Below are positions 1 to 64,000 of a stretch of 64,000 bases of DNA, piece by piece. Origin of the DNA: Mesostigma viride (taxonomy: Eukaryota; Streptophyta; Mesostigmatophyceae; Mesostigmatales; Mesostigmataceae); the NCBI GenBank assembly GCA_009746045.1, contig RPFO01000076.1, positions 3,574,920 through 3,638,919 of the forward strand, in the 5' to 3' direction. How positions within the stretch are numbered: position 1 is the stretch's first letter; each line of letters starts with the position of its first letter. The notes beneath the pieces are model-generated. The model searched no databases and had not been told where the DNA came from. It worked only from the letters and a program-made list of their open reading frames with translations. The translations under genes were made by a program, and so were the position numbers.

Positions 1-342
1 TGCTGAGAACCGAAAGTATCGCTCTGCTCCATTTGTGACAGTGTTAAATATTGGCAAGCTTGGCTGCTTGCAATCGACAGGAAATTTGTGACCCTGACAG
101 CCAGACGCGCAAGGGTTATCACTGCAGGTAGAACCCAAAATTTGTCGATAAGGAGTAATGGAAGGGCACGACCACCAGTCACTGACTATTCGCTTCACCG
201 GACACCTTTTTTAGCTTCCGGTTAAAATTCAGCAAGAGCAGCGGCGATTAGATACTAAAAATTGCGTTGTTGGTTCGTACCGTACCCAGACAAAAATGTC
301 AGTGACGCAATTGTACTAGGCGGAATGACGCCTGTGCCCGGG
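1..342. other. Unassigned flank left of the palindrome
   Basis: No open frame, repeat or RNA signal that I can support. It is the left flank of the DIRS-like element that begins at about 343. Confidence 0.5.
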
Positions 343-763
343 AATCGGGGTTCTTTGAACGGAGTTTCTTCTATACGTGAATGCGGGAACAAGAGGCCGC
401 TGGATGAGCGGCTTATAGGTCGCAGTGTTTACTCGTAGCTGTTTGGCTAGAGCTTTTGTGATTAGTAGATGCAATATAGTGCATGGTTGAAAAATGAATT
501 AAATAAAATGTGCGTTCCGCGCTTGGGTTGATTATACCCGGGCGGAACGGGGCGTGAGGTGCAGTGCCCCTGAAAAGAACAACCTACGCATTATTTAATA
601 CTAGCCGTGCAGATTCGGGATATTCTACCCCCGGTCTGTACGGTTAGCGTCTTACTAGCATCCACTAAACATAAGGGTTTAATGACGTCAGTTAGCTAGG
701 GATAAGGGAGGTTTTGCGACTAAAAGCCGCTCTGGCTGGTTTTGTCGGCCTCTTTCTTTGCTC
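343..763 (+). repeat. A1 split direct repeat, family 1
   Basis: First copy of the A repeat. It matches 1725-2145 at an offset of 1,382 bp and diverges after TTTGCTC at 763, where the internal region begins. Confidence 0.85.
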
Positions 764-1598
764 GTTGTCGTTGCGGCGGCAGCCGCAGCTATGGGTGCTG
801 CGGAGCAAAATCCCAAAAGCACTGGTTGCACTGGCCACTTGGCCAGTGGTGAGACTTCCAGTTGTTAACCGGCCAGGCGTAGTTCCTCGCCCGGTTAACT
901 AAAAGAAAAGAAAAAGATTACCTCCGGTCCGCACCTTTTCCCCAGCTTGGGGTCTTTGGTGGGCCGGATGCCGTGACAGGTGCTCAACTGTCGCTTGGTC
1001 GGCCCAGTGCGCGAGCTGGTGCTCCGTACCTGGGGATGCTTGCACCCCGGGTTGGAGCCGGATGGCTGGCACTGGCGACCCGTGTCTCGGTCCGCGGCCT
1101 GCGGCTTTTTCTTCGGAAATTGCTGCTGGCCAGCAAACTTTGCAATTGCCTTCCGCCGAGGGGGGGTGGTTGGGGCTGGGGACGGCGATGGGAAAAGCGT
1201 CTAAGCTAGAAATTTTTTCCCCACGCATAGAAACCTCGGGGGGAATGCGGTCTTGGCTGAACGGACTCTCGTTCAGCCAGGTGCCTGGGGCTGTGGCCTC
1301 GGGCATCCGGGCTGGCGGGGCCTGGGCTAGGTCCACGTTTTTTCTCGAAGCACCCCGGGTCTATGGGGAGACGGCCATAGCGGTACCGACTCGGGGCCCC
1401 GAGAGGGGTCATGATAGGCTGGCCGTGCGCAATCGCAGTGCAAATGCGCTGGGCCTTTTTGGGCCTGGCCATGCATCCACAGCCGCCGGGCACACGCCTC
1501 CCGATGTGGGGGGGCTCCCGTTTTGCGGCAGGGCGGTCACTTGTGACAACGAGCAAGGTGGAGTGCGGCTTCAAGGGAAAGCCAGGGCGGGGGTGATT
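764..1598 (+). other. Hairpin-rich internal region of the family 1 element
   Basis: No credible coding frame. The region is packed with short inverted repeats: ACTGGCCACTTGGCCAGT near 830, GTTAACCGG paired with CCGGTTAAC across 865-899, a hairpin at 1255-1278 with stem GGCTGAACG and loop GACTCT, and CTCGGGGCCCCGAG near 1390. The density suggests a structured RNA or packaging signal rather than a protein. Confidence 0.55.
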
Positions 1599-1726
1599 GG
1601 GCAACGTACTTCATGAAGGGCCTTGAACGGCGTGCCTCCGGGCATGTCAATTAGTGTCACATGTATGCTTCCACTTATTGTTTTAATGAAGATGCTGGTT
1701 TTTGTGGGAGCTACGTGGGACATGAA
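1599..1726 (+). repeat. B1 split direct repeat, family 1
   Basis: 128 bp, matching 2179-2306. It holds the core that recurs in all three DIRS-like families: an AC-CAGCAT block next to AAAACAATAAGT when read on the minus strand. Confidence 0.8.
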
Positions 1727-2145
1727 TCGGGGTTCTTTGAACGGAGTTTCTTCTATACGTGAATGCGGGAACAAGAGGCCGCTGGATGAGCGGCTTATAG
1801 GTCGCAGTGTTTACTCGTAGCTGTTTGGCTAGAGCTTTTGTGATTAGTAGATGCAATATAGTGCATGGTTGAAAAATGAATTAAATAAAATGTGCGTTCC
1901 GCGCTTGGGTTGATTATACCCGGGCGGAACGGGGCGTGAGGTGCAGTGCCCCTGAAAAGAACAACCTACGCATTATTTAATACTAGCCGTGCAGATTCGG
2001 GATATTCTACCCCCGGTCTGTACGGTTAGCGTCTTACTAGCATCCACTAAACATAAGGGTTTAATGACGTCAGTTAGCTAGGGATAAGGGAGGTTTTGCG
2101 ACTAAAAGCCGCTCTGGCTGGTTTTGTCGGCCTCTTTCTTTGCTC
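1725..2145 (+). repeat. A2 split direct repeat, family 1
   Basis: Second copy of A, directly joined to B1. It is followed by a 33-bp linker with CCCACCCACCCACCC instead of the internal region. Confidence 0.85.
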
Positions 2146-2178
2146 CCCACCCACCCACCCTTGTCTTGGTTGCCTCTA

Positions 2179-2306
2179 GGGCAACGTACTTCATGAAGGG
2201 CCTTGAACGGCGTGCCTCCGGGCATGTCAATTAGTGTCACATGTATGCTTCCACTTATTGTTTTAATGAAGATGCTGGTTTTTGTGGGAGCTACGTGGGA
2301 CATGAA
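2179..2306 (+). repeat. B2 split direct repeat, family 1
   Basis: Terminal B copy. It ends in CATGAA, which is also the B1-A2 junction sequence, as expected if a circular intermediate recombines at a short shared core. Confidence 0.8.
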
Positions 2307-2312
2307 ATGAGT

Positions 2313-2529
2313 ATTTATTGCTCCAACCCTACAAAAAACTTGTTCCGGAGCTGTTCGAAGCGAAGAGCACTGCCAGGGATCGGACCCGAGCCAGATTTGA
2401 GTGCGGAACATGATGGCTGGCCGGCTACCTCACTCCGAACATCAATGTGGACCCGGGCTCGAATCCTGTCATTGCTATTCTCTTCGAACAGTTCCGGAAC
2501 AATTTTTTTGTGGGGGTTGAGCAATAAAT
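2313..2529. mobile_element. Foldback MITE-like element at the palindrome centre
   Basis: The ends are ATTTATTGC and GCAATAAAT, and the two halves are imperfect inverted repeats (CAACCC, TTGTTCCGGA, CTGTTCGAAG and their complements). Each half carries a tRNA B-box-like block (GGGTCCGATCCC on one strand, GGCTCGAATCC on the other). It sits between the two inverted family 1 elements. No coding capacity and no clear target duplication. Confidence 0.5.
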
Positions 2530-2638
2530 TCTCGACACTTGCAGAAACAATTGTCGAATAGATTGTGCAAAAAATATCAAAATCCTTATCATTATTTAAA
2601 TATACACCATAAAACTATGTTGCAGTAAAAAATAACTG

Positions 2639-4604
2639 TTCATGTCCCACGTAGCTCCCACAAAAACCAGCATCTTCATTAAAACAATAAGTGGAAGCAT
2701 ACATGTGACACTAATTGACATGCCCGGAGGCACGCCGTTCAAGGCCCTTCATGAAGTACGTTGCCCTAGAGGCAACCAAGGCAAGGGTGGGTGGGTGGGG
2801 AGCAAAGAAAGAGGCCGACAAAACCAGCCAGAGCGGCTTTTAGTCGCAAAACCTCCCTTATCCCTAGCTAACTGACGTCATTAAACCCTTATGTTCAGTG
2901 ATGCTAGTAAGACGCTAACCGTACAGACCGGGGGTAGAATATCCCGAATCTGCACGGCTAGTATTAAATAATGCGTAGGTTGTTCTTTTCAGGGGCACTG
3001 CACCTCACGCCCCGTTCCGCCCGGGTATAATCAACCCAAGCGCGGAACGCACATTTTATTTAATTCATTTTTCAACCATGCACTATATTGCATCTACTAA
3101 TCACAAAAGCTCTAGCCAAACAGCTACGAGAAAACACTACGACCTATAAGCCGCTCATCCAGCGGCCTCTTGTTCCCGCATTCACGTATAGAAGAAACTC
3201 CGTTCAAAGAACCCCGATTCATGTCCCACGTAGCTCCCACAAAAACCAGCATCTTCATTAAAACAATAAGTGGAAGCATACATGTGACACTAATTGACAT
3301 GCCCGGAGGCACGCCGTTCAAGGCCCTTCATGAAGTACGTTGCCCAATCACCCCCGCCCTGGCTTTCCCTTGAAGCCGCACTCCACCTTGCTCGTTGTCA
3401 CAAGTGACCGCCCTGCCGCAAAACGGGAGCCCCCCCACATCGGGAGGCGTGTGCCCGGCGGCTGTGGATGCATGGCCAGGCCCAAAAAGGCCCAGCGCAT
3501 TTGCACTGCGATTGCGCACGGCCAGCCTATCATGACCCCTCTCGGGGCCCCGAGTCGGTACCGCTATGGCCGTCTCCCCATAGACCCGGGGTGCTTCGAG
3601 AAAAAACGTGGACCTAGGCCAGGCCCCGCCAGCCCGGATGCCCGAGGCCACAGCCCCAGGCACCTGGCTGAACGAGAGTCCGTTCAGCCAAGACCGCATT
3701 CCCCCCCGAGGTTTCTATGCGTGGGGAAAAAAAATTTCTAGCTTAGGCGCTTTTCCCATCGCCGTCCCCAGCCCCAACCACCCCCCCCTCGGCGGAAGGC
3801 AATTGCAAAGTTTGCTGGCCAGCAGCAATTTCCGAAGAAAAAGCCGCAGGCCGCGGACCGAGACACGGGTCGCCAGTGCCAGCCATCCGGCTCCAACCCG
3901 GGGTGCAAGCATCCCCAGGTACGGAGCACCAGCTCGCGCACTGGGCCGACCAAGCGACAGTTGAGCACCTGTCACGGCATCCGGCCCACCAAAGACCCCA
4001 AGCTGGGGAAAAGGTGCGGACCGGAGGTAATCATTTTCTTTTCTTTTAGTTAACCGGGCGAGGAACTACGCCTGGCCGGTTAACAACTGGAAGTCTCACC
4101 ACTGGCCAAGTGGCCGGTGCAACCAGTGCTTTTGGGATTTTGCTCCGCAGCACCCATAGCTGCGGCTGCCGCCGCAACGACAACGAGCAAAGAAAGAGGC
4201 CGACAAAACCAGCCAGAGCGGCTTTTAGTCGCAAAACCTCCCTTATCCCTAGCTAACTGACGTCATTAAACCCTTATGTTCAGTGATGCTAGTAAGACGC
4301 TAACCGTACAGACCGGGGGTAGAATATCCCGAATCTGCACGGCTAGTATTAAATAATGCGTAGGTTGTTCTTTTCAGGGGCACTGCACCTCACGCCCCGT
4401 TCCGCCCGGGTATAATCAACCCAAGCGCGGAACGCACATTTTATTTAATTCATTTTTCAACCATGCACTATATTGCATCTACTAATCACAATAGCTCTAG
4501 CCAAACAGCTACGAGAAAACACTACGACCTATAAGCCGCTCATCCAGCGGCCTCTTGTTCCCGCATTCACGTATAGAAGAAACTCCGTTCAAAGAACCCC
4601 GATT
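2639..4604 (-). mobile_element. Non-autonomous DIRS-like retroelement, family 1, copy 2 (inverted)
   Basis: Reverse complement of 343-2306 over its full length, with only scattered differences (for example CCTTATGTTCAGTG against CCTTATGTTTAGTG). On the plus strand the order is B2, linker, A2, B1, internal, A1. The right edge is CCCCGATT and the left edge TTCATG, the same ends as copy 1. With a 332-bp centre the pair forms a 4.26-kb inverted repeat. Either two insertions occurred in opposite orientation or one was duplicated by inversion. The high identity implies recent origin or gene conversion. Confidence 0.8.
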
Positions 4605-4783
4605 AATTGAAGGCCGCAAAAAATTATCAACTATCCTTAAACTTGACCACAGAAAGATCTCGAAAAATATAAACAATATATGCGGGCACCTTTTTACACC
4701 CTACTGAAGCCCCACTCTAAAGATATAATACGAGCCGAAACTAGGGCGTCGTCTACCCGCTGCGAGACCCCAATTTCTAGTTT

Positions 4784-7700
4784 AAGTCGGTGCCGGCCCC
4801 TCCGGGGCTTCATCCTTGATCACCAGCGTAGTAAGCCACTTGTCGAGCTCCTTGCTCATCCTGATGTCGGCGCACATTCCGTCGCTGCGCACGCGTGCTT
4901 CTAGCCGGAGAGCCGGAGCGACGCAGAGTCTGATAGCAATTCACAAGCTCGGGCTGGCGTGACGGTGGCCAATCCTCAACGTTGAGCGTGAAATGCAGGG
5001 GGTCATGCTTATCCCGCTTCCAAATCCGAACGGGAAGAATGCCGTTCCCGGCGAGAAACAGCTCCTTCTCCCGTCCGTTCCGGCCCTCGAAGTTCCCACC
5101 TCTCGAAGTTCTCGTCTAACACGATCGGCCCGGCTTCGCTTACCACCTCAGCCAACCAGAACGGGTGGATGGGATCGTGATCCGTGTCCTTGTCCGATGG
5201 AACTGCCACATAGTCGTGGAGTCTCATCTGCCGGCCATTCGCCTCCCGCTTGTCCTTCAGCTGCTCCCCCCGCGTCACCATGCGAACCGGAGGGTTGGGC
5301 TGTCTCGGTGGCAGCAAACGGACAGTTTTCATCGAGCTTCCTGCATCATTGAACTCGATGAGAAACGACCACTCGCTTCGACATCCCTCAAACCTCCCAG
5401 CCAAACAGGGCGGACAGTAGCAGGAATAGCGCCTAATCATCAAAAGGCCAGGGTCGGACTTGTCCAGTCGCCACCAATGCGCCTTCTTGATGCCAGGCAC
5501 CTCCTCAACCTCCGCGCGTCGGCCGGACTCGACGTCCTGTCATCAAATAGTTAGGACAAAAGAATACCGTTCAAGTTAGCAAAATTGACCAAAAACCAAT
5601 AAAACAGGGTATAGCTGCAGAGAGAGACCCCTTACAAAAAAAAAATTAACGACAAGACATCAAGTGATCAAAATTCGACACAGGGTATAGCTGCAGAGAG
5701 ACCCCATTCGAATCATAATAACAACGTACGACAAGATATCAAGTGATCGAAATTCGACACAGGGTATAGCTGCAGAGAGACCCCATTCGAATCATAATAA
5801 CAACGTACGACAAGATATCAAGTGATCGAAATTCGACACAGGGTATAGCTGCAGAGAGACCCCTTCATACCGATAGAACAAGCGAAATTTCATACCTAAA
5901 AGAAAAGCAACCCATGGACAGTATATAGGGTCTCTCTGCAGAGATACCTTTATTGGGTTTGAATTTTTATAGAACAGCGGCAGTTGACGTCTTAAAACCT
6001 GAAATAACACAAAATTCCGTACCGGGGGTAAAAGGAAGAAGTGGCGAGTGACGTTCTCGGCCCGCGCGCGGGCCGACTCCCTGCTCGATGTCTTGCCGCC
6101 CTGCCAGTTCTGGTTCAAGTAGGCGACTAGCTGGTGGGTCTCAAGTATGTGCTGGTTTTCGGGAATCCTCTGCATTTCCCTCAAGACGCACTTGCACTTC
6201 GCTCCTTGACCATCCACCTCCCCCTTCCCATGCTGCTCCCCCATGTAGTGGAACTCAAAGGCCTGCAGGTCGGGATCCCCCATGAGCAGACCGTTAATCT
6301 GGTTAATCACGTACCTGGACTTAAACTGCACCGCGCAGTTGTCCGAGCACATGTACAGGTTTCGCACCTCTACCCCTACTTCTACCCGCAGGGTTTCCAG
6401 AATCTTGCGAAGAGCGTATACGAGTGCGCGCTCGCCCCGCTTGATACTGGAATCCCCCAGGAAAAAGAAGACGCGCTTTTCCAGCTCGCCGTTGAGCCGA
6501 TAACGCACGATCATGGGCATCAGGATGTGGCTGCGCTTGTGGAAGTACTGCGACTGCAGTTGGACGTAGCTGCTGTTCTCGTAGTTCTCGGCCCAGTCGC
6601 CGTGCACGAGCACGTCCCCCTCTCTCAGATTCTTCTCCCGATCCTTGATTGTATCCGCCTGCGACCAGGCCGTAAAGCAGTGCACGGTGAACTTGTCCCA
6701 CCTCTTAAGAATCTCGTCCCGCAGCTCAGCTGGGGTGGACCTCATTTGGACTTGCTCGGGCCGCTTCACCTTCTTCGCCGCCCTGCCATCGGTCTCGCCC
6801 TGTTTCGCAAAGGTCCGCAGACAGTTTCGATTTGCAATAAAATCGCATTTCGATCAGATAACTGCAACTCACAAAGGGTCTCGCTGCAGCTATAGGTCAC
6901 AAAAAAAAAAGTCAACAACATTTAACGGAGAAATAAAATCGAAACCTACTCACCCTCACCCCTCGGGTCACAGTCTGCTCCACCATCTCGAACTTGAACC
7001 AATTCAGAATCTCCGTGGAATTCTTGTCCCGATCACACTGCACCCAGTTATGGATGCCGCATGATTCCTCAGGACAGAACCCCTCCACACACGCCATCTT
7101 CAGTATGCGGTGAACCCTCTCCGTCCTCGGCACCCCATCTTCGTCCTCCACCAGCCTCTCAGAAATGTCGAGGTCTTCCAGGTCCCGTCCCCGCCATTCA
7201 TCTTCCCCCTCCCCTCTCTTCCATCCCCCCGCCCATTCCGCCCCCTTCACGCAGCCCGTTATCCCTGCCGTCAGTCTCGGCGGACACCGGGCAGTGAAAG
7301 TGCTTGATCCAGTCCGTCGAGTGAATGGCTTTCCACATTCCGCAAGTACCGTCCGGCTCTGTACTTGGAGCATCCCGCACACTCCGCGCCACACTTGCAG
7401 TTCTTGCCGTGGTTCGCATTGCAGTGCTTGGTCCACGCCCCCATGGCCGACTGCATGGTGACGTGCTTCTCACACGCGCACAGGTTCCTCTCCTTCCACT
7501 TGCCCTTGATGCAATCGGGCGCGTATTTGCAGAAGGTCGTGTAGCCCACGTGAATGCCCACGTCCTTATCATACTGGTCACTCCTTTTGTTCCAGTACGC
7601 ATGCTTTTCGAGAAAGTGATTGTACATGTCCTCCTTGGAGGTCATGTAATAGCGCGCTCCCTCAACGGCGACGAGCACCCCGCGATTGCCACGACCCTCC

Positions 7701-8874
7701 CTGCTGTAAGTGCGCTTGACATCCTTCATCTGGGAGGAGGCGCGCGACTCATCATCGTGCATCCACGCGTCCACTATCGCGTCAATCACGAATTGCGGCA
7801 AAGGGCGCCCCTTGCGAGCCTGCGCGTGTCTGAGGTAGTCCAACTTCTGCTGCCTTCGTATCGCGCGAATTCCGCGAATCTTCTTGGCGTCCATCCCCGT
7901 CAGGTTCTCCAACTCCGCGGCCGAAAACTCCTTCTCCAAGTCGTCACCACAGTAAAGCGTGGACATCAGCACCATCCTGACGTCTCTGTCTGCGTCGCTT
8001 TTGGTCAGACCATCAAAAAAGCCGTTAATCCGAGCCACCCAGAACCTGTTCAGTTCTGCCATCCGCTCCTGATTGTAAAGCTTTTTCGCCTCCTCATGAT
8101 ACAGCCCGTGACCTAGTTCAGCGGCCCTAGAGTTAAAGCCAGCAATCATCTGGTCGAAAGCCGGCCCCCGCCCCTCGGGTTTTGTCATCGCCTGAGCCGC
8201 TTCAAACGCCTGGTCAGCGAAATATTCCCCAATAACCCTCTTTTTTTTGTATTCTCCCGGCCGCTTGACTTCCTTGGCTTCAGGCTGCGCTGGATTCTGG
8301 TTCTCATCTCCGAAAACCCTTTTTGCGCCAGTTGACTGCTTCGTCCCGGTGTTCAACTTAATTGCACTGAATCCTGGACGACCGGACGCAAGGGCGAAAA
8401 CTCCCACCCGTTCGCGTGCTGCATGCCATCACGACCGGCATAACGAAATCCATGCAAATCGAGTATCGTTGGGAAAAGCGACAATTACAGACCAAGTTCG
8501 AAAGTGTATCATTTTTTACCACGATTGGGGTCTAGCTGCAGCTAGACCCTTAGAGGGGCTTTTTCCGTTAGACGAAAAGATTACCTGATGTGGTGAACTT
8601 AGCATACCCCAACCAAGATTGGGGTCTCGCTGCAGCTAGACCCTTCATTGCGGTGTGCGATTGATAAATCACAGACTTCTGATTCATTAATTTTATAGTA
8701 ACCATAAAGAGGGTCCAGCTGCAGCGAGACCCTTGAATTTAAGCTATTGCTTGTGGTTAGAAATGGTCTAGCTGCAGAGAGACCCCAATAAGGACGAAAA
8801 GATTTCAGGTTTTCCTTACCTTTGCGGCTCATTCTCTTATTAGTAGTTCTCCCAGGACACTCAGATACCTGCAT
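4784..8874 (-). CDS. Multi-exon transposase-like gene (DDE-type candidate)
   Basis: Proposed exons, in order of translation, are 8820-8874 (ATG start), about 7300-8418, about 6954-7200, 6023-6799 and 4784-5536. The first junction is phase-consistent: CGC AAA G joins CA CGC GAA across a GT-AG intron. The protein has a basic N-terminus, a Cys/His cluster (CKCGAECAGC), a catalytic-like core and a C-terminal Cys-rich part (CYCPPCLAGRFEGC) followed by a chromo- or Tudor-like stretch (PIHPFWLAEVV). GDWAENYE, SDNCAVQFK and HGKGEVDG resemble an uncharacterised family of eukaryotic transposon proteins, where such acidic residues are presumed catalytic; that is inference. The join between exons 2 and 3 is unresolved. 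Exon 5 has a frameshift near 5100, at a small duplication of GAACTTCGAG, so this copy may be dead. Three introns hold ten copies of the 22-bp CTGCAG palindrome. Confidence 0.6.
5605..5950. repeat. Intronic palindromes and 79-bp tandem repeat
   Basis: Five copies of the 22-bp palindrome start at about 5607, 5683, 5762, 5841 and 5928. The middle three are spaced exactly 79 bp apart, inside a tandem repeat that also contains CGACAAGATATCAAGTG. All lie in the intron between the core exon and the last exon (5537-6022). The left half reads GGGTATAGCTGCAG and the right half CTGCAGAGAGACCC, so most are slightly imperfect. Confidence 0.8.
6023..6799 (-). CDS. Core exon of the transposase-like protein
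   Basis: A 777-nt exon with acceptor CAG at 6800-6802 and donor GTACGG at 6022, 259 complete codons. It begins with a Lys/Arg-rich stretch (AAKKVKRP) and then carries the motif series GDWAENYE, SQYFHKRSH, FFFLGDSS, MCSDNCAVQFK and MGEQHGKGEVDGQG. Spaced acidic residues in these blocks fit a DDE-type RNase H-fold nuclease; the assignment of catalytic residues is inference. The exon ends at TRHFFLLPP, which would continue into DVESGRRAE of the last exon. Open throughout with no break. Confidence 0.65.
8528..8785. repeat. Four 22-bp CTGCAG palindromes in intron 1
   Basis: Copies start at about 8528, 8622, 8711 and 8764. The first is perfect: GGGTCTAGCTGCAG followed by its complement. The others mix TCTAG, TCTCG and TCCAG half-sites. 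All fall in the 401-bp intron 8419-8819. Confidence 0.8.
8820..8874 (-). CDS. First exon of the transposase-like gene
   Basis: Short exon with ATG at 8874 and GT donor at 8819. It encodes about 18 residues (MQVSECPG, then a basic MSRK end) and ends in phase 1. The acceptor of the next exon (GCATGCAG, exon start 8418) restores the frame of the long second exon. I chose this start because the next exon has no convincing ATG at its open left edge and the splice phase fits. Confidence 0.5.
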
Positions 8875-10030
8875 GGCGGGAATATCAAAAATAACACAGT
8901 GGCATTGATAAAATGGTTATCAGAAAATATATATTCATTGAGAATGATAGATTACGGAGGTGAGATAGGCATGCAACATAAGGAAAAACCCGAGAACTGG
9001 GAGAATAACCCTGAAGAAATTAATAGTAATCTGACACAGACATCCAAGGATCACGCCAGCGGCACAAGGTACAACTAACTATACATCACAAAACTACACG
9101 CAGCAACAGCGCTGCCGGCCCACCATGCAGGCCTGGAAGGAATCTAGACCGCATGGGTCGCGACAAAGTCGGCCCGGGTGCGGCGGAATAACACATCAGC
9201 CACGGTGCGAGTGAGGGCGAGTGACAGACGCTGCCGCCAATACGAGGACCACGTGCGGGCCGACCACGGGGCGGTCTGACCCTCGAGGTCGAGGCGGTCT
9301 TCACGGCGCTGGCAGCATGCACTCGTGGAAAAACTCCGCTGTCCTTACTAATATATTTTGCAAAAGATTTTATAATAGATTGTGAATAGCATGGATTAAT
9401 TTCCACATACTTAAATAATATGGTATGTTAAAGTATATAGAATCATTATTTAGGAAATCATGTACAAGAAAAAGTGGTATACATTGTTATTATTTTATAG
9501 TTCGGCAATCTATAATAGTAAGACATACCGGATGGCAGGTTTATCAGCGGCCTCCAGGGCTGTAGCGTCTCGCTGCAGCGTGACCGTTTGGTGCTATGAC
9601 TGATTTCAGTATATGTGCAGAAAAAAAATTTATCACCATGACCACACCAGGAATCGAACCCAGAACCTCATTGTACATTTCTGCATGGTAACGATGTCAA
9701 CCAAACATCCGAATGTTCCGCGGGGTAAATGGGCTGGAGGTCGTCTCTTTAATTTTATACCTGCGGCCACAAGCACGGGCGACGGCATATTATTGGATGT
9801 CGTCCAATCCCCTAGCTTGGTTCCAAAAAATGGGATCGAGCTTTTGCACCAGCGCCGCGCTTCCAGTTTTCAGTTCCGTGGGGAGGAACGAGGATGCCAC
9901 TTTTCCAATTTTTTCAATACCGTTCAGCCCTGTGACGCCGCGTCCGGTTTGCGAATTGCGACCGTCCCATTGCCCATCAAAAAAGAAGCGCAGCCGCAGA
10001 GAGACCCCATAGCTGAAAGAGGGAGAGCTG
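8875..10030. other. Unassigned region with decayed palindromes
   Basis: No credible gene. It holds two degenerate copies of the 22-bp palindrome (about 9566 and 9987) and a tRNA-like segment at 9640-9720. It may be the promoter side or a lost part of the large element. Confidence 0.4.
9640..9720 (-). other. tRNA-like segment, possible SINE remnant
   Basis: On the minus strand it contains GGTTCGATTCCTGG, a near-consensus B box of a tRNA T arm, preceded by GGTTTGGTTGACATCG. I cannot fold a full cloverleaf with paired acceptor arms, so I do not call a functional tRNA. Confidence 0.35.
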
Positions 10031-10035
10031 CCACC

Positions 10036-10133
10036 TGCATGACGATACCTGCATAACGATACCTGCATAACGATACCTGCATAACGATACCTGCATAACG
10101 ATACCTGCATAACGATACCCCTGCATAACGAAA
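10036..10133. repeat. 14-bp tandem repeat
   Basis: About six and a half units of CGATACCTGCATAA. The same motif, in one to two units, recurs at 11561-11582. Confidence 0.85.
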
Positions 10134-10146
10134 GGAAATCGGTCTT

Positions 10147-10223
10147 CCGCATAAAGAAAAAAGGTGAGCTTTTGCCGCATCGTGGATGGTAGGCTAACAA
10201 AATTTGTTCTATCAAAACGGCAA
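10147..10223. repeat. Direct repeat partner of 11607-11682
   Basis: About 76 bp, including TCTATCAAAACGGC and CGTGGATGGTAGGCT, is repeated at 11607-11682 with small differences. The pair brackets the nested palindrome and suggests a local duplication. The right copy abuts the start of the minisatellite. Confidence 0.7.
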
Positions 10224-10361
10224 CTAAACAGCGCATCCACGCCGACGACACAGTTAGCCAGCTGGGCGACGACTATGTCTTTGTTGCCATCGCAAGAAAC
10301 TCTTTATGTTGCAGCAAGAGTGATAAATCTGTCTGGCTTCGGCTTCTTGTCGTTGCTAGAG

Positions 10362-11245
10362 TTAGGTGAAATAGTGCCGGAACGTTTTTGCCGTTGGGGC
10401 AAATCGGGCCGGAACACTATTTTGCCCGGATTCACCACTTCCGAGCACCCAAGTGAATTCGGCCGAATTCACTTGGGTGCTCGGAAGTGGTGAATCCGGG
10501 CAAAATAGTGTTCCGGCCCGATTTGCCCCAACGGCAAAAACGTTCCGGCACTATTTCACCTAACTAAAACCTGGCCCCGTGGAGGGGGAGTCGAATAGAC
10601 CTGGAGACAACCGCCTGGGCTACTGCACGCAAATGATATTGCGCCGGAACTGTCTCTGGCAGGTTTCGAACCCCTGACCTCCAAGGTGCACAGGTCTTAG
10701 TTAGGTGAAATAGTGCCGGAACGTTTTTGCCGTTGGGGCAAATCGGGCCCGGCGGAACACTATTTTGCCCGGATTCACCACTTCCGAGCACCCAAGTTAA
10801 TTCGGCCGAATTAACTTGGGTGCTCGGAAGTGGTGAATCCGGGCAAAATAGTGTTCCGGCCCGATTTGCCCCAACGGCAAAAAGGTTCCGGCACTATTTA
10901 ACCTAACTAAGACCTGTGCACCTTGGAGGTCAGGGGTTCGAAACCTGCCAGAGACAGTTCCGGCGCAATATCATTTGCGTGCAGTAGCCCAGGCGGTTGT
11001 CTCCAGGTCTATTCGACTCCCCCTCCACGGGGCCAGGTTTTAGTTAGGTGAAATAGTGTCGGAACGTTTTTGCCGTTGGGGCAAATCGGGCCGGAACACT
11101 ATTTTGCCCGGATTCACCACTTCCGAGCACCCAAGTTAATTCGGCCGAATTAACTTGGGTGCTCGGAAGTGGTGAATCCGGGCAAAATAGTGTTCCGGCC
11201 CGATTTGCCCCAACGGCAAAAACGTTCCGGCACTATTTCACCTAA
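10362..11245. repeat. Nested palindrome: three hairpin elements separated by inverted tRNA-like spacers
   Basis: Three near-perfect palindromes of about 200 bp lie at 10362-10563, 10701-10906 and 11044-11245. Each starts TTAGGTGAAATAGTG and is centred on TTCGGCCGAA. They are separated by two spacers of about 137 bp (10564-10700 and 10907-11043) that are reverse complements of each other, so the whole block is one palindrome of about 880 bp. The spacers contain GGGGTTCGAAACC, a B-box-like sequence, and TAGCCCAGGCGG, an A-box-like sequence, so they look tRNA-derived. No coding capacity. Confidence 0.85.
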
Positions 11246-11689
11246 CTGCTAGCTAAACCCTGCACACATCTCGGTAGAGTCAGCTAAGCCGATCCTAATC
11301 CACATCTGGCATCCATCCCTTTAGTCTAGTTGCCATGGAGCGTTTCTTGGTCTCGCACATGTCGATCATGGTGGTGCTAGGCTTTCACTTGGGTCACCCT
11401 TTCCATGTTTGCTATGCCTTTGGTCTGGTTAGGTTATAGGTGTAGATGTGCACATACTGCATTTGCCGAGTTTCTAATCGGTGCTCCTGTTTGATGCTTT
11501 TTTTCCCCTTCATATCGTTTCGACGTTTGCATGCTACCTGCCGGATTATAACATCGGACGTTGCTACCTGCCTGCATAACGATAGTTTGCAAGAAATCTT
11601 CATTTTGCCGAAACACAAAAAAAGGTGATCTTTTGCCGCAACGTGGATGGTAGGCTGACTAAAATTGTTCTATCAAAACGGCGTTTACA
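11246..11689. other. Unassigned region before the minisatellite
   Basis: No gene is supported. It contains the right copy of the direct repeat (11607-11682). Confidence 0.4.
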
Positions 11690-12299
11690 TGTGGGGGGGT
11701 GCTGGCCTGAATAACTAAATGTGGGGGGGTGCTGTCATGAATGAATACATGTGGGGGTGTGCTGCTACGTATAAATGCATGTGCGGGGGGGTGATGGCAT
11801 GAATAATAAATGTGGGGGGGTGCTGCTACGTATCAATACATGTGGTGGGGGTGATGGCATGAATAATTAAATGTGGGGGGGGTGATGGCATGAATAATTA
11901 AATGTGGGCGGGTGCTGGCATGAATAAATGAATGTGGGGGTGTGATGGCATGAATAATTAAATGTGGGGGGGTGCTGCTACGTATAAATACATGTGGGGG
12001 GTTGCTGGCATGAATAAATAAATGTGTGGGGGTGATGCTACGTATAAATACATGTGGAGGGGTGCTGCTACGTATCAATACATGTGGTGGGGGTGATGCT
12101 ACGTATCAATACATGTGTGGGGGGGTGATGGCATGAATAATTTAATGTGGGGGGTGCTGGCGTGAATTAATAAATGTGGGGGGGTGCTGCTACGTATAAA
12201 TACATGTTGGGGGGTGCTGGCATGAATAATTTAACGTGGGAGGTGCTGGCATGAATAAATAAATGTAAGGGGTTGCTGGCATGAATAAATGAAAGTGGG

Positions 12300-15200
12300 G
12301 GGTTGCTGGCATGAATAATTAAATGTGGAGGGGTGCTGCTACGTATACATGCATGTGGGGGGTTGCTGGCATGAATAAATAAATGTGGGGGGGTGCTGGC
12401 ATGAATAATTAAATGTGGGGGGGTGCTGGCATGAATAAATGAATGTGGGGGTGTGATGGCATGAATAATTAAATGTGGGGGGGTGCTGCTACGTATAAAT
12501 ACATGTGGCCGGGGGGGTGATGCTACGTATAAATACATGTTGGGGGGTGCTGGCATGAATAATTAAATGTGGGGGGGTGATGGCATGAATAATTAAATGT
12601 GGGGGGTGCTGGCATGAATAAATGAATGTGGGGGTGTGATGGCATGAATAATTAAATGTGGGGGGGTGCTGCTACGTTAAAATACATGTGGGGGGTTGCT
12701 GGCATGAATAAATAAATGTGGGGGGGTGCTGTCATGAATAATTAAGTGTGGGGGGTTGCTGCTATGTATAAATACATGTGGAGGGGTGCTGCTACGTATC
12801 AATACATGTGGTGGGGGTGATGCTACGTATCAATACATGTGTGGGGGGGGATGGCATGAATACTTTAACGTGGGAGGTGCTGGCATGAATAAATAAATGT
12901 GGGGGGGTGATGGCATGAATAATTAAATGTGGGGGGTGCTGGCATGAATAAATAAATGTGGGGGGGTGATGCTACGTATAAATAAATGTGGGGGGGTGCT
13001 GGCATGAATAATTAAATGTGGGGGGGTGCTGCTACGTATAAATGCATGTGGGGGGTTGCTGGCATGAATGAATGAATGTACGTGGGGGGTTGCTGGCATG
13101 AATAAATATATGTGGGGGGGTGCTGCTACGCATACATGCATGTGGGGGGTTGCTGGCATGAATAAATAAATGTGGGGGGGTGATGGCAGGAATAATTTAA
13201 TGTGGGGGGTGCTGGCATGAATAAATAAATGTGGGGGGGTGATGCTACGTATAAATACATGTGGGGGGTGCTGGCATGAATAATTAAATGTGGGGGGTGC
13301 TGCTACGTATAAATGCATGTGGGGGGTTGCTGGCATGAATAAATGAATGTGGGGGTTGCTGGCATGAATAAATAAATGTGGGGGGTGCTGCTACGTATAC
13401 ATGCATGTGGGGGGTTGCTGGCATGAATAAATGAATGTGGGGGGTGATGGCATGAATATTTAAATGTGGGGGGGTGCTGGCATGAATAAATGAATGTGGG
13501 GGTGTGATGGCATGAATAATTTAACCCCATGTAGGGGGTGCTGCTACGTACAAATACATGTGGGGGGGTGCTGCTACGTAAAAATACATGTGGGGGGTTG
13601 CTGGCATGTTAATAAATGTGGGGGGTTGCTGGCATGAATAAGTAAATGTGGGGGGGTGCTGGCATGAATACATAAATGTGGGGGGTGATGGCATGAATAA
13701 ATAAATGTGGGGGGTTGCTGGCATGAATAAATACATGTGGGGGGGTGATGGCATGAATAATTAAATGTGGGGGGGTGCTGGCATGAATAAATGAATGTGG
13801 GGGGGTGATGGCATGAATAATTAAACGTGGGGGGGTGCTGCTACGTATAAATGCATGTGGGGGGTTGCTGGCATGAATAAATATATGTGGGGGGTGCTGT
13901 CATGAAAAATTAAATGTGGGGGGTGCTGCTACGTATAAATACATGTGGGGGGTGATGCTACGTATCAATACATGTGGGGGTTGCTGTCGTGAATTTAATT
14001 AAATGTGGGGGGTTGCTGGCATGAATAAATAAATGTGGGGGGTTGCTGGCATGAATAAATAAATGTGGGGGGTGATGGCATGAATAATTAAATGTGGGGG
14101 GGTGCTGCTACGTATAAATACATGTGGGGGGGTGCTGGCATGAATAATTAAATATGTGGGGGGGTGCTGGCATGAATAAATAAATGTGGGGGGTGATGCT
14201 ACGTATAAATACATGTGGGGGGTTGCTGGCATGAATAAATAAATGTGGGGGGTTGCTGGCATGAATAAATAAATGTGGGGGGTTGCTGGCATGAATAAAT
14301 AAATGTGTGCGGGTTATGGCATGAATAATTAAATGTGGGGGGGTGCAGGCATGAGTTAGTGGGGGGTGCTGCTACGTATAAATGCATGTGGGGGGTGATG
14401 CTACGTATCAATACATGTGGGGGGTTGCTGGCATGAATAAATAAATGTGGGGGGGTGATCCATGCATGAATAATTAAATATGGGGGGTGATGGCATGAAC
14501 TATTAAATGTGGGGGGTGCTGCTACGTATAAATGCATGTGGGGGGTGCTGGCATGAATAAATAAATGTGGGGGGGGCTGGCATGAATAAATAAATGTGGG
14601 GGTGATGGCATGAATAATTAAATGTGGGGGGTTGCTGGCATGAATAAATAAATGTGGGGGGTGCTGCTACGTATAAATAAATGTTGGGGGGTGCTGGCAT
14701 GAATAATTAAATGTGGGGGGGTGCTGGCATGAATAAATGAATGTGGGGGGAGTGTGCTGTCGTGAATAATCAAATGTGGGGGGGTGCTGGCATAAATAAA
14801 TACATGTGGGGGGGTGATGGCATGAATAAATGAATGTGGGAGGTGCTGCTACGTATAAATGCATGTGGGGGGTTGCTGGCATGAATAAATAAATGTGGGG
14901 GGTGATGGCATGAATAAATAAATGTGGGGGGGTGATGCTACGTATAAATACATGTGGAGGGGTGCTGCTACGTATCAATACCTGTGGTGGGGGTGATGCT
15001 ACGTATCAATACATGTGTGGGGGGGGATGGCATGAATAATTTAACGTGGGAGGTGCTGGCATGAATAAATAAATGTGGGGGGGTGATGGCATGAATAATT
15101 AAATGTGGGGGGTGCTGGCATGAATTAATAAATGTGGGGGGGTGATGCTACGTATAAATGAATGTGGGGGGGTGCTGGCATGAATAATTTAATGTGGGGG

Positions 15201-18200
15201 GGTGCTGCTACGTATAAATGCATGTGGGGGGTTGCCGGCATGAATAAATGAATGTGGGGGGTTGCTGGCATGAATAAGTAAATGTGGGGGGGTGCTGCTA
15301 CGCATACATGCATGTGGGGGGTTGCTGGCATGAATAAAAAAATGTGGGGGGGTGATGCTACGTATAAATACATGTGGGGGGGTGCTGGCATGAATAAATA
15401 AATGTGGGGGGGTGCTGCTACGTATAAATGCATGTGGGGGGTTGCTGGCATGAATAAATGAATGTGGGGGGTTGCTGGCATGACCAAATAAATGTGGGGG
15501 GGTGCTGCTACGTATACATGCATGTGGGGGGTTGCTGGCATGAATAAATAAATGTGGGGGGGTGATGGCATGAATAATTAAATGTGTGGGGGTGCTGGCA
15601 TGAATAATTAAATGTGGGGGGTGCTGCTACGTATAAATGCATGTGGGGGGTTGCTGGCATGAATAAATAAATGTGGGGGGGTGCTGGCATGAATAATTAA
15701 ATGTGGGGGGTGCTGGCATGAATAAATGAATGTGGGGGTGTGATGGCATGAATAATTAAATGTGGGGGGGTGCTGCTACGTATAAATACATGTGGCCGGG
15801 GGGTGATGCTACGTATAAATACATGTTGGGGGTGCTGGCATGAATAATTAAATGTGGGGGGGTGATGGCATGAATAATTAAATGTGGGGGGTGCTGGCAT
15901 GAATAAATGAATGTGGGGGTGTGATGGCATGAATAATTAAATGTGGGGGGGTGCTGCTACGTTAAAATACATGTGGGGGGTTGCTGGCATGAATAAATAA
16001 ATGTGGGGGGGTGCTGTCATGAATAATTAAGTGTGGGGGGTTGCTGCTATGTATAAATACATGTGGAGGGGTGCTGCTACGTATCAATACATGTGGTGGG
16101 GGTGATGCTACGTATCAATACATGTGTGGGGGGGATGGCATGAATACTTTAACGTGGGAGGTGCTGGCATGAATAAATAAATGTGGGGGGGTGATGGCAT
16201 GAATAATTAAATGTGGGGGTGCTGGCATGAATAAATAAATGTGGGGGGGTGATGCTACGTATAAATAAATGTGGGGGGTGCTGGCATGAATAATTAAATG
16301 TGGGGGGGTGCTGCTACGTATAAATGCATGCGGGGGGTTGCTGGCATGAATAAATGAATGTACGTGGGGGTTGCTGGCATGAATAAATATATGTGGGGGG
16401 GTGCTGCTACGCATACATGCATGTGGGGGGTTGCTGGCATGAATAAATAAATGTGGGGGGTGATGGCAGGAATAATTTAATGTGGGGGTGCTGGCATGAA
16501 TAAATAAATGTGGGGGGGTGATGCTACGTATAAATACATGTGGGGGGGTGCTGGCATGAATAATTAAATGTGGGGGGTGCTGCTACGTATAAATGCATGT
16601 GGGGGGTTGCTGGCATGAATAAATGAATGTGGGGGGTTGCTGGCATGAATAAATAAATGTGGGGGGGTGCTGCTACGTATACATGCATGTGGGGGGTTGC
16701 TGGCATGAATAAATGAATGTGGGGGGGTGATGGCATGAATATTTAAATGTGGGGGGGTGCTGGCATGAATAAATGAATGTGGGGGTGTGATGGCATGAAT
16801 AATTTAATGTAGGGGGTGCTGCTACGTACAAATACATGTGGGGGGGTGCTGCTACGTAAAAATACATGTGGGGGGTTGCTGGCATGTTAATAAATGTGGG
16901 GGGTTGCTGGCATGAATAAGTAAATGTGGGGGGGTGCTGGCATGAATACATAAATGTGGGGGGGTGATGGCATGAATAAATAAATGTGGGGGTTGCTGGC
17001 ATGAATAAATACATGTGGGGGGTGATGGCATGAATAATTAAATGTGGGGGGGTGCTGGCATGAATAAATGAATGTGGGGGGTGATGGCATGAATAATTAA
17101 ACGTGGGGGGTGCTGCTACGTATAAATGCATGTGGGGGGTTGCTGGCATGAATAAATATATGTGGGGGGTGCTGTCATGAAAAATTAAATGTGGGGGGGT
17201 GCTGCTACGTATAAATACATGTGGGGGGGTGATGCTACGTATCAATACATGTGGGGGGTTGCTGTCGTGAATTTAATTAAATGTGGGGGGTTGCTGGCAT
17301 GAATAAATAAATGTGGGGGGTTGCTGGCATGAATAAATAAATGTGGGGGGGTGATGGCATGAATAATTAAATGTGGGGGGGTGCTGCTACGTATAAATAC
17401 ATGTGGGGGGGTGCTGGCATGAATAATTAAATATGTGGGGGGGTGCTGGCATGAATAAATAAATGTGGGGGGGTGATGCTACGTATAAATACATGTGGGG
17501 GGGTGATGCTACGTATAAATACATGTGGGGGGTTGCTGGCATGAATAAATAAATGTGGGGGTTGCTGGCATGAATAAATAAATGTGGGGGGTTGCTGGCA
17601 TGAATAAATAAATGTGTGCGGGTTATGGCATGAATAATTAAATGTGGGGGGGGTGCAGGCATGAGTTAGTGGGGGGGTGCTGCTACGTATAAATGCATGT
17701 GGGGGGTGATGCTACGTATCAATACATGTGGGGGGTTGCTGGCATGAATAAATAAATGTGGGGGGGTGATCCATGCATGAATAATTAAATGTGGGGGGGT
17801 GATGGCATGAACTATTAAATGTGGGGGGGTGCTGCTACGTATAAATGCATGTGGGGGGGTGCTGGCATGAATAAATAAATGTGGGGGGGGGCTGGCATGA
17901 ATAAATAAATGTGGGGGGTGATGGCATGAATAATTAAATGTGGGGGTTGCTGGCATGAATAAATAAATGTGGGGGGTGCTGCTACGTATAAATAAATGTT
18001 GGGGGTGCTGGCATGAATAATTAAATGTGGGGGGGGTGCTGGCATGAATAAATGAATGTGGGGGGAGTGTGCTGTCGTGAATAATCAAATGTGGGGGGGT
18101 GCTGGCATAAATAAATACATGTGGGGGGTGATGGCATGAATAAATGAATGTGGGAGGTGCTGCTACGTATAAATGCATGTGGGGGTTGCTGGCATGAATA

Positions 18201-18915
18201 AATAAATGTGGGGGTGTGATGGCATGAATAAATAAATGTGGGGGGTGATGCTACGTATAAATACATGTGGAGGGGTGCTGCTACGTATCAATACCTGTGG
18301 TGGGGGTGATGTCACGTATCAATACATGTGTGGGGGGGATGGCATGAATAATTTAACGTGGGAGGTGCTGGCATGAATAAATAAATGTGGGGGGTGATGG
18401 CATGAATAATTAAATGTGGGGGGTGCTGGCATGAATTAATAAATGTGGGGGGGTGATGCTACGTATAAATGAATGTGGGGGGGTGCTGGCATGAATAATT
18501 TAATGTGGGGGGTGCTGCTACGTATAAATGCATGTGGGGGGTTGCCGGCATGAATAAATGAATGTGGGGGGTTGCTGGCATGAATAAGTAAATGTGGGGG
18601 GGTGCTGCTACGCATACATGCATGTGGGGGGTTGCTGGCATGAATAAATAATGTGGGGGGGTGATGCTACGTATAAATACATGTGGGGGGGTGCTGGCAT
18701 GAATAAATAAATGTGGGGGGGTGCTGCTACGTATAAATGCATGTGGGGGGTTGCTGGCATGAATAAATGAATGTGGGGGTTGCTGGCATGACCAAATAAA
18801 TGTGGGGGGTGCTGCTACGTATACATGCATGTGGGGGGTTGCTGGCATGAATAAATAAATGTGGGGGGGTGATGGCATGAATAATTAAATGTGTGGGGGT
18901 GCTGGCATGAATAAT
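12300..18915. repeat. 3.3-kb higher-order duplication inside the minisatellite
   Basis: Rare unit variants recur in the same order about 3.3 kb apart: TGGCCGGGG at 12506 and 15793, TTGCTGTCGT at 13981 and 17259, GGGTGCAGGC at 14341 and 17651, TTGCCGGC at 15232 and 18542, TGACCAAATA at 15481 and 18789. Offsets drift from about 3,278 to 3,310 bp because G-run lengths differ. Confidence 0.85.
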
Positions 18916-19021
18916 TAAATGTGGGGGGTGCTGCTACGTATAAATAAATGTTGGGGGGTGCTGGCATGAATAATTAAATGTGGGGGGGGTGCTGGCATGA
19001 ATATATAAATGTGGGGGGGTG

Positions 19022-19876
19022 ATTAATTAATTAATTAATAGACACGTGACTGCGTCACGTGAGCATAAGTCCTCAGTGGGAGGGGAACATGGGATGGAAT
19101 GGATGGTATAGGCTATCTAGGTCCTAGTTACAGGGGTGTGGGCACCGCGGCCCGAATCGCTATGAATGCCATACTTGGTCACACGCGGAGCCCCCACAGA
19201 CTTGGGGGTGGTCTCCTTCATCACTACTTGCCATCTATCCTTGCGCACCATCTGCCTCCATATTACAGACAAACCAGGAGGCTGCCCGGGGGTGAGCCCG
19301 TCACGTCTAGTGTAGCACATGTCCATGCCGAGTCTATCACGAAAAGTCCACGGGTGGCGGCCCTGCTGTGCGCGGCCGGGGGCACGCCAGGTGAGGACAT
19401 ATCGCCCAGGCTGGGCGGGCTTGGTGCCAGCTAGTCTATTTGATGTATCTACCTGATCTGTGCGGGCCAGGTGCCCGGCTAGGCCCAGGCGCCTGTGCCT
19501 AATAATGTGGGAAACATAGGGCAAATCCGCGTACAAATCCTCATTACTAATGTGCAAACCAAAGGGGATGTTAAGGGCCTGGCGCAGCATCTTGGTGACG
19601 GCGCCGTCGAGTCGTTGCTCCAGCTCCGGCGTCAGTGCCCACGTCTCGGCGCCGTAGGTCAGGATCGTCAGAATGACGACCTCGAAGAGGTCACGCTTGA
19701 CGATCCGGGGTAGGGCGGGGTTGCTCCACCAGCGGCGGTGGTCATGGAGGTGCGCCCACGCCATGCCGATCCGTGTCGTCATGTCGTCCTCGCAGTCGGG
19801 AAGCCAACTGCCGAGCAGCTTGAAGCGGCCTGAAGGAGGGTAGTTGACCTCGGCATCGTCTAAGAGGCGGAGTGTG
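19022..19876 (-). mobile_element. 5'-truncated LINE (copy a) inserted in the minisatellite
   Basis: The 3' tail is a short run of TTAA repeats at 19022-19039, followed on the minus strand by a 3' UTR with the hairpin CACGTGAC-TGC-GTCACGTG (19043-19061) and then the C-terminal part of ORF2. Similarity to the LINE at 46.2-49.6 kb ends at the minisatellite junction (CGGAGTGTG), so the copy is truncated at its 5' end. Confidence 0.85.
19117..19873 (-). pseudogene. C-terminal fragment of LINE ORF2 (post-RT region)
   Basis: Open on the minus strand from the satellite junction to a stop at 19117. It encodes the region after the RT catalytic motif: LRLLDDAEVNYPPSG, RRWWSNPALPRIVKRDLF, TYGAETWAL and the Arg/His-rich HIIRHRRLGLAGHLAR typical of the end of non-LTR reverse transcriptases. 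The catalytic YADD block is missing, so it cannot be active. It matches copy b at 46.5-47.4 kb almost residue for residue. Confidence 0.85.
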
Positions 19877-21339
19877 ATGGCATGAATAAATGAATGTGGG
19901 GGTGTGATGGCATGAATAATTAAATGTGGGGGGGTGCTGCTACGTATAAATACATGTGGGGGGGTGCTGCTACGTATAAATACATGTGGGGGGTTGCTGG
20001 CATGAATAAATAAATGTGGGGGGGTGCTGGCATGAATAAATAAATGTGGGGGGTGATGGCATGAATAAATAAATGTGGGGGGTGATGGCATGAATAAATA
20101 AATGTGGGGGGTTGCTGGCATGAATAAATAAATGCGGGGGGGGGGTGATGGCATGAATAAATAAATGTGGGGGGGTGCTGCTACGTATAAATGCATGTGG
20201 GGGGGTGCTGGCATGAATAATTAAATGTGGGGGGTGCTGCTACGTATAAATACATGTGGGGGGGTGATGCTACGTATCAATACATGTGGGGGGTTGCTGG
20301 CATGAATAAATAAATGTTGGGGGTTGCTGGCATGAATAAAAAAATGTGGGGGGTTGCTGGCATGAATAAATAACTGTGGGGGGGTGATGGCATGAATAAT
20401 TGAAAGTGGGGGGGTGATGGCATGAATAAATAAATGTGGGGGGGTGCTGGCACGAATAAATAAATGTGGGGGTTGCTGGCATGAATAAATAAATGTGGGG
20501 GGTGATGCTACGTATCAATACATGTGGGGGGTTGCTGGCATGAATAAATAAATGTGGGGGGTTGCTGGCATGAATAAATAAATGTGGGGGGTGATGGCAT
20601 GAATAAATAAATGTGTGGGGGTGATGGCATGAATAAATAAATGTGGGGGGTGATGGCATGTATTATTAAATGTGGGGGGGTGCTGCTACGTATAAATGCA
20701 TGTGGGGGGTTGCTGGCATGAATAAATAAATGTGGGGGGTTGCTAGCATGAATAAATAAATGTGGGGGGGTGATGGCATGAATAATTAAATGTGGGGGGG
20801 TGATGGCATGAATTATTAAATGTGGGGGGGTGCTGCTACGTATAAATGCATGTGGGGGGTTGCTGGCATGAATAAATAAATGTGGGGGGGTGCTGGCATG
20901 AATAAATAAATGTGGGGGGGTGATGGCATGAATAATTAAATGTGGGGGGATGATGGCATGATATGTGAAATGTGGGGGGTGCTGCTACGTATAAATAAAT
21001 GTTGGGGGGTGCTGGCATGAATAATTAAATGTGTGGGGGGGTGCTGGCATGAATAAATGAATGTGGGGGGGTGCTGTCATGAATAATTAAGTGTGGGGGG
21101 GTGCTGGCATGAATAAATACATGTGGGGGGTGATGGCATGAATAAATAAATGTGGGAGGTGCTGCTACGTATAAATGCATGTGGGGGGTTGTTGGCATGA
21201 ATAAATAAATGTGGGGGGGTGCTGGCATGAATAGTTAAATGTGGGGGGGTGATGGCATGAATTATTAAATGTGGGGGGGTGCTGGCATGAATAAATTTTT
21301 GTTGTGCACTGTTCTTCATTGTTGTGATAGAATTCACTC

Positions 21340-21698
21340 ATGTACGTAAGGGTCTCGCTGCGGGTAGACCCTCGGAATTTTGTTTTTGTATTGACGTAAG
21401 GGTCTCGCTGCAGCGAGACCCCAAGGAATGTCAATTTTTCATGTTTTCATGATGGGGGGGTCTTTCTTTTCTCACCCTTAAAATGATTTTTTTTTTTATC
21501 GACGTTAGGGTCTCGCTGCAGCGAGACCCCTACGAATGTCGACTTTTAATGTTTGCAAGATGGGAGGGGGCTTTCTTCGCTCACACTAAAAATGATTTGT
21601 TTTTGTTTGACGTTAGGGTCTCGCTGCAGCGAGACCCCAAGGAATGTATACTTTTTATGTTTGCATGATGGGAGGTTGCTTTCTTCGCTCACCCTAGA
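21340..21698. repeat. 108-bp tandem array carrying the 22-bp palindrome
   Basis: Palindromes start at 21350 (variant), 21400, 21508 and 21616. The last three are spaced exactly 108 bp apart and are perfect (GGGTCTCGCTGCAG plus complement). Each unit also has AATGATTTGTTTTTG and a CTTTCTTCGCTCAC block. The next unit resumes at 23846 after the inserted DIRS-like element. The array probably lies in an intron or leader of the gene that begins at about 24038. Confidence 0.85.
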
Positions 21699-23845
21699 AA
21701 TCGGATTTCTCTAAAAATAGTTTATTAAACAGAATGCGGGAAAGAAAGGGCCGCCACAACCTTGTGGCTGTACATGCAGAGAGACTTGTTAGACGAATGG
21801 GGACGACTTGTTGTTTACCGGGGAATCCTACTGGCAACTAGCTTTGCCTTTTGTAAGTCAGGCGCCGTTTGTTTGAACGGCCGGCCATGTGTGGAATGCT
21901 GACGGAAGTTGCGTCAAAAAGCTGTAATAAAATCTGATGTAACCAGCACTCACCAATTGATTGGTGTGCTGCTTGGTTGGGTAGTGTGTTCAGGGTTGCA
22001 TTCGAAGAGTACACATGGCCTGACAGCTCAGACGTGTGACAGATGAGCTGGCTGGCTGAATTATTAAATTGTCAGCGTTAGGATATTTCTGGTTTTACCG
22101 TTTTCCATTTTGACGGTAGGCTTGATAAGCATGGTCGGCGGGTTGTGACCCGTAATTGTTTCTTTGAATGTGCTCACTGAAGCAGTATGAGCGGCCTCGC
22201 TGCTATGGCGGCGGGGCTAAAGAAAATTAGGCAAAGACCCCGTCCTTGCCTGCTATGAAGTCGCGGGCTTTGCGACTTCACGGCAGGTAGGGGCGGTTTG
22301 AACGGAACGGAAATTTCGCGTTACCAATGTGCCAAGTGGTTCTGGTTGGCACCTTGCTGGGCAGCGTCTCGGTGGTCATAGAAAGTGGGCTGGGCGCCCC
22401 GCCCCGGCTGCTGGTAATTCCAGCAGCGGAGCCAATCATGTCGACTAAGAAGTCCGCAGCTAATGCGGAAACTGTGCGAAGGTCAATAGATTAATTTGGA
22501 TTCCATGAGACTGCGCTGGTAGTCAGTCAGCGGCCCACAGCCTAGGGCGCTGCATGGCGCTGCCTTCGGCTTGGTGCGCGGCCCTTTTTTGTTATGGGCC
22601 AGCGAGGGATATAAGGGTGACGCGCGGCCGGCTAATTTCTTGCGTTCCGGAAGAAAATATATTTGCAAAATTCCCACAAAAGGAACCGAGTATCGGAAAG
22701 GCGTCTCGGCTGGCAGTGGCAGTGCCTGGCCTTGTTGTCTCTCCCTGCTCAGCACCCGGCAGGTAGCGGTTCAAACCCTGGTGGCGTCGGAATGCGAATT
22801 TTCTGGGTTTTTATCTGGAATAATATTTTGCTGAGGCGGCTCCGCGGATTCGCTAACCTTTTATCGTCGCGCCCCTTAGGGGGTTATTATAGCCTTGTGC
22901 GGGCTGAGTCGCCATGAAGGAGATGTTGCGACACGCCCCACTTTGTGGTCTTTTTATGGAAGCGGCTACCCTCGAGGCTGCCTGGAAGAGGGGGGGGATT
23001 CTTCTTCTTTTCTTTGTTCACTGTTATTGGGGCAACAGTGATCCTATCAAGTTTTGTTTCCTGAACGGCGACAGTGCGGGGGAGGAGGGCAATGGCGCCA
23101 GGGACTGGGGTGGATCGGGGGGCTCTTGCTCCTGCATGCGAGGGAGACGAGATGACTACTTAAACCTGCCTTTGGCAGCCTGGGGCTCTACTCATTGTTT
23201 TCAATCAAATGCTGGTTTTCTTGGGAGCTCAAGTGTCATAATCGGATTTCTCTGAAAATAGTTTATTAAACAGAATGCGGGAAAGAAAGGGCCGCCACAA
23301 CCTTGTGGCTGTACATGCAGAGAGGCTTGTTAGACGAATGGGGACGACTTGTTGTTTACCGGGGAATCCTACTGGCAACTAGCTTTGCCTTTTGTAAGTC
23401 AGGCGCCGTTTGTTTGAACGGCCGGCCATGTGTGGAATGCTGACGGAAGTTGCGTCAAAAAGCTGTAATAAAATCTGATGTAACCAGCACTCACCAATTG
23501 ATTGGTGTGCTGCTTGGTTGGGTAGTGTGTTCAGGGTTGCATTCGAAGAGTACACATGGCCTGACAGCTCAGACGTGTGACAGATGAGCTGGCTGGCTGA
23601 ATTATTAAATTGTCAGCGTTAGGATATTTCTGGTTTTACCGTTTTCCATTTTGACGGTAGGCTTGATAAGCATGGTCGGCGGGTTGTGACCCGTAATTGT
23701 TTCTTCCCACCCATCCCACCCTTGGGGGGCTCTTGCTCCTGCATGCGAGGGAGACGAGATGACTACTTAAACCTGCCTTTGGCAGGGGCTCTACTCATTG
23801 TTTTCAATCAAATGCTGGTTTTCTTGGGAGCTCAAGTGTCATAAT
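21699..23845 (+). mobile_element. Non-autonomous DIRS-like retroelement, family 3
   Basis: Same layout as family 1 with different sequence: A1 21699-22164, internal 22165-23116, B1 23117-23242, A2 23240-23705, C-rich linker 23706-23723 (CCCACCCATCCCACCC), B2 23724-23845. A1 and A2 are 466 bp and nearly identical; B2 lacks 4 bp present in B1. The B1-A2 junction is CATAATCGG, while the outer ends are AAATCGG and CATAATGATC. Insertion into the 108-bp array is precise, with no target duplication beyond a shared AAT. The internal part has a strong hairpin at 22257-22279 (GAAGTCGC stem) and no credible protein. Confidence 0.8.
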
Positions 23846-24037
23846 GATCTGTTTTTGTTTTGACGTGAGGGTCTCGCTGCAGCGAGACGCCAAAGTTTTG
23901 CATTAAAGTAAATGTCCCTTTTAGAATCCATGAAAGGGTCTAGCTGCAGCGAGACCCCTCCCCATCGTTATTCTGCCGGCAATTCAGATTCTGAATGACA
24001 TTTGTGAAACTTGCTTTTTTTGGATTTTGTTCTGCAG

Positions 24038-25216
24038 ATGTCGTCCTCCTATTCCGATTCTGTCAAGGCCACTCCCGTTTCACCCAAGATGACGTCGAAC
24101 ACCTCGCCGGACCGAACGGCAACGGAGGAGTTTCCTCGTTGCAGTTCGGTCCCGTAAATGCTCTGCGAGGTCCCCCCCCCGAGTCCCCCTCGCCCTCCAA
24201 GTCCAACTTGCCCCCCAGCGAGTTGGACAGAATTATACCCCCCAACTCTCTCGCTGCTGCGTCTCGCGCTCCGTCCCGCTCTCCGCCCCGTAAGTCTCCA
24301 TCGCCGCCCCCCAAGTCGGCCGGAGCTACTGCGTCCCGCTCGCCGCCCCGCAAGTCCCCCAAGTCCCCCGCAACTGCGACCCGTTCGCCGAACCGCAAGT
24401 CCCCCTCTCCGCCCAAAGTTCCCCCCGCTACCGCGTCCCGCTCTCCTTCTCGCAAGTCCCCCTCGCCGTCAACCAAGAACCCCGCAACTGCGTCCCGCTC
24501 GCCGTCCCGCTCTCCTTCCCCCAAGTCCCGCTCGCCGCCACCCAAGTCCCCCGCTTCTGCGTCCCGCTCGCCGTCCCCCAAGCATTCCAGTTCTAAGCGT
24601 AAGCCTGCGGCCGAGTGGGTAGAGGAAGACGACCGCACCAAAGAGCTCAGGAAGCTGAGGAAGTCTATCAGTGAGCTTGTTGAGGAGGACGAGCGCGATC
24701 AGACTAACGGGAGGCCTGAAGACCCGGAATCGCCGGTTCGGGAGTCGCGTCGAAGCGGTTGTCCGATTTGTTAGCAATGGCCGCAAGCTTTGCTGACGAA
24801 TACGCGGCTCTCGACAAGAAGGACAAGGAGAAGGAGAAGGCGGAGAGGGAGGCCATCGAGAAGGCGGAGAGGGAGAGGGTGGAGAGGGAGGAGAAGGAGA
24901 GGCTGGAGAAGGCGGAGAGGGAGGAGGAGGAGAGGGAGTACAAGGAGAAAAAGGCTGCCCAGGAGAAGGAGCACAGGATCCTGGTGGCGAAGCAGAAGGA
25001 GGAGGCGAAGAAGAAGACGGAGGCGGCAGCGAAGGAATTCTTGCGGAGGAGGCCGCTCTTTTTTTCAGATGCGACAGGAGAGGATGAAGGCGGAAGAGGC
25101 CGCGAGGAGGAGGAGGAGGCTGCGAGGAAGGAGGAGGAGGCTGCGAAGGCAGTTGAGGGGGAGAAGGACGAGAACGGAAGAAGGGGTTCTTCCGAAGGAT
25201 TTCAGTCGATTATCAG
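24038..25216 (+). CDS. N-terminal exon: SR/PK-rich then Glu/Lys-rich coiled coil
   Basis: Acceptor TTCTGCAG is at 24030-24037. An ATG follows directly (MSSSYSDSVK), but that frame stops after 39 codons and the neighbouring frame takes over near a C9 run at about 24175. The body repeats RSPPRKSPSPP, RSPSRKSPSP and similar, which look like disordered RS-domain repeats of nuclear proteins. After WVEEDDRTKEL a second frame change near 24740 leads into AASFADEYAALDKKD and a highly charged helix rich in Glu, Lys and Arg. Donor GTATGT at 25217. Likely nuclear; function unknown. Confidence 0.45.
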
Positions 25217-25411
25217 GTATGTTTATTAATGTGAGACGTACATTTTTCAGATGGCTTTTGAACGGCGTGTGTGTATCGTAGAAAGGGTGGGATTTTATGT
25301 CATACATTGATCGTAAGGGTCTAGCTGCGGAGAGACGTTGACCTAGGAGTTAAGGTTGTTGACGACGACGACGACGATGTGTGGCCTTTTTTTTACTCTT
25401 GTTGTCTGCAG

Positions 25412-26449
25412 CCCGACACGGTGGCCATTCTGAAACAGTACCTGGCTCAGGCTGAGTCTGAGGCTGGGGTGAGTCGTAAAGCCGAAAAGGGCTTGATCCG
25501 CTTTCTTTCGGCCGAGATAGCGTTTGCAGAGAAGTCCGGTGTCGTCGTGGACCGTCCGGAGTCGGCACACATAATTTGGAAGAACGACCGCCTGGGCCGT
25601 CTTGCATTGTTCGAAGCCACACAGCGAGCCATTCATGGGAAGAGGGTCGTTGGTGACGACATTATGAGGTTTTGAAGATCGCGCAGTCGTGCATCCTTAA
25701 TCTGAAGGAGGATGTCGGACGTTACTTTCCCCGTCGTGCTTTAATATGGTCGACGCTCTTTGATGAGGTTGAAAAGTTCGAGGTCCACATTGGCTTCACA
25801 TGCATCGAGGCTTCCTATATGGAAACCTTGAAAACCACTGCGTTGCATCAGCTCTTTAAACTCATGACTGGAGATATGAGAGCGGATTCGAGGGCTTCAC
25901 TGTCGGAAGATGAAGTGTTTGATATTGTCAGGCAAGGATTTGTTGACACGTCCAACAGTGACTTTATCGTAATTGTGCCGGGAAGAATGAATGACGTAGG
26001 AGGATTGGAGGAGCGCGCACATGAAGTGATCGCGCATTTGGACATGGCAAGAGACCACTTACTGCAATCTTTTGTTAAGTGGCGGACTGACTTTCTTGTC
26101 AGCCCGGACGCCAGCCTTTCGCGGGAAGCGGTCGCTTTCTTTTTGGATTGGGCTGGACAGGTGATCCAAAGTTTCCGGCACCGGGAGGACTTCCATGTTA
26201 TTCAGACATATAAGCCACCGGGAAGTCGTCCAGGAATGGTTGGATCAAATCTCGTTGGTTGATTGTCTCCAGAGTATCCGAACCAAGACAGACACGGAGT
26301 GGTCTGATTTAGAGGCGGGAGGCCATTGGCAGTCCCTCGAGTTGTTCTTCGAGGCGGAATTGAGGCGGCAACTGGAAAAGGAGAGAGCCCATCAAGTGCC
26401 GATATGGCCTTTGGGGAAGATTTTGAGGAGGTGGAAGTTCTACGTTTCG
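25412..26449 (+). CDS. Second large exon, unknown globular region
   Basis: Begins after TGTCTGCAG with PDTVAILKQYLAQAE and includes ESAHIIWKNDRLG, a pattern with regular helices and conserved-looking aromatic residues. Frame breaks near 25665 (VVGDDIM to EVLKIAQSC) and 26200 (HREDFHV to HREVVQEWLDQ). It ends with LRRWKFYVS at donor GTACGT. No family recognised. Confidence 0.4.
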
Positions 26450-27163
26450 GTACGTTAACTTGCCGATATCGTTTATCGATTTGGGTTGTTTCCATTCCCT
26501 GAATAGGGCTCTATATGCTGACCAACCTTCATGGTTTGTCCTGTCATATCATGCAGGGGGGCTCCATGCCAGGGGACGTATCGGAGGATTTACCGAATTT
26601 GTCAGACTTGGTTGATAAGGTGGGTGCTTGTCCGTCGAGTTTCCACGAGCATCTTACATGGGGTCTAGCTGCAGGTAGACCCTCACCCTTTTATTGAGAC
26701 TGACATGTTCGGCTAATTTCAACGGTGCCCCCAACCAATCTGTTGTCTTTTTTCAGGGGGCGGCTGCGGCGATGGCTGTTGACAGTGCTGGTATTTGGTC
26801 TGGACTCGAGATGGAAATGGTAAGCATTAAACGATATCCGGATGTCTGCATTTCGCCTGAAGTTTTAGTGAGCGCATTATGCGAAATATACAAATGTCGA
26901 CTAATTTTGATTTCCAATGAGCTGTCGTATTCGGTGTTGACAGGGGGGGGTTTGGCCTCAGCAGGCGCTGCCGGAGAGGAAGAAAACGCTGGAGGAGATG
27001 AGGATGGGGGAGACGCTGAGGGAGAAGTGGCTGTGCAGGTACGTTCATCCGCCGCGAGTTCGTGTGATTTTTTTCGTGCTGAGGGGTATCTCCGCAGAGA
27101 GACGATGGTGCAACAATCGAACTGAGGTCAAGTCCCTTCTTGTTCGTTTTTTTTTTCATGCAG

Positions 27164-29052
27164 GCGGGGGCTGTCGCTGGGGGTACTGCGGGGGGGAAGC
27201 CCGAAGTCATTGACTGAGCAAAGGGAAAAGCTGGATTCCCGCAAGAAGGTTGCGAAGGATCATATTATTGCTGTTGGCCTGATCATGCTTAAGTCTCCGC
27301 CCGATGGCGTCGATTCGGAGGGACCTGCGGGGTCCGAGTTTCGCAAGTACCTGACACGACTTGAGGCGGAAGTCGATGCCGATTTCGATACGGAGGTGTT
27401 GGGTGCCGCTACCTTTAAGAGTGAATTGGCATATGAATTTGTAAATCTGGTGAAGTCGAAAGCCACCAAGAATTTCAAGTGGCAGCCTAAGGAGTACTCA
27501 GAGGCAAAGGTTGACAAGATCGAGAAATTCATGAAGGCTGATTTTCGTCGTCGGGCCGCTGAGGGAAAAAGGGCGCTGAATGCGGTGGCAAAGGCCAACA
27601 GTAAGAAGAACGCGGAGGCGAAGGCGGCGGAGAAGGAGGCGAAGAAGGCGGAGAAGGAGAAGGCTAAGGAGGCCAAGAAGCAGCAGAAAACTGGACAGGT
27701 ACGATTGTTGTGAAAATTTAGACCTCTCGCTGCGGGTAGACGCTGACTGGCTGCGGGACTTGGTGTTTAGTGTCAGTAAGGTATTATTCCAACAGAACTT
27801 TGTTCGTCCCTGAACAGGATGTCGTGGTCGGCCTAAATATTACTGACTTGAGCAAATCCTGCGGTCCTTTTCGATTTTTTACTTCAGGATGACGGGGGGG
27901 ACGAAGACGCCACGGTGGAGAAGAAGTTACCTGGTCATGACGCCGTGTTCGCGCTGGTGAAGGATATGCTCAAGTACTGCTCGAGTAGGCGGATGGCGGA
28001 CGTCGATGACCTGCCAAACTGGCCCGAGTTCTCCCCCTTTCTTGAGCTGCTCCGGTCACTCAACAAGCTTTTTAAGGAGGGGGTGCTCACGAGCAGTGGG
28101 AACCCGGACACCGACCCTATCATTGAAAGCTGGAAGCCTTCGAAAAAGGTCGACTCGAACAAGGAGGTCAGGGACCAGAACATCCGGAAGGCCAATCTCT
28201 CAGGGAAACGCGTTGGATTCGGCCGGCCGATTTTAAGCAGACCGGATGTTTCAGTATGCGGATCCAGACGGTCAACGCGCTTATTTTGCCAGAGGCTTTG
28301 AGGCAGCGGCGTTTAAACCTTGAAACCATTAAGGAGAACGGCCGCATTCTCCTCAATGCGCGGGACAACGCCTTGCACTTCAAGGTTGTTGTCCCGGTCT
28401 GGCAGTTCCCTTTCCAGGCGCTTGCCGAATCTCAACCTGACCTGTTCGACAAGCAAATCTTGTGCATGCCGGATTTCGTCAAGTGGCTGAAGATTCACCA
28501 CGGCGCCAAGATTGACGCGGAGGATGTGGGGTCCAGGTACTTCCGGCCCCTTTCGGATACTGAAGTCGACGTGTGGCTTAACACGGAGTCCACCACCTCT
28601 TTCCTCGCGAGAGGACTTGAGTGGCGTACCTACGCCAGGTGGACGAGGTGGAAGCAGTTTTGCCTCAGGACATCGAGGGCAGTCGGGATGTTTTCAACCT
28701 GCTGTGCAATACTGCGATGAAGTCCTACGATCCGAAATTTTTTGAGGAACGGGTACCGGTACCGTATCTGGTTCTCCGGTACGCGGTGGTGGATGGGAAC
28801 CACTACTTTAAGGGGTTAAAGTCGTTTCTCAGGGGGCCGGATGGCGGGTGGGGAGAGGTTCGGGCAATGATGTGCGAGGGTGGGGCGGAGTCCAATTTCG
28901 CAAAGACTCCTAAGGAGGCGGAGCACGCATTCCAGGACCTGTTGCGGAAATTCCGTGGTGGTTACATGGGTACGAATGTCATTCTTCTCAAGGGTGGCGA
29001 CCTGCTCCCGTCGTGGAGTGAGCAGCGAAATCTACCTAAGGCAAAAGAAGAT
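27164..29052 (+). CDS. Middle exons, unknown (two exons with a 189-bp intron)
   Basis: The first exon (27164-27698) continues REKWLC from the preceding small exon into RRGLSLGV, then SRKKVAKDHIIAVGL and a long Lys/Ala/Glu tail. The second (27888-29052) starts DDGGDEDATVEKK and contains LPNWPEFSPFLELL, FKVVVPVWQFPFQAL, MPDFVKWLKIHHG and FEERVPVPYLVLRY. Breaks lie near 28230 and 28620. I see no catalytic motif I can name. Confidence 0.4.
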
Positions 29053-29307
29053 GTAAGCTATCTATTTTGGCAGGGTCTAGCTGCGGGTAGACCCTCGGAA
29101 TTTTCGTGGTTGTTTTTTGTGTGCGCTTCAAGTTTTTTGCGAGGGTCTCGCTGCAGCTAGACCCTCTCCTTTTTTTTGTTGGAATTTTCGTTGCGTATTG
29201 TCGGCCGTTTCTTTTTCGAATTTTGTTAGGGTCTATCCGCAGCTATACCCCTCGCCTTTTATGACTGAGTTTTGTCGTTGCTCGCTCGATGTTAATTGAT
29301 GTCGCAG

Positions 29308-31362
29308 GCGGTGCTGACCGGCAAGCTGGAGAAGCTGTTCGACATCGCCAAGGGGGCGAATTCGGAGGACTTAGCCGTGGCGGATCGTACGCTGGGCCAG
29401 GCGTTGCTTGACGTGTGGAACTACAACAAGCTATATCTATACGGCAAAGTCACGCGTGGGAAGGGCCACTATATTGCGGATGGCCACTATACCAATCTGC
29501 TCACGTACATCCTCCCGGCTATGCGGCAAGCGGGGGGAAGGGAAGGGAATGTGGAGCCGGCAGCGGTGGATGTACACGAGGAGGAAGCAGAAGGAAAGAA
29601 AAAGCCGGCCCACAGCATTGCTTCAGTGCATTCCGCTTACAGTCGCACGCTGGCCAACACGTTTCTCCGTCTGACACAGGAGCAGACTGATGATCCTGCC
29701 TCAACGAAACCCGCGCCTGAGGAGGTGATGATGCAAAGGTGCAAATTCGCGAATGCAGAGGGGGAGAAGAAAGGCCAGAAGGTCTCTTGGACGCTTTCAG
29801 GAACTTGGCCAGCCTTCCTATGATGGACGCCGTGATCGATTGCATCATGAGCTGCCAGGTTGGACCGGAAAAGCTCACCAAGTTGGTGGAGTTCGCCAAG
29901 GATGTGCTGGAGTGCCTGCGGCTGACCATTTGCGCCAGATTCAAGGAGGATGTGACGCTGGAAGCGCAATGCAAGGACGCAAAGGGCAAGGAGTTTGTGG
30001 CGTCTCATATTTTCGAACTCGTCTTCAATCTCCATCCTCTCCTCGGCCGGTCGGCAGGAAGGAGATTGTGGCCAGATACCGGGAATTTTGGGATGTGGCC
30101 GTCATCATAACGAGGAACATCGCCTACCTTCTTAAAGCCAAAAAACACGCCGCACATCTGAGGATTCCGAGAAAGGATCTCATAGTGGCAAGATCGACTT
30201 TCAGGAGATTCTGCTAAAAGAGAGCGAGGACAAGACGGTGGGTTTGGCACTTTTGGCTCCGGAAGCGTTCAGGAAGTACGCTCCAAAAGTTGGATTACTC
30301 GAAGGGGGGTGAAGGAGGCGGCGATGAAGGGGCCGGTGAAGGGGCTGGAGAAGGGAAGGGGAAGGGGAAGGGGAAGGGGAAGGAGACGGAGGCGAAGAAG
30401 GAGGAGGAGGCGAAGGAGGAGGAGGAGTGGGACGTTGTGTATGAGTGGCAGAGTGTGGACTGGGGCCGTCGCCGGGTCTGGTTTTGCTGTCAGGAACTAG
30501 ACGGTGATGATGATGACAAGTCGCTCGTCAAGCAGGTGGCAGGCGAGGTTGCCTCAGCTTCAGCCCGCCCCTTTCCCTTGGGCAGGTCCCTTCCGTGCCT
30601 GAGCCTGCTGAACTTGGCGAACATTTGGGGTGATAAGTGGAGTAACTTTCAGAGAGGGTGGTGGGCGTTCGGTCCTTGCCCGACAGCCTCGGACATTCCC
30701 GAACCGGGCGGGATCTACGATCATGTGCTGAAGGCTTGCGCCCAAGAGTTTTTCTCCAGGTTCGAACCGATGGTGATCGTGTTTGGTACCGAGCCGGAGA
30801 TTAAGGGGTTTCAAGAGATAGTGGAAAGGATCGGTATTGGGAGTGAATTGTGGGAGCGGCCTAGGCTCGGAAGGGCGAAGAAGCGAAAAGCTTCCCACGA
30901 AGCCGGGGGTCCTTCGTCGGCCGTGGTGGCGAGGGATGACCAACAGTTGTTGGAGGGAGGGGATGGAGGGGATGGAGGTCCGGCAGGAGGGTCTACTCGC
31001 GGAGAGACCCCCGTCGAGGTGAGAACGCAGCAGGCCGAACAGATGACGGGGCCTGAAGGTGATGCGGATCCGCCTGCGGCGAAGAAGCCCGCTTCTCAAG
31101 TGACTCGACGGGCAGTCGTGTCACTTGCTGAGGATCATTGATGGAGGTGGGCCTTCCAAGCCTGCCGCGCCTCAGCCCGTTTTTCAGGTTCCGAAGAAGC
31201 AGCTTCGGGTTCCCCCGCCGACTCTGCCCACCCCGCAGCCTCTGCCCATTTCTCAGGTACCGAAGAAGCAGCTTCGGGTTCCCCCGCCGACTCTGCCCAT
31301 TTCTCAGGTACCGAAGAAGCAGCTTCGTAAGCAACTTGTGGCAGTGGCTGATTCGGACGATG

Positions 31363-31459
<97 letters not shown>

Positions 31460-32654
31460 GGAGGAGGAGGAGGAGGAGGAGGAGGAGGAGGAGGAGGAGG
31501 AGGAGGAGGAGGAGGAGGAGGAGGAGGAGGAGGAGGAGGAGGAGGAGGAGGAGGAGGAGGAGGAGGAGGAGGAGGAGGAGGAGGAGGAGGAGGAGGAGGA
31601 GGAGGAGGAGGAGGAGGAGGAGCAGCACGTTGCTACCAAGAAATCCGCCAAGGGTGGGAAGGCTGCGGAGCACGTTGCCTCCAAGAAATCGGCCAAGGGG
31701 GGGAAGGCTGCCAAGCCTGCCCTGCCTCAGAAACGGCGTCGAAGAGCAGTTGTGCTTACAGATTCGGACGATGAGGAGGAGAAGGAGGAGGAGGATGGCG
31801 GCGGAGAGGAGGAGGACGGGGGGAAGGAGCGCGTTGCTTCCAAGAAGTTACCCAAGACCGCGAAGACTGCCAAGGTTGCCGAGCCCGCCAAACCCGCCCC
31901 GGCGCCTGCCCCCCACCCCCAGACGGGGTCTACCTGCGAGCAGAGGTCGAAGGAAAAGGCCAAAAAGGGTAAGAAAAAATCTGCGAGTGAATTCTGCTAT
32001 GTCGAGTGTTTCGATTTTTTACGGTTGGCAGTCCGATTTCTACTAACTCGATTTTAGTCATGCGTTGATGGCATGATCGGTTTGCGCGCAGGTAAGGAGG
32101 ATGTGGAGCAGTTACTTCGCTTGGCAAATGTGGCGGTGGGCTTCGGACCAGCGGCTGTACATGCTGACACTTCCGGAGGGGAGGAGCCTAAGGGGGCGGA
32201 AGACTGTCAGGCGGGCGATGAGGATGATGAGAAGCCCACGTTGGAAATGAGACTTATGGACGGGGAAATGGGGTTCGGAGCACCAGAGGCCTTTTGGTGT
32301 GATGGGTGGACTTCAGCCATTATGCAAGCAGGGAACAAGGATACGGCTACGCCAATGTATGCCAAGCTAGAAGACGTCATGCTTTATGAGCAGGTGTCTG
32401 GATACGACACCAAGTAAAGGGACGTCGCATTTAAGTTTTTCGCTGAGGGGGAGAAGGGAGGGAAGTTGAAGAACAAGTTGTGGTGGATGCCGCTGGACTA
32501 CGCCATGAAGGTGGTAAAGCTGACGGATGGCAAGAGCTGGAAGGATGTGGAAGTCTGGGCGCCTGCAAAGGAGATCGATAAGAAGAGGAGGAACTCGAAA
32601 CCGGAACAGCAGATCGCGGAAGCGAAATTACGGAAGAGGCCCTCGAAAGCTTGA
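29308..32654 (+). CDS. C-terminal part, acidic with long homopolymer tracts
   Basis: After GTCGCAG it reads AVLTGKLEKLFDIAKG and shows frame changes near 29780 (to GLLDAFRNLASL), 30055 (to KEIVARYREFWD) and 30190 (to KIDFQEILLKES). From 30290 a Gly/Lys/Glu-rich tract leads to a Trp-rich globular part (WDVVYEWQSVDWGRRR, GGWWAFGPCP-like, MVIVFGTEPEIKGF) and then to Pro/Lys repeats (QVPKKQLRVPPPTLP, three times). Poly-Ala, poly-Asp and poly-Glu tracts follow, then KKSAKGGKAA repeats. The intron 31969-32091 keeps frame (KKG to KEDVEQLL). The last exon has a TAA at 32415 with the same frame continuing to 32654. Confidence 0.4.
31364..31622 (+). repeat. Trinucleotide arrays (GCT)n-(GAT)n-(GAG)n
   Basis: About 21 GCT, 10 GAT and 54 GAG triplets in one uninterrupted run. 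Read in the gene frame they encode poly-Ala, poly-Asp and poly-Glu. Long pure triplet arrays are unstable, so length should differ between strains. Confidence 0.95.
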
Positions 32655-33457
32655 GGGGAAGTTAGCACTTGGACATGCGCTGGCAATGCTCGTCCTATGG
32701 TTAATACAAAGGTTATTAGGATAATGTCGAGTCTCTCCACGTAAAATTTACATGAATTACTAACTTTCAAGCCTCTCGATGTGGAATGTACGCTCAAACT
32801 GACATGAATTAAGCATTATGACACCAAATTAGCTCGAAAATACGCGATCGAACGCCAAATTCGCGCAAAAAAACGCGATCGAACGATTGAAACTAGCGTT
32901 TTTTTCTAGCAAAATGCGCCAAAAATGACCCCATTCCGCGTGGGACCACCCTGGATCGCAGCATATAGGCCTCCTGGATGGCGGTGACGAATTAAGGGCA
33001 AAGGGCTGCTGGGGTCCAGGAGGTCAGGCGCGGTTTTAATACATATTCAACCAGGACTGTGGGAAACTTTGCAAACTGAAGACGTGTTAGAATCCCTGAA
33101 TGCCTCTGTGGCCCTGTCGCCATCGCCCCGCAGTCCCGCACCTGCCAACCACCGCCAGTGGCTTTCCTTCTTGTGGTGCCTGTGCTCTCGCGCCCTCTTG
33201 CCTTCGTCCAACATCCAGCTGTCATGAAAGACGCGACGCGCATTCGCTGTCGCTGTCGCCTTTGGATCGACCAAAGGACACGGACTTAGAACTAACCCTA
33301 GTCTTACGAAGCAAACTTGAAATAGTTGCTCGTACAGCTAAACGTCCTAGGACTGTAAATCGAGCTACGGTTGCTGAAATGTCAGAGTTATCAGTCCAGC
33401 ACCGGTGTAAAGAACCGAGACTCGTGGATTTTGCGACACTTCCGCGACTTCAGTTTT
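32655..33457. other. Unassigned region
   Basis: No supported gene. CGCGATCGAACG occurs twice near 32845 and 32875, and AT-rich sequence follows the stop of the upstream gene. Confidence 0.4.
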
Positions 33458-34350
33458 TTCATACACCCGTTTGCTCACCATAGTCACCAGCATCTTTGTT
33501 AAAACAATAAGTAGATGCATACAGACAGGTAGCGGTTACAGAACCGCTATTAAGAACTCCTTAGGCATGGCTCGCGATTACCCGCGCAGACCAGGCCACC
33601 AAAGAGGGTGGGTGGGTGGGACAAGAAAAAAGACCACAACAATGTCACTACGCCGCCAAAGTAGTCAAACTGCCCTAGCACGGGGCTGACATCAGCAACC
33701 GAGCTTAACTTAACACGCCAACCTGAGAATGTAGCGACATCTACCGTACCACAAAAACAACAACCAATCAAATACCCTTTCCGAAAGGTTCTAATTATCA
33801 TTCAACAAACCGGTTCAACAAACCCGGCCCTGTCAAACTGTAAGCATAAGATTGTTTCGAGATTGTAGCACAATAGGGCCACTGCCCCTACTAACAATTC
33901 CAGGTCGCCAGCCATTAGCCAAATCCGGTTACATCTGCCAAACCCGCCCGGTTCAGCCGACCATCCAGGCGGCTCCCGTGAGCGGCCTTATTCCCCGCCT
34001 CACTTCGAGAAACTCTTTTCAAAGAAATCCGATTCATACACCCGTTTGCTCACCATAGTCACCAGTATCTTTGTTAAAACAATAAGTAGATGCATACAGA
34101 CAGGTAGCGGTTACAGAACCGCTATTAAGAATTCCTTAGGCATGGCTCGCGATTACCCAACCTCCCCTTCCTGGCCCTCCGGTCCGCTAAAGAAGCACCA
34201 TTTCCTTTCCCGTCAAAAGCTGTCCTGTCGCGATGGGCGCTCTCCGTTGCCAGAAAACAGATTTAATTCCCAGCGACTGTGAATGCACAAAAATTCATGC
34301 ACTGTCGATCGACACAGCTCGCATTTTTTACCCCACTCGGGGGCCCCCGC
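33458..34350 (-). mobile_element. DIRS-like retroelement, family 2, A1 end missing
   Basis: On the plus strand the order is B2 (33458-33583), linker with GGGTGGGTGGGTGGGA (about 33584-33621), A2 (to 34035), B1 (34033-34158), then internal sequence. B1 and B2 match over 126 bp. The A2-B1 junction CCGATTCATAC is the complement of TATGAATCGG, like families 1 and 3. No second A copy follows, so the far end is truncated near the Copia element; the right edge given is approximate. Confidence 0.7.
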
Positions 34351-34509
34351 TGACCTCGTTGCCGACCTCTTTGTTAGGGATATTATATCCACCTGACCAC
34401 AATGTATCCCAGCCTGATTTATTTCTTGTTGGATTCATTCCATATGGACTGGGAATTTGATAGCTATGATAAGCTAGATGGATTGGGCTCAATGAGCTGA
34501 TCAATATTC

Positions 34510-35100
34510 GTGTGCCATAGTCCTATTTTTGGACATGGATGACTTGTACCCTGAGTCAGCCTAGTAGCATCACGTATTTGATTGACAAGTGGTGCTATGG
34601 CCTAGTGGACAAGTGTTTGGTCCATGAGCTGACAAATGTTGGAGGCTCATGATGACACATGTTATGACTTACATGATGACAAGTGGGTAGACTCATTGCA
34701 TGACACTTGTCACTCCAAGGAGAAGAGATGTGTCACTTTATTAATCATGTTATGTGGCACATTATTATGTAGACACTTGGCATCTAGCTATTATGCCATG
34801 CAGCTGATTGGATCATGTCTATAATGTTCTAGGAATGTTCTAAGAATATGCCAGGAATATTCCTGGAATATACTGAGAATATGCTGGGAATATGCTAGGA
34901 ATATGCTAGGATGTTTCTACAAGCTTCTGTGATGATGTCATTGCTGATGTCATCCTTCCTATAGCCTAAAAGGTATAAAAGGAAACTGCCCCCAAAGGGC
35001 AGGAACCTCCATTTTAACCTCTATTGAACCTCCATTCAACCTCTTTTCCTAACCTCTAAATCTATTAAATAAAACTCTTTTTCTGGTCTCTCTTCCATTG
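34510..35100 (+). promoter_or_regulatory. Probable 5' LTR and promoter of the Copia-type element
   Basis: TATAAAA at 34974-34980, an AATAAA signal near 35068 and a pyrimidine-rich TCTCTTCC stretch precede the gag frame at 35200. Upstream, GAATATGC-type motifs repeat at 34850-34915 and could be enhancer units. LTR edges are approximate, since no matching 3' LTR is present downstream to define them. Confidence 0.5.
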
Positions 35101-35199
35101 TCTTCAAGCTCAGTCTTTCATCACCTGCAAGGTGAAAGGGTAGCAAGGCCAAGCACAAGGCATTGTGTAAAACCCATTAGTTTCCTCTACCTTTCCAAC

Positions 35200-36090
35200 A
35201 TGGTACAGTATATCGGAGGATTGTTCATGAGCTCCAAGAAGACCACCAAGAAACCCAGCCCAGTTACAAGCTCCATGGCAAGCGAGGTGGACTACACCCC
35301 TATGCTGAATGTGTGCTCCAAGATGGTGCTGAAATTCGATGGCACAAGTCTACGTGGCTGGGAAGAGACCAAGACATCCCTTGAGGGCTTCTGTCGCTTC
35401 TACGGGGTTAAGGATGTTCTGCTTGGCACCAAGGAGGACCCCAAGGCTGCCATGGCTGTCGGCCTTGTTATCTCAGCTGCACTTGTTGGAGAAGCGAGGC
35501 GCATCCTATCGCTCGTGCCAGACCAATCTGGAAGCAAGCTCTACAAGACGCTGAGGGAGGTCTACGAGCAGCAAAAGCTCACCAAGAGCCACCGGATGGA
35601 TCTCAGGGTCCAGCTGCATAGGCTGCAAATGAAGCCAGGGGAGACCATGGGGCAGTATATCCTAAGGGGACTGCTGCTGCTGGCGGAGTACCGTGCTGTG
35701 GGGGGAGTCATGAGTGACCAAGACTTCGCAGCCATTCTCAAGAGCGGCCTGCCAGACAAATATCGCCCTGCGCTGATATCGGTGCATTTCAAGGAGGAGG
35801 ACAACTTGGAGGAGGTCAAGGCTGCGCTGCTGGAGGCGGAGGACATGCTGATGGCCGGAGGGCGTTCTGCTGAAGCAAAGAAGGAGAGCTCATCGGACGG
35901 CCAGGCTTTCCGCACTACTACCAAGAAAAGGGGAGGAAAGCGGTGCTATCACTGCAAGAAGCTCGGGCACGTGGAGGCCCAGTGCTGGGAGAAGCATCCG
36001 GAGCTGAAGCAAGAACGCAAGAACCAGGCGACGCGACGGAACCATGCGACATCAGCGGCGAGAAAGGGGCACTCACCAGGTGCCAGCGAG
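35200..36090 (+). CDS. gag: Copia-type gag polyprotein, 5' part
   Basis: From ATG at 35200 (MVQYIGG; another ATG at 35227) the frame runs 297 codons into the inserted DNA element. A gag domain typical of Ty1/Copia elements starts around VDYTPMLN and includes LKFDGTSLRGWEETK, with LYKTLREVYEQQ and MGQYILRGLLLLAEY further on. A CCHC zinc knuckle CYHCKKLGHVEAQC near 35943-35984 would bind the element RNA. The frame continues after the insertion at 44231 through GAG (Glu) in the same codon position, so gag and protease were one polyprotein before the hit. The capsid acts in the cytoplasm as a virus-like particle. No internal stop. Confidence 0.85.
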
Positions 36091-36883
36091 CCCTGCCAGC
36101 CGTTAAGAATGTACTCCAGCACAAGTACATTTTGAGTTTTTCCAAGTTTCTTGTTTTTTGCTTGTTTCAAGTTCAGTTTTGCATAAAAAGTGTCCCCATA
36201 GCCCCTGGATCTCATCTGGAGGTAGTTGAACTAGTATATGCTACAATATACTAGGTTGTACTATTTTCTACTACATTTATACTATAATGTACTAAATTGA
36301 ACTACATCTGAACTAAATGTAACTGTGATTGATGCCCCTGTAACGTCTCCCAATGCTCAATAACAGGTCTGGCCACCATTGGTGACCTCCTAGAGCCATT
36401 CACAGCTGCATTTTGTGGATCACCGCACAAAAATAAAATGTTTTACTTAGCCTCATCAACATGGGAATGAGGGCTTTGGTGTGCAAACATGCATGTGTGC
36501 TAAAAATTGGACATTCTGACACTGCGCGAGAGTCTGGTAATACTTAAGCACTTCAGGTCATGATCGAAGTATAGAATGAACTGATGCAAGAAATCAAGCA
36601 TTATGCAAGGAATGGAATGCTGCAATGAATTTTGGCAGTAATACTTGCAACTAGGGAACACACGATAAAGTCACGAATCTGACATGCATTGTGCCGTCAT
36701 GGCACATGCATGAACATGTACACGAACAGAGGATCACGCGGACGCCCACGTGCACGCGCATGGCAATCCCGATGCCCCCCCCCCCCCACACACACACAAG
36801 CCCCAACTCCAAACATTGCACCAATGACCCACCCACCCAAACCCAACCCCAGCCCCCCTGACCCCCCAACGCCCATGCACACG

Positions 36884-38452
36884 CCCATGCCCCCGCCCCC
36901 GCCCCCGCCCCCGCCCCCGCCCCCGCCCCCGCCCCCGCCCCCGCCCCCGCCCCGCCCCCGCCCCCGCCCCCGCCCCCGCCCCCGCCCCCGCCCCGCCCCC
37001 GCCCCCGCCCCCGCCCATGCCCATGCCCCTGCCCCCGCACCCGCCCATTCTCACCCACGCCCACGCCCACGCCCACGCCCACGCCCACGCCCATGCCCAC
37101 GCCCACGCCCACGCCCACGCCCACGCCCACGCCCACGCCCACGCCCACGCCCACGCCCACGCCCACGCCCACGCCCACGCCCACGCCCACGCCCACGCCC
37201 ACGCCCACGCCCACGCCCACGCCCACGCCCACGCCCACGCCCACGCCCACGCCCACGCCCACGCCCACGCCCACCCTAGCCTCACCCCTACTCCAAGCCA
37301 CAATTATACCCAAAGCCACAGCCAGAAGTAGAGCGCAGCTGCAACAATAGCAGACGTAGCTGAGACACACACCTACCCACGCCAACGCCCACGCCCACGC
37401 TCACGCCCACGCCCACGCCCACGCCCACGCCCACGCCCACGCCCACGCCCACGCCCACGCCCACGCCCACGCCCACGCCCACGCCCACGCCCACGCCCAC
37501 GCCCACGCCCACGCCCACGCCCACGCCCACGCCCACGCCCACGCCCACGCCCACGCCCACGCCCACGCCACGCCCACGCCCACGCCCACTCCAACGCCCA
37601 CTCCCACGCCCACGCCCACGCGCACGCCACGCCCACGCCCACGCCCACGCCCACGCCCACGCCCATGCCAACGCCCACGCCCACGCCCACGCCCACGCCC
37701 ACGCCCACGCCCACGCCCACACCCACGCCCACGCCCACGCCCACGCCCACGCTCACGCCCACGCCCACGCCCACTCCAACGCCCACTCCCACGCCCACGC
37801 CCACGCGCACGCCTACGCCCACGCCCACGCCCACGCCCACGCCCACGCCCATGCCAACGCCCACGCCCACGCCCACGCCCACGCCCACGCCCACGCCCAC
37901 GCCCACGCCCACACCCACGCCCACGCCCACGCCCACGCCCACGCCCACGCCCGCGCCCATGCCCACGCTCACGCCCACGCCCACGCCCACGCCCGCGCCT
38001 GCGCCCACCCTAGCCTCACCCCTACTCCAAGCCACAAATGCACCGTAAGCCACAGCCAGAAGTACAGCACAGCAGCGACAATTGCAGACTTAGCCCAGAC
38101 ACACACCTACCCACGTCAATGCCCCTGCCCAGAGACTCGCGGCCTCATCCCACCCCCCTGCACGAACAGTTCCCAAACAAAAGAAAAGGCAAACAAAAGG
38201 AACAAGAGTAGCAAGCTGCATTGCGAGCACATATGCCAGTTCTGGTGCACATGCCAGGCCGAAAGCAACTCATGATTGCCCCTGCCCCTGCCCCTGCCCC
38301 TACCCCTGCCCCTGCCCCTGCCCCTGCCCCTGCCCCTGCCCCTGCCCCTGCCCCTGCCCCTGCCCCTGCCCCTGCCCCTGCCCCTGCCCCTGCCCCTGCC
38401 CCTGCCCCTGCCCCTGCCCCTGCCCCTGCCCCTGCCCCTGCTCCTGCCCCTG
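36884..38452. repeat. Hexanucleotide arrays CCCCCG, CCCACG and CCCCTG
   Basis: (CCCCCG)n at about 36884-37014, (CCCACG)n at about 37052-37273 and again 37376-38005, (CCCCTG)n at 38276-38452. The two CCCACG blocks end in related non-repetitive tails (ACCCTAGCCTCACCCC near 37272 and 38007), so a block of several hundred bp was duplicated. Long open frames here are artefacts of a 6-bp unit. Confidence 0.95.
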
Positions 38453-39650
38453 CCATCACCATTCTAACCACCACACATTACGAAAAGCAAGAAGAAATTA
38501 TAATAATAAGAAGAAGAAATTATAAGAAGAAGAAATAATAATAATAAACAAGCACAAAGTTGACTGCACATGCGACTGTACCAGTAGGCACGTAGCAAAT
38601 TTTAGCTGCAGCTTCAATTTCAACTTCATTGCAATTGCAAGTGTGACTGCGTGTCTAATTGCACTACCAATGCCTAATGCCCACTGCATGTGCCCAGTGC
38701 GAATGCAATTCAAAAGCAACATGCAATCGAAATTACAGCTGAAGCCGGCTATTAACAAAGATATTTAAAGCAGTTGTTAACTACAGAGACCCAATGAAAA
38801 TGCAAATGCAATGAAAAAGCAACAGAAGTTGAAGCCACTGCCACTCTACCTGCCGACAGTAACACCACCGCCAGCATCCACTCATATCCCAACGACAAGG
38901 AAATAGAATTGCCCAAAGCCAGACATACATTGGGACGCATAAGCAAACGGCAACGCAAGCGCACATGCAAATGTATACGCAAAGGCAAAGGCAAAGGCAA
39001 ACGCAAACGCAAACGCAAACGCAAGCTTGTCATGTACCTACGCTTAACTGCAAACGCAAACTGTGCACGAAGCAAAAAGATTGGATGGCCAAGATCATGG
39101 CAAATACGAGGGCCGAAAACAATCCAACTTCATCTAAATGTCCGAAATCCTCACGACGTTTCGATGCGCGCTTGAATGTCGAAGGCCTGCGCCGATTATC
39201 GATCATAAGTCGAATGTGTAATTGTCGGCTTATGAGAACTGCTTTGCGACAGTATCACGTCAGGCCGTTCCTGTGCAGCCATTTTCCCTGTGCAGCGGGT
39301 GGACAACGTTCACTTTCCGCATTATTCATGGCTATCGAAGTTAATTCTTACCGACCCCGGCTGCCATGGCCACTGGCCACGCATATCAAGTTCAGGTATT
39401 CCCGACCTGTAGCGCAGCAGATTTCTGTTGGAAGGCATCCTAAGCATCGTGATAAAAGAAATCCGAACAATAGACATTCATGCTGCATCTAAGGACATTA
39501 TGGCATTTGTATATACTGCAAGTACATGTATCGACATTGCCGTGATTGCTAACCCCGACTCACCATGAACAGGAACTTTCCCTCTGCCTCCATGAAATGT
39601 ACTTCGTGAAATGTACTGTAATACATATGATGTACTACGATGATAATCAT

Positions 39651-40263
39651 CCCAGCAAAGCCATAGCACACCTTCCGTTTCGACCGCCATGTCGGCCACT
39701 AGTCCGGATAGCTCAATGTGCACCTGACCTTGACACTAATCGCACAAACAGCCACAATTTTGCAAGCAAGAAGACATGGCTACCTCGGCATTTCATGAAA
39801 TGTACTTCGTGAAATGCATTTCGTGACATGTACTAAGGAACGTGATTGGCCGGCGTTCGCTCGCCAAATCTCGCAAAATGTACTAAGGCACGTGATTGGT
39901 CCCGCAAAATGTACTAAGGAACGTGATTGGCCGGCGAAGATTCTGTTTGCTGCAATTAAAATTCCCTACAGAATCTTCGCCGGCCAATCACGTTCCTTAG
40001 TATATTTTGCGGGACCAATCACGTGCCTTAGTACATTTTGCGAGATTTGGCGAGCGAACGCCGGCCAATCACGTTCCTTAGTACATTTCACGAAATGCAT
40101 TTCACGAAGTACATTTCATGAAATGCCGAGGTAGCCATGTCTTCTTGCTTGCAAAATTGTGGCTGTTTGTGCGATTAGTGTCAAGGTCAGGTGCACATTG
40201 AGCTATCCGGACTAGTGGCCGACATGGCGGTCGAAACGGAAGGTGTGCTATGGCTTTGCTGGG
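39651..40263. repeat. Foldback: 296-bp inverted repeat with 21-bp loop
   Basis: Arms 39651-39946 and 39968-40263 are near-perfect complements around the loop 39947-39967. The arms carry repeated TGTACTAAGG and CACGTGATTGG motifs and GAAATGTACTTCGTG, which resembles the sequence near the right terminus of the host element (AAAATGTACTTCG). It may be a smaller foldback element of the same family that jumped into its relative. Confidence 0.85.
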
Positions 40264-41125
40264 ACATAATCGTGGCTATCTGCTTCCTGGCTTTCGCTAT
40301 CATGGTGATGGGACACCATGGGAAGCGCAAGTTCGCAGCCATAGTGCTAAGCGGCAGCACCCATGCCGGCAGCCTAGTGACCGACGAGACGTTCGACTGT
40401 AAGTGCGGCCACGAGTGCATGAAGCCCATTAGAATATCACATCTCCAGGCATTGCGAAGCGCCTGGTTTTCGCCCGGGCGGAAGCAAGAGGACAGGAAGG
40501 CGGCGATAAAGCAATAGCTGCACCAGGGGGGGTACGACGCCATAACCACGATGTCGTCATCTACTCGTCACAAGTTCGTTCATGGCGCTGGTTTTCGGTT
40601 CGTTCTCGACGGGGGAGTCAAGGATATGAACATAGGGTTTGTGACCCCTTTTCACTTTCGCGTTTCACTTTCGAGGCGGCCTTCAGGCACTGCCTGAAAA
40701 TTAGCAACCACGTTTGGAACTCTTCGGACCACCTGTGAAACTAATCACATTTGATGATGTGCTGGCGGGCCTGGGCATCGCATTTGAGCATTACTTCGAG
40801 CAGGGCTCAACAAGCTCGATTCGCCAACTCAACCCGAAGAAGCCCTAAGCTGCGGTAAGACATATATTTGTGTGGATGGCTCTTGATATCATGCTGAATT
40901 TCTAGTCTTCTCTAGATGGACAGTTCATGTGCAGCCATACAGGTCATCCATGTGTGTTTTAACCATGTTGCATGTGCCACAGATATTATGAGCAGTATTT
41001 ACTAAGTGTGCTGGAGTCGTTGTTGCATGCTTGTTGTATTTCACAGTTCACGCCTGCATGAATGCATCGTTGATACTAATGATTATTCATATTGCATGAC
41101 TGTTCTATTGGGGACGCCGCGCTTG

Positions 41126-41886
41126 ATGTCACAACGTGGCCGAAAGGGTGCATCCACCGCTGACGGCCGGTGGGTGAAATCGATGGACGCATTTCCGAAG
41201 AAGCCAGCCGCGGGCCACACCCATGGCGCGGGCGGGGGCGCGGGCGGGGCGGGGGCGGGGGAGAAGGCGCGGGTGCGGGCGCGGGCGCCACCGCCGACTT
41301 GGATGATGAGCCAGCAACCGAAGCCGAGAGGGAGAGGCACCGCTCTTCGAAGGTGTTCGATCTCGAAGTGTTTTGGGGCCCGGATATGACCGTGTATGTC
41401 CGCTGGCGCCTAGCCGCATCGGAGACGTTGGTAAATGCACCGGTGAACAAGTGGCAGCCCACAGGGCCTAATGGCGAGGCTTGTGACGGGGTCACGCCCA
41501 TTGGGTACACCCCGCAGGGAGATCCTGTCTATGGGTGCCTCCTCATAGAGCGTGGCAAGGCCCCCAAAGGAAGTCCTGGTCTAGTGCCGCTTTTTGAATG
41601 GGACGAGGGCGGTGCCAGGAGATGTACCTGCGCTAGCCTTCACAGCCTTTTTCCTGACATCGTCGCCGCTGAGAAGCAGCAGTTGCTGGACGGATGGATT
41701 GAGCAGGTGCCAAAGTCCGTGGAGGATGTGCGTGCCAACAACGAGAATCTGTTCGACATCATGGAGCAAAAGCTCAAAGAGAAGCCTGAACTGCAAGCGA
41801 ACAAGGCGGTACCCTTACCGCTGCGATCTGCAGGCGACCAGTCGGTTGCGCGGGCAACACGAGCACTGAGGCTGCCCATAAAATAA
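41126..41886 (+). CDS. Hypothetical protein of the 8.1-kb element, first frame
   Basis: A likely start is ATG at 41126 (MSQRGRKGASTADGR), but its frame must shift inside the GC-rich run at 41222-41290 to reach the long frame that reads TADLDDEPATEAERER and continues to a stop at 41886; that long frame is also open from a GTG at 41170. The body has LEVFWGPDMTVYVRW, ACDGVTPIGYTPQG and CTCASLHSLFPDI followed by a charged helix. Unknown family. The LFPDI...GWIEQV pattern resembles LFPGI...GWVTKV in the next frame, so the two may share a repeated domain. Confidence 0.45.
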
Positions 41887-41988
41887 GTAATCTCACACGT
41901 CGCTTGCCCTGCCCGCGAGATTCAAGCGCAGATCAACCGCGCATGTGCGCCCGCTGCGCGAGGGAGCACATCAACGGCAACGCCCGCT

Positions 41989-42729
41989 TTGCGCACACTG
42001 ATTTCCGGCAGGCACACCTTCAAGGTGAATGGAAGCCTCATACGACGCAGCGACCTACTCGTTGTTAAGCGGCCAGCCGTCACCTGCGGGCAGGGAATGC
42101 CGTGGGCACCACACATGCTGGTGAAGGTCCTTGATCTGGAAGGCGATCGCACGGAGCGTGACAGCATTGTCGCCTCTCCTTACTACGCACCGTCGTGGAC
42201 GGGCCAGTTTTCTAGAGTGACATTAGGTGGCGGCAGCGCAGGGATGACGGTCCCCATTTCTGATGTACACCTGCAGCACTGGACAGTGGGCGGTACGGCA
42301 GAGGTGCACCAGCCTGAGCTGATCAGTACCGGCAAACTGTCAGCTGCCACGGTGGCGGCGTTGAAAGAGCACCCGCAGATTGACTTTGAGCATTACAAGA
42401 CTGCCACCGCCGCCAGGGCAGCAGCAAAGGATGACTGCAATGCCTACTTTGCCGAGCATGGAGCACGTGCGCTTATCGGGATGCGCCTGTGTGCCCTGTT
42501 TCCGGGGATAGCGAGGAAGAGGGAGCGCTTCCATGGCTGGGTCACTAAGGTTCAGGAAAGGGGAGGTCACCTGCTCATCAAGGCGATGTGGGCTGATGGG
42601 CAGTATGAGGACTATCATGCCCTGGCGGAGGTGACGCAGTTCGTGTGCGGCTGCCCACACCCAGTCGAGGCATTTGGCCGCGCTCGCTTCTTTCCACAGG
42701 AGCTAGGCTGGCACCGTGAACGCAGGTGA
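41989..42729 (+). CDS. Hypothetical protein of the 8.1-kb element, second frame (Tudor-like end)
   Basis: Open for 246 codons. The first part (SGRHTFKVNGSLIRRSDLLV) has beta-rich character, and YYAPSWTGQFSRVTLGG follows. The C-terminal part, GMRLCALFPGIARK, FHGWVTKVQERGG and KAMWADGQYEDYHAL, resembles the G-V-F-G-V-DG-E spacing of PTM/Tudor-type chromatin reader domains; this is inference from pattern only. It may be an exon of the same gene as the preceding frame, separated by about 100 bp. No nuclease motif seen. Confidence 0.45.
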   Translation: MRTLISGRHTFKVNGSLIRRSDLLVVKRPAVTCGQGMPWAPHMLVKVLDLEGDRTERDSIVASPYYAPSWTGQFSRVTLGGGSAGMTVPISDVHLQHWTVGGTAEVHQPELISTGKLSAATVAALKEHPQIDFEHYKTATAARAAAKDDCNAYFAEHGARALIGMRLCALFPGIARKRERFHGWVTKVQERGGHLLIKAMWADGQYEDYHALAEVTQFVCGCPHPVEAFGRARFFPQELGWHRERR

Positions 42730-42775
42730 TGGCACCCACATAGACGATGCCGTCCCTGCTGTGCACAGTGACAGT

Positions 42776-42950
42776 GAAGGCGGGGAGGAGGAGGAAGAGG
42801 GAGAGAAAGAGGGGGAGAAAGAGGGGGAGGAGGGGGAGGAGGAGGGAGAGGGGGAGGGAGAGGGGGAGGGAGAATGGGAGGGGAGGGGGAGGAGGAAGAG
42901 GGAGAGGGAGAGGGAGAGGAGGATGCGGAATGGGAGCCGGGGATATGACT
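42776..42950 (+). repeat. GA-rich purine tract
   Basis: Runs of GAGGGG and GAGGAG units over about 175 bp, following the stop of the preceding frame. Low complexity, Glu/Gly coding in one frame; not supported as a gene. Confidence 0.8.
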
Positions 42951-43386
42951 GGTAGATGAGACGGTGCCATCTACCGGCGCATGGAATGAAGTGGTAGACA
43001 AGTTTACTCATGGTTGTCGGCAAGTAGAGCATGCACGCCTGGCCTAGCTGAATTTAAATCAATGAGTTGAGTTTGGAGAGGCTGCATTTTGCTTGGATGA
43101 AGAATGTGTTAGCATGGCCAAACTTTTATGGCTTGTAGCCAAATCCTCTTGGGGTATGTGCACAGTGTACTAGCGGTGTTGTGCAATTGCGAGGATTCCT
43201 GTCTTGTAGCGATGTGGCCTCTCACCCTGCAGCCTGGTAGATGTGTTGGCATGCAGCCACCCATCATTGGTCATCCGATCTGGTGTGATTTGCATTTGCA
43301 CACCTTGTATTAAGGCCATGATATGATGATGTCTTGTTATTTTTAATGTGTATATGCGAAAAGAGGCATAATATGCTTGTATATAG

Positions 43387-44200
43387 TGCTAGCAAATGTC
43401 ACTACCTTTACCTATGCCTGACCTTACAAGTTGAGGATGGTCTAATGTAGTGGCAAACAGGTTATTTACAACAATTCACAGTTTTCTGACATAGTTTGAG
43501 GCAACTATACTTACCAAAATGCTTGAAAAAGGCAAAAATTGCACCATTTATGCTAGCAAACGTCACTATTTTGAGATCAAACTGGGCCCAAACTTGGCCC
43601 ATGGTCTAATCTAGCGGTGTTTAGGTTGCTTCCAACATTTCATAGCTTTCTGACATAGTTTGATATTGTTTAGTAGCTTACACTGAGCAAAATGCTTGAA
43701 AATGGCAAAAAATGCACCATTTATGCTAGCAAACGTCACTATTTTGACGTCAGACTGAGCCCAAACTTGGCCCATGGTCTAATCTAGTGGTGTTTAGGTT
43801 GCTTCCAATATTTCATAGCTTTATGACGTAGTTTGATATTGTTTAGTAGCTTACACTGAGCAAAATGCTTGAAAATGGCAAAAAATGCAGTATTTATGCT
43901 AGCAAACGTCACTATTTTGAGTTCAGATTGACCCCAAACTTTGTGCATGGTCTATTCTAGTGGTAATTAGGTTGCTTGCAAATATCCATGATGGTTTGAC
44001 GTGATTTAGTACTGTTTCCTATTTATTACTATTTAATTTAACAAAAAATGACAAAAATGTACCTTCATTGCTAGCAAATGTCACCAAGATGACGTCCGAT
44101 CGATACCAAACTTTGTACGAGGTCTATTTTGGTTGCAAACATCATGCATGACAATTTTCAGCATAAAAAGACAAACTTCGGTACGAAGTACATTTTGCGT
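43387..44200. repeat. Subterminal 173-bp tandem array of the 8.1-kb element
   Basis: TGCTAGCAAA marks unit starts at 43387, 43551, 43724, 43897 and 44069: spacing 164, 173, 173 and 172 bp. Units contain CACTATTTTGA, GGTCTAATCTAG, GACATAGTTTGATATTG and AATGCTTGAAAA. Position just inside one terminus fits a transposase-binding array. Confidence 0.85.
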
Positions 44201-44230
44201 GCTGGAGTACATTCTTAATGGCTGGTAGGG

Positions 44231-45244
44231 GAGGCGCACATCACCCAGGAGGCTGCAGAGCTGCCGTCCGGCTTCGTCTTCGCCACCATCGCCGAGTCGC
44301 CATCGCCGTCGGACACTGCTGCACTCACGCACTATGAAAAGAAGGCGCCGACCAGCTGGGCGCTGGATTCTGCAGCGAGCTGTCACATGACGCCATGCCC
44401 GTTGGATTTCGTGTGCCTGCACCCTCACAACAGGGAAATCGCCGGCTCAGGCGGCAAACTGAAGGCGACAGCCATCGGGACTGTCAAGCTGAAGCTGCCG
44501 GGCCAGGAGGCAGAGGTGCACCTCCAAAACGCGCTGCTCGTTCCAAAGCTGAGCACCCGACTTTTATCTGTCGGCCAGCTCGTCAAGGATATAATCGATG
44601 GCCGACTTCCTAGTGCGTTCGATGGCCACAACGTCGACCTCGTCAGGCGGGTTGCTGTGCTGGACAGCAGGCCCTGCAGCATCGTGACGAGGAACAACGC
44701 CTACTTTTTGCCCGCGCGCGGTGCGGACGCAGCAATGGACGCCATCCCAGAGCTGAAATCTTCGGCGACGAGCTTCAAGGACGTCGACGCTGCCTGTCAA
44801 GGGCAGAAAATGGCGAGCAGCGAGCGCAGCATCTCACGTGCCTCGGGACACGCGGCGGAGTGGCTGGCCGTGGGCCTAACGGTCATACTGGCCATGCTTG
44901 CCCGTGTATGCGGGATCGGGGGCGGCCTACTGGGCATTACTCGCACACTGCGTGGCTTTATATACTCTGCGCCGGCCCAGTGGAAGTTCACGCCAATTCG
45001 AGAAGTTTCCAGCGCAATGGAGAAGTCCGTGTCAGACGCTGAAGTACTTCCAGAAACTGCGGTCCAGAACAGCCCAGTGCAGGCGGAGCGCGTTGTCGCC
45101 GCCAGCATACCAGGTGATACTGGTGCTAGTAACCAAAGTCCGGCGACCAGACCAAAGGCGCGGCGCATGAACGCTGCCAGCCTAACTGTCAGAGGGGGAA
45201 CAAATTCGTGGCGCGAGGGCGAAATCGACCAAGCTGCAAAATAA
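44231..45244 (+). CDS. Copia-type protease and truncated downstream region
   Basis: Continues the gag frame after the insertion (EAHITQEAAELPSGFVF). The aspartic protease motif WALDSAASCHMTP is clear, with DSAAS in place of the usual DSGAS; substitution of the Gly is compatible with some Copia proteases but may weaken activity. It is followed by VHLQNALLVPKLSTRLLSVG and a GAG-pre-integrase-like end (NNAYFLPARG). After that the integrase zinc site, integrase core and reverse transcriptase are absent. Instead there is a hydrophobic segment (WLAVGLTVILAMLARVCG) and a Ser/Ala-rich stretch up to the stop at 45244. The element is therefore internally deleted and non-autonomous. Confidence 0.8.
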   Translation, partial: EAHITQEAAELPSGFVFATIAESPSPSDTAALTHYEKKAPTSWALDSAASCHMTPCPLDFVCLHPHNREIAGSGGKLKATAIGTVKLKLPGQEAEVHLQNALLVPKLSTRLLSVGQLVKDIIDGRLPSAFDGHNVDLVRRVAVLDSRPCSIVTRNNAYFLPARGADAAMDAIPELKSSATSFKDVDAACQGQKMASSERSISRASGHAAEWLAVGLTVILAMLARVCGIGGGLLGITRTLRGFIYSAPAQWKFTPIREVSSAMEKSVSDAEVLPETAVQNSPVQAERVVAASIPGDTGASNQSPATRPKARRMNAASLTVRGGTNSWREGEIDQAAK

Positions 45245-45294
45245 AATTTTTTCCAAGTCCTGGACTGCCAAGTCCGGTGCTGGCGCGAGGCCTC

Positions 45295-45432
45295 GAGCGA
45301 GCCGACCACGTCGTGGACAGCGACCTGTCAGCCAAACTGCTGTCAAACACCAACGGTCAGGTCGACTGCAAAATGCTGCCAAGGCATCACGTCGGTCAGT
45401 TGACGGTGTTCGGCCAGGCCATGGCATTTGCA
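45295..45432 (+). pseudogene. Trace of Copia RNase H C-terminus
   Basis: In a different frame from the protease, NTNGQVDCKMLPRHHVGQL resembles the NQVADIFTKALPR-type end of Copia RNase H. Only about 45 residues remain, which fits an internal deletion joining the protease region to the end of the element. Weak similarity by eye. Confidence 0.35.
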
Positions 45433-45809
45433 ATTGCGCTAGCTGCATGCAGTGACCCTTGGAAATTGTCGCCCAGGATGCACAGACCCCACTCCTCAAG
45501 GTTGCCCTAATGTTTTGTCTGTGGGAAATGAACTTGTATGTCGACTTTTGTGTCGTGTTTGCTGGAAATTGTGAGGCGCCGTAAGCGTGCGTTTTCTGGT
45601 TCTTTCTTTGTGTTCTTCCAGCAATTATGTGTTTATTTTGCCATGCGTTCAGTGGCAATGGCCCACGCATTTTGGTATTGTTCCCACGAGACGTTTTCTA
45701 CGTACCTGGAGTGTATATCCAGAGTTTTTGCACGCTATTTGTGGCACTGGTCTGCGGCGTAGTGAAGCGCCGTTGTATCGTCGTCTACGACTTGTTTTCG
45801 TAAGTTATG
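45433..45809. other. Unassigned tail of the Copia element
   Basis: No 3' LTR matching 34510-35100 is found. The sequence runs into a truncated DIRS-like fragment at 45810. Confidence 0.4.
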
Positions 45810-46040
45810 TAGCTAGGGATAAGGGAGGTTTTGCGACTAAAAGCCGCTCTGGCTGGTTTTGTCGGCCTCTTTCTTTGCTCCCCACCCACCCACCCTTGTC
45901 TTGGTTGCCTCTAGGGCAACGTACTTCATGAAGGGCCTTGAACGGCGTGCCTCCGGGCATGTCAAACGTGTCACATGTATGCTTCCACTTATTGTTTTAA
46001 TGAAGATGCTGGTTTTTGTGGGAGCTGCGTGGGACATGAA
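45810..46040 (+). mobile_element. Truncated family 1 DIRS-like 3' end
   Basis: Matches the last part of A2, the C-rich linker and B2 of the element at 343-2306 (TAGCTAGGGATAAGG through GGGACATGAA), with a few differences such as a deletion in TCAATTAGTGTC. The 5' side is missing. The right edge again ends CATGAA. Confidence 0.85.
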
Positions 46041-46244
46041 AATTAATAGCCGTAATAATATGTATGCCGGTTTCCAGAGTTTCCGCATGAAAGTTGGGTG
46101 AGAAACTGGAAAAATCTACGTTTCCTTTGCCCCATTACCTCAACAAACTCGTAGAAACCTAATTATCAACCTTTGAACGCATCATCATGGTCGTGCCACC
46201 CAACAGCCACTGAAATTCGCGCGAAAACTGGCGAGATCTACCTG
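46041..46244. other. Short unassigned spacer
   Basis: No feature supported between the DIRS fragment and the first recognisable LINE coding sequence. Confidence 0.4.
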
Positions 46245-46260
46245 GGCACGTGCTCGCTTT

Positions 46261-47412
46261 GCTAGCATTGCAGGCCGTGCCCCTGGCCTAGCGATCACGA
46301 ACGAGCTTGGGGAAGGGGGGCCGACTAACAGGCAGAATTTACTAGCTGACCTCATTTATGCCGACGACATCACGCTCATCGAGAAGCCGGAGTCTGCCCA
46401 ACTTTGGCTGGACTGCCTGGCGCTCGAGGCTCGGGCGGTTGGTCTAGAAATCAGCCCCAAAACGGAGGCCCTGGCCCTCGGCATGCCAGGGCCCCCACCC
46501 ACACTCCGCCTCTTAGACGATGCCGAGGTCAACTACCCTCCTTCAGGCCGCTTCAAGCTGCTCGGCAGTTGGCTTCCCGACTGCGAGGACGACATGACGA
46601 CACGGATCGGCATGGCGTGGGCGCGCCTCCATGACCACCGCCGCTGGTGGAGCAACCCCGCCCTACCCCGGATCGTCAAGCGTCACCTCTTCAAGGTCGT
46701 CATTCTGACGATCCTGACCTACGGCGCCGAGACGTGGGCACTGACGCAGGAGCTGGAGCAACGACTCCACGGCGCCGTCACCAAGATGCTGCGCCAGGCC
46801 CTTCACATCCCCTTTGTTTTGCACATTAGTAATGAGGATTTGTACGCTGATTTGCCCTATGCTGATCAGGCACTCCGCAAAGGTGAAAACCATTTGCGTT
46901 CAGTGCCGGGCCGCGGAAAACGCGGAAAAACGCGATCTGCAAATGAATCCGACCGGAATCGAACTGGGGACCTCTCGCACCAATTTTGCTGACTATAGGA
47001 CGGACGTCTCCGGTTACCATGGCATCGCCAACTTACACCTACAGTCATCCGCAAAAGTTCTCCTGTCCGGGGAGTGATGCAAGCCTTTCGGATTTGGTAC
47101 TAGATAAATCACTCGAGATCTGTGTGCACACGCCCTATGTTTCCCACATTATTAGGCACAGGCGCCTGGGCCTAGCCGGGCACCTGGCTCGCACAGATCA
47201 GGTAGATACCTCAGATAGACTAGCTGGCACCAAGCCCGCCCAGCCTGGACGATATGTCCTAACCTGGCGTGCCCCCGGCCGCGCGCGGCAGGGCCGCCAC
47301 CCGTGGACTTTTCGTGATAGACTCGGCATGGACATGTGCTACACTAGACGTGACGGGCTCACCCCCGGGCAGCCTCCTGGTTTGTCTGTAATATGGAGGC
47401 AGATGGTACGCA
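46261..47412 (+). pseudogene. LINE reverse transcriptase C-terminal half, interrupted
   Basis: Contains the RT catalytic block LIYADDITLIEKPES (YADD codons at 46357-46368), then LRLLDDAEVNYPPSG, LGSWLPDCEDDM, RRWWSNPALPRIVKR and TYGAETWAL. After the 270-bp insertion the frame resumes at YVSHIIRHRRLGLAGHLA. The last residues (QMVR) are cut by the next insertion and continue at 49358 as KDRWQVVMKETTPKS to a stop. Frame arithmetic across both insertions is consistent. The endonuclease and upstream RT motifs are missing, so it cannot be active. Confidence 0.85.
46862..47131 (-). mobile_element. 270-bp tRNA-like short element inside the LINE
   Basis: Flanked by GCCCTATG at 46854-46861 and 47132-47139, an 8-bp target duplication. 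On the minus strand CCCAGTTCGATTCCGG resembles a tRNA T arm (B box) and TAGTCAGCAAAATTGG lies at A-box-like distance before it. No poly-A tail or inverted termini seen. A tRNA-derived SINE is most likely; an 8-bp duplication would also fit a hAT-type MITE, but matching inverted ends are absent. Confidence 0.7.
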
Positions 47413-49357
47413 TGGGCACTGCGAGCCACGAGCCACGAGGTAGCCATGGCTGACGGCGGAGCTCATAACTTTCACGTTTGAGCCCCAAATTCAGCTGTGA
47501 ATATCACTATCGCTTCGTCTTTCTAAGACGCACATGCTGATATAATTTTCCGAATCTAAAACGCAATATATGGCGCACAAACGCGCCTCGACGCAACGCA
47601 GCCTGGCGGCTGCGCTCGGCAATGAAAATTCTGCAGCTCAGGCTGCAGCTTCGCCTTCAGGTCCGGCAGGCGGCGATGACACTAGTCGTGCACTGGTGGT
47701 CGTCCAGCAACCCCCCGGGCTTAACGCCTCGCCATCTGCATCGCCTGACCCCAAGCGCACCCGCCCAGCCGACGACACAGGAGGGTCTTCACGCCCAGAA
47801 CCGAGCTTTCGGCCCCGGCCTTTCAAGGTCGCAGATTACGACTGGGCCACCATTTCTCCGACCGATGCTCTGCGCTGCATCTTCTTCGGGGATTACGCTT
47901 CGCTTTACGACCTGTGCCTCCATTTCCACTCCATCAATCGCCTCCTCGCCCCGGACGGCAGCCGCTGGGCCAACATCTACGGGCTGTCCGGCTGCGTCCG
48001 CCCCCATCTCCAGCACGCCATCCTCAACTCCCTTCTCCAGCGCTCTGACGGCGAGATCTGGGCTCCACCCCTTTCCGTCCCCACCCTCCGCTCCATCCTC
48101 ACGGAAGCCTTTCAGCAGCACGTGACCCCCCTTGCTGCCGACATAGCAGCAATCGGCGGCACGCTGACTGCTGAACTTCCTCACATTTCCACCGCCGCCG
48201 CCTCCACCTCCACGGCCATCTCCGCCTCCACTGCCGACATCAAAGCCCAGCTCCTCGACCTCGACCAACGCCTTCAAGCCACCGCCAACGCCCTTGAGAG
48301 CTTGCATGACACCGCCGGCCTCACCGCCCAGGCGGTGAAGGACATCGCCGCCCAGCCGGCGCCTGCTGGCTCGGCCGGCGATGCTCCCTCCACCTGGGCG
48401 GACTTGCTTAAGCAGCACACCACCTCCACCACCTCCACCATCTCGGCACAACTCAAGCAACAAGCCCTCGACCTTCGCGAGGAAGCCGACATCGCCCGGC
48501 GCAGCCACAATGTCATCGTCAAGCACTTCGACCAGCAGGCAGGTGAGACCTCCACGAGCCTTCTTGAGGCATTTAAGCGCGCCATTCTTGCCCCCATGTT
48601 ACTCACTGGTGAGCTGGACATGTCGGCTGTCCGCCTCCCCCGCGCGCGGGGGAAGGCTGGCCCGGCCCCCGTGCTCCTCACCTTTAAGTACATGGCGGAC
48701 AAGCTGGCGTTCCTTAAATGCCGCAAGAAGCTCTCGGAGACTCGCTTCACGCTGGACGACGACTTGACCCTGGCCCAGCAACAACGGCGACGCGAGCTAT
48801 GGCCGGCCTACCTTCAGCTCCGGCAGAGCGCAAGGGGGAAGCCGGTATACTGGAGGGGGGCGGTCATCCACGTTGACCACAAGCCCTGGCAGCCCCCTCC
48901 TGCCACCTCAGACTAGGAATATATATACCAGTAGTGTAGATTAGTAAGGCTTAGCCTAGCATGTGGCCCACGCGCATGTGCGCCCATAATGGCCCCCATG
49001 GATGATGCCTTCAACATTTAGCCATGCTTTGTCTATAATGGGACCCCCATGGATGTTGCATTAAGAACTTAGCCATGCTATGCCATGCAGAGAGATGCTC
49101 TCTGTCGAGAAGCCATGCCCTAGCCCTTGCATAGCCATGATGATCTTCCTCCCCCGTGCCAGGATCCCCTTAGCTGGGTTGAACCTGAGACAGCATGGTG
49201 GTGCCGGTGCCCTTGCGGCACCTAGAGCAAGTGTTGCTTACATTCCCACCCTTGCATGAAGTAGCCTAGGATGTATTTAAAGCCATATGCCCCTTCTCAG
49301 GGATATGTGCTACATTGACTCCCAACGGAGTGATGTTGATAATTAATTAATTAATTA
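47413..49357 (+). mobile_element. ORF1-only LINE derivative (HAL1-like) inserted in LINE copy b
   Basis: Flanked by ATGGTACGCA at 47403-47412 and 49358-49367, a 10-bp target duplication. The 1,945-bp element has a short 5' region, one intact ORF1 (47570-48916), a 3' UTR and an AATTAATT-type tail directly before the right duplication. The tail resembles that of the LINE it sits in, so it probably uses the same or a related reverse transcriptase. Layout matches mammalian HAL1 (half-L1), which also keeps ORF1 only. Confidence 0.8.
47570..48916 (+). CDS. LINE ORF1 protein (RNA-binding nucleoprotein)
   Basis: Intact frame of 448 codons from ATG at 47570 (MAHKRASTQRSLAAALG). The N-terminus is disordered and Pro/Ser-rich with a basic patch (DPKRTRP). 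The middle has long Ala/Thr/Gln helices suited to coiled-coil trimerisation (around residues 200-300). The C-terminus, LTFKYMADKLAFLKCRKKL followed by LTLAQQQRRRELWPAYLQL and GKPVYWRGAVIHVDHKPW, fits the RRM and C-terminal domain of L1-type ORF1 proteins (the RRELWP...GK-Y-RG-L-V-G signature). Such proteins coat element RNA and act as chaperones. GC-rich compared with flanks. No frame breaks, unlike most transposon genes nearby, which suggests a young copy. Confidence 0.85.
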   Translation: MAHKRASTQRSLAAALGNENSAAQAAASPSGPAGGDDTSRALVVVQQPPGLNASPSASPDPKRTRPADDTGGSSRPEPSFRPRPFKVADYDWATISPTDALRCIFFGDYASLYDLCLHFHSINRLLAPDGSRWANIYGLSGCVRPHLQHAILNSLLQRSDGEIWAPPLSVPTLRSILTEAFQQHVTPLAADIAAIGGTLTAELPHISTAAASTSTAISASTADIKAQLLDLDQRLQATANALESLHDTAGLTAQAVKDIAAQPAPAGSAGDAPSTWADLLKQHTTSTTSTISAQLKQQALDLREEADIARRSHNVIVKHFDQQAGETSTSLLEAFKRAILAPMLLTGELDMSAVRLPRARGKAGPAPVLLTFKYMADKLAFLKCRKKLSETRFTLDDDLTLAQQQRRRELWPAYLQLRQSARGKPVYWRGAVIHVDHKPWQPPPATSD

Positions 49358-49588
49358 ATGGTACGCAAGGATAGATGGCAAGTAGTGATGAAGGAGACCA
49401 CCCCCAAGTCTGTGGGGGCTCCGCGTGTGACCAAGTATGGCATTCATAGCGATTTGGGCCGCGGTGCCCACACCCCTGTAACTAGGACCTAGATAGCTTA
49501 TACCATCCATTCCATCCCATGTTCCCCTCCCACTGAGGACTTATGCTCACGTGACGCAGTCACTTGTCTATTAATTCATTAATTAATC

Positions 49589-51596
49589 TAACTGCCGCCA
49601 TCGCCGTCATCTTTACCTTCGTCCCACGAAAATGCCTGATTTCAGTGGTACATATTTGTTTGCAGCTGTCACAAAAAAAATCCAAAAAATACCAGGATTT
49701 TTTCTTGAGTTCTACGGGATGTAAGGAGGCCGTCCACCGAGTTTCAGACCGAAAATCTCGTATCTACTGTGCCTGCCACGTGTCAGATTACAACGCGATA
49801 CATCGCGTTCTAACCCTACAACGCGATACATCGCGTTGTAAAAAAACACGGGTTAATTACTGCAGCGTCATTCTTACACATGTGCACACAGGACTAAACA
49901 CGTTGTGTTGCATTGGCCGGCATAGACCTGCCCTGCGCCAGTCTCGGTCGCGCAATACTAATGGGCTCTGGTGGACCACCCCGGCGGGGTCGGCCATCAT
50001 CTGCGACTGATCGGACAACGCAAACAGCATGGTTAATGGATTCTCTGGGTAACGTGATGGCTGATTGGACCACTGGAGAGTCCAGAGCTGGGGCATTGCT
50101 GCCTGATCCCCACTTGTCCGCTTGACGTGCTTCTTGCTGCTGCCACAGTGCGCTCGCCTGTGTCTCCTGGGCAGCTCTGACATATTCATGGGCGCTGTAC
50201 CAGCTGTCAGCTGTCCGGGACGGGCCTAGAGGAATACCATTCCTGACGAACACAAACCAGGAAAAGTGAAGGCATGTAGGTATAGTAAGCACACGGACCC
50301 AGGAGACCATACCGAAATTATACCACATGATGGCGACAAACGTATATGATTAAGGTGACGGGACACCCCCGCGCGGAAAAATTCGAGGCACCGTCCGAGG
50401 TACCGTCCGTACCGTGAAAAGCGGGTGCAAGGTGGCGCACCCCTTGCGGAACTGGCCATGGCGACTGCGTTTAGGTAAAACTACCATTATAGCGCGAGCG
50501 AAATGCAAAACTTTTACTCGAATATTAGAAATGACGAGTTTATGATGTTGGCTTGTGGCGGAAAGTAGCTGGTTTACAATATGGTGGTAGTTTTTTATAA
50601 TGCCATCGGCATGGGGGGTAATCCGATTTTTTCGGTCGCACAGAATGAAATAAAATTCATGATAACGCCCGCAAGTTCGCGATTTGTTTGGGTGTTTGAC
50701 CAAAGGAGGCATTAATATCAGTAGCATTGAATTCTAAATCGAACAGGTGCTTTTTGCCAAGTTTTTGGCCATTCTCGATAAGGGAATTCTTCAGGCCTGC
50801 TCAGTGCTTGTCTGACCTTTCCATGAAAGAATGGCCGTTGTTGCGCGCCTGGGCGAGGGATTAAAGAGGGCAGGGTATAGATTTGTGGCGAACGTCATCT
50901 GCTATCAGTGCTTTCTTCTATGAGCTCATCGTTCCAGTTTTTTTGCATTCTTTTTGGGCAGTTTCCGCCAGCTAGCTCGCCGTTGCTGGCCGTCGTGCTG
51001 TTGAATACCTGGCAGCTTTATATTGTTTTCGTTGACGTCGTGGTTAGGGACGCTTCAGTCGCCGCCTATATATTCTCGGGAAAGTTTAAGGGACTTCATT
51101 CAACGCGTTCTGGCATGGATGTTGTGCGTATGGACGATTCTTGGTGTGTCATCAGTGTGCAAGAGTTAAAATCACATGTGCTTTGGTCAGTTTGCAGAGG
51201 TCTTTGATGAGAAAGGAGATGCTCATGTGGCCAAATGCTAATTAAAACCTCCTTGTAGCGCCTAGTGGCCACCTTGGTTGTAACGTGGGCAGTTTTTCTT
51301 GGAATGGCATCAAACCTTGAACATAGGAGGTACCATATGTGCAGAGGATGGTAGTATGTGGTTTGGCCAGTTTTCACGTGCTTTAGATGGATACAGGGGT
51401 GATAGTGTGGTAAAATACACTAAAAAACCTTCCTTAGCTTCGTCACAGGTGACAACCTATGAACGTTAAAAACTTAAGCTGCGGTTGTCAGAATGACCTC
51501 AAATTTTGGGGGCTGCATGCCCCCCCCCCCCTCACTAGTATTTGAAAATATGTGATATGGCATTTTGAAAGTGTTCATGATTTGTTTTATATTTTC
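49589..51596. other. Unassigned intergenic region
   Basis: No supported gene over 2 kb. It includes the paired palindromes at 49792-49837 and AT-rich sequence. Confidence 0.4.
49792..49837. repeat. Two copies of a short palindrome
   Basis: AACGCGATACATCGCGTT at 49792-49809 and again at 49820-49837, each an inverted repeat with a 2-bp centre, separated by CTAACCCTAC. Confidence 0.85.
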
Positions 51597-51600
51597 TTAA

Positions 51601-53311
51601 CCCCTCATTGGTCTTGCAGCCGATTTTCCGCCAAAAATCGACTTGCAGCCGATGCATCGGCTGCTCCGCGGGGGACCAAATTGCGCGAAAACTATTGAGA
51701 ATTAGGAAACGTTTAGCGGAGAAGATCGAAAGTTTATAATTTTCCTCACAGCATGGTACTAGGGTTCGCATACTTCTGACAAAGTTATACAGGTGTTCTG
51801 GCCGGTCAAAGTACAAGGGGTCAGGGTACTTTTTCACGTACAACGTGCATTCCGGAAAACGGCGACCTGGCCATGGCGGCTTGCGCCCACGCATGGAATT
51901 TATGTTTGCGTTCGAATTTTCTGGCCAAACTTAGGAAATTGACTTTATACGTCCTAAAGATCACACAGGCCAATTTTTGGTTCGCGGGAATGCCATTTGA
52001 TAGGTGTCGGCAGCGTTCTTGCTGGAAATAACTGCGATCAGGCCGGACGATAGAAACGTTGACAGCAATACCTTTCCGGCGTATTTTAAAGGATATATTG
52101 GTTTCGTTGTACTTTTTATGATACATAGTAGTCGTAAACGTGCAAGGGTGGCAAGAAATCGCCGAATCTAGCGACCATGCTGCACAACTTTGGTGTGCCG
52201 AAATGCGCCATTTTGCGGCCACCGCCTGGGCCAAGGTAACGCCATCCATGCCTGGTAAAGCTTCAGCATCGTTTTCCTATCGATGTTTGACGTTTATATA
52301 TCCGTTCTAGCTTGTGTAGCACATTCTTTTTGCATTATTCATGCTCTTTCTTGACCCTGGCCTGGCCCCTTTCTAAAACACCCTTCTTAGATGCTTCCCT
52401 CAGTCTGTTGACCTGCCACAGTGTGATGGTGATAAGTTTTAGATGCTGTATGGGTTTGAATACCTCCATATATGTTTGTTACACATTTCCCATACACATA
52501 TTGCATGAGTGTGAGGCAGTTGGCTGGTCTCTGTGGCATCATCAAGCACGTAACTGGTGAGTAAAAGCTTCCCATTGACAGCATGTGCCACCAGGTGTGC
52601 TGGCCATCACCTGGCAAGCTATAGCAGCTTAGGCCTAGTTTATCCTTGCTAGGGCAGGCTGAAATAGGCTCAACGTCACTAGTTTGTTGGTGGCTGCCTC
52701 CTATAATGTATGCCTTGCGTAGGGTATCCGTACCACGTTACCTACGTGCATGGACAAGGTGGCACCTGCCCATAGGTGCCATGTAAGGGCAGTGTGATGA
52801 TGCAGTTATGTTTCCCCATCATTGTGGAAGGGAAATGTATTGTATGGCATGGTTGGGGGCCATTTGGGGGCCATATTAGTAGGTATTAGTAGGTAGTATG
52901 CCCACCCCTACCCTCTTGGTTGCTTTTTACCAACGGTACCCCTATGGGCTGTACTGGGTGTAACTGCTGGTATACCCACCCAAATGATGACCCCAATGGC
53001 TCAAACTGTTCAGCAACTAATTGTTTATCATCCCTGAAGTGGTAGGTGCCTAGGTCTTATAACATAATTCAAAATGCACATTCTACCAAAAATGAAAACG
53101 CGCGTCTCGACCCCCCTAACTTTGGCGGTAGTTTTCTATGGCCTACCCTGCAGATATGTTAGGTTGTGTATAGCTCACCCCGAAGGGCAACTCATGGACA
53201 TGCTTGACCCCCAAGGACAGCCCTTGGATGTTGGTAGGTGTGCTGTGGGGTGGTTTGCAAATTTAGCATTTTGCAGCCGATTTTTCGGCTTTAAATGGGA
53301 CCAATGAGGGG
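51601..53311. mobile_element. Non-autonomous piggyBac-like element with TTAA duplication
   Basis: TTAA at 51597-51600 and 53312-53315 flank inverted termini CCCCTCATTGGTC and GACCAATGAGGGG (13 bp, exact). Just inside both ends GCAGCCGAT and its complement occur. TTAA targets with CCC-type ends are typical of piggyBac. The 1,711-bp interior has no credible transposase. Confidence 0.65.
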
Positions 53312-53315
53312 TTAA

Positions 53316-54168
53316 TAAAAAGATACGTGTTTTGCGGGAAAAATAATAACGTGTGCATCCGTGCTCATTTCTTGGTCCCAATCAGGTAGAGTCTTTCAAA
53401 AGTGGGGGGACTATATGGAGATATGTGATTTGGTCAAGAATTCTGTGCCTATTGTCCTAGGGAAAATGTGACTATTAATAGCGCCTTTTTCTATTCTTAG
53501 CGCATTACCGGTGTATGGTGGGGGCTAGTTCCCCCCCTAAGTGGTTGGAAATATTTTTTCATCATATTTATGGTCCCCAATCATCATTGGATTTTTATCT
53601 CATGCGTAGGTATGGTTTCCAGAAATGTGCACTTTAGGGGTGTGCTGTCCCCTTGTCTCTTCGAATTGAGAGGAGTCATGTGCAAGGATATCAAGACTAC
53701 GAAAGGCAGTTAAGAGACACAATGGTACTCGCACAAATGAATATAGCGGGCATAAATGGCTTTGGTTCTGAGGCAAACTAAGCATCCACTGAATGAAACT
53801 GACCAGCTGGGCAAGGCGCTCTCGTGTCATGTACTGACCAGGGCAAACCTGTCCTGAATAACCCAATGTACTCATCTCCAGCCCTAAGTCCCAGGCAAAA
53901 GTTCAATGCCCACAGGAAACCAGCAACCCAAGCTCGTAAGATGCTACCTGTGCACCTCCTCCCCCCTACGCACCCCCCGCCTTCTTTCCCTTTCAACATG
54001 AAGAAGACGGTCAACCTGAGGGTTGTATGGCGCAGCCATGCACAATCCCGCCCTCTCCCACAAAATGAGTTCCCATGCACCCTGACACAAACCTTTGTAT
54101 CGCATACAGAGCTCGATCCTAGACATCCTCCCAGCGTGCACACCCATCGCCCATGGGTGAAAGGTAAC
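53316..54168. other. Region 3' of POC5
   Basis: No feature I can support. It may hold the 3' UTR or a last small exon of POC5 if GTAAGT at 54172 is a donor rather than part of the stop context. Confidence 0.4.
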
Positions 54169-57100
54169 TTACCCCGGAGGCTGTGCTTGACGCTGGGGCA
54201 GGCATGTGCCAGATGTTGGGACTGTGGACGCTATCTCCCTGTCAGCTTGAATCCCCTCGGCGGTCTCCATGCCATTGGGATTGTACAGCCGCGCAGCCTG
54301 GCTGGCTAGAGCTGCACCGCTATTGATCACAGGGACACCATGCCTTGCTGGTGCAGGTGCAGGCCTGAGTGCACCAGGGTGTGTTGGTGGCGCGCTTTCG
54401 GTCCACCCCCCAGGCTGGGCAGCTGCGTAGATGGCAGCGGGACTGTCGTGTGGTGGCCCGTGAGGCCCAGTGTAGGCCCCCGAGATCTGCCCTCGGACGC
54501 CGCCAGGTGTCCCACCCTGGGCACCCGCCAGGGCGTGCACGGCGTACTCGGCCACCGGCATCGGTGGCGGCGCCATCAACGCGCTCTCCTTTGGCCTCAT
54601 CACTGCCATGGCCTCGATGTTGAGCGCGCACACGCCGCGCATGAACGCCTTCTTCATGTCCTTCTGCTCGCACAGCCGGCCAGCAAACAAGAAGGCAGCG
54701 ATGGCATGCACGCAGGTGCACGGCATGCATGAGTACCTTCGCGTGAGCGCGCACCCATGCGACCAGGGATTCAAGATCATACGTACTGGTTTGAGCACCC
54801 AACCATATGTGGGCACCTGTAACTGTCACGAGGAATGGGGAAGCACCAGCTGGCAGTGCCAATTATAGAGAGGTGCACTACTCATCACTGCCCACGGATG
54901 GGTGCAGTGCAAGAGCTACCCAACAAGTGGCTTGTTCTGGGGGATGCTGGGGATGAGGGAGAGAAAACCGCTGTGGGGCTTCATGACACAACCCCTCAGC
55001 ATACTGACATGCAACCATAGAGTTGTACCCTGCGGCGCATGTCCTATTAAAGCTCCCCTGCCAGCTGCATCTGCCTAACCAGAGCGAACCCTTGTGCCTC
55101 GTTAGCAGTGCGAGCATGCGCAGTTCTATCCGGGCCCGCAAAAGGGATGCAAGCCACAATGGTGGCGACAGCTGCGATCATGGACCGTGATGACAATGAG
55201 CTTGGCAGAAGATGATGATGCATAATTCATTAAAGAACGTGTTAGAGGATGACGGATGACAGTAATGATACTGGGGCAGAGGACGACGATGTTAATGCAT
55301 GTCTGAGCATGCAGCTCTAATCAAATGCAATTTATATGGTTTTGTACTAGTAACAGTAGTAGTGCAAGTGATTGGTGTGGCTGGACACGCTCATGTGTAC
55401 ACGTACCTCAAGCCGTGTGCGCCGATCCTCCTCTAATGCTAGCCGCTGATCGGCGGCTGCAAGCGCGTCCCGCAGGAGGAGCACCTCTTGGGACGACAGC
55501 TGCGTGGCCGCGTGGACCGCTTCTGCCACGCGCACCTGGGGCGCAGGTGTATGTACCGTGGGAAGCACAGGGCAGCAAGTAGGAGGCAGCAAGCGGAAAG
55601 TGTGGTGTCAACCCTTGCGGGCGCAGATGATCCTCTGCTCGCATGACCAGTCGCGCTCACTCACAACCAATACTACTCAAGATCTGGGGAAAAAGGTAAA
55701 CCTACCATCAGAGGAAGAGCTTGGATGCTATGGTCCAGGGTCCAAAAAGCTAGCCAATACCCCAGATTAGGGACCATGGAGTGTGTTTAATGGAAATCAG
55801 GCTGGTGCACACATAAGAGCATGCATTGCGAGAGAGCATGTATCTTACCGTTGCAGCGAGATGTGAGACGCTTAAGTGCACGACACAGAGATTATGCCAT
55901 ACCAGAGAAGATGCACGGAGGGTGGAGCAAGTGTGCAAACGACTCTGATGATGGTAGAGAGGGAGGGCCACCAAGGCCACGAATCTCTTTTACAAACGAG
56001 CCTTGATCGGTTAAGACACCCATTGAGGCTCTACTCACATCGGCATCGCGTTGCAGCCGCAGCACGATGCTGCGCTTGGTGAACACCTTCCACATGCCCA
56101 TGCTCTGCGCGCATGTGGGGGGAGGGGGGGGGGGGAATGCACAGCGACACAACAGGCAACCCACAATGGGGGGCGGGGGGGGGGGGCAGATTGATAAAGC
56201 ATGAGGGTTCATTGCAGATTGTGGGGTGATGCTGCAGATGAGGTGCCGGAGAGTAGAGCCTTTACTGATGTGATGTGTCTGTTTGAGGGAAGCAACGCTG
56301 GACAACGTGCCAGCGAGATCCAAGAGCGAATGGAAGAGGGTCAGGGGTGACGTGAGCAGGAAAGGTCAACATTCATGTTTCGTAACGGGAGATAGTTGGA
56401 AGCTATGACCTAGCTTGATCGCATATACATCATCAACAGTAGGCATCGACGGCAATTTTGAGCCTAGAACACCCCCACATGTGCCAGTACAAAAGATGTC
56501 AGAGAGGGCATGACCAACGTAACAGTGGAACAGGGCTTTTTGAAGTAATACTACTAGCTACTAGCTCCGTACATGTCCATGTGCCTGTCCTCTCGTCAAG
56601 GCTACATCATAACACCTAACACTTTTCAACAGGCTAGCCTTTCCTGATTGTTTGAGGCGGGTGTGGCACTAGGTACAAGGTAACGGCTGTTGTTGCATGC
56701 AGGTGGCCTGGTGCTTGACCATGCGTGTGGGAAAGTCCAACCACCGTTGTCAAGAAAATCCGAGACAGACCGTGGGTGCTACGGTTAAACTTCAGAAGGA
56801 AGTCAGGTAAGGCTGTCAAGTAAGCATCATGTTGGTTAAGAATAATCATGTTGATCAAGAATCAATGGGACACGTTGTAGTTAGGACATGTGTAAACCAA
56901 GTATTTAGTGGTCAGACTTATACCAACTGCCGGCCGCTGCATCCCAGCGATAGCTGGTTGAGGGACAGGTAGCAGCAAACTAGAACCAATCAGCAAGTGG
57001 GGGCAAAAGATACGCTATACATGAAAGCCTATTGTGGGATATGCATGGCACGCATGGGTGGTATGTAAGATGATTGCTAGTCAGGGTTTACTGCAAGCTT

Positions 57101-60100
57101 CTGGCAGAAACCTTGACATACCGTGCTTGCTTTGCTAACTGCAGCGGTTATGTGACACTGCACACTTTCATACATGTGGTACTGACGTACCCTTCGGCCG
57201 AGGATGATCCACGTGTAGAAACGGTCCGCCTTCCTGCTCGCACATGTCGTGCGCACGTGAAGGGCACGCAGGCACAACACGGTGAATTCTTGCTATCTGA
57301 AATACTTGCTGTTTGGTGTGAGAAAGGGCTGGGCAAGTAGCAAAAACTGGCAACCACGTCTCCTCAATGGGCAAGTTCACACAGCGTTTTCTGATGGAAG
57401 CTGTTTTGTTGTTGCAATATTCAAAAGCCATGCAGCATGGTTTCCTCCATGGATTTATTACACACGTATAACGCAACAGTGCAGCTTTGCTTAAGTATAA
57501 TCTGGCATGAGGCCGCCCCCGGGCACCTGGGATAAGTGCCATCCCTTGAACCGGCAAAGAAGATCTGACGAGTGACAGTGACAGTGTTTCTGCTAAGGTG
57601 GGGGGCATTCCGGACGACCCGGCCGAGGCCGCATAGCGGCCGAGGGGGGGGGGGGGGCGGGGGTGCGCTGCCCCCCCCGGCCGCCGGCGATTTTTTTTTT
57701 CCAAAACAAAAACCTCTATAGCAATTCTATCATGCTATATGCTTAAAGTAGGTTTATTGGTCTCTTACAAAACTGGGCCATCCTTTATAGTAGTATTAAA
57801 TTTACTGAGTGAGACAACTGATAAATTTATTGTATGCTACTCTAACACTTGATGATAAACAGTTAAACATGCTACAAGCTGATTACACCGCCTAAAGGGC
57901 TGAAGGCCTGAAGCTTAATTCATGCGGCACGACCACACCTCTCAGCGTAGAACCACACTACAAACCCCCAGTCGGCATTAAAGCTTCAGCCCGGATAAAC
58001 AGACAATGTCCACTGAGTGTACTGAGTGGCCAATAAGCCCATGGCAGCAGCTAACTTGCTACTGGTTCTTAAAAACATCATCAGGGTCCACTGCGGGTGC
58101 TGTGGCGGCTTCCGAGCAGCTGTCTTTTTCAGCTTTGCTGCAGGCCCTGCTTCGCCACTGCTGCGGCCTTTTCCACTGCCCACTTTCCCCTGTGCAACCT
58201 TCGCCTTCTTCTTTGGCGGCCCCGCGTTACCCGCGTTACCATCCTCATCTGCAGCGTCGCCAGCTCGCATTTCATCACCGTCGGAACCGCTTGCCGGACG
58301 CGCAGCAGGGGTAGAATCAGCAGCCTCTGCATCGCCTCCTCCGGAGTCTTCTTCTGTCTCGACACTCAAAATCCCATTGGAAATCTCGTTGCTATTACGC
58401 TCGACATCACCTTGCTCGCCAGCGTTCAGCTCGCTGCTATCTTTTCCGTCATCATCCACTATTCTGGGTTTCGGCGGCCTGTCGTTACCTGCTGTGCCCA
58501 GTTCTAAAATACTTCCGCCTGGTGTGAAAAAACTCCTGAACCTAAATCCTGTCGAAATAGGCACCTTTCTCTTTTTGCTGCTCATTCCCTAAAACACTTT
58601 ACGCACACTACTCACTAAACATTCGAAAGCAAAATGCAGCTACGTAGCCCGGCAGCCGCCGCTGTGGCTGGCTTTCATTCTTGTTTTCTGCACGTAGCTT
58701 GCAGGCGTTTCATTAATCAGGCTGCGCTACCAATACGAGAAGTGTGTTTACGGGTTCAGAGAGTCAGAATATTCAATTCATACCGAGTATCCACCAATTC
58801 ATGTGAAAGTGCCGAAGGTATGAAGCGGCTGACATGGAATCCTGCAGTGCGAGTGGAACCTAGGGCGCTGTGGCAGTCAGCGGCCCAGGCTGGCAGCCTG
58901 CCGAACAAGCATAGCCGGGCGGGGGGGCCACCGGACACCAACCGGACGACGTCCGGACAGCCGCGCGGGCTCCGGACGGCCTGGAGGCGTCCGGACATCC
59001 GGACACAATGTCCGGATCCAGACCGTTAGCAGAAATACTGGACAGTGAGCTACACCAAAGAATGCCAAGCATTTCGCAATTTCATACAAGCATGTAAAAC
59101 CGAAGCCCATGAGCCATAGGGTGGCAGGAAATGGCGCCAGCGATACTTGTCAAAAATTAAGGACCTGCACACCCTTGGGTGGGATGCGAGTTCTTTTATG
59201 CTCCCGTCACCCCCTACGCACCAAGACACCAAACCAAAACCCGCGACACCATGATGTTACCATTTTACCTCCTGCTCTTGACATCCCTGTGCCCATGACT
59301 GTCTCACAGCTATGTGCAGCGTGCACCAACACACAGAAGGAAGCACGTGCAAGATGATCAGTACAAAAGACACATCTCCGGATATCCTTCCTGCCCGCAG
59401 GAAAGCCACATGAATGCGAAGTATGCGAGACAGGCAAGGAGTAAGCAATCCTACCCCACTTGAAAAAGGCCGTACCACATAAATGGCTGTTTGCAACAAT
59501 CCTGGAGTGAGTGTTCACCGGGGGGAAGGGGGGGGGGAAGGGAGCGGCGGTCAACCCCCCCACCCCCTGGTCCCGCTGAGGGGAGGGGGGAGGGGGTTGA
59601 GGGGTCCGCCCCCTCCCCGCCCCCTGGGTCCACATCTACGGGGTTGAGGGGTTCTGCCCCCCCCTGCCGCCCTGGCCCCTTCCAACCCCCCTCCCCACAT
59701 ATGTGAGAGACGTGGGGGGGAGGAGGGGGTTGGTGGCCAGCGACCCCCCTCCCCCGAGGTGCCCTTTGAGGGGGAGTGGCGGGTTGAAGGCCCCCCCCAC
59801 CCCACCCCCTGGTCGCGCTGATGGGGGGGGAGAAGGGTAGTGTACTCTAGCTCCGGGATTGTCGCGAACAGCCAGATAAAGCATAGGGAGACGCATTTAC
59901 AGCTGGCCTTGCATGCATGCCACATACTGGGTGAGCTGCCGGAGGCGTCGCTTCCGCATCGCGAGGGCCTTCCAGCCCGCAAAGAGTTGAAGGAAGATCC
60001 GTGAGCCCCGCTGGTGTGACGCACACATTGGCCACCAAGGTATGTATGTGCCATGTACGCAGGCGGTGACGGGGCATGTACGCACAAGGGTTGGCACACA

Positions 60101-63005
60101 GAACCCCACATAATCAATCCTGGGAGGTGAGAAAAGACACAGTGGTTGAGGCTGGATGGTGGGATGAAAGTTTGGGGAGTACGACACGTGGGCAAGAAAT
60201 TGTAAATAGGCTGTTATAACAATACCGGACGTTGACATGACATATGCGGCCTGCCGTTTGATCCAGTATCCGCTAGTTCAAGTTCAACCTGCTGGCCCAT
60301 GATAAAGATTGTCAGGGTTCATTCCTTCCTTATTTGCCGAGCCAGGTGGTTTGGCAGAAAATATCAATTTTGCCCCAGATAAAAGGGACAACATCAAGGC
60401 CACAGGGTAGCCAACCTCCTGTGCTAACCCAAGGTCCCTGCATGCACTCTGTTTGCGTAAACAGCGCTGATGCCTTGATATCAGGACCCAAATGCAGCGT
60501 CGCCCGGACAAATTGGACCCTGTTTTAGCAACGCAGCGCCCATGCCATTTGGCAATACCTCGGGTGGACAAGGACTAGCTTTGAGGTGCCACCTAGTCAG
60601 GCACAATCAGGTACAACAAAGGCAACGACCTTACCAGAAATAAACCAACCACAACATGGAGCACATCTGACTTTACAATAAGTAAAACGCCAACCAGCAA
60701 CACCCTGCCACATGCATGCGCACGCAGGTGCCCCCCCCTTACCAGGTGCAGGCTGCGGCTGTGGAGGAGGCGCGCTGCCCGCTCCAGCACGGCATCGGCC
60801 TGGTCCCGCCGCGCATGCTCCACCTGCGCCTCCGCCTGGGACTGCTGCAGCTGCTCCGTCAGCCGTACCAGCTGCCAGCATGGGGCAAGGCAAGCAGAGG
60901 AGACAACTACACCAGGCCTTGTCAGCCATGAGTGGCGAGCTAACACGCCACCACATTCGGCAAACTAGCATGGAAAGAGGATGACTCTTGGAAACAACGC
61001 AAGGCCTGTTGTGAGAATTCCAGCAACAACACGGACAGCGTTGTACAGCTATCTGCAGTATATCTTGTCGTCAGTGTATCTTTTCATAAACCTTCTTTCT
61101 TGCCAGATGAAGCAACCGTACGCAAATCGCCATGGTAGCATGCCCTCAAAGGTCCGGTGTAGATCGGCAACTCTACATTGAGTAATGCTGGCACAGTTGC
61201 CCCATGCCTGGCTCACCTTTTCCTGCCAGTGGCGGGCCTCTATTTCCAACGACCCCAGCTGGTGCGCCAGCATCTTTCTTTTCGCCTCCATGAAGTGCGC
61301 CTGGCACGCAGGGGAGGACACAGTTAGCTCATCCTAGATTAAGATATTCAGTACAACGCCCAACGCATTGTCCTGTGCATAGTATATATGATATAGAGTC
61401 TACAGTGCCTTGGAAAGAGTTATGCTTCCTGGCATGCTAATTCCTATCCAGCTGTTGGGCTGCAGGCCTGCAGCTAAGGACAGCAGGTAAGACAGCATGC
61501 CGGAAACAGAAAGGATAGACCTCCTGTTCAATAAATCTTGCTAAGAAGAATGGCAGCTGGCCCTCCTAATTTCTTGCACAACTGCCTCTGCTGGCAAATC
61601 GCAGTAGCGCCAATTCGCGGCGACCTCTCCAGAAGTTCTAGCTGCAAGGCATATTAAATCAAACAACGAGATAGCTGCAACAGGAATGCTCGATTGCAAG
61701 CGCCAAAATTTCTATGCAGCAATAACTCACCTTTGGACATGCCATTTACAATGGCTGCTTCCGCTCCACGATTTTGCACATGCGTTGGCATGCTTAACAA
61801 GATTTGGTTTAAGTCCTTTCCTACCCGATCTTTATGCTCAAAGGGATGTGCAGCCTTTGCAGTGGCGAGGCAAAGGTGCGGGTGGGGCCATCAGGCACCT
61901 GATATCGAGAGAAGAGTGAACAAATGAACACGAGAACAGAGCATTGAGAGAAGCCACGGAGAACAACAGTACCATTGTTTCGTTCTTCAATGCCATGCAG
62001 CGCTCGTCAAGGTCGAGGGCAAGCGCATCCATGTCGATGTCCAGATTTCTGCTGTCACCTGCAAACCGCGATGAATCGTAGGTGCTGTTTTGCAGCTTGG
62101 GAAGGAGAGTCTCCAAAACCGCATCATTCGTGACTGCTGATCCACGGGGCTGTATGGCGGGCACAAATGCTTTTGTTGGGGCGATTGGAACTTCGCTGAT
62201 CTCAGGAGGTCTCTCCAACACCACTTCGGCAGAAGCTTCTGTCTGAATACTCTCCTTAGCTCCATTCAAGGTGTTGTAGGAGCGTTCCGCAGAAGCCACC
62301 GGGGTCCCAGAATCGGAATACCTGTCGTAACAGCCAGATATGGCACAAAGGGAGAAGATCGTGGATCAGACGCAGCGAAGGCTGAAACTTGCCGCTGGCT
62401 TTCGTATCGATGCAACGAACAATTCACTACTCCTTGCTTCCCTTTTGCTGTGCTGACTATCCACATTGTCCGTTGTCTGCCAAAAGCAACGTTACATAAT
62501 TTCTTGCGCTTCAAAACTCGTTCTATCAACCTCCCTCCTCGTTGTGCATTAGGGGGTAACGGTTCCTTTATTGATATGTACCTACATGACACAATCACGT
62601 AATTTAAGTTAACTTGTTGCTAATTGCCAATGGTCCAGTAGTGAAGGACATGCAGCAGAAGAGCGAATATTCTTTCACAAGCCGCGAACCCGATGGTAAA
62701 CGTGAATATCTTGACTGCATTATTTCCAGTGCCGGCATTCTCTGAGCCAAAGGAAACAGAAGTTAGGGTGGCCGTTGCATAACGTACAGGCGTTCTCCGG
62801 TAGCGTGAAGGGCACCCATTCGTGATAGCAACCAGGAGCCGCTCGAGATATCACTTGCGGCATCGTATGCATTGTCTTCATCTGCTACGGCAAGATCAGC
62901 TTCTTGGGAATGGCGCGGTTTTGCGGGCGACAACCCTGCTCTTTGCAACAAACGCTCATACTCGGCAACCACGCCGCCTGAAGCACAGACGTCAGCTGGT
63001 TCCAT
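54169..63005 (-). CDS. POC5: POC5-like centriolar protein
   Basis: Proposed exons in order: 62788-63005 (ATG at 63005), 61973-62321, 61217-61300, 60743-60871, 59928-60010, 56039-56104, 55407-55535 and 54169-54663 (TAA at 54169). POC5 is a centrin-binding protein of the centriole and basal-body core, needed for full-length centrioles. The strongest evidence is KDMKKAFMRGVCALN, the signature near the C-terminus of POC5 in animals and algae. Others are VAEYERLLQ near the N-terminus, the Trp-containing helices FLQLFAGWKALAMRKRR and MGMWKVFTKRS that look like Sfi1-type centrin sites, and coiled coil (LVRLTEQLQQSQAEAQ). All listed exons are open; several junctions are phase-consistent (CT|G between exons 1 and 2). 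Some exons in 61300-61973 and 60010-60743 may be missing, and the joins into the 56039 exon are uncertain. Introns reach 3.8 kb and contain repeats. Confidence 0.8.
57986..58585 (-). CDS. Hypothetical Lys-rich protein in a POC5 intron
   Basis: Open for 199 codons from ATG at 58585 (MSSKKRKVPISTGF). It has a basic start, an acidic Ser/Glu/Gly middle and a nuclear-localisation-like PPKKKAKV, then Lys/Ala-rich sequence. The last 25 codons look non-coding, so an intron may start near 58090. It lies on the same strand as POC5 inside the 3.8-kb intron between exons 59928-60010 and 56039-56104. It could be the N-terminus of a transposase or a nested gene; I recognise no domain. Confidence 0.35.
   Translation of the reverse strand: MSSKKRKVPISTGFRFRSFFTPGGSILELGTAGNDRPPKPRIVDDDGKDSSELNAGEQGDVERNSNEISNGILSVETEEDSGGGDAEAADSTPAARPASGSDGDEMRAGDAADEDGNAGNAGPPKKKAKVAQGKVGSGKGRSSGEAGPAAKLKKTAARKPPQHPQWTLMMFLRTSSKLAAAMGLLATQYTQWTLSVYPG
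59515..59835. repeat. G-rich low-complexity block in a POC5 intron
   Basis: Three imperfect repeats of GGGGGTTGAGGGGT and CCCCCTGGTC-type sequence, about 110 bp apart. Open frames here are Gly/Pro-rich artefacts. Confidence 0.75.
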
Positions 63006-64000
63006 ACTTTAATAGCCTGTGCGGAAATTAATCAAATTACAGATCGCACGCTTATTAACCCTTCATTGCTTAACACAAACGTGTAACACTTTCGTTGGGG
63101 TTAATTGCTCGTTGGTCGTCCGACCCTTCCGAAGCGAACGCTTCAGCGTCCCCCTGGCCCTGAAGTGCTTCGTGGAAATTTGAAAATGGACTGGGGAGTC
63201 GGAACCTGGTCGGAGCCTGGTCGGACCAAAAACCGGGCGTGTCGGCTTTCGGTTCCCTTAGGCACGACTCACATGAGGCTCGGTGAACTCCGTCGGTGAA
63301 CTCTTTGTGAACTGGGTCGACGGCCGGGTCGCCACCGGCGCTTCACCGGCCCTTCACTTCGAGTTCACGCACTCACATGGGTCGCAACGACGTAGTGAAC
63401 TGCTCGCCGGTGAACTCGTTTGTGAACTGGCGGAGGCGCGGGAAGACAGCCCAGATTTCGCGGGAAAGGGCGCAAACGTCAAGCAAGTGCATGATGCATC
63501 CGGGCATGCTGGCTAATAACATGCACGTCTTGTCCAGCTGCAAACCACTACCTTCTGCACCACTAATTTGATAAAGTGCTGCAGAAATATGATAAAAACG
63601 CGCCGGTGACCTGTCGTGCATGTCGCTTTTCCAGCTACCTGTCTGCGTTCGAACGCAGACAGGTAGCTTTCTTTGCAAGTTTTTCCAGGTGTCGGTGCCA
63701 GTGCTTCTCTGTCGATATTGTTTCAAAGCCGGTTTGTTTATTGGCTGGGGACGACCCCAGAGCCGCCCGCCGTCACATGCACAAAACATGCCATATCTCG
63801 CTGGAGGCGTTCGGTTATTTACGGAGAAAATCGGCCCGATCAGCAAGCCGAATCTCCAGACAACGGCGGGCGCGGGCTCCGGTTGGACGTGGTAAGACCC
63901 GAGCAAATGCTCATTGGTGCATTAGAGTGGCTTTCTCATAGCTGCGACTATGGTACCTTGGAGCGTGCATATGGCATCGCTTCAAACACGTGGTCCAAAA
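63006..64000. other. Upstream region of POC5
   Basis: Should contain the POC5 promoter on the minus strand. GGTGAACTC and GTGAACTGG motifs repeat at 63270-63430 on both strands. A 36-bp palindrome lies at 63633-63668. No second gene is supported before the window ends. Confidence 0.4.
63633..63668. repeat. 36-bp perfect palindrome
   Basis: AGCTACCTGTCTGCGTTC followed by its exact complement, centred on TTCGAA, with no loop. Confidence 0.9.

Follow-up and report, generated by a model that had tools for sequence, protein, structure and literature searches.

The transposon and its genes

The window analysed here is a 64,000-nucleotide stretch of Mesostigma viride DNA (GCA_009746045.1, RPFO01000076.1:3,574,920-3,638,919, forward strand) that opens inside an autonomous-type DNA transposon. 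The left end of the transposon lies 3.4 kb outside the window, at C998:3571485 (L028:6486), and its right end is at 32951. The element is delimited by TIRs and a TSD at both ends, by copies elsewhere and by a paralogous empty site found by eye in a LINE copy. The right TIR was placed from the mapped ends, and 57 bp of the same end are present in a related MITE. The TSD was read by eye, its left copy being at L028:6482-6485. The main features are:

1-32951, no strand: in-window part of the autonomous-type DNA transposon
32895-32951, minus strand: right TIR, GGGTGGTCCCACGCGGAATGGGGT... read inward
32952-32955, no strand: right copy of the 4-bp TSD, TGGA
4790-8830, minus strand: gene for a probable DDE-type transposase
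24038-32416, plus strand: gene or genes of several exons, recognised from reading frames

The introns of both genes were inferred visually, with reading frames and GT/AG sites as the guide, and their boundaries are accurate to a few bases only. The minus-strand gene has exons at about 8428-6950, 6805-6023 and 5537-4790. Its product is probably a DDE-type transposase, judging from a Cys-rich region and spaced acidic motifs. It has no match to any Pfam model (E 5-10) and no CACTA domain, although a very diverged domain could escape this search, and a PDB sequence search for the transposase also gave no match. An AlphaFold2 model of the middle exon alone has a mean pLDDT of 33. Copy C1a has this 261-codon exon in identical form, and copy C58 has one residue changed; synonymous changes are absent from three pairwise comparisons, which have little power, and nonsynonymous ones number 0, 1 and 1. 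Four stretches of viral contigs match a peptide pattern of the transposase exon, none of them confirmed, and the strict symmetric form of the palindrome described below has no match there.

The plus-strand gene gives sub-threshold Pfam matches only. For eight of its nine exons, one or more of the six copies compared, that of the window among them, can be read through in some frame, although three are shorter than 100 bp and an open frame there carries little information. The last large exon, 29309-31970, is open in none of the six, and every copy examined has broken plus-gene exons. Comparison of copies, a test of little power, does not suggest that purifying selection acts on the gene: in one exon 5, 8 and 5 nonsynonymous changes stand against no synonymous one, and in another 5 against 2.

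The palindromic sites

A scan of the window with a 22-position consensus finds 26 palindromic sites scoring at least 17/22, against a mean of 0 in five first-order Markov shuffles, and bears out the positions listed in an earlier, sequence-only reading of this DNA. The transposon holds 25 of the 26; the single site outside it, at 52956, scores 17 and lies inside another repeat. Under a slightly looser rule the element has 27 sites, 10 of them strict matches. The sites are as follows, none being assigned a strand; all come from the scan, the first two also from copy comparison.

114-135: degenerate palindrome in noncoding DNA of the element's left part
4749-4770: degenerate palindrome just past the minus-strand gene
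5607-5949: five palindromes in a minus-gene intron (5607, 5683, 5762, 5841, 5928)
6876-6897: palindrome with one degenerate half-site, in a minus-gene intron
8528-8785: four palindromes, all in the 5' minus-gene intron (8528, 8622, 8711, 8764)
9565-9586: degenerate palindrome between the two genes
21350-21637: four palindromes upstream of the plus-strand gene (21350, 21400, 21508, 21616)
23869-23957: two palindromes directly upstream of the plus-strand gene start (23869, 23936)
25317-25338: palindrome in inferred intron 25216-25410
26661-26682: palindrome in inferred intron 26619-26755
27084-27105: weaker palindrome in inferred intron 27037-27163
27722-27743: weaker palindrome in inferred intron 27698-27887
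29073-29250: three palindromes in inferred intron 29053-29308 (29073, 29143, 29229)
30989-31010: the sole scored site within an exon-like open frame

All ten sites of the minus-strand gene fall in three inferred introns and five inferred introns of the plus-strand gene hold one to three each, as the sequence-only reading had it. Its further idea that the palindromes are tolerated only in introns does not hold, with sites also at 114, 4749, 9565, 21350-21616, 23869 and 23936 and in the open frame at 30989, where the four aligned copies read slightly differently. Nor is the distribution uniform, the outcome which that reading had named as fatal to its proposal: per kb there are 0.1 sites in exons, 5.6 in inferred introns and 1.3 in other noncoding DNA of the element. 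Sites are depleted in inferred exons relative to the rest of the element (P 4e-7) and denser in inferred introns than in its other noncoding DNA (P 0.003), although all P values overstate independence because copies and tandem units are related. Four of the five palindromes at 5607-5949 sit on a 79-bp tandem repeat, and three of the four at 21350-21637 on a 108-bp repeat. The clusters at 8528-8785 and 21350-23957 lie upstream of or near the two gene starts. Nested inserts and minisatellite DNA add up to 19.4 kb of the element in the window, and none of the scored sites lies there.

One transposon family

The genome-wide motif search that the sequence-only reading had proposed returns 2249 strict sites, against 0 for the reversed pattern. 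Fifty of these are listed individually; the 41 that were checked in fetched DNA all lie inside the transposon family, and for the other nine (C2:4449037-4458260) the fit is one of spacing alone. An estimate built on three kinds of element gives about 2177 strict sites, a rough figure that rests on the 34 TIR-chosen loci described below. Other half-site combinations around the CTGCAG centre (AC/AC, CT/CT, CG with CT or AC) number 0 genome-wide, so that few families contribute and the idea of freely combining halves is limited.

The palindromes are a fixed component of a single DNA-transposon family with the TIR GGGTGGTCCCACGCGGAATGGGGT and a 4-bp TSD without fixed sequence. TSDs include TGGA, CGCA, GGAG, TTAG, GCCG and others; they are exact in 15 of 16 complete MITEs, with a mismatch in one, and were seen by eye in five large elements. 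Mapped ends with TSDs begin GGGTGG, the sequence by which ends were found (up to 4 mismatches). Autonomous-type copies are mostly 96-98% identical to one another, and both the positions and the imperfections of the sites are common to different copies. Between large copies, 46 of 3080 positions are different within the sites, against 403 of 15914 in the 60-bp flanks. The intron array has four tandem units in the window, C1a, C25 and C58 and three in C1b.

The sites occur in three kinds of element: the autonomous type, a transposase-less relative of about 10.5 kb and a gene-free MITE. The transposase-less elements C36 and C69 have 17 strict sites each, in arrays with a spacing of about 120 bp. 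They contain two plus-gene-like stretches (41% and 61% protein identity) and no match to three parts of the transposase.

The MITE is 586 bp long, and all 17 complete copies have two palindromes, which lie about 133 and 205 bp from the MITE ends. Six loci (L031-L036) were picked because the site list already had entries next to their TIR, and another 34 (L037-L070) were picked by hand by TIR alone from among the listed places, leaving out places known as large copies and most short contigs. These 34 blind loci comprise 10 complete MITEs, both sites being present in all 10, and 18 autonomous-type elements, four of them diverged, chimeric or truncated; the seven complete MITEs from elsewhere agree. 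Compared with the autonomous element (E <=0.01), the MITE matches over 131 bp at one end, 57 bp at the other and the palindromes, and also in shorter TIR-to-TIR stretches. Beyond the MITE ends, the palindromes are the sole sequence that it has in common with the large element. In the TIR-chosen MITEs the sites show 1 change in 440 positions against 58 in 4940 elsewhere, a lower divergence that is not significant (P 0.09). The MITEs look like a single recent burst, so that their sites may descend from one founder.

A predicted operator

All checked sites lie in one transposon family, and a gene-free MITE retains them, which suggests that a protein made by the element probably docks at them. We consider it likely that each palindrome is a two-half-site binding site for a protein encoded by the element. 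The half-site would read about GGGTCT(A/C)NC(T/C)G, and each half would be recognised on its own, as a dimer would do. A protein bound along the noncoding DNA could then hold the element in an open or licensed state in which it can be transcribed and transpose, in the style of VANC, and relatives without genes would have to carry the sites and be served in trans. This anti-silencing or licensing role is a tentative part of the proposal, with the chances somewhat against it; the explanation as a whole, namely sites for an element protein with perhaps such a role, is on balance favoured. If it is true, the palindromes would appear seeded in introns because an element with a need for sites throughout must spare its proteins. 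Binding by the element's own protein had been one of three ideas in the sequence-only reading and is the best supported of them; the protein itself is hypothetical, since a Pfam search of both genes found no DNA-binding domain. There is a hint that the putative binder more probably comes from the plus-strand gene, since the transposase-less relatives retain related stretches of it.

The sites might instead serve transposition directly, an accessory protein of the element binding the palindromes and joining the element ends as TNPA does. The two MITE sites, kept near the ends along with the TIRs, would suit this, and passages of PMC2613891 describe CACTA subterminal repeats as cis-determinants of excision and transposition. 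In the large elements, however, strict sites are not subterminal, the nearest to an element end being 1.8 kb away in C1a and 2.1 kb in C36 and C69, and sites are spread through the whole element, introns included. Such a role is rather unlikely. A host regulator that binds dyads, borrowed to drive the element genes, is considerably less probable: the site clusters near both gene starts are where it would act, but none of the 41 checked sites is in host DNA and the MITE retains sites with no gene to drive. Slightly more doubt still attaches to the view that the sites are functionless and were spread from founder copies by descent and tandem duplication. The high identity of autonomous-type copies, the resemblance of the MITEs to one burst, the arrays on tandem repeats and the lack of a significantly lower divergence at MITE sites all agree with neutrality. 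It sits badly with the absence, around the sites, of flanking sequence common to the MITE and the autonomous element, with the persistence of strict sites in C36 and C69 despite such divergent plus-gene stretches, with the depletion in exons and with the lower divergence of sites than of flanks between large copies.

The two other ideas of the sequence-only reading fare worse still. Hairpins that fold in pre-mRNA and aid splicing of their host introns could explain why ten minus-gene and seven plus-gene sites lie in inferred introns, at a density above that of other noncoding DNA, and the C36 and C69 arrays might also lie in introns of the plus-gene-like stretches. Yet the arms do not covary: the count is 294 of 385, against 295.6 by shuffling, in a set of 35 site sequences that takes each tandem array about once, includes some with identical letters and uses the form of other copies for a few sites (e.g., 4749, 8711, 30989). 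The compensating symmetry reported earlier is thus absent, and independent variation of the half-sites argues against hairpins, as do the sites between genes and in gene-free MITEs and the lack of sites in three of the eight inferred plus-gene introns; a splicing role is highly improbable. Least credible of all is a 22-bp unit that itself inserts anew and survives only where the DNA is noncoding. In its favour, the flanks of the unit in the MITE are unrelated to those in the autonomous element. Against this, none of the 41 checked sites lies outside the family, copies differ only by one tandem unit, small changes and 1-bp indels (some in C16), and the nested inserts and minisatellite are free of sites.

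Comparison with known systems

VANC-type proteins bind a motif and remove DNA methylation. Sequence-specific anti-silencing by a transposon is known for the VANDAL elements of Arabidopsis, as passages of PMC5735166 and PMC10398659 describe. According to the parts of PMC5735166 consulted, the VANDAL21 motif is short, element-specific, concentrated in introns, intergenic and terminal noncoding DNA and multiplied by tandem repeats whose unit number varies between copies. The Mesostigma element resembles VANDAL21 in these respects, with its 79- and 108-bp units and one copy a unit short. It differs in that its motif is a 22-bp dyad, whereas that of VANC21 is given there as nine bases arrayed in one orientation, and in having clear TIRs, a 4-bp TSD and a site-bearing MITE. 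Neither gene has a Pfam match above cut-off that would mark a VANC relative. An independently evolved licensing or anti-silencing system outside the VANDAL group, working through a two-half-site operator in introns and intergenic DNA and serving relatives in trans, is a possibility that we regard as doubtful. If true, it would be the second sequence-specific case of anti-silencing, in an element unrelated to VANDAL. The MITE, which is little beyond TIRs and two operators, would then be a compact test of site function and would show whether parasitic MITEs need operators.

The element is similar to CACTA (En/Spm) elements, as passages of PMC2613891 present them, in keeping repeated element-specific motifs with its TIRs, in being large and intron-bearing and in having a second gene besides the transposase. 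It differs in its 4-bp TSD and in its palindromic sites, which are internal in the large elements and at the stated distances from the MITE ends. Its TIRs do not begin with CACTA, the mapped ends with TSDs starting GGGTGG, the sequence used to find them. A 4-bp TSD is also a feature of Sola elements in the portion of PMC3627910 consulted, where the TSDs of Sola2 are AT-rich, whereas those found here vary. The TTAA TSD that a passage of PMC9587614 gives for Kolobok does not agree with the TSDs listed above. Literature searches on the site and TIR sequences found no paper on this element, and among the matches listed for internal transposon palindromes or binding sites none has this arrangement, which is not proof that it is unpublished.

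The PstI palindromes of Neurospora mitochondria and other small mobile palindromes are likewise GC-rich, centred on CTGCAG and present in many copies. The Mesostigma palindromes differ from them in being fixed parts of a transposon family.

Palindromes of one transposon

The window has a GC content of 52% and contains 44 CTGCAG sequences, many of those between 5.6 and 29 kb lying in the middle of a 22-bp palindrome. Scanning with a consensus yields 26 such sites with at least 17 of 22 matches (mean of 0 in five first-order Markov shuffles), and the positions listed for them in a sequence-only reading proved correct. All lie within one autonomous-type DNA transposon except that at 52956. A search of the genome (440 Mb, 2243 contigs) gives 2249 occurrences of the strict pattern, compared with 0 for the reversed control. 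Among 50 listed occurrences, the 41 checked in fetched DNA all belong to the transposon family, being located in autonomous-type copies, MITEs (gene-free relatives; one with an insert, one diverged) and one fragment; for the remaining nine, only the spacing agrees with an autonomous-type copy. The ends of the transposon in the window are marked by terminal inverted repeats (TIRs):

Left end: L028:6486 (fetched left-flank DNA), 3.4 kb left of the window, TIR
Right end: window 32951, TIR

The inverted repeats GGGTGGTCCCACGCGGAATGGGGT are present at both ends, TGGA is repeated in both flanks, and a LINE copy in C1b, read by eye, represents the same site without the element. Four other large elements have 4-bp duplications, also read by eye: CGCA (C69), GGAG (C36), TTAG (C1a) and GCCG (C25). 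The left-type TIR occurs 219 times in the genome and its control 0 times. DNA of seven further motif-bearing places was fetched for comparison with the window. Five of them (C1a, C25, C58, C16 with two copies, and C1b, a part copy) align along it up to about 32952, with identities of mostly 96-98%, 88% in part of one C16 copy and 83-95% in some noncoding stretches. In the same comparison the alignment of C36 and C69 is limited to the vicinity of 32.0-32.4 and 32.7-32.95 kb. Nested insertions break up the window copy, which also contains a 9.6-kb minisatellite.

A Cys-rich region and spaced acidic motifs in one exon make the minus-strand gene (about 8.4 to 4.8 kb) the probable transposase gene. 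No Pfam model matched it (middle exon at E up to 10, three longer stretches at E up to 5), so that we infer this identity. The plus-strand gene (24.0-32.4 kb) is long, with charged repeats, and has only sub-threshold Pfam matches. At least one of its exons lacks an open frame in each of six compared copies, eight of nine are open in at least one of the six, and purifying selection is not apparent in the changes between the copies' exons. Its last large open frame contains pure TGC, TGA and GAG trinucleotide runs (31364-31622), at which the C1a, C25 and C16 copies are shorter.

Placement, fixation and symmetry of the sites

With gene models inferred by eye, inserts and minisatellite excluded and a site defined by at least 16 of 18 fixed positions, exons carry 1 site in 10,140 bases, introns 13 in 2,328 and other noncoding DNA 6 in 4,500. 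Sites are scarcer in exons than in the rest (P 4e-7) and denser in introns than in the other noncoding DNA (P 0.003), both values being optimistic with tandem units counted separately. The sole exon site, at 30989, is within an exon open as a whole in no copy. The 19.4 kb of inserts and minisatellite have 0 sites, and three half-sites (6876, 10007, 31926) have a weak partner. The palindromes are not exclusive to introns: noncoding DNA elsewhere in the element has sites too.

Such palindromes might be mobile, might form splicing hairpins or might be bound by a protein of the element. Speaking against mobility is the comparison of 29 positions with up to six other copies, where a site is present in every aligned copy and its imperfections are mostly common to copies; small indels disrupt a few of those in the C16 copies. 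Copies vary in site number only around 5.6-5.9 kb, where the array has three units in C1b and four in C1a, C25, C58 and the window (this region is missing from both C16 copies). Mismatches to the window occur at 46 of 3080 positions in sites and at 403 of 15914 in flanks (P 0.0003, too optimistic since copies share ancestry). Over 35 sites the arms match at 294 of 385 positions, against 295.6 after shuffling right arms among sites (P 0.64), and the two halves look symmetrical because each resembles a single half-site, GGGTCT(A/C)NC(T/C)G. This lack of covariation is expected of a site for a dimeric protein, unlike a selected hairpin. The combinations AC/AC, CT/CT and CG with CT or AC around the CTGCAG centre are absent genome-wide, indicating that few families contribute.

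The splicing proposal is not supported by the MITE, which is about 586 bp long and has two sites 226 bp apart. At E up to 0.01 its similarity to the autonomous element covers 131 bp of one end, 57 bp of the opposite end, short TIR-to-TIR stretches and the palindromes. The same 22 bp are therefore found in unrelated surroundings in a gene-free element that is present at many places. The consensus site also persists in a relative with a widely diverged protein. These two observations are the strongest argument against splicing signals and in favour of sites that are important to the transposon.

MITEs and transposase-less relatives

Selection of 34 loci by TIR alone yielded ten complete MITEs, all with both sites, CTGCGG replacing CTGCAG in one site. 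The 4-bp duplication is exact in nine of them and has a one-base mismatch in the remaining one. Seven further complete MITEs agree, six picked with sites already in view and one beside C1a. Ends of larger elements make up the remaining 24 loci: six of C36 type, 14 of autonomous type and four diverged, chimeric or truncated. In the TIR-chosen MITEs, departures from the consensus number 1 in 440 site positions and 58 in 4940 positions elsewhere, TIRs omitted (P 0.09). A 13-copy set gives 0 of 572 versus 79 of 6421 (P 0.003); it shares copies with the TIR-chosen set and contains the six pre-viewed ones, and we rest nothing on this figure alone. Among 17 MITE copies, C-to-T changes affect 23 of 1496 CpG positions and 11 of 2703 other C or G. 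CpG methylation is one possible explanation of this excess among others, as 15 transversions at CpG positions are also seen; if it is true, silencing would be a real pressure, not fully averted by the sites. Despite the excess change at CpG, the observed/expected ratio of CpG in the MITE is high (1.69).

C36 and C69 are 10.3 and 10.7 kb long, each with 17 strict sites in two facing arrays. Three transposase parts have no match in them (E 0.001), while two stretches of the plus-strand protein do, with 41% identity over 88 and 61% over 113 aligned residues. C36 and C69 thus lack the transposase but are not devoid of genes. The arrays could lie within introns of a plus-gene remnant. Minisatellites separate the facing arrays in C36 (L022/L023) and C69 (L024/L025), and the diverged plus-gene stretches are near the right end.

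A possible role for the sites

The sites are family-specific, mostly noncoding, kept without a transposase or without genes, and multiplied in tandem, with independent halves. They are probably bound by an element-encoded protein, and the role of this putative protein is the least certain step of the mechanism. In VANDAL21, the VANC21 protein binds a short motif located in introns and in intergenic and terminal noncoding regions of the element that encodes it; tandem repeats multiply this motif, and methylation is removed on VANC expression (PMC5735166, PMC10398659). The layout seen here most closely resembles this system. CACTA TNPA binds subterminal repeats required for excision (PMC2613891); the MITE layout fits this, and that of the large elements fits it poorly.

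Other repeats in the window

The minisatellite (11689-21296) consists of about 320 copies of a G-rich 30-bp unit; among the matches listed, it has counterparts in other copies, and that in C58 is oriented opposite to its flanks. Two nearly identical insertions of about 1.96 kb (344-2305 and 2639-4604) are in opposite orientation in the element, and the repeat is present in C25 too. A near-perfect foldback at 10360-11247, with 390-nt arms 99% complementary and composed of smaller palindromes, is missing at that place in the C1a, C25, C58 and C16 copies. The palindrome match beyond the element (52956-52977, 17 of 22) is within a repeat also nested in copy C25 and may be chance. Copia-type gag and Pol_BBD matches at 35053-45241 mark a separate retrotransposon right of the element, and arrays of ACGCCC and TGCCCC hexamers span more than 1 kb at 36869-38454.
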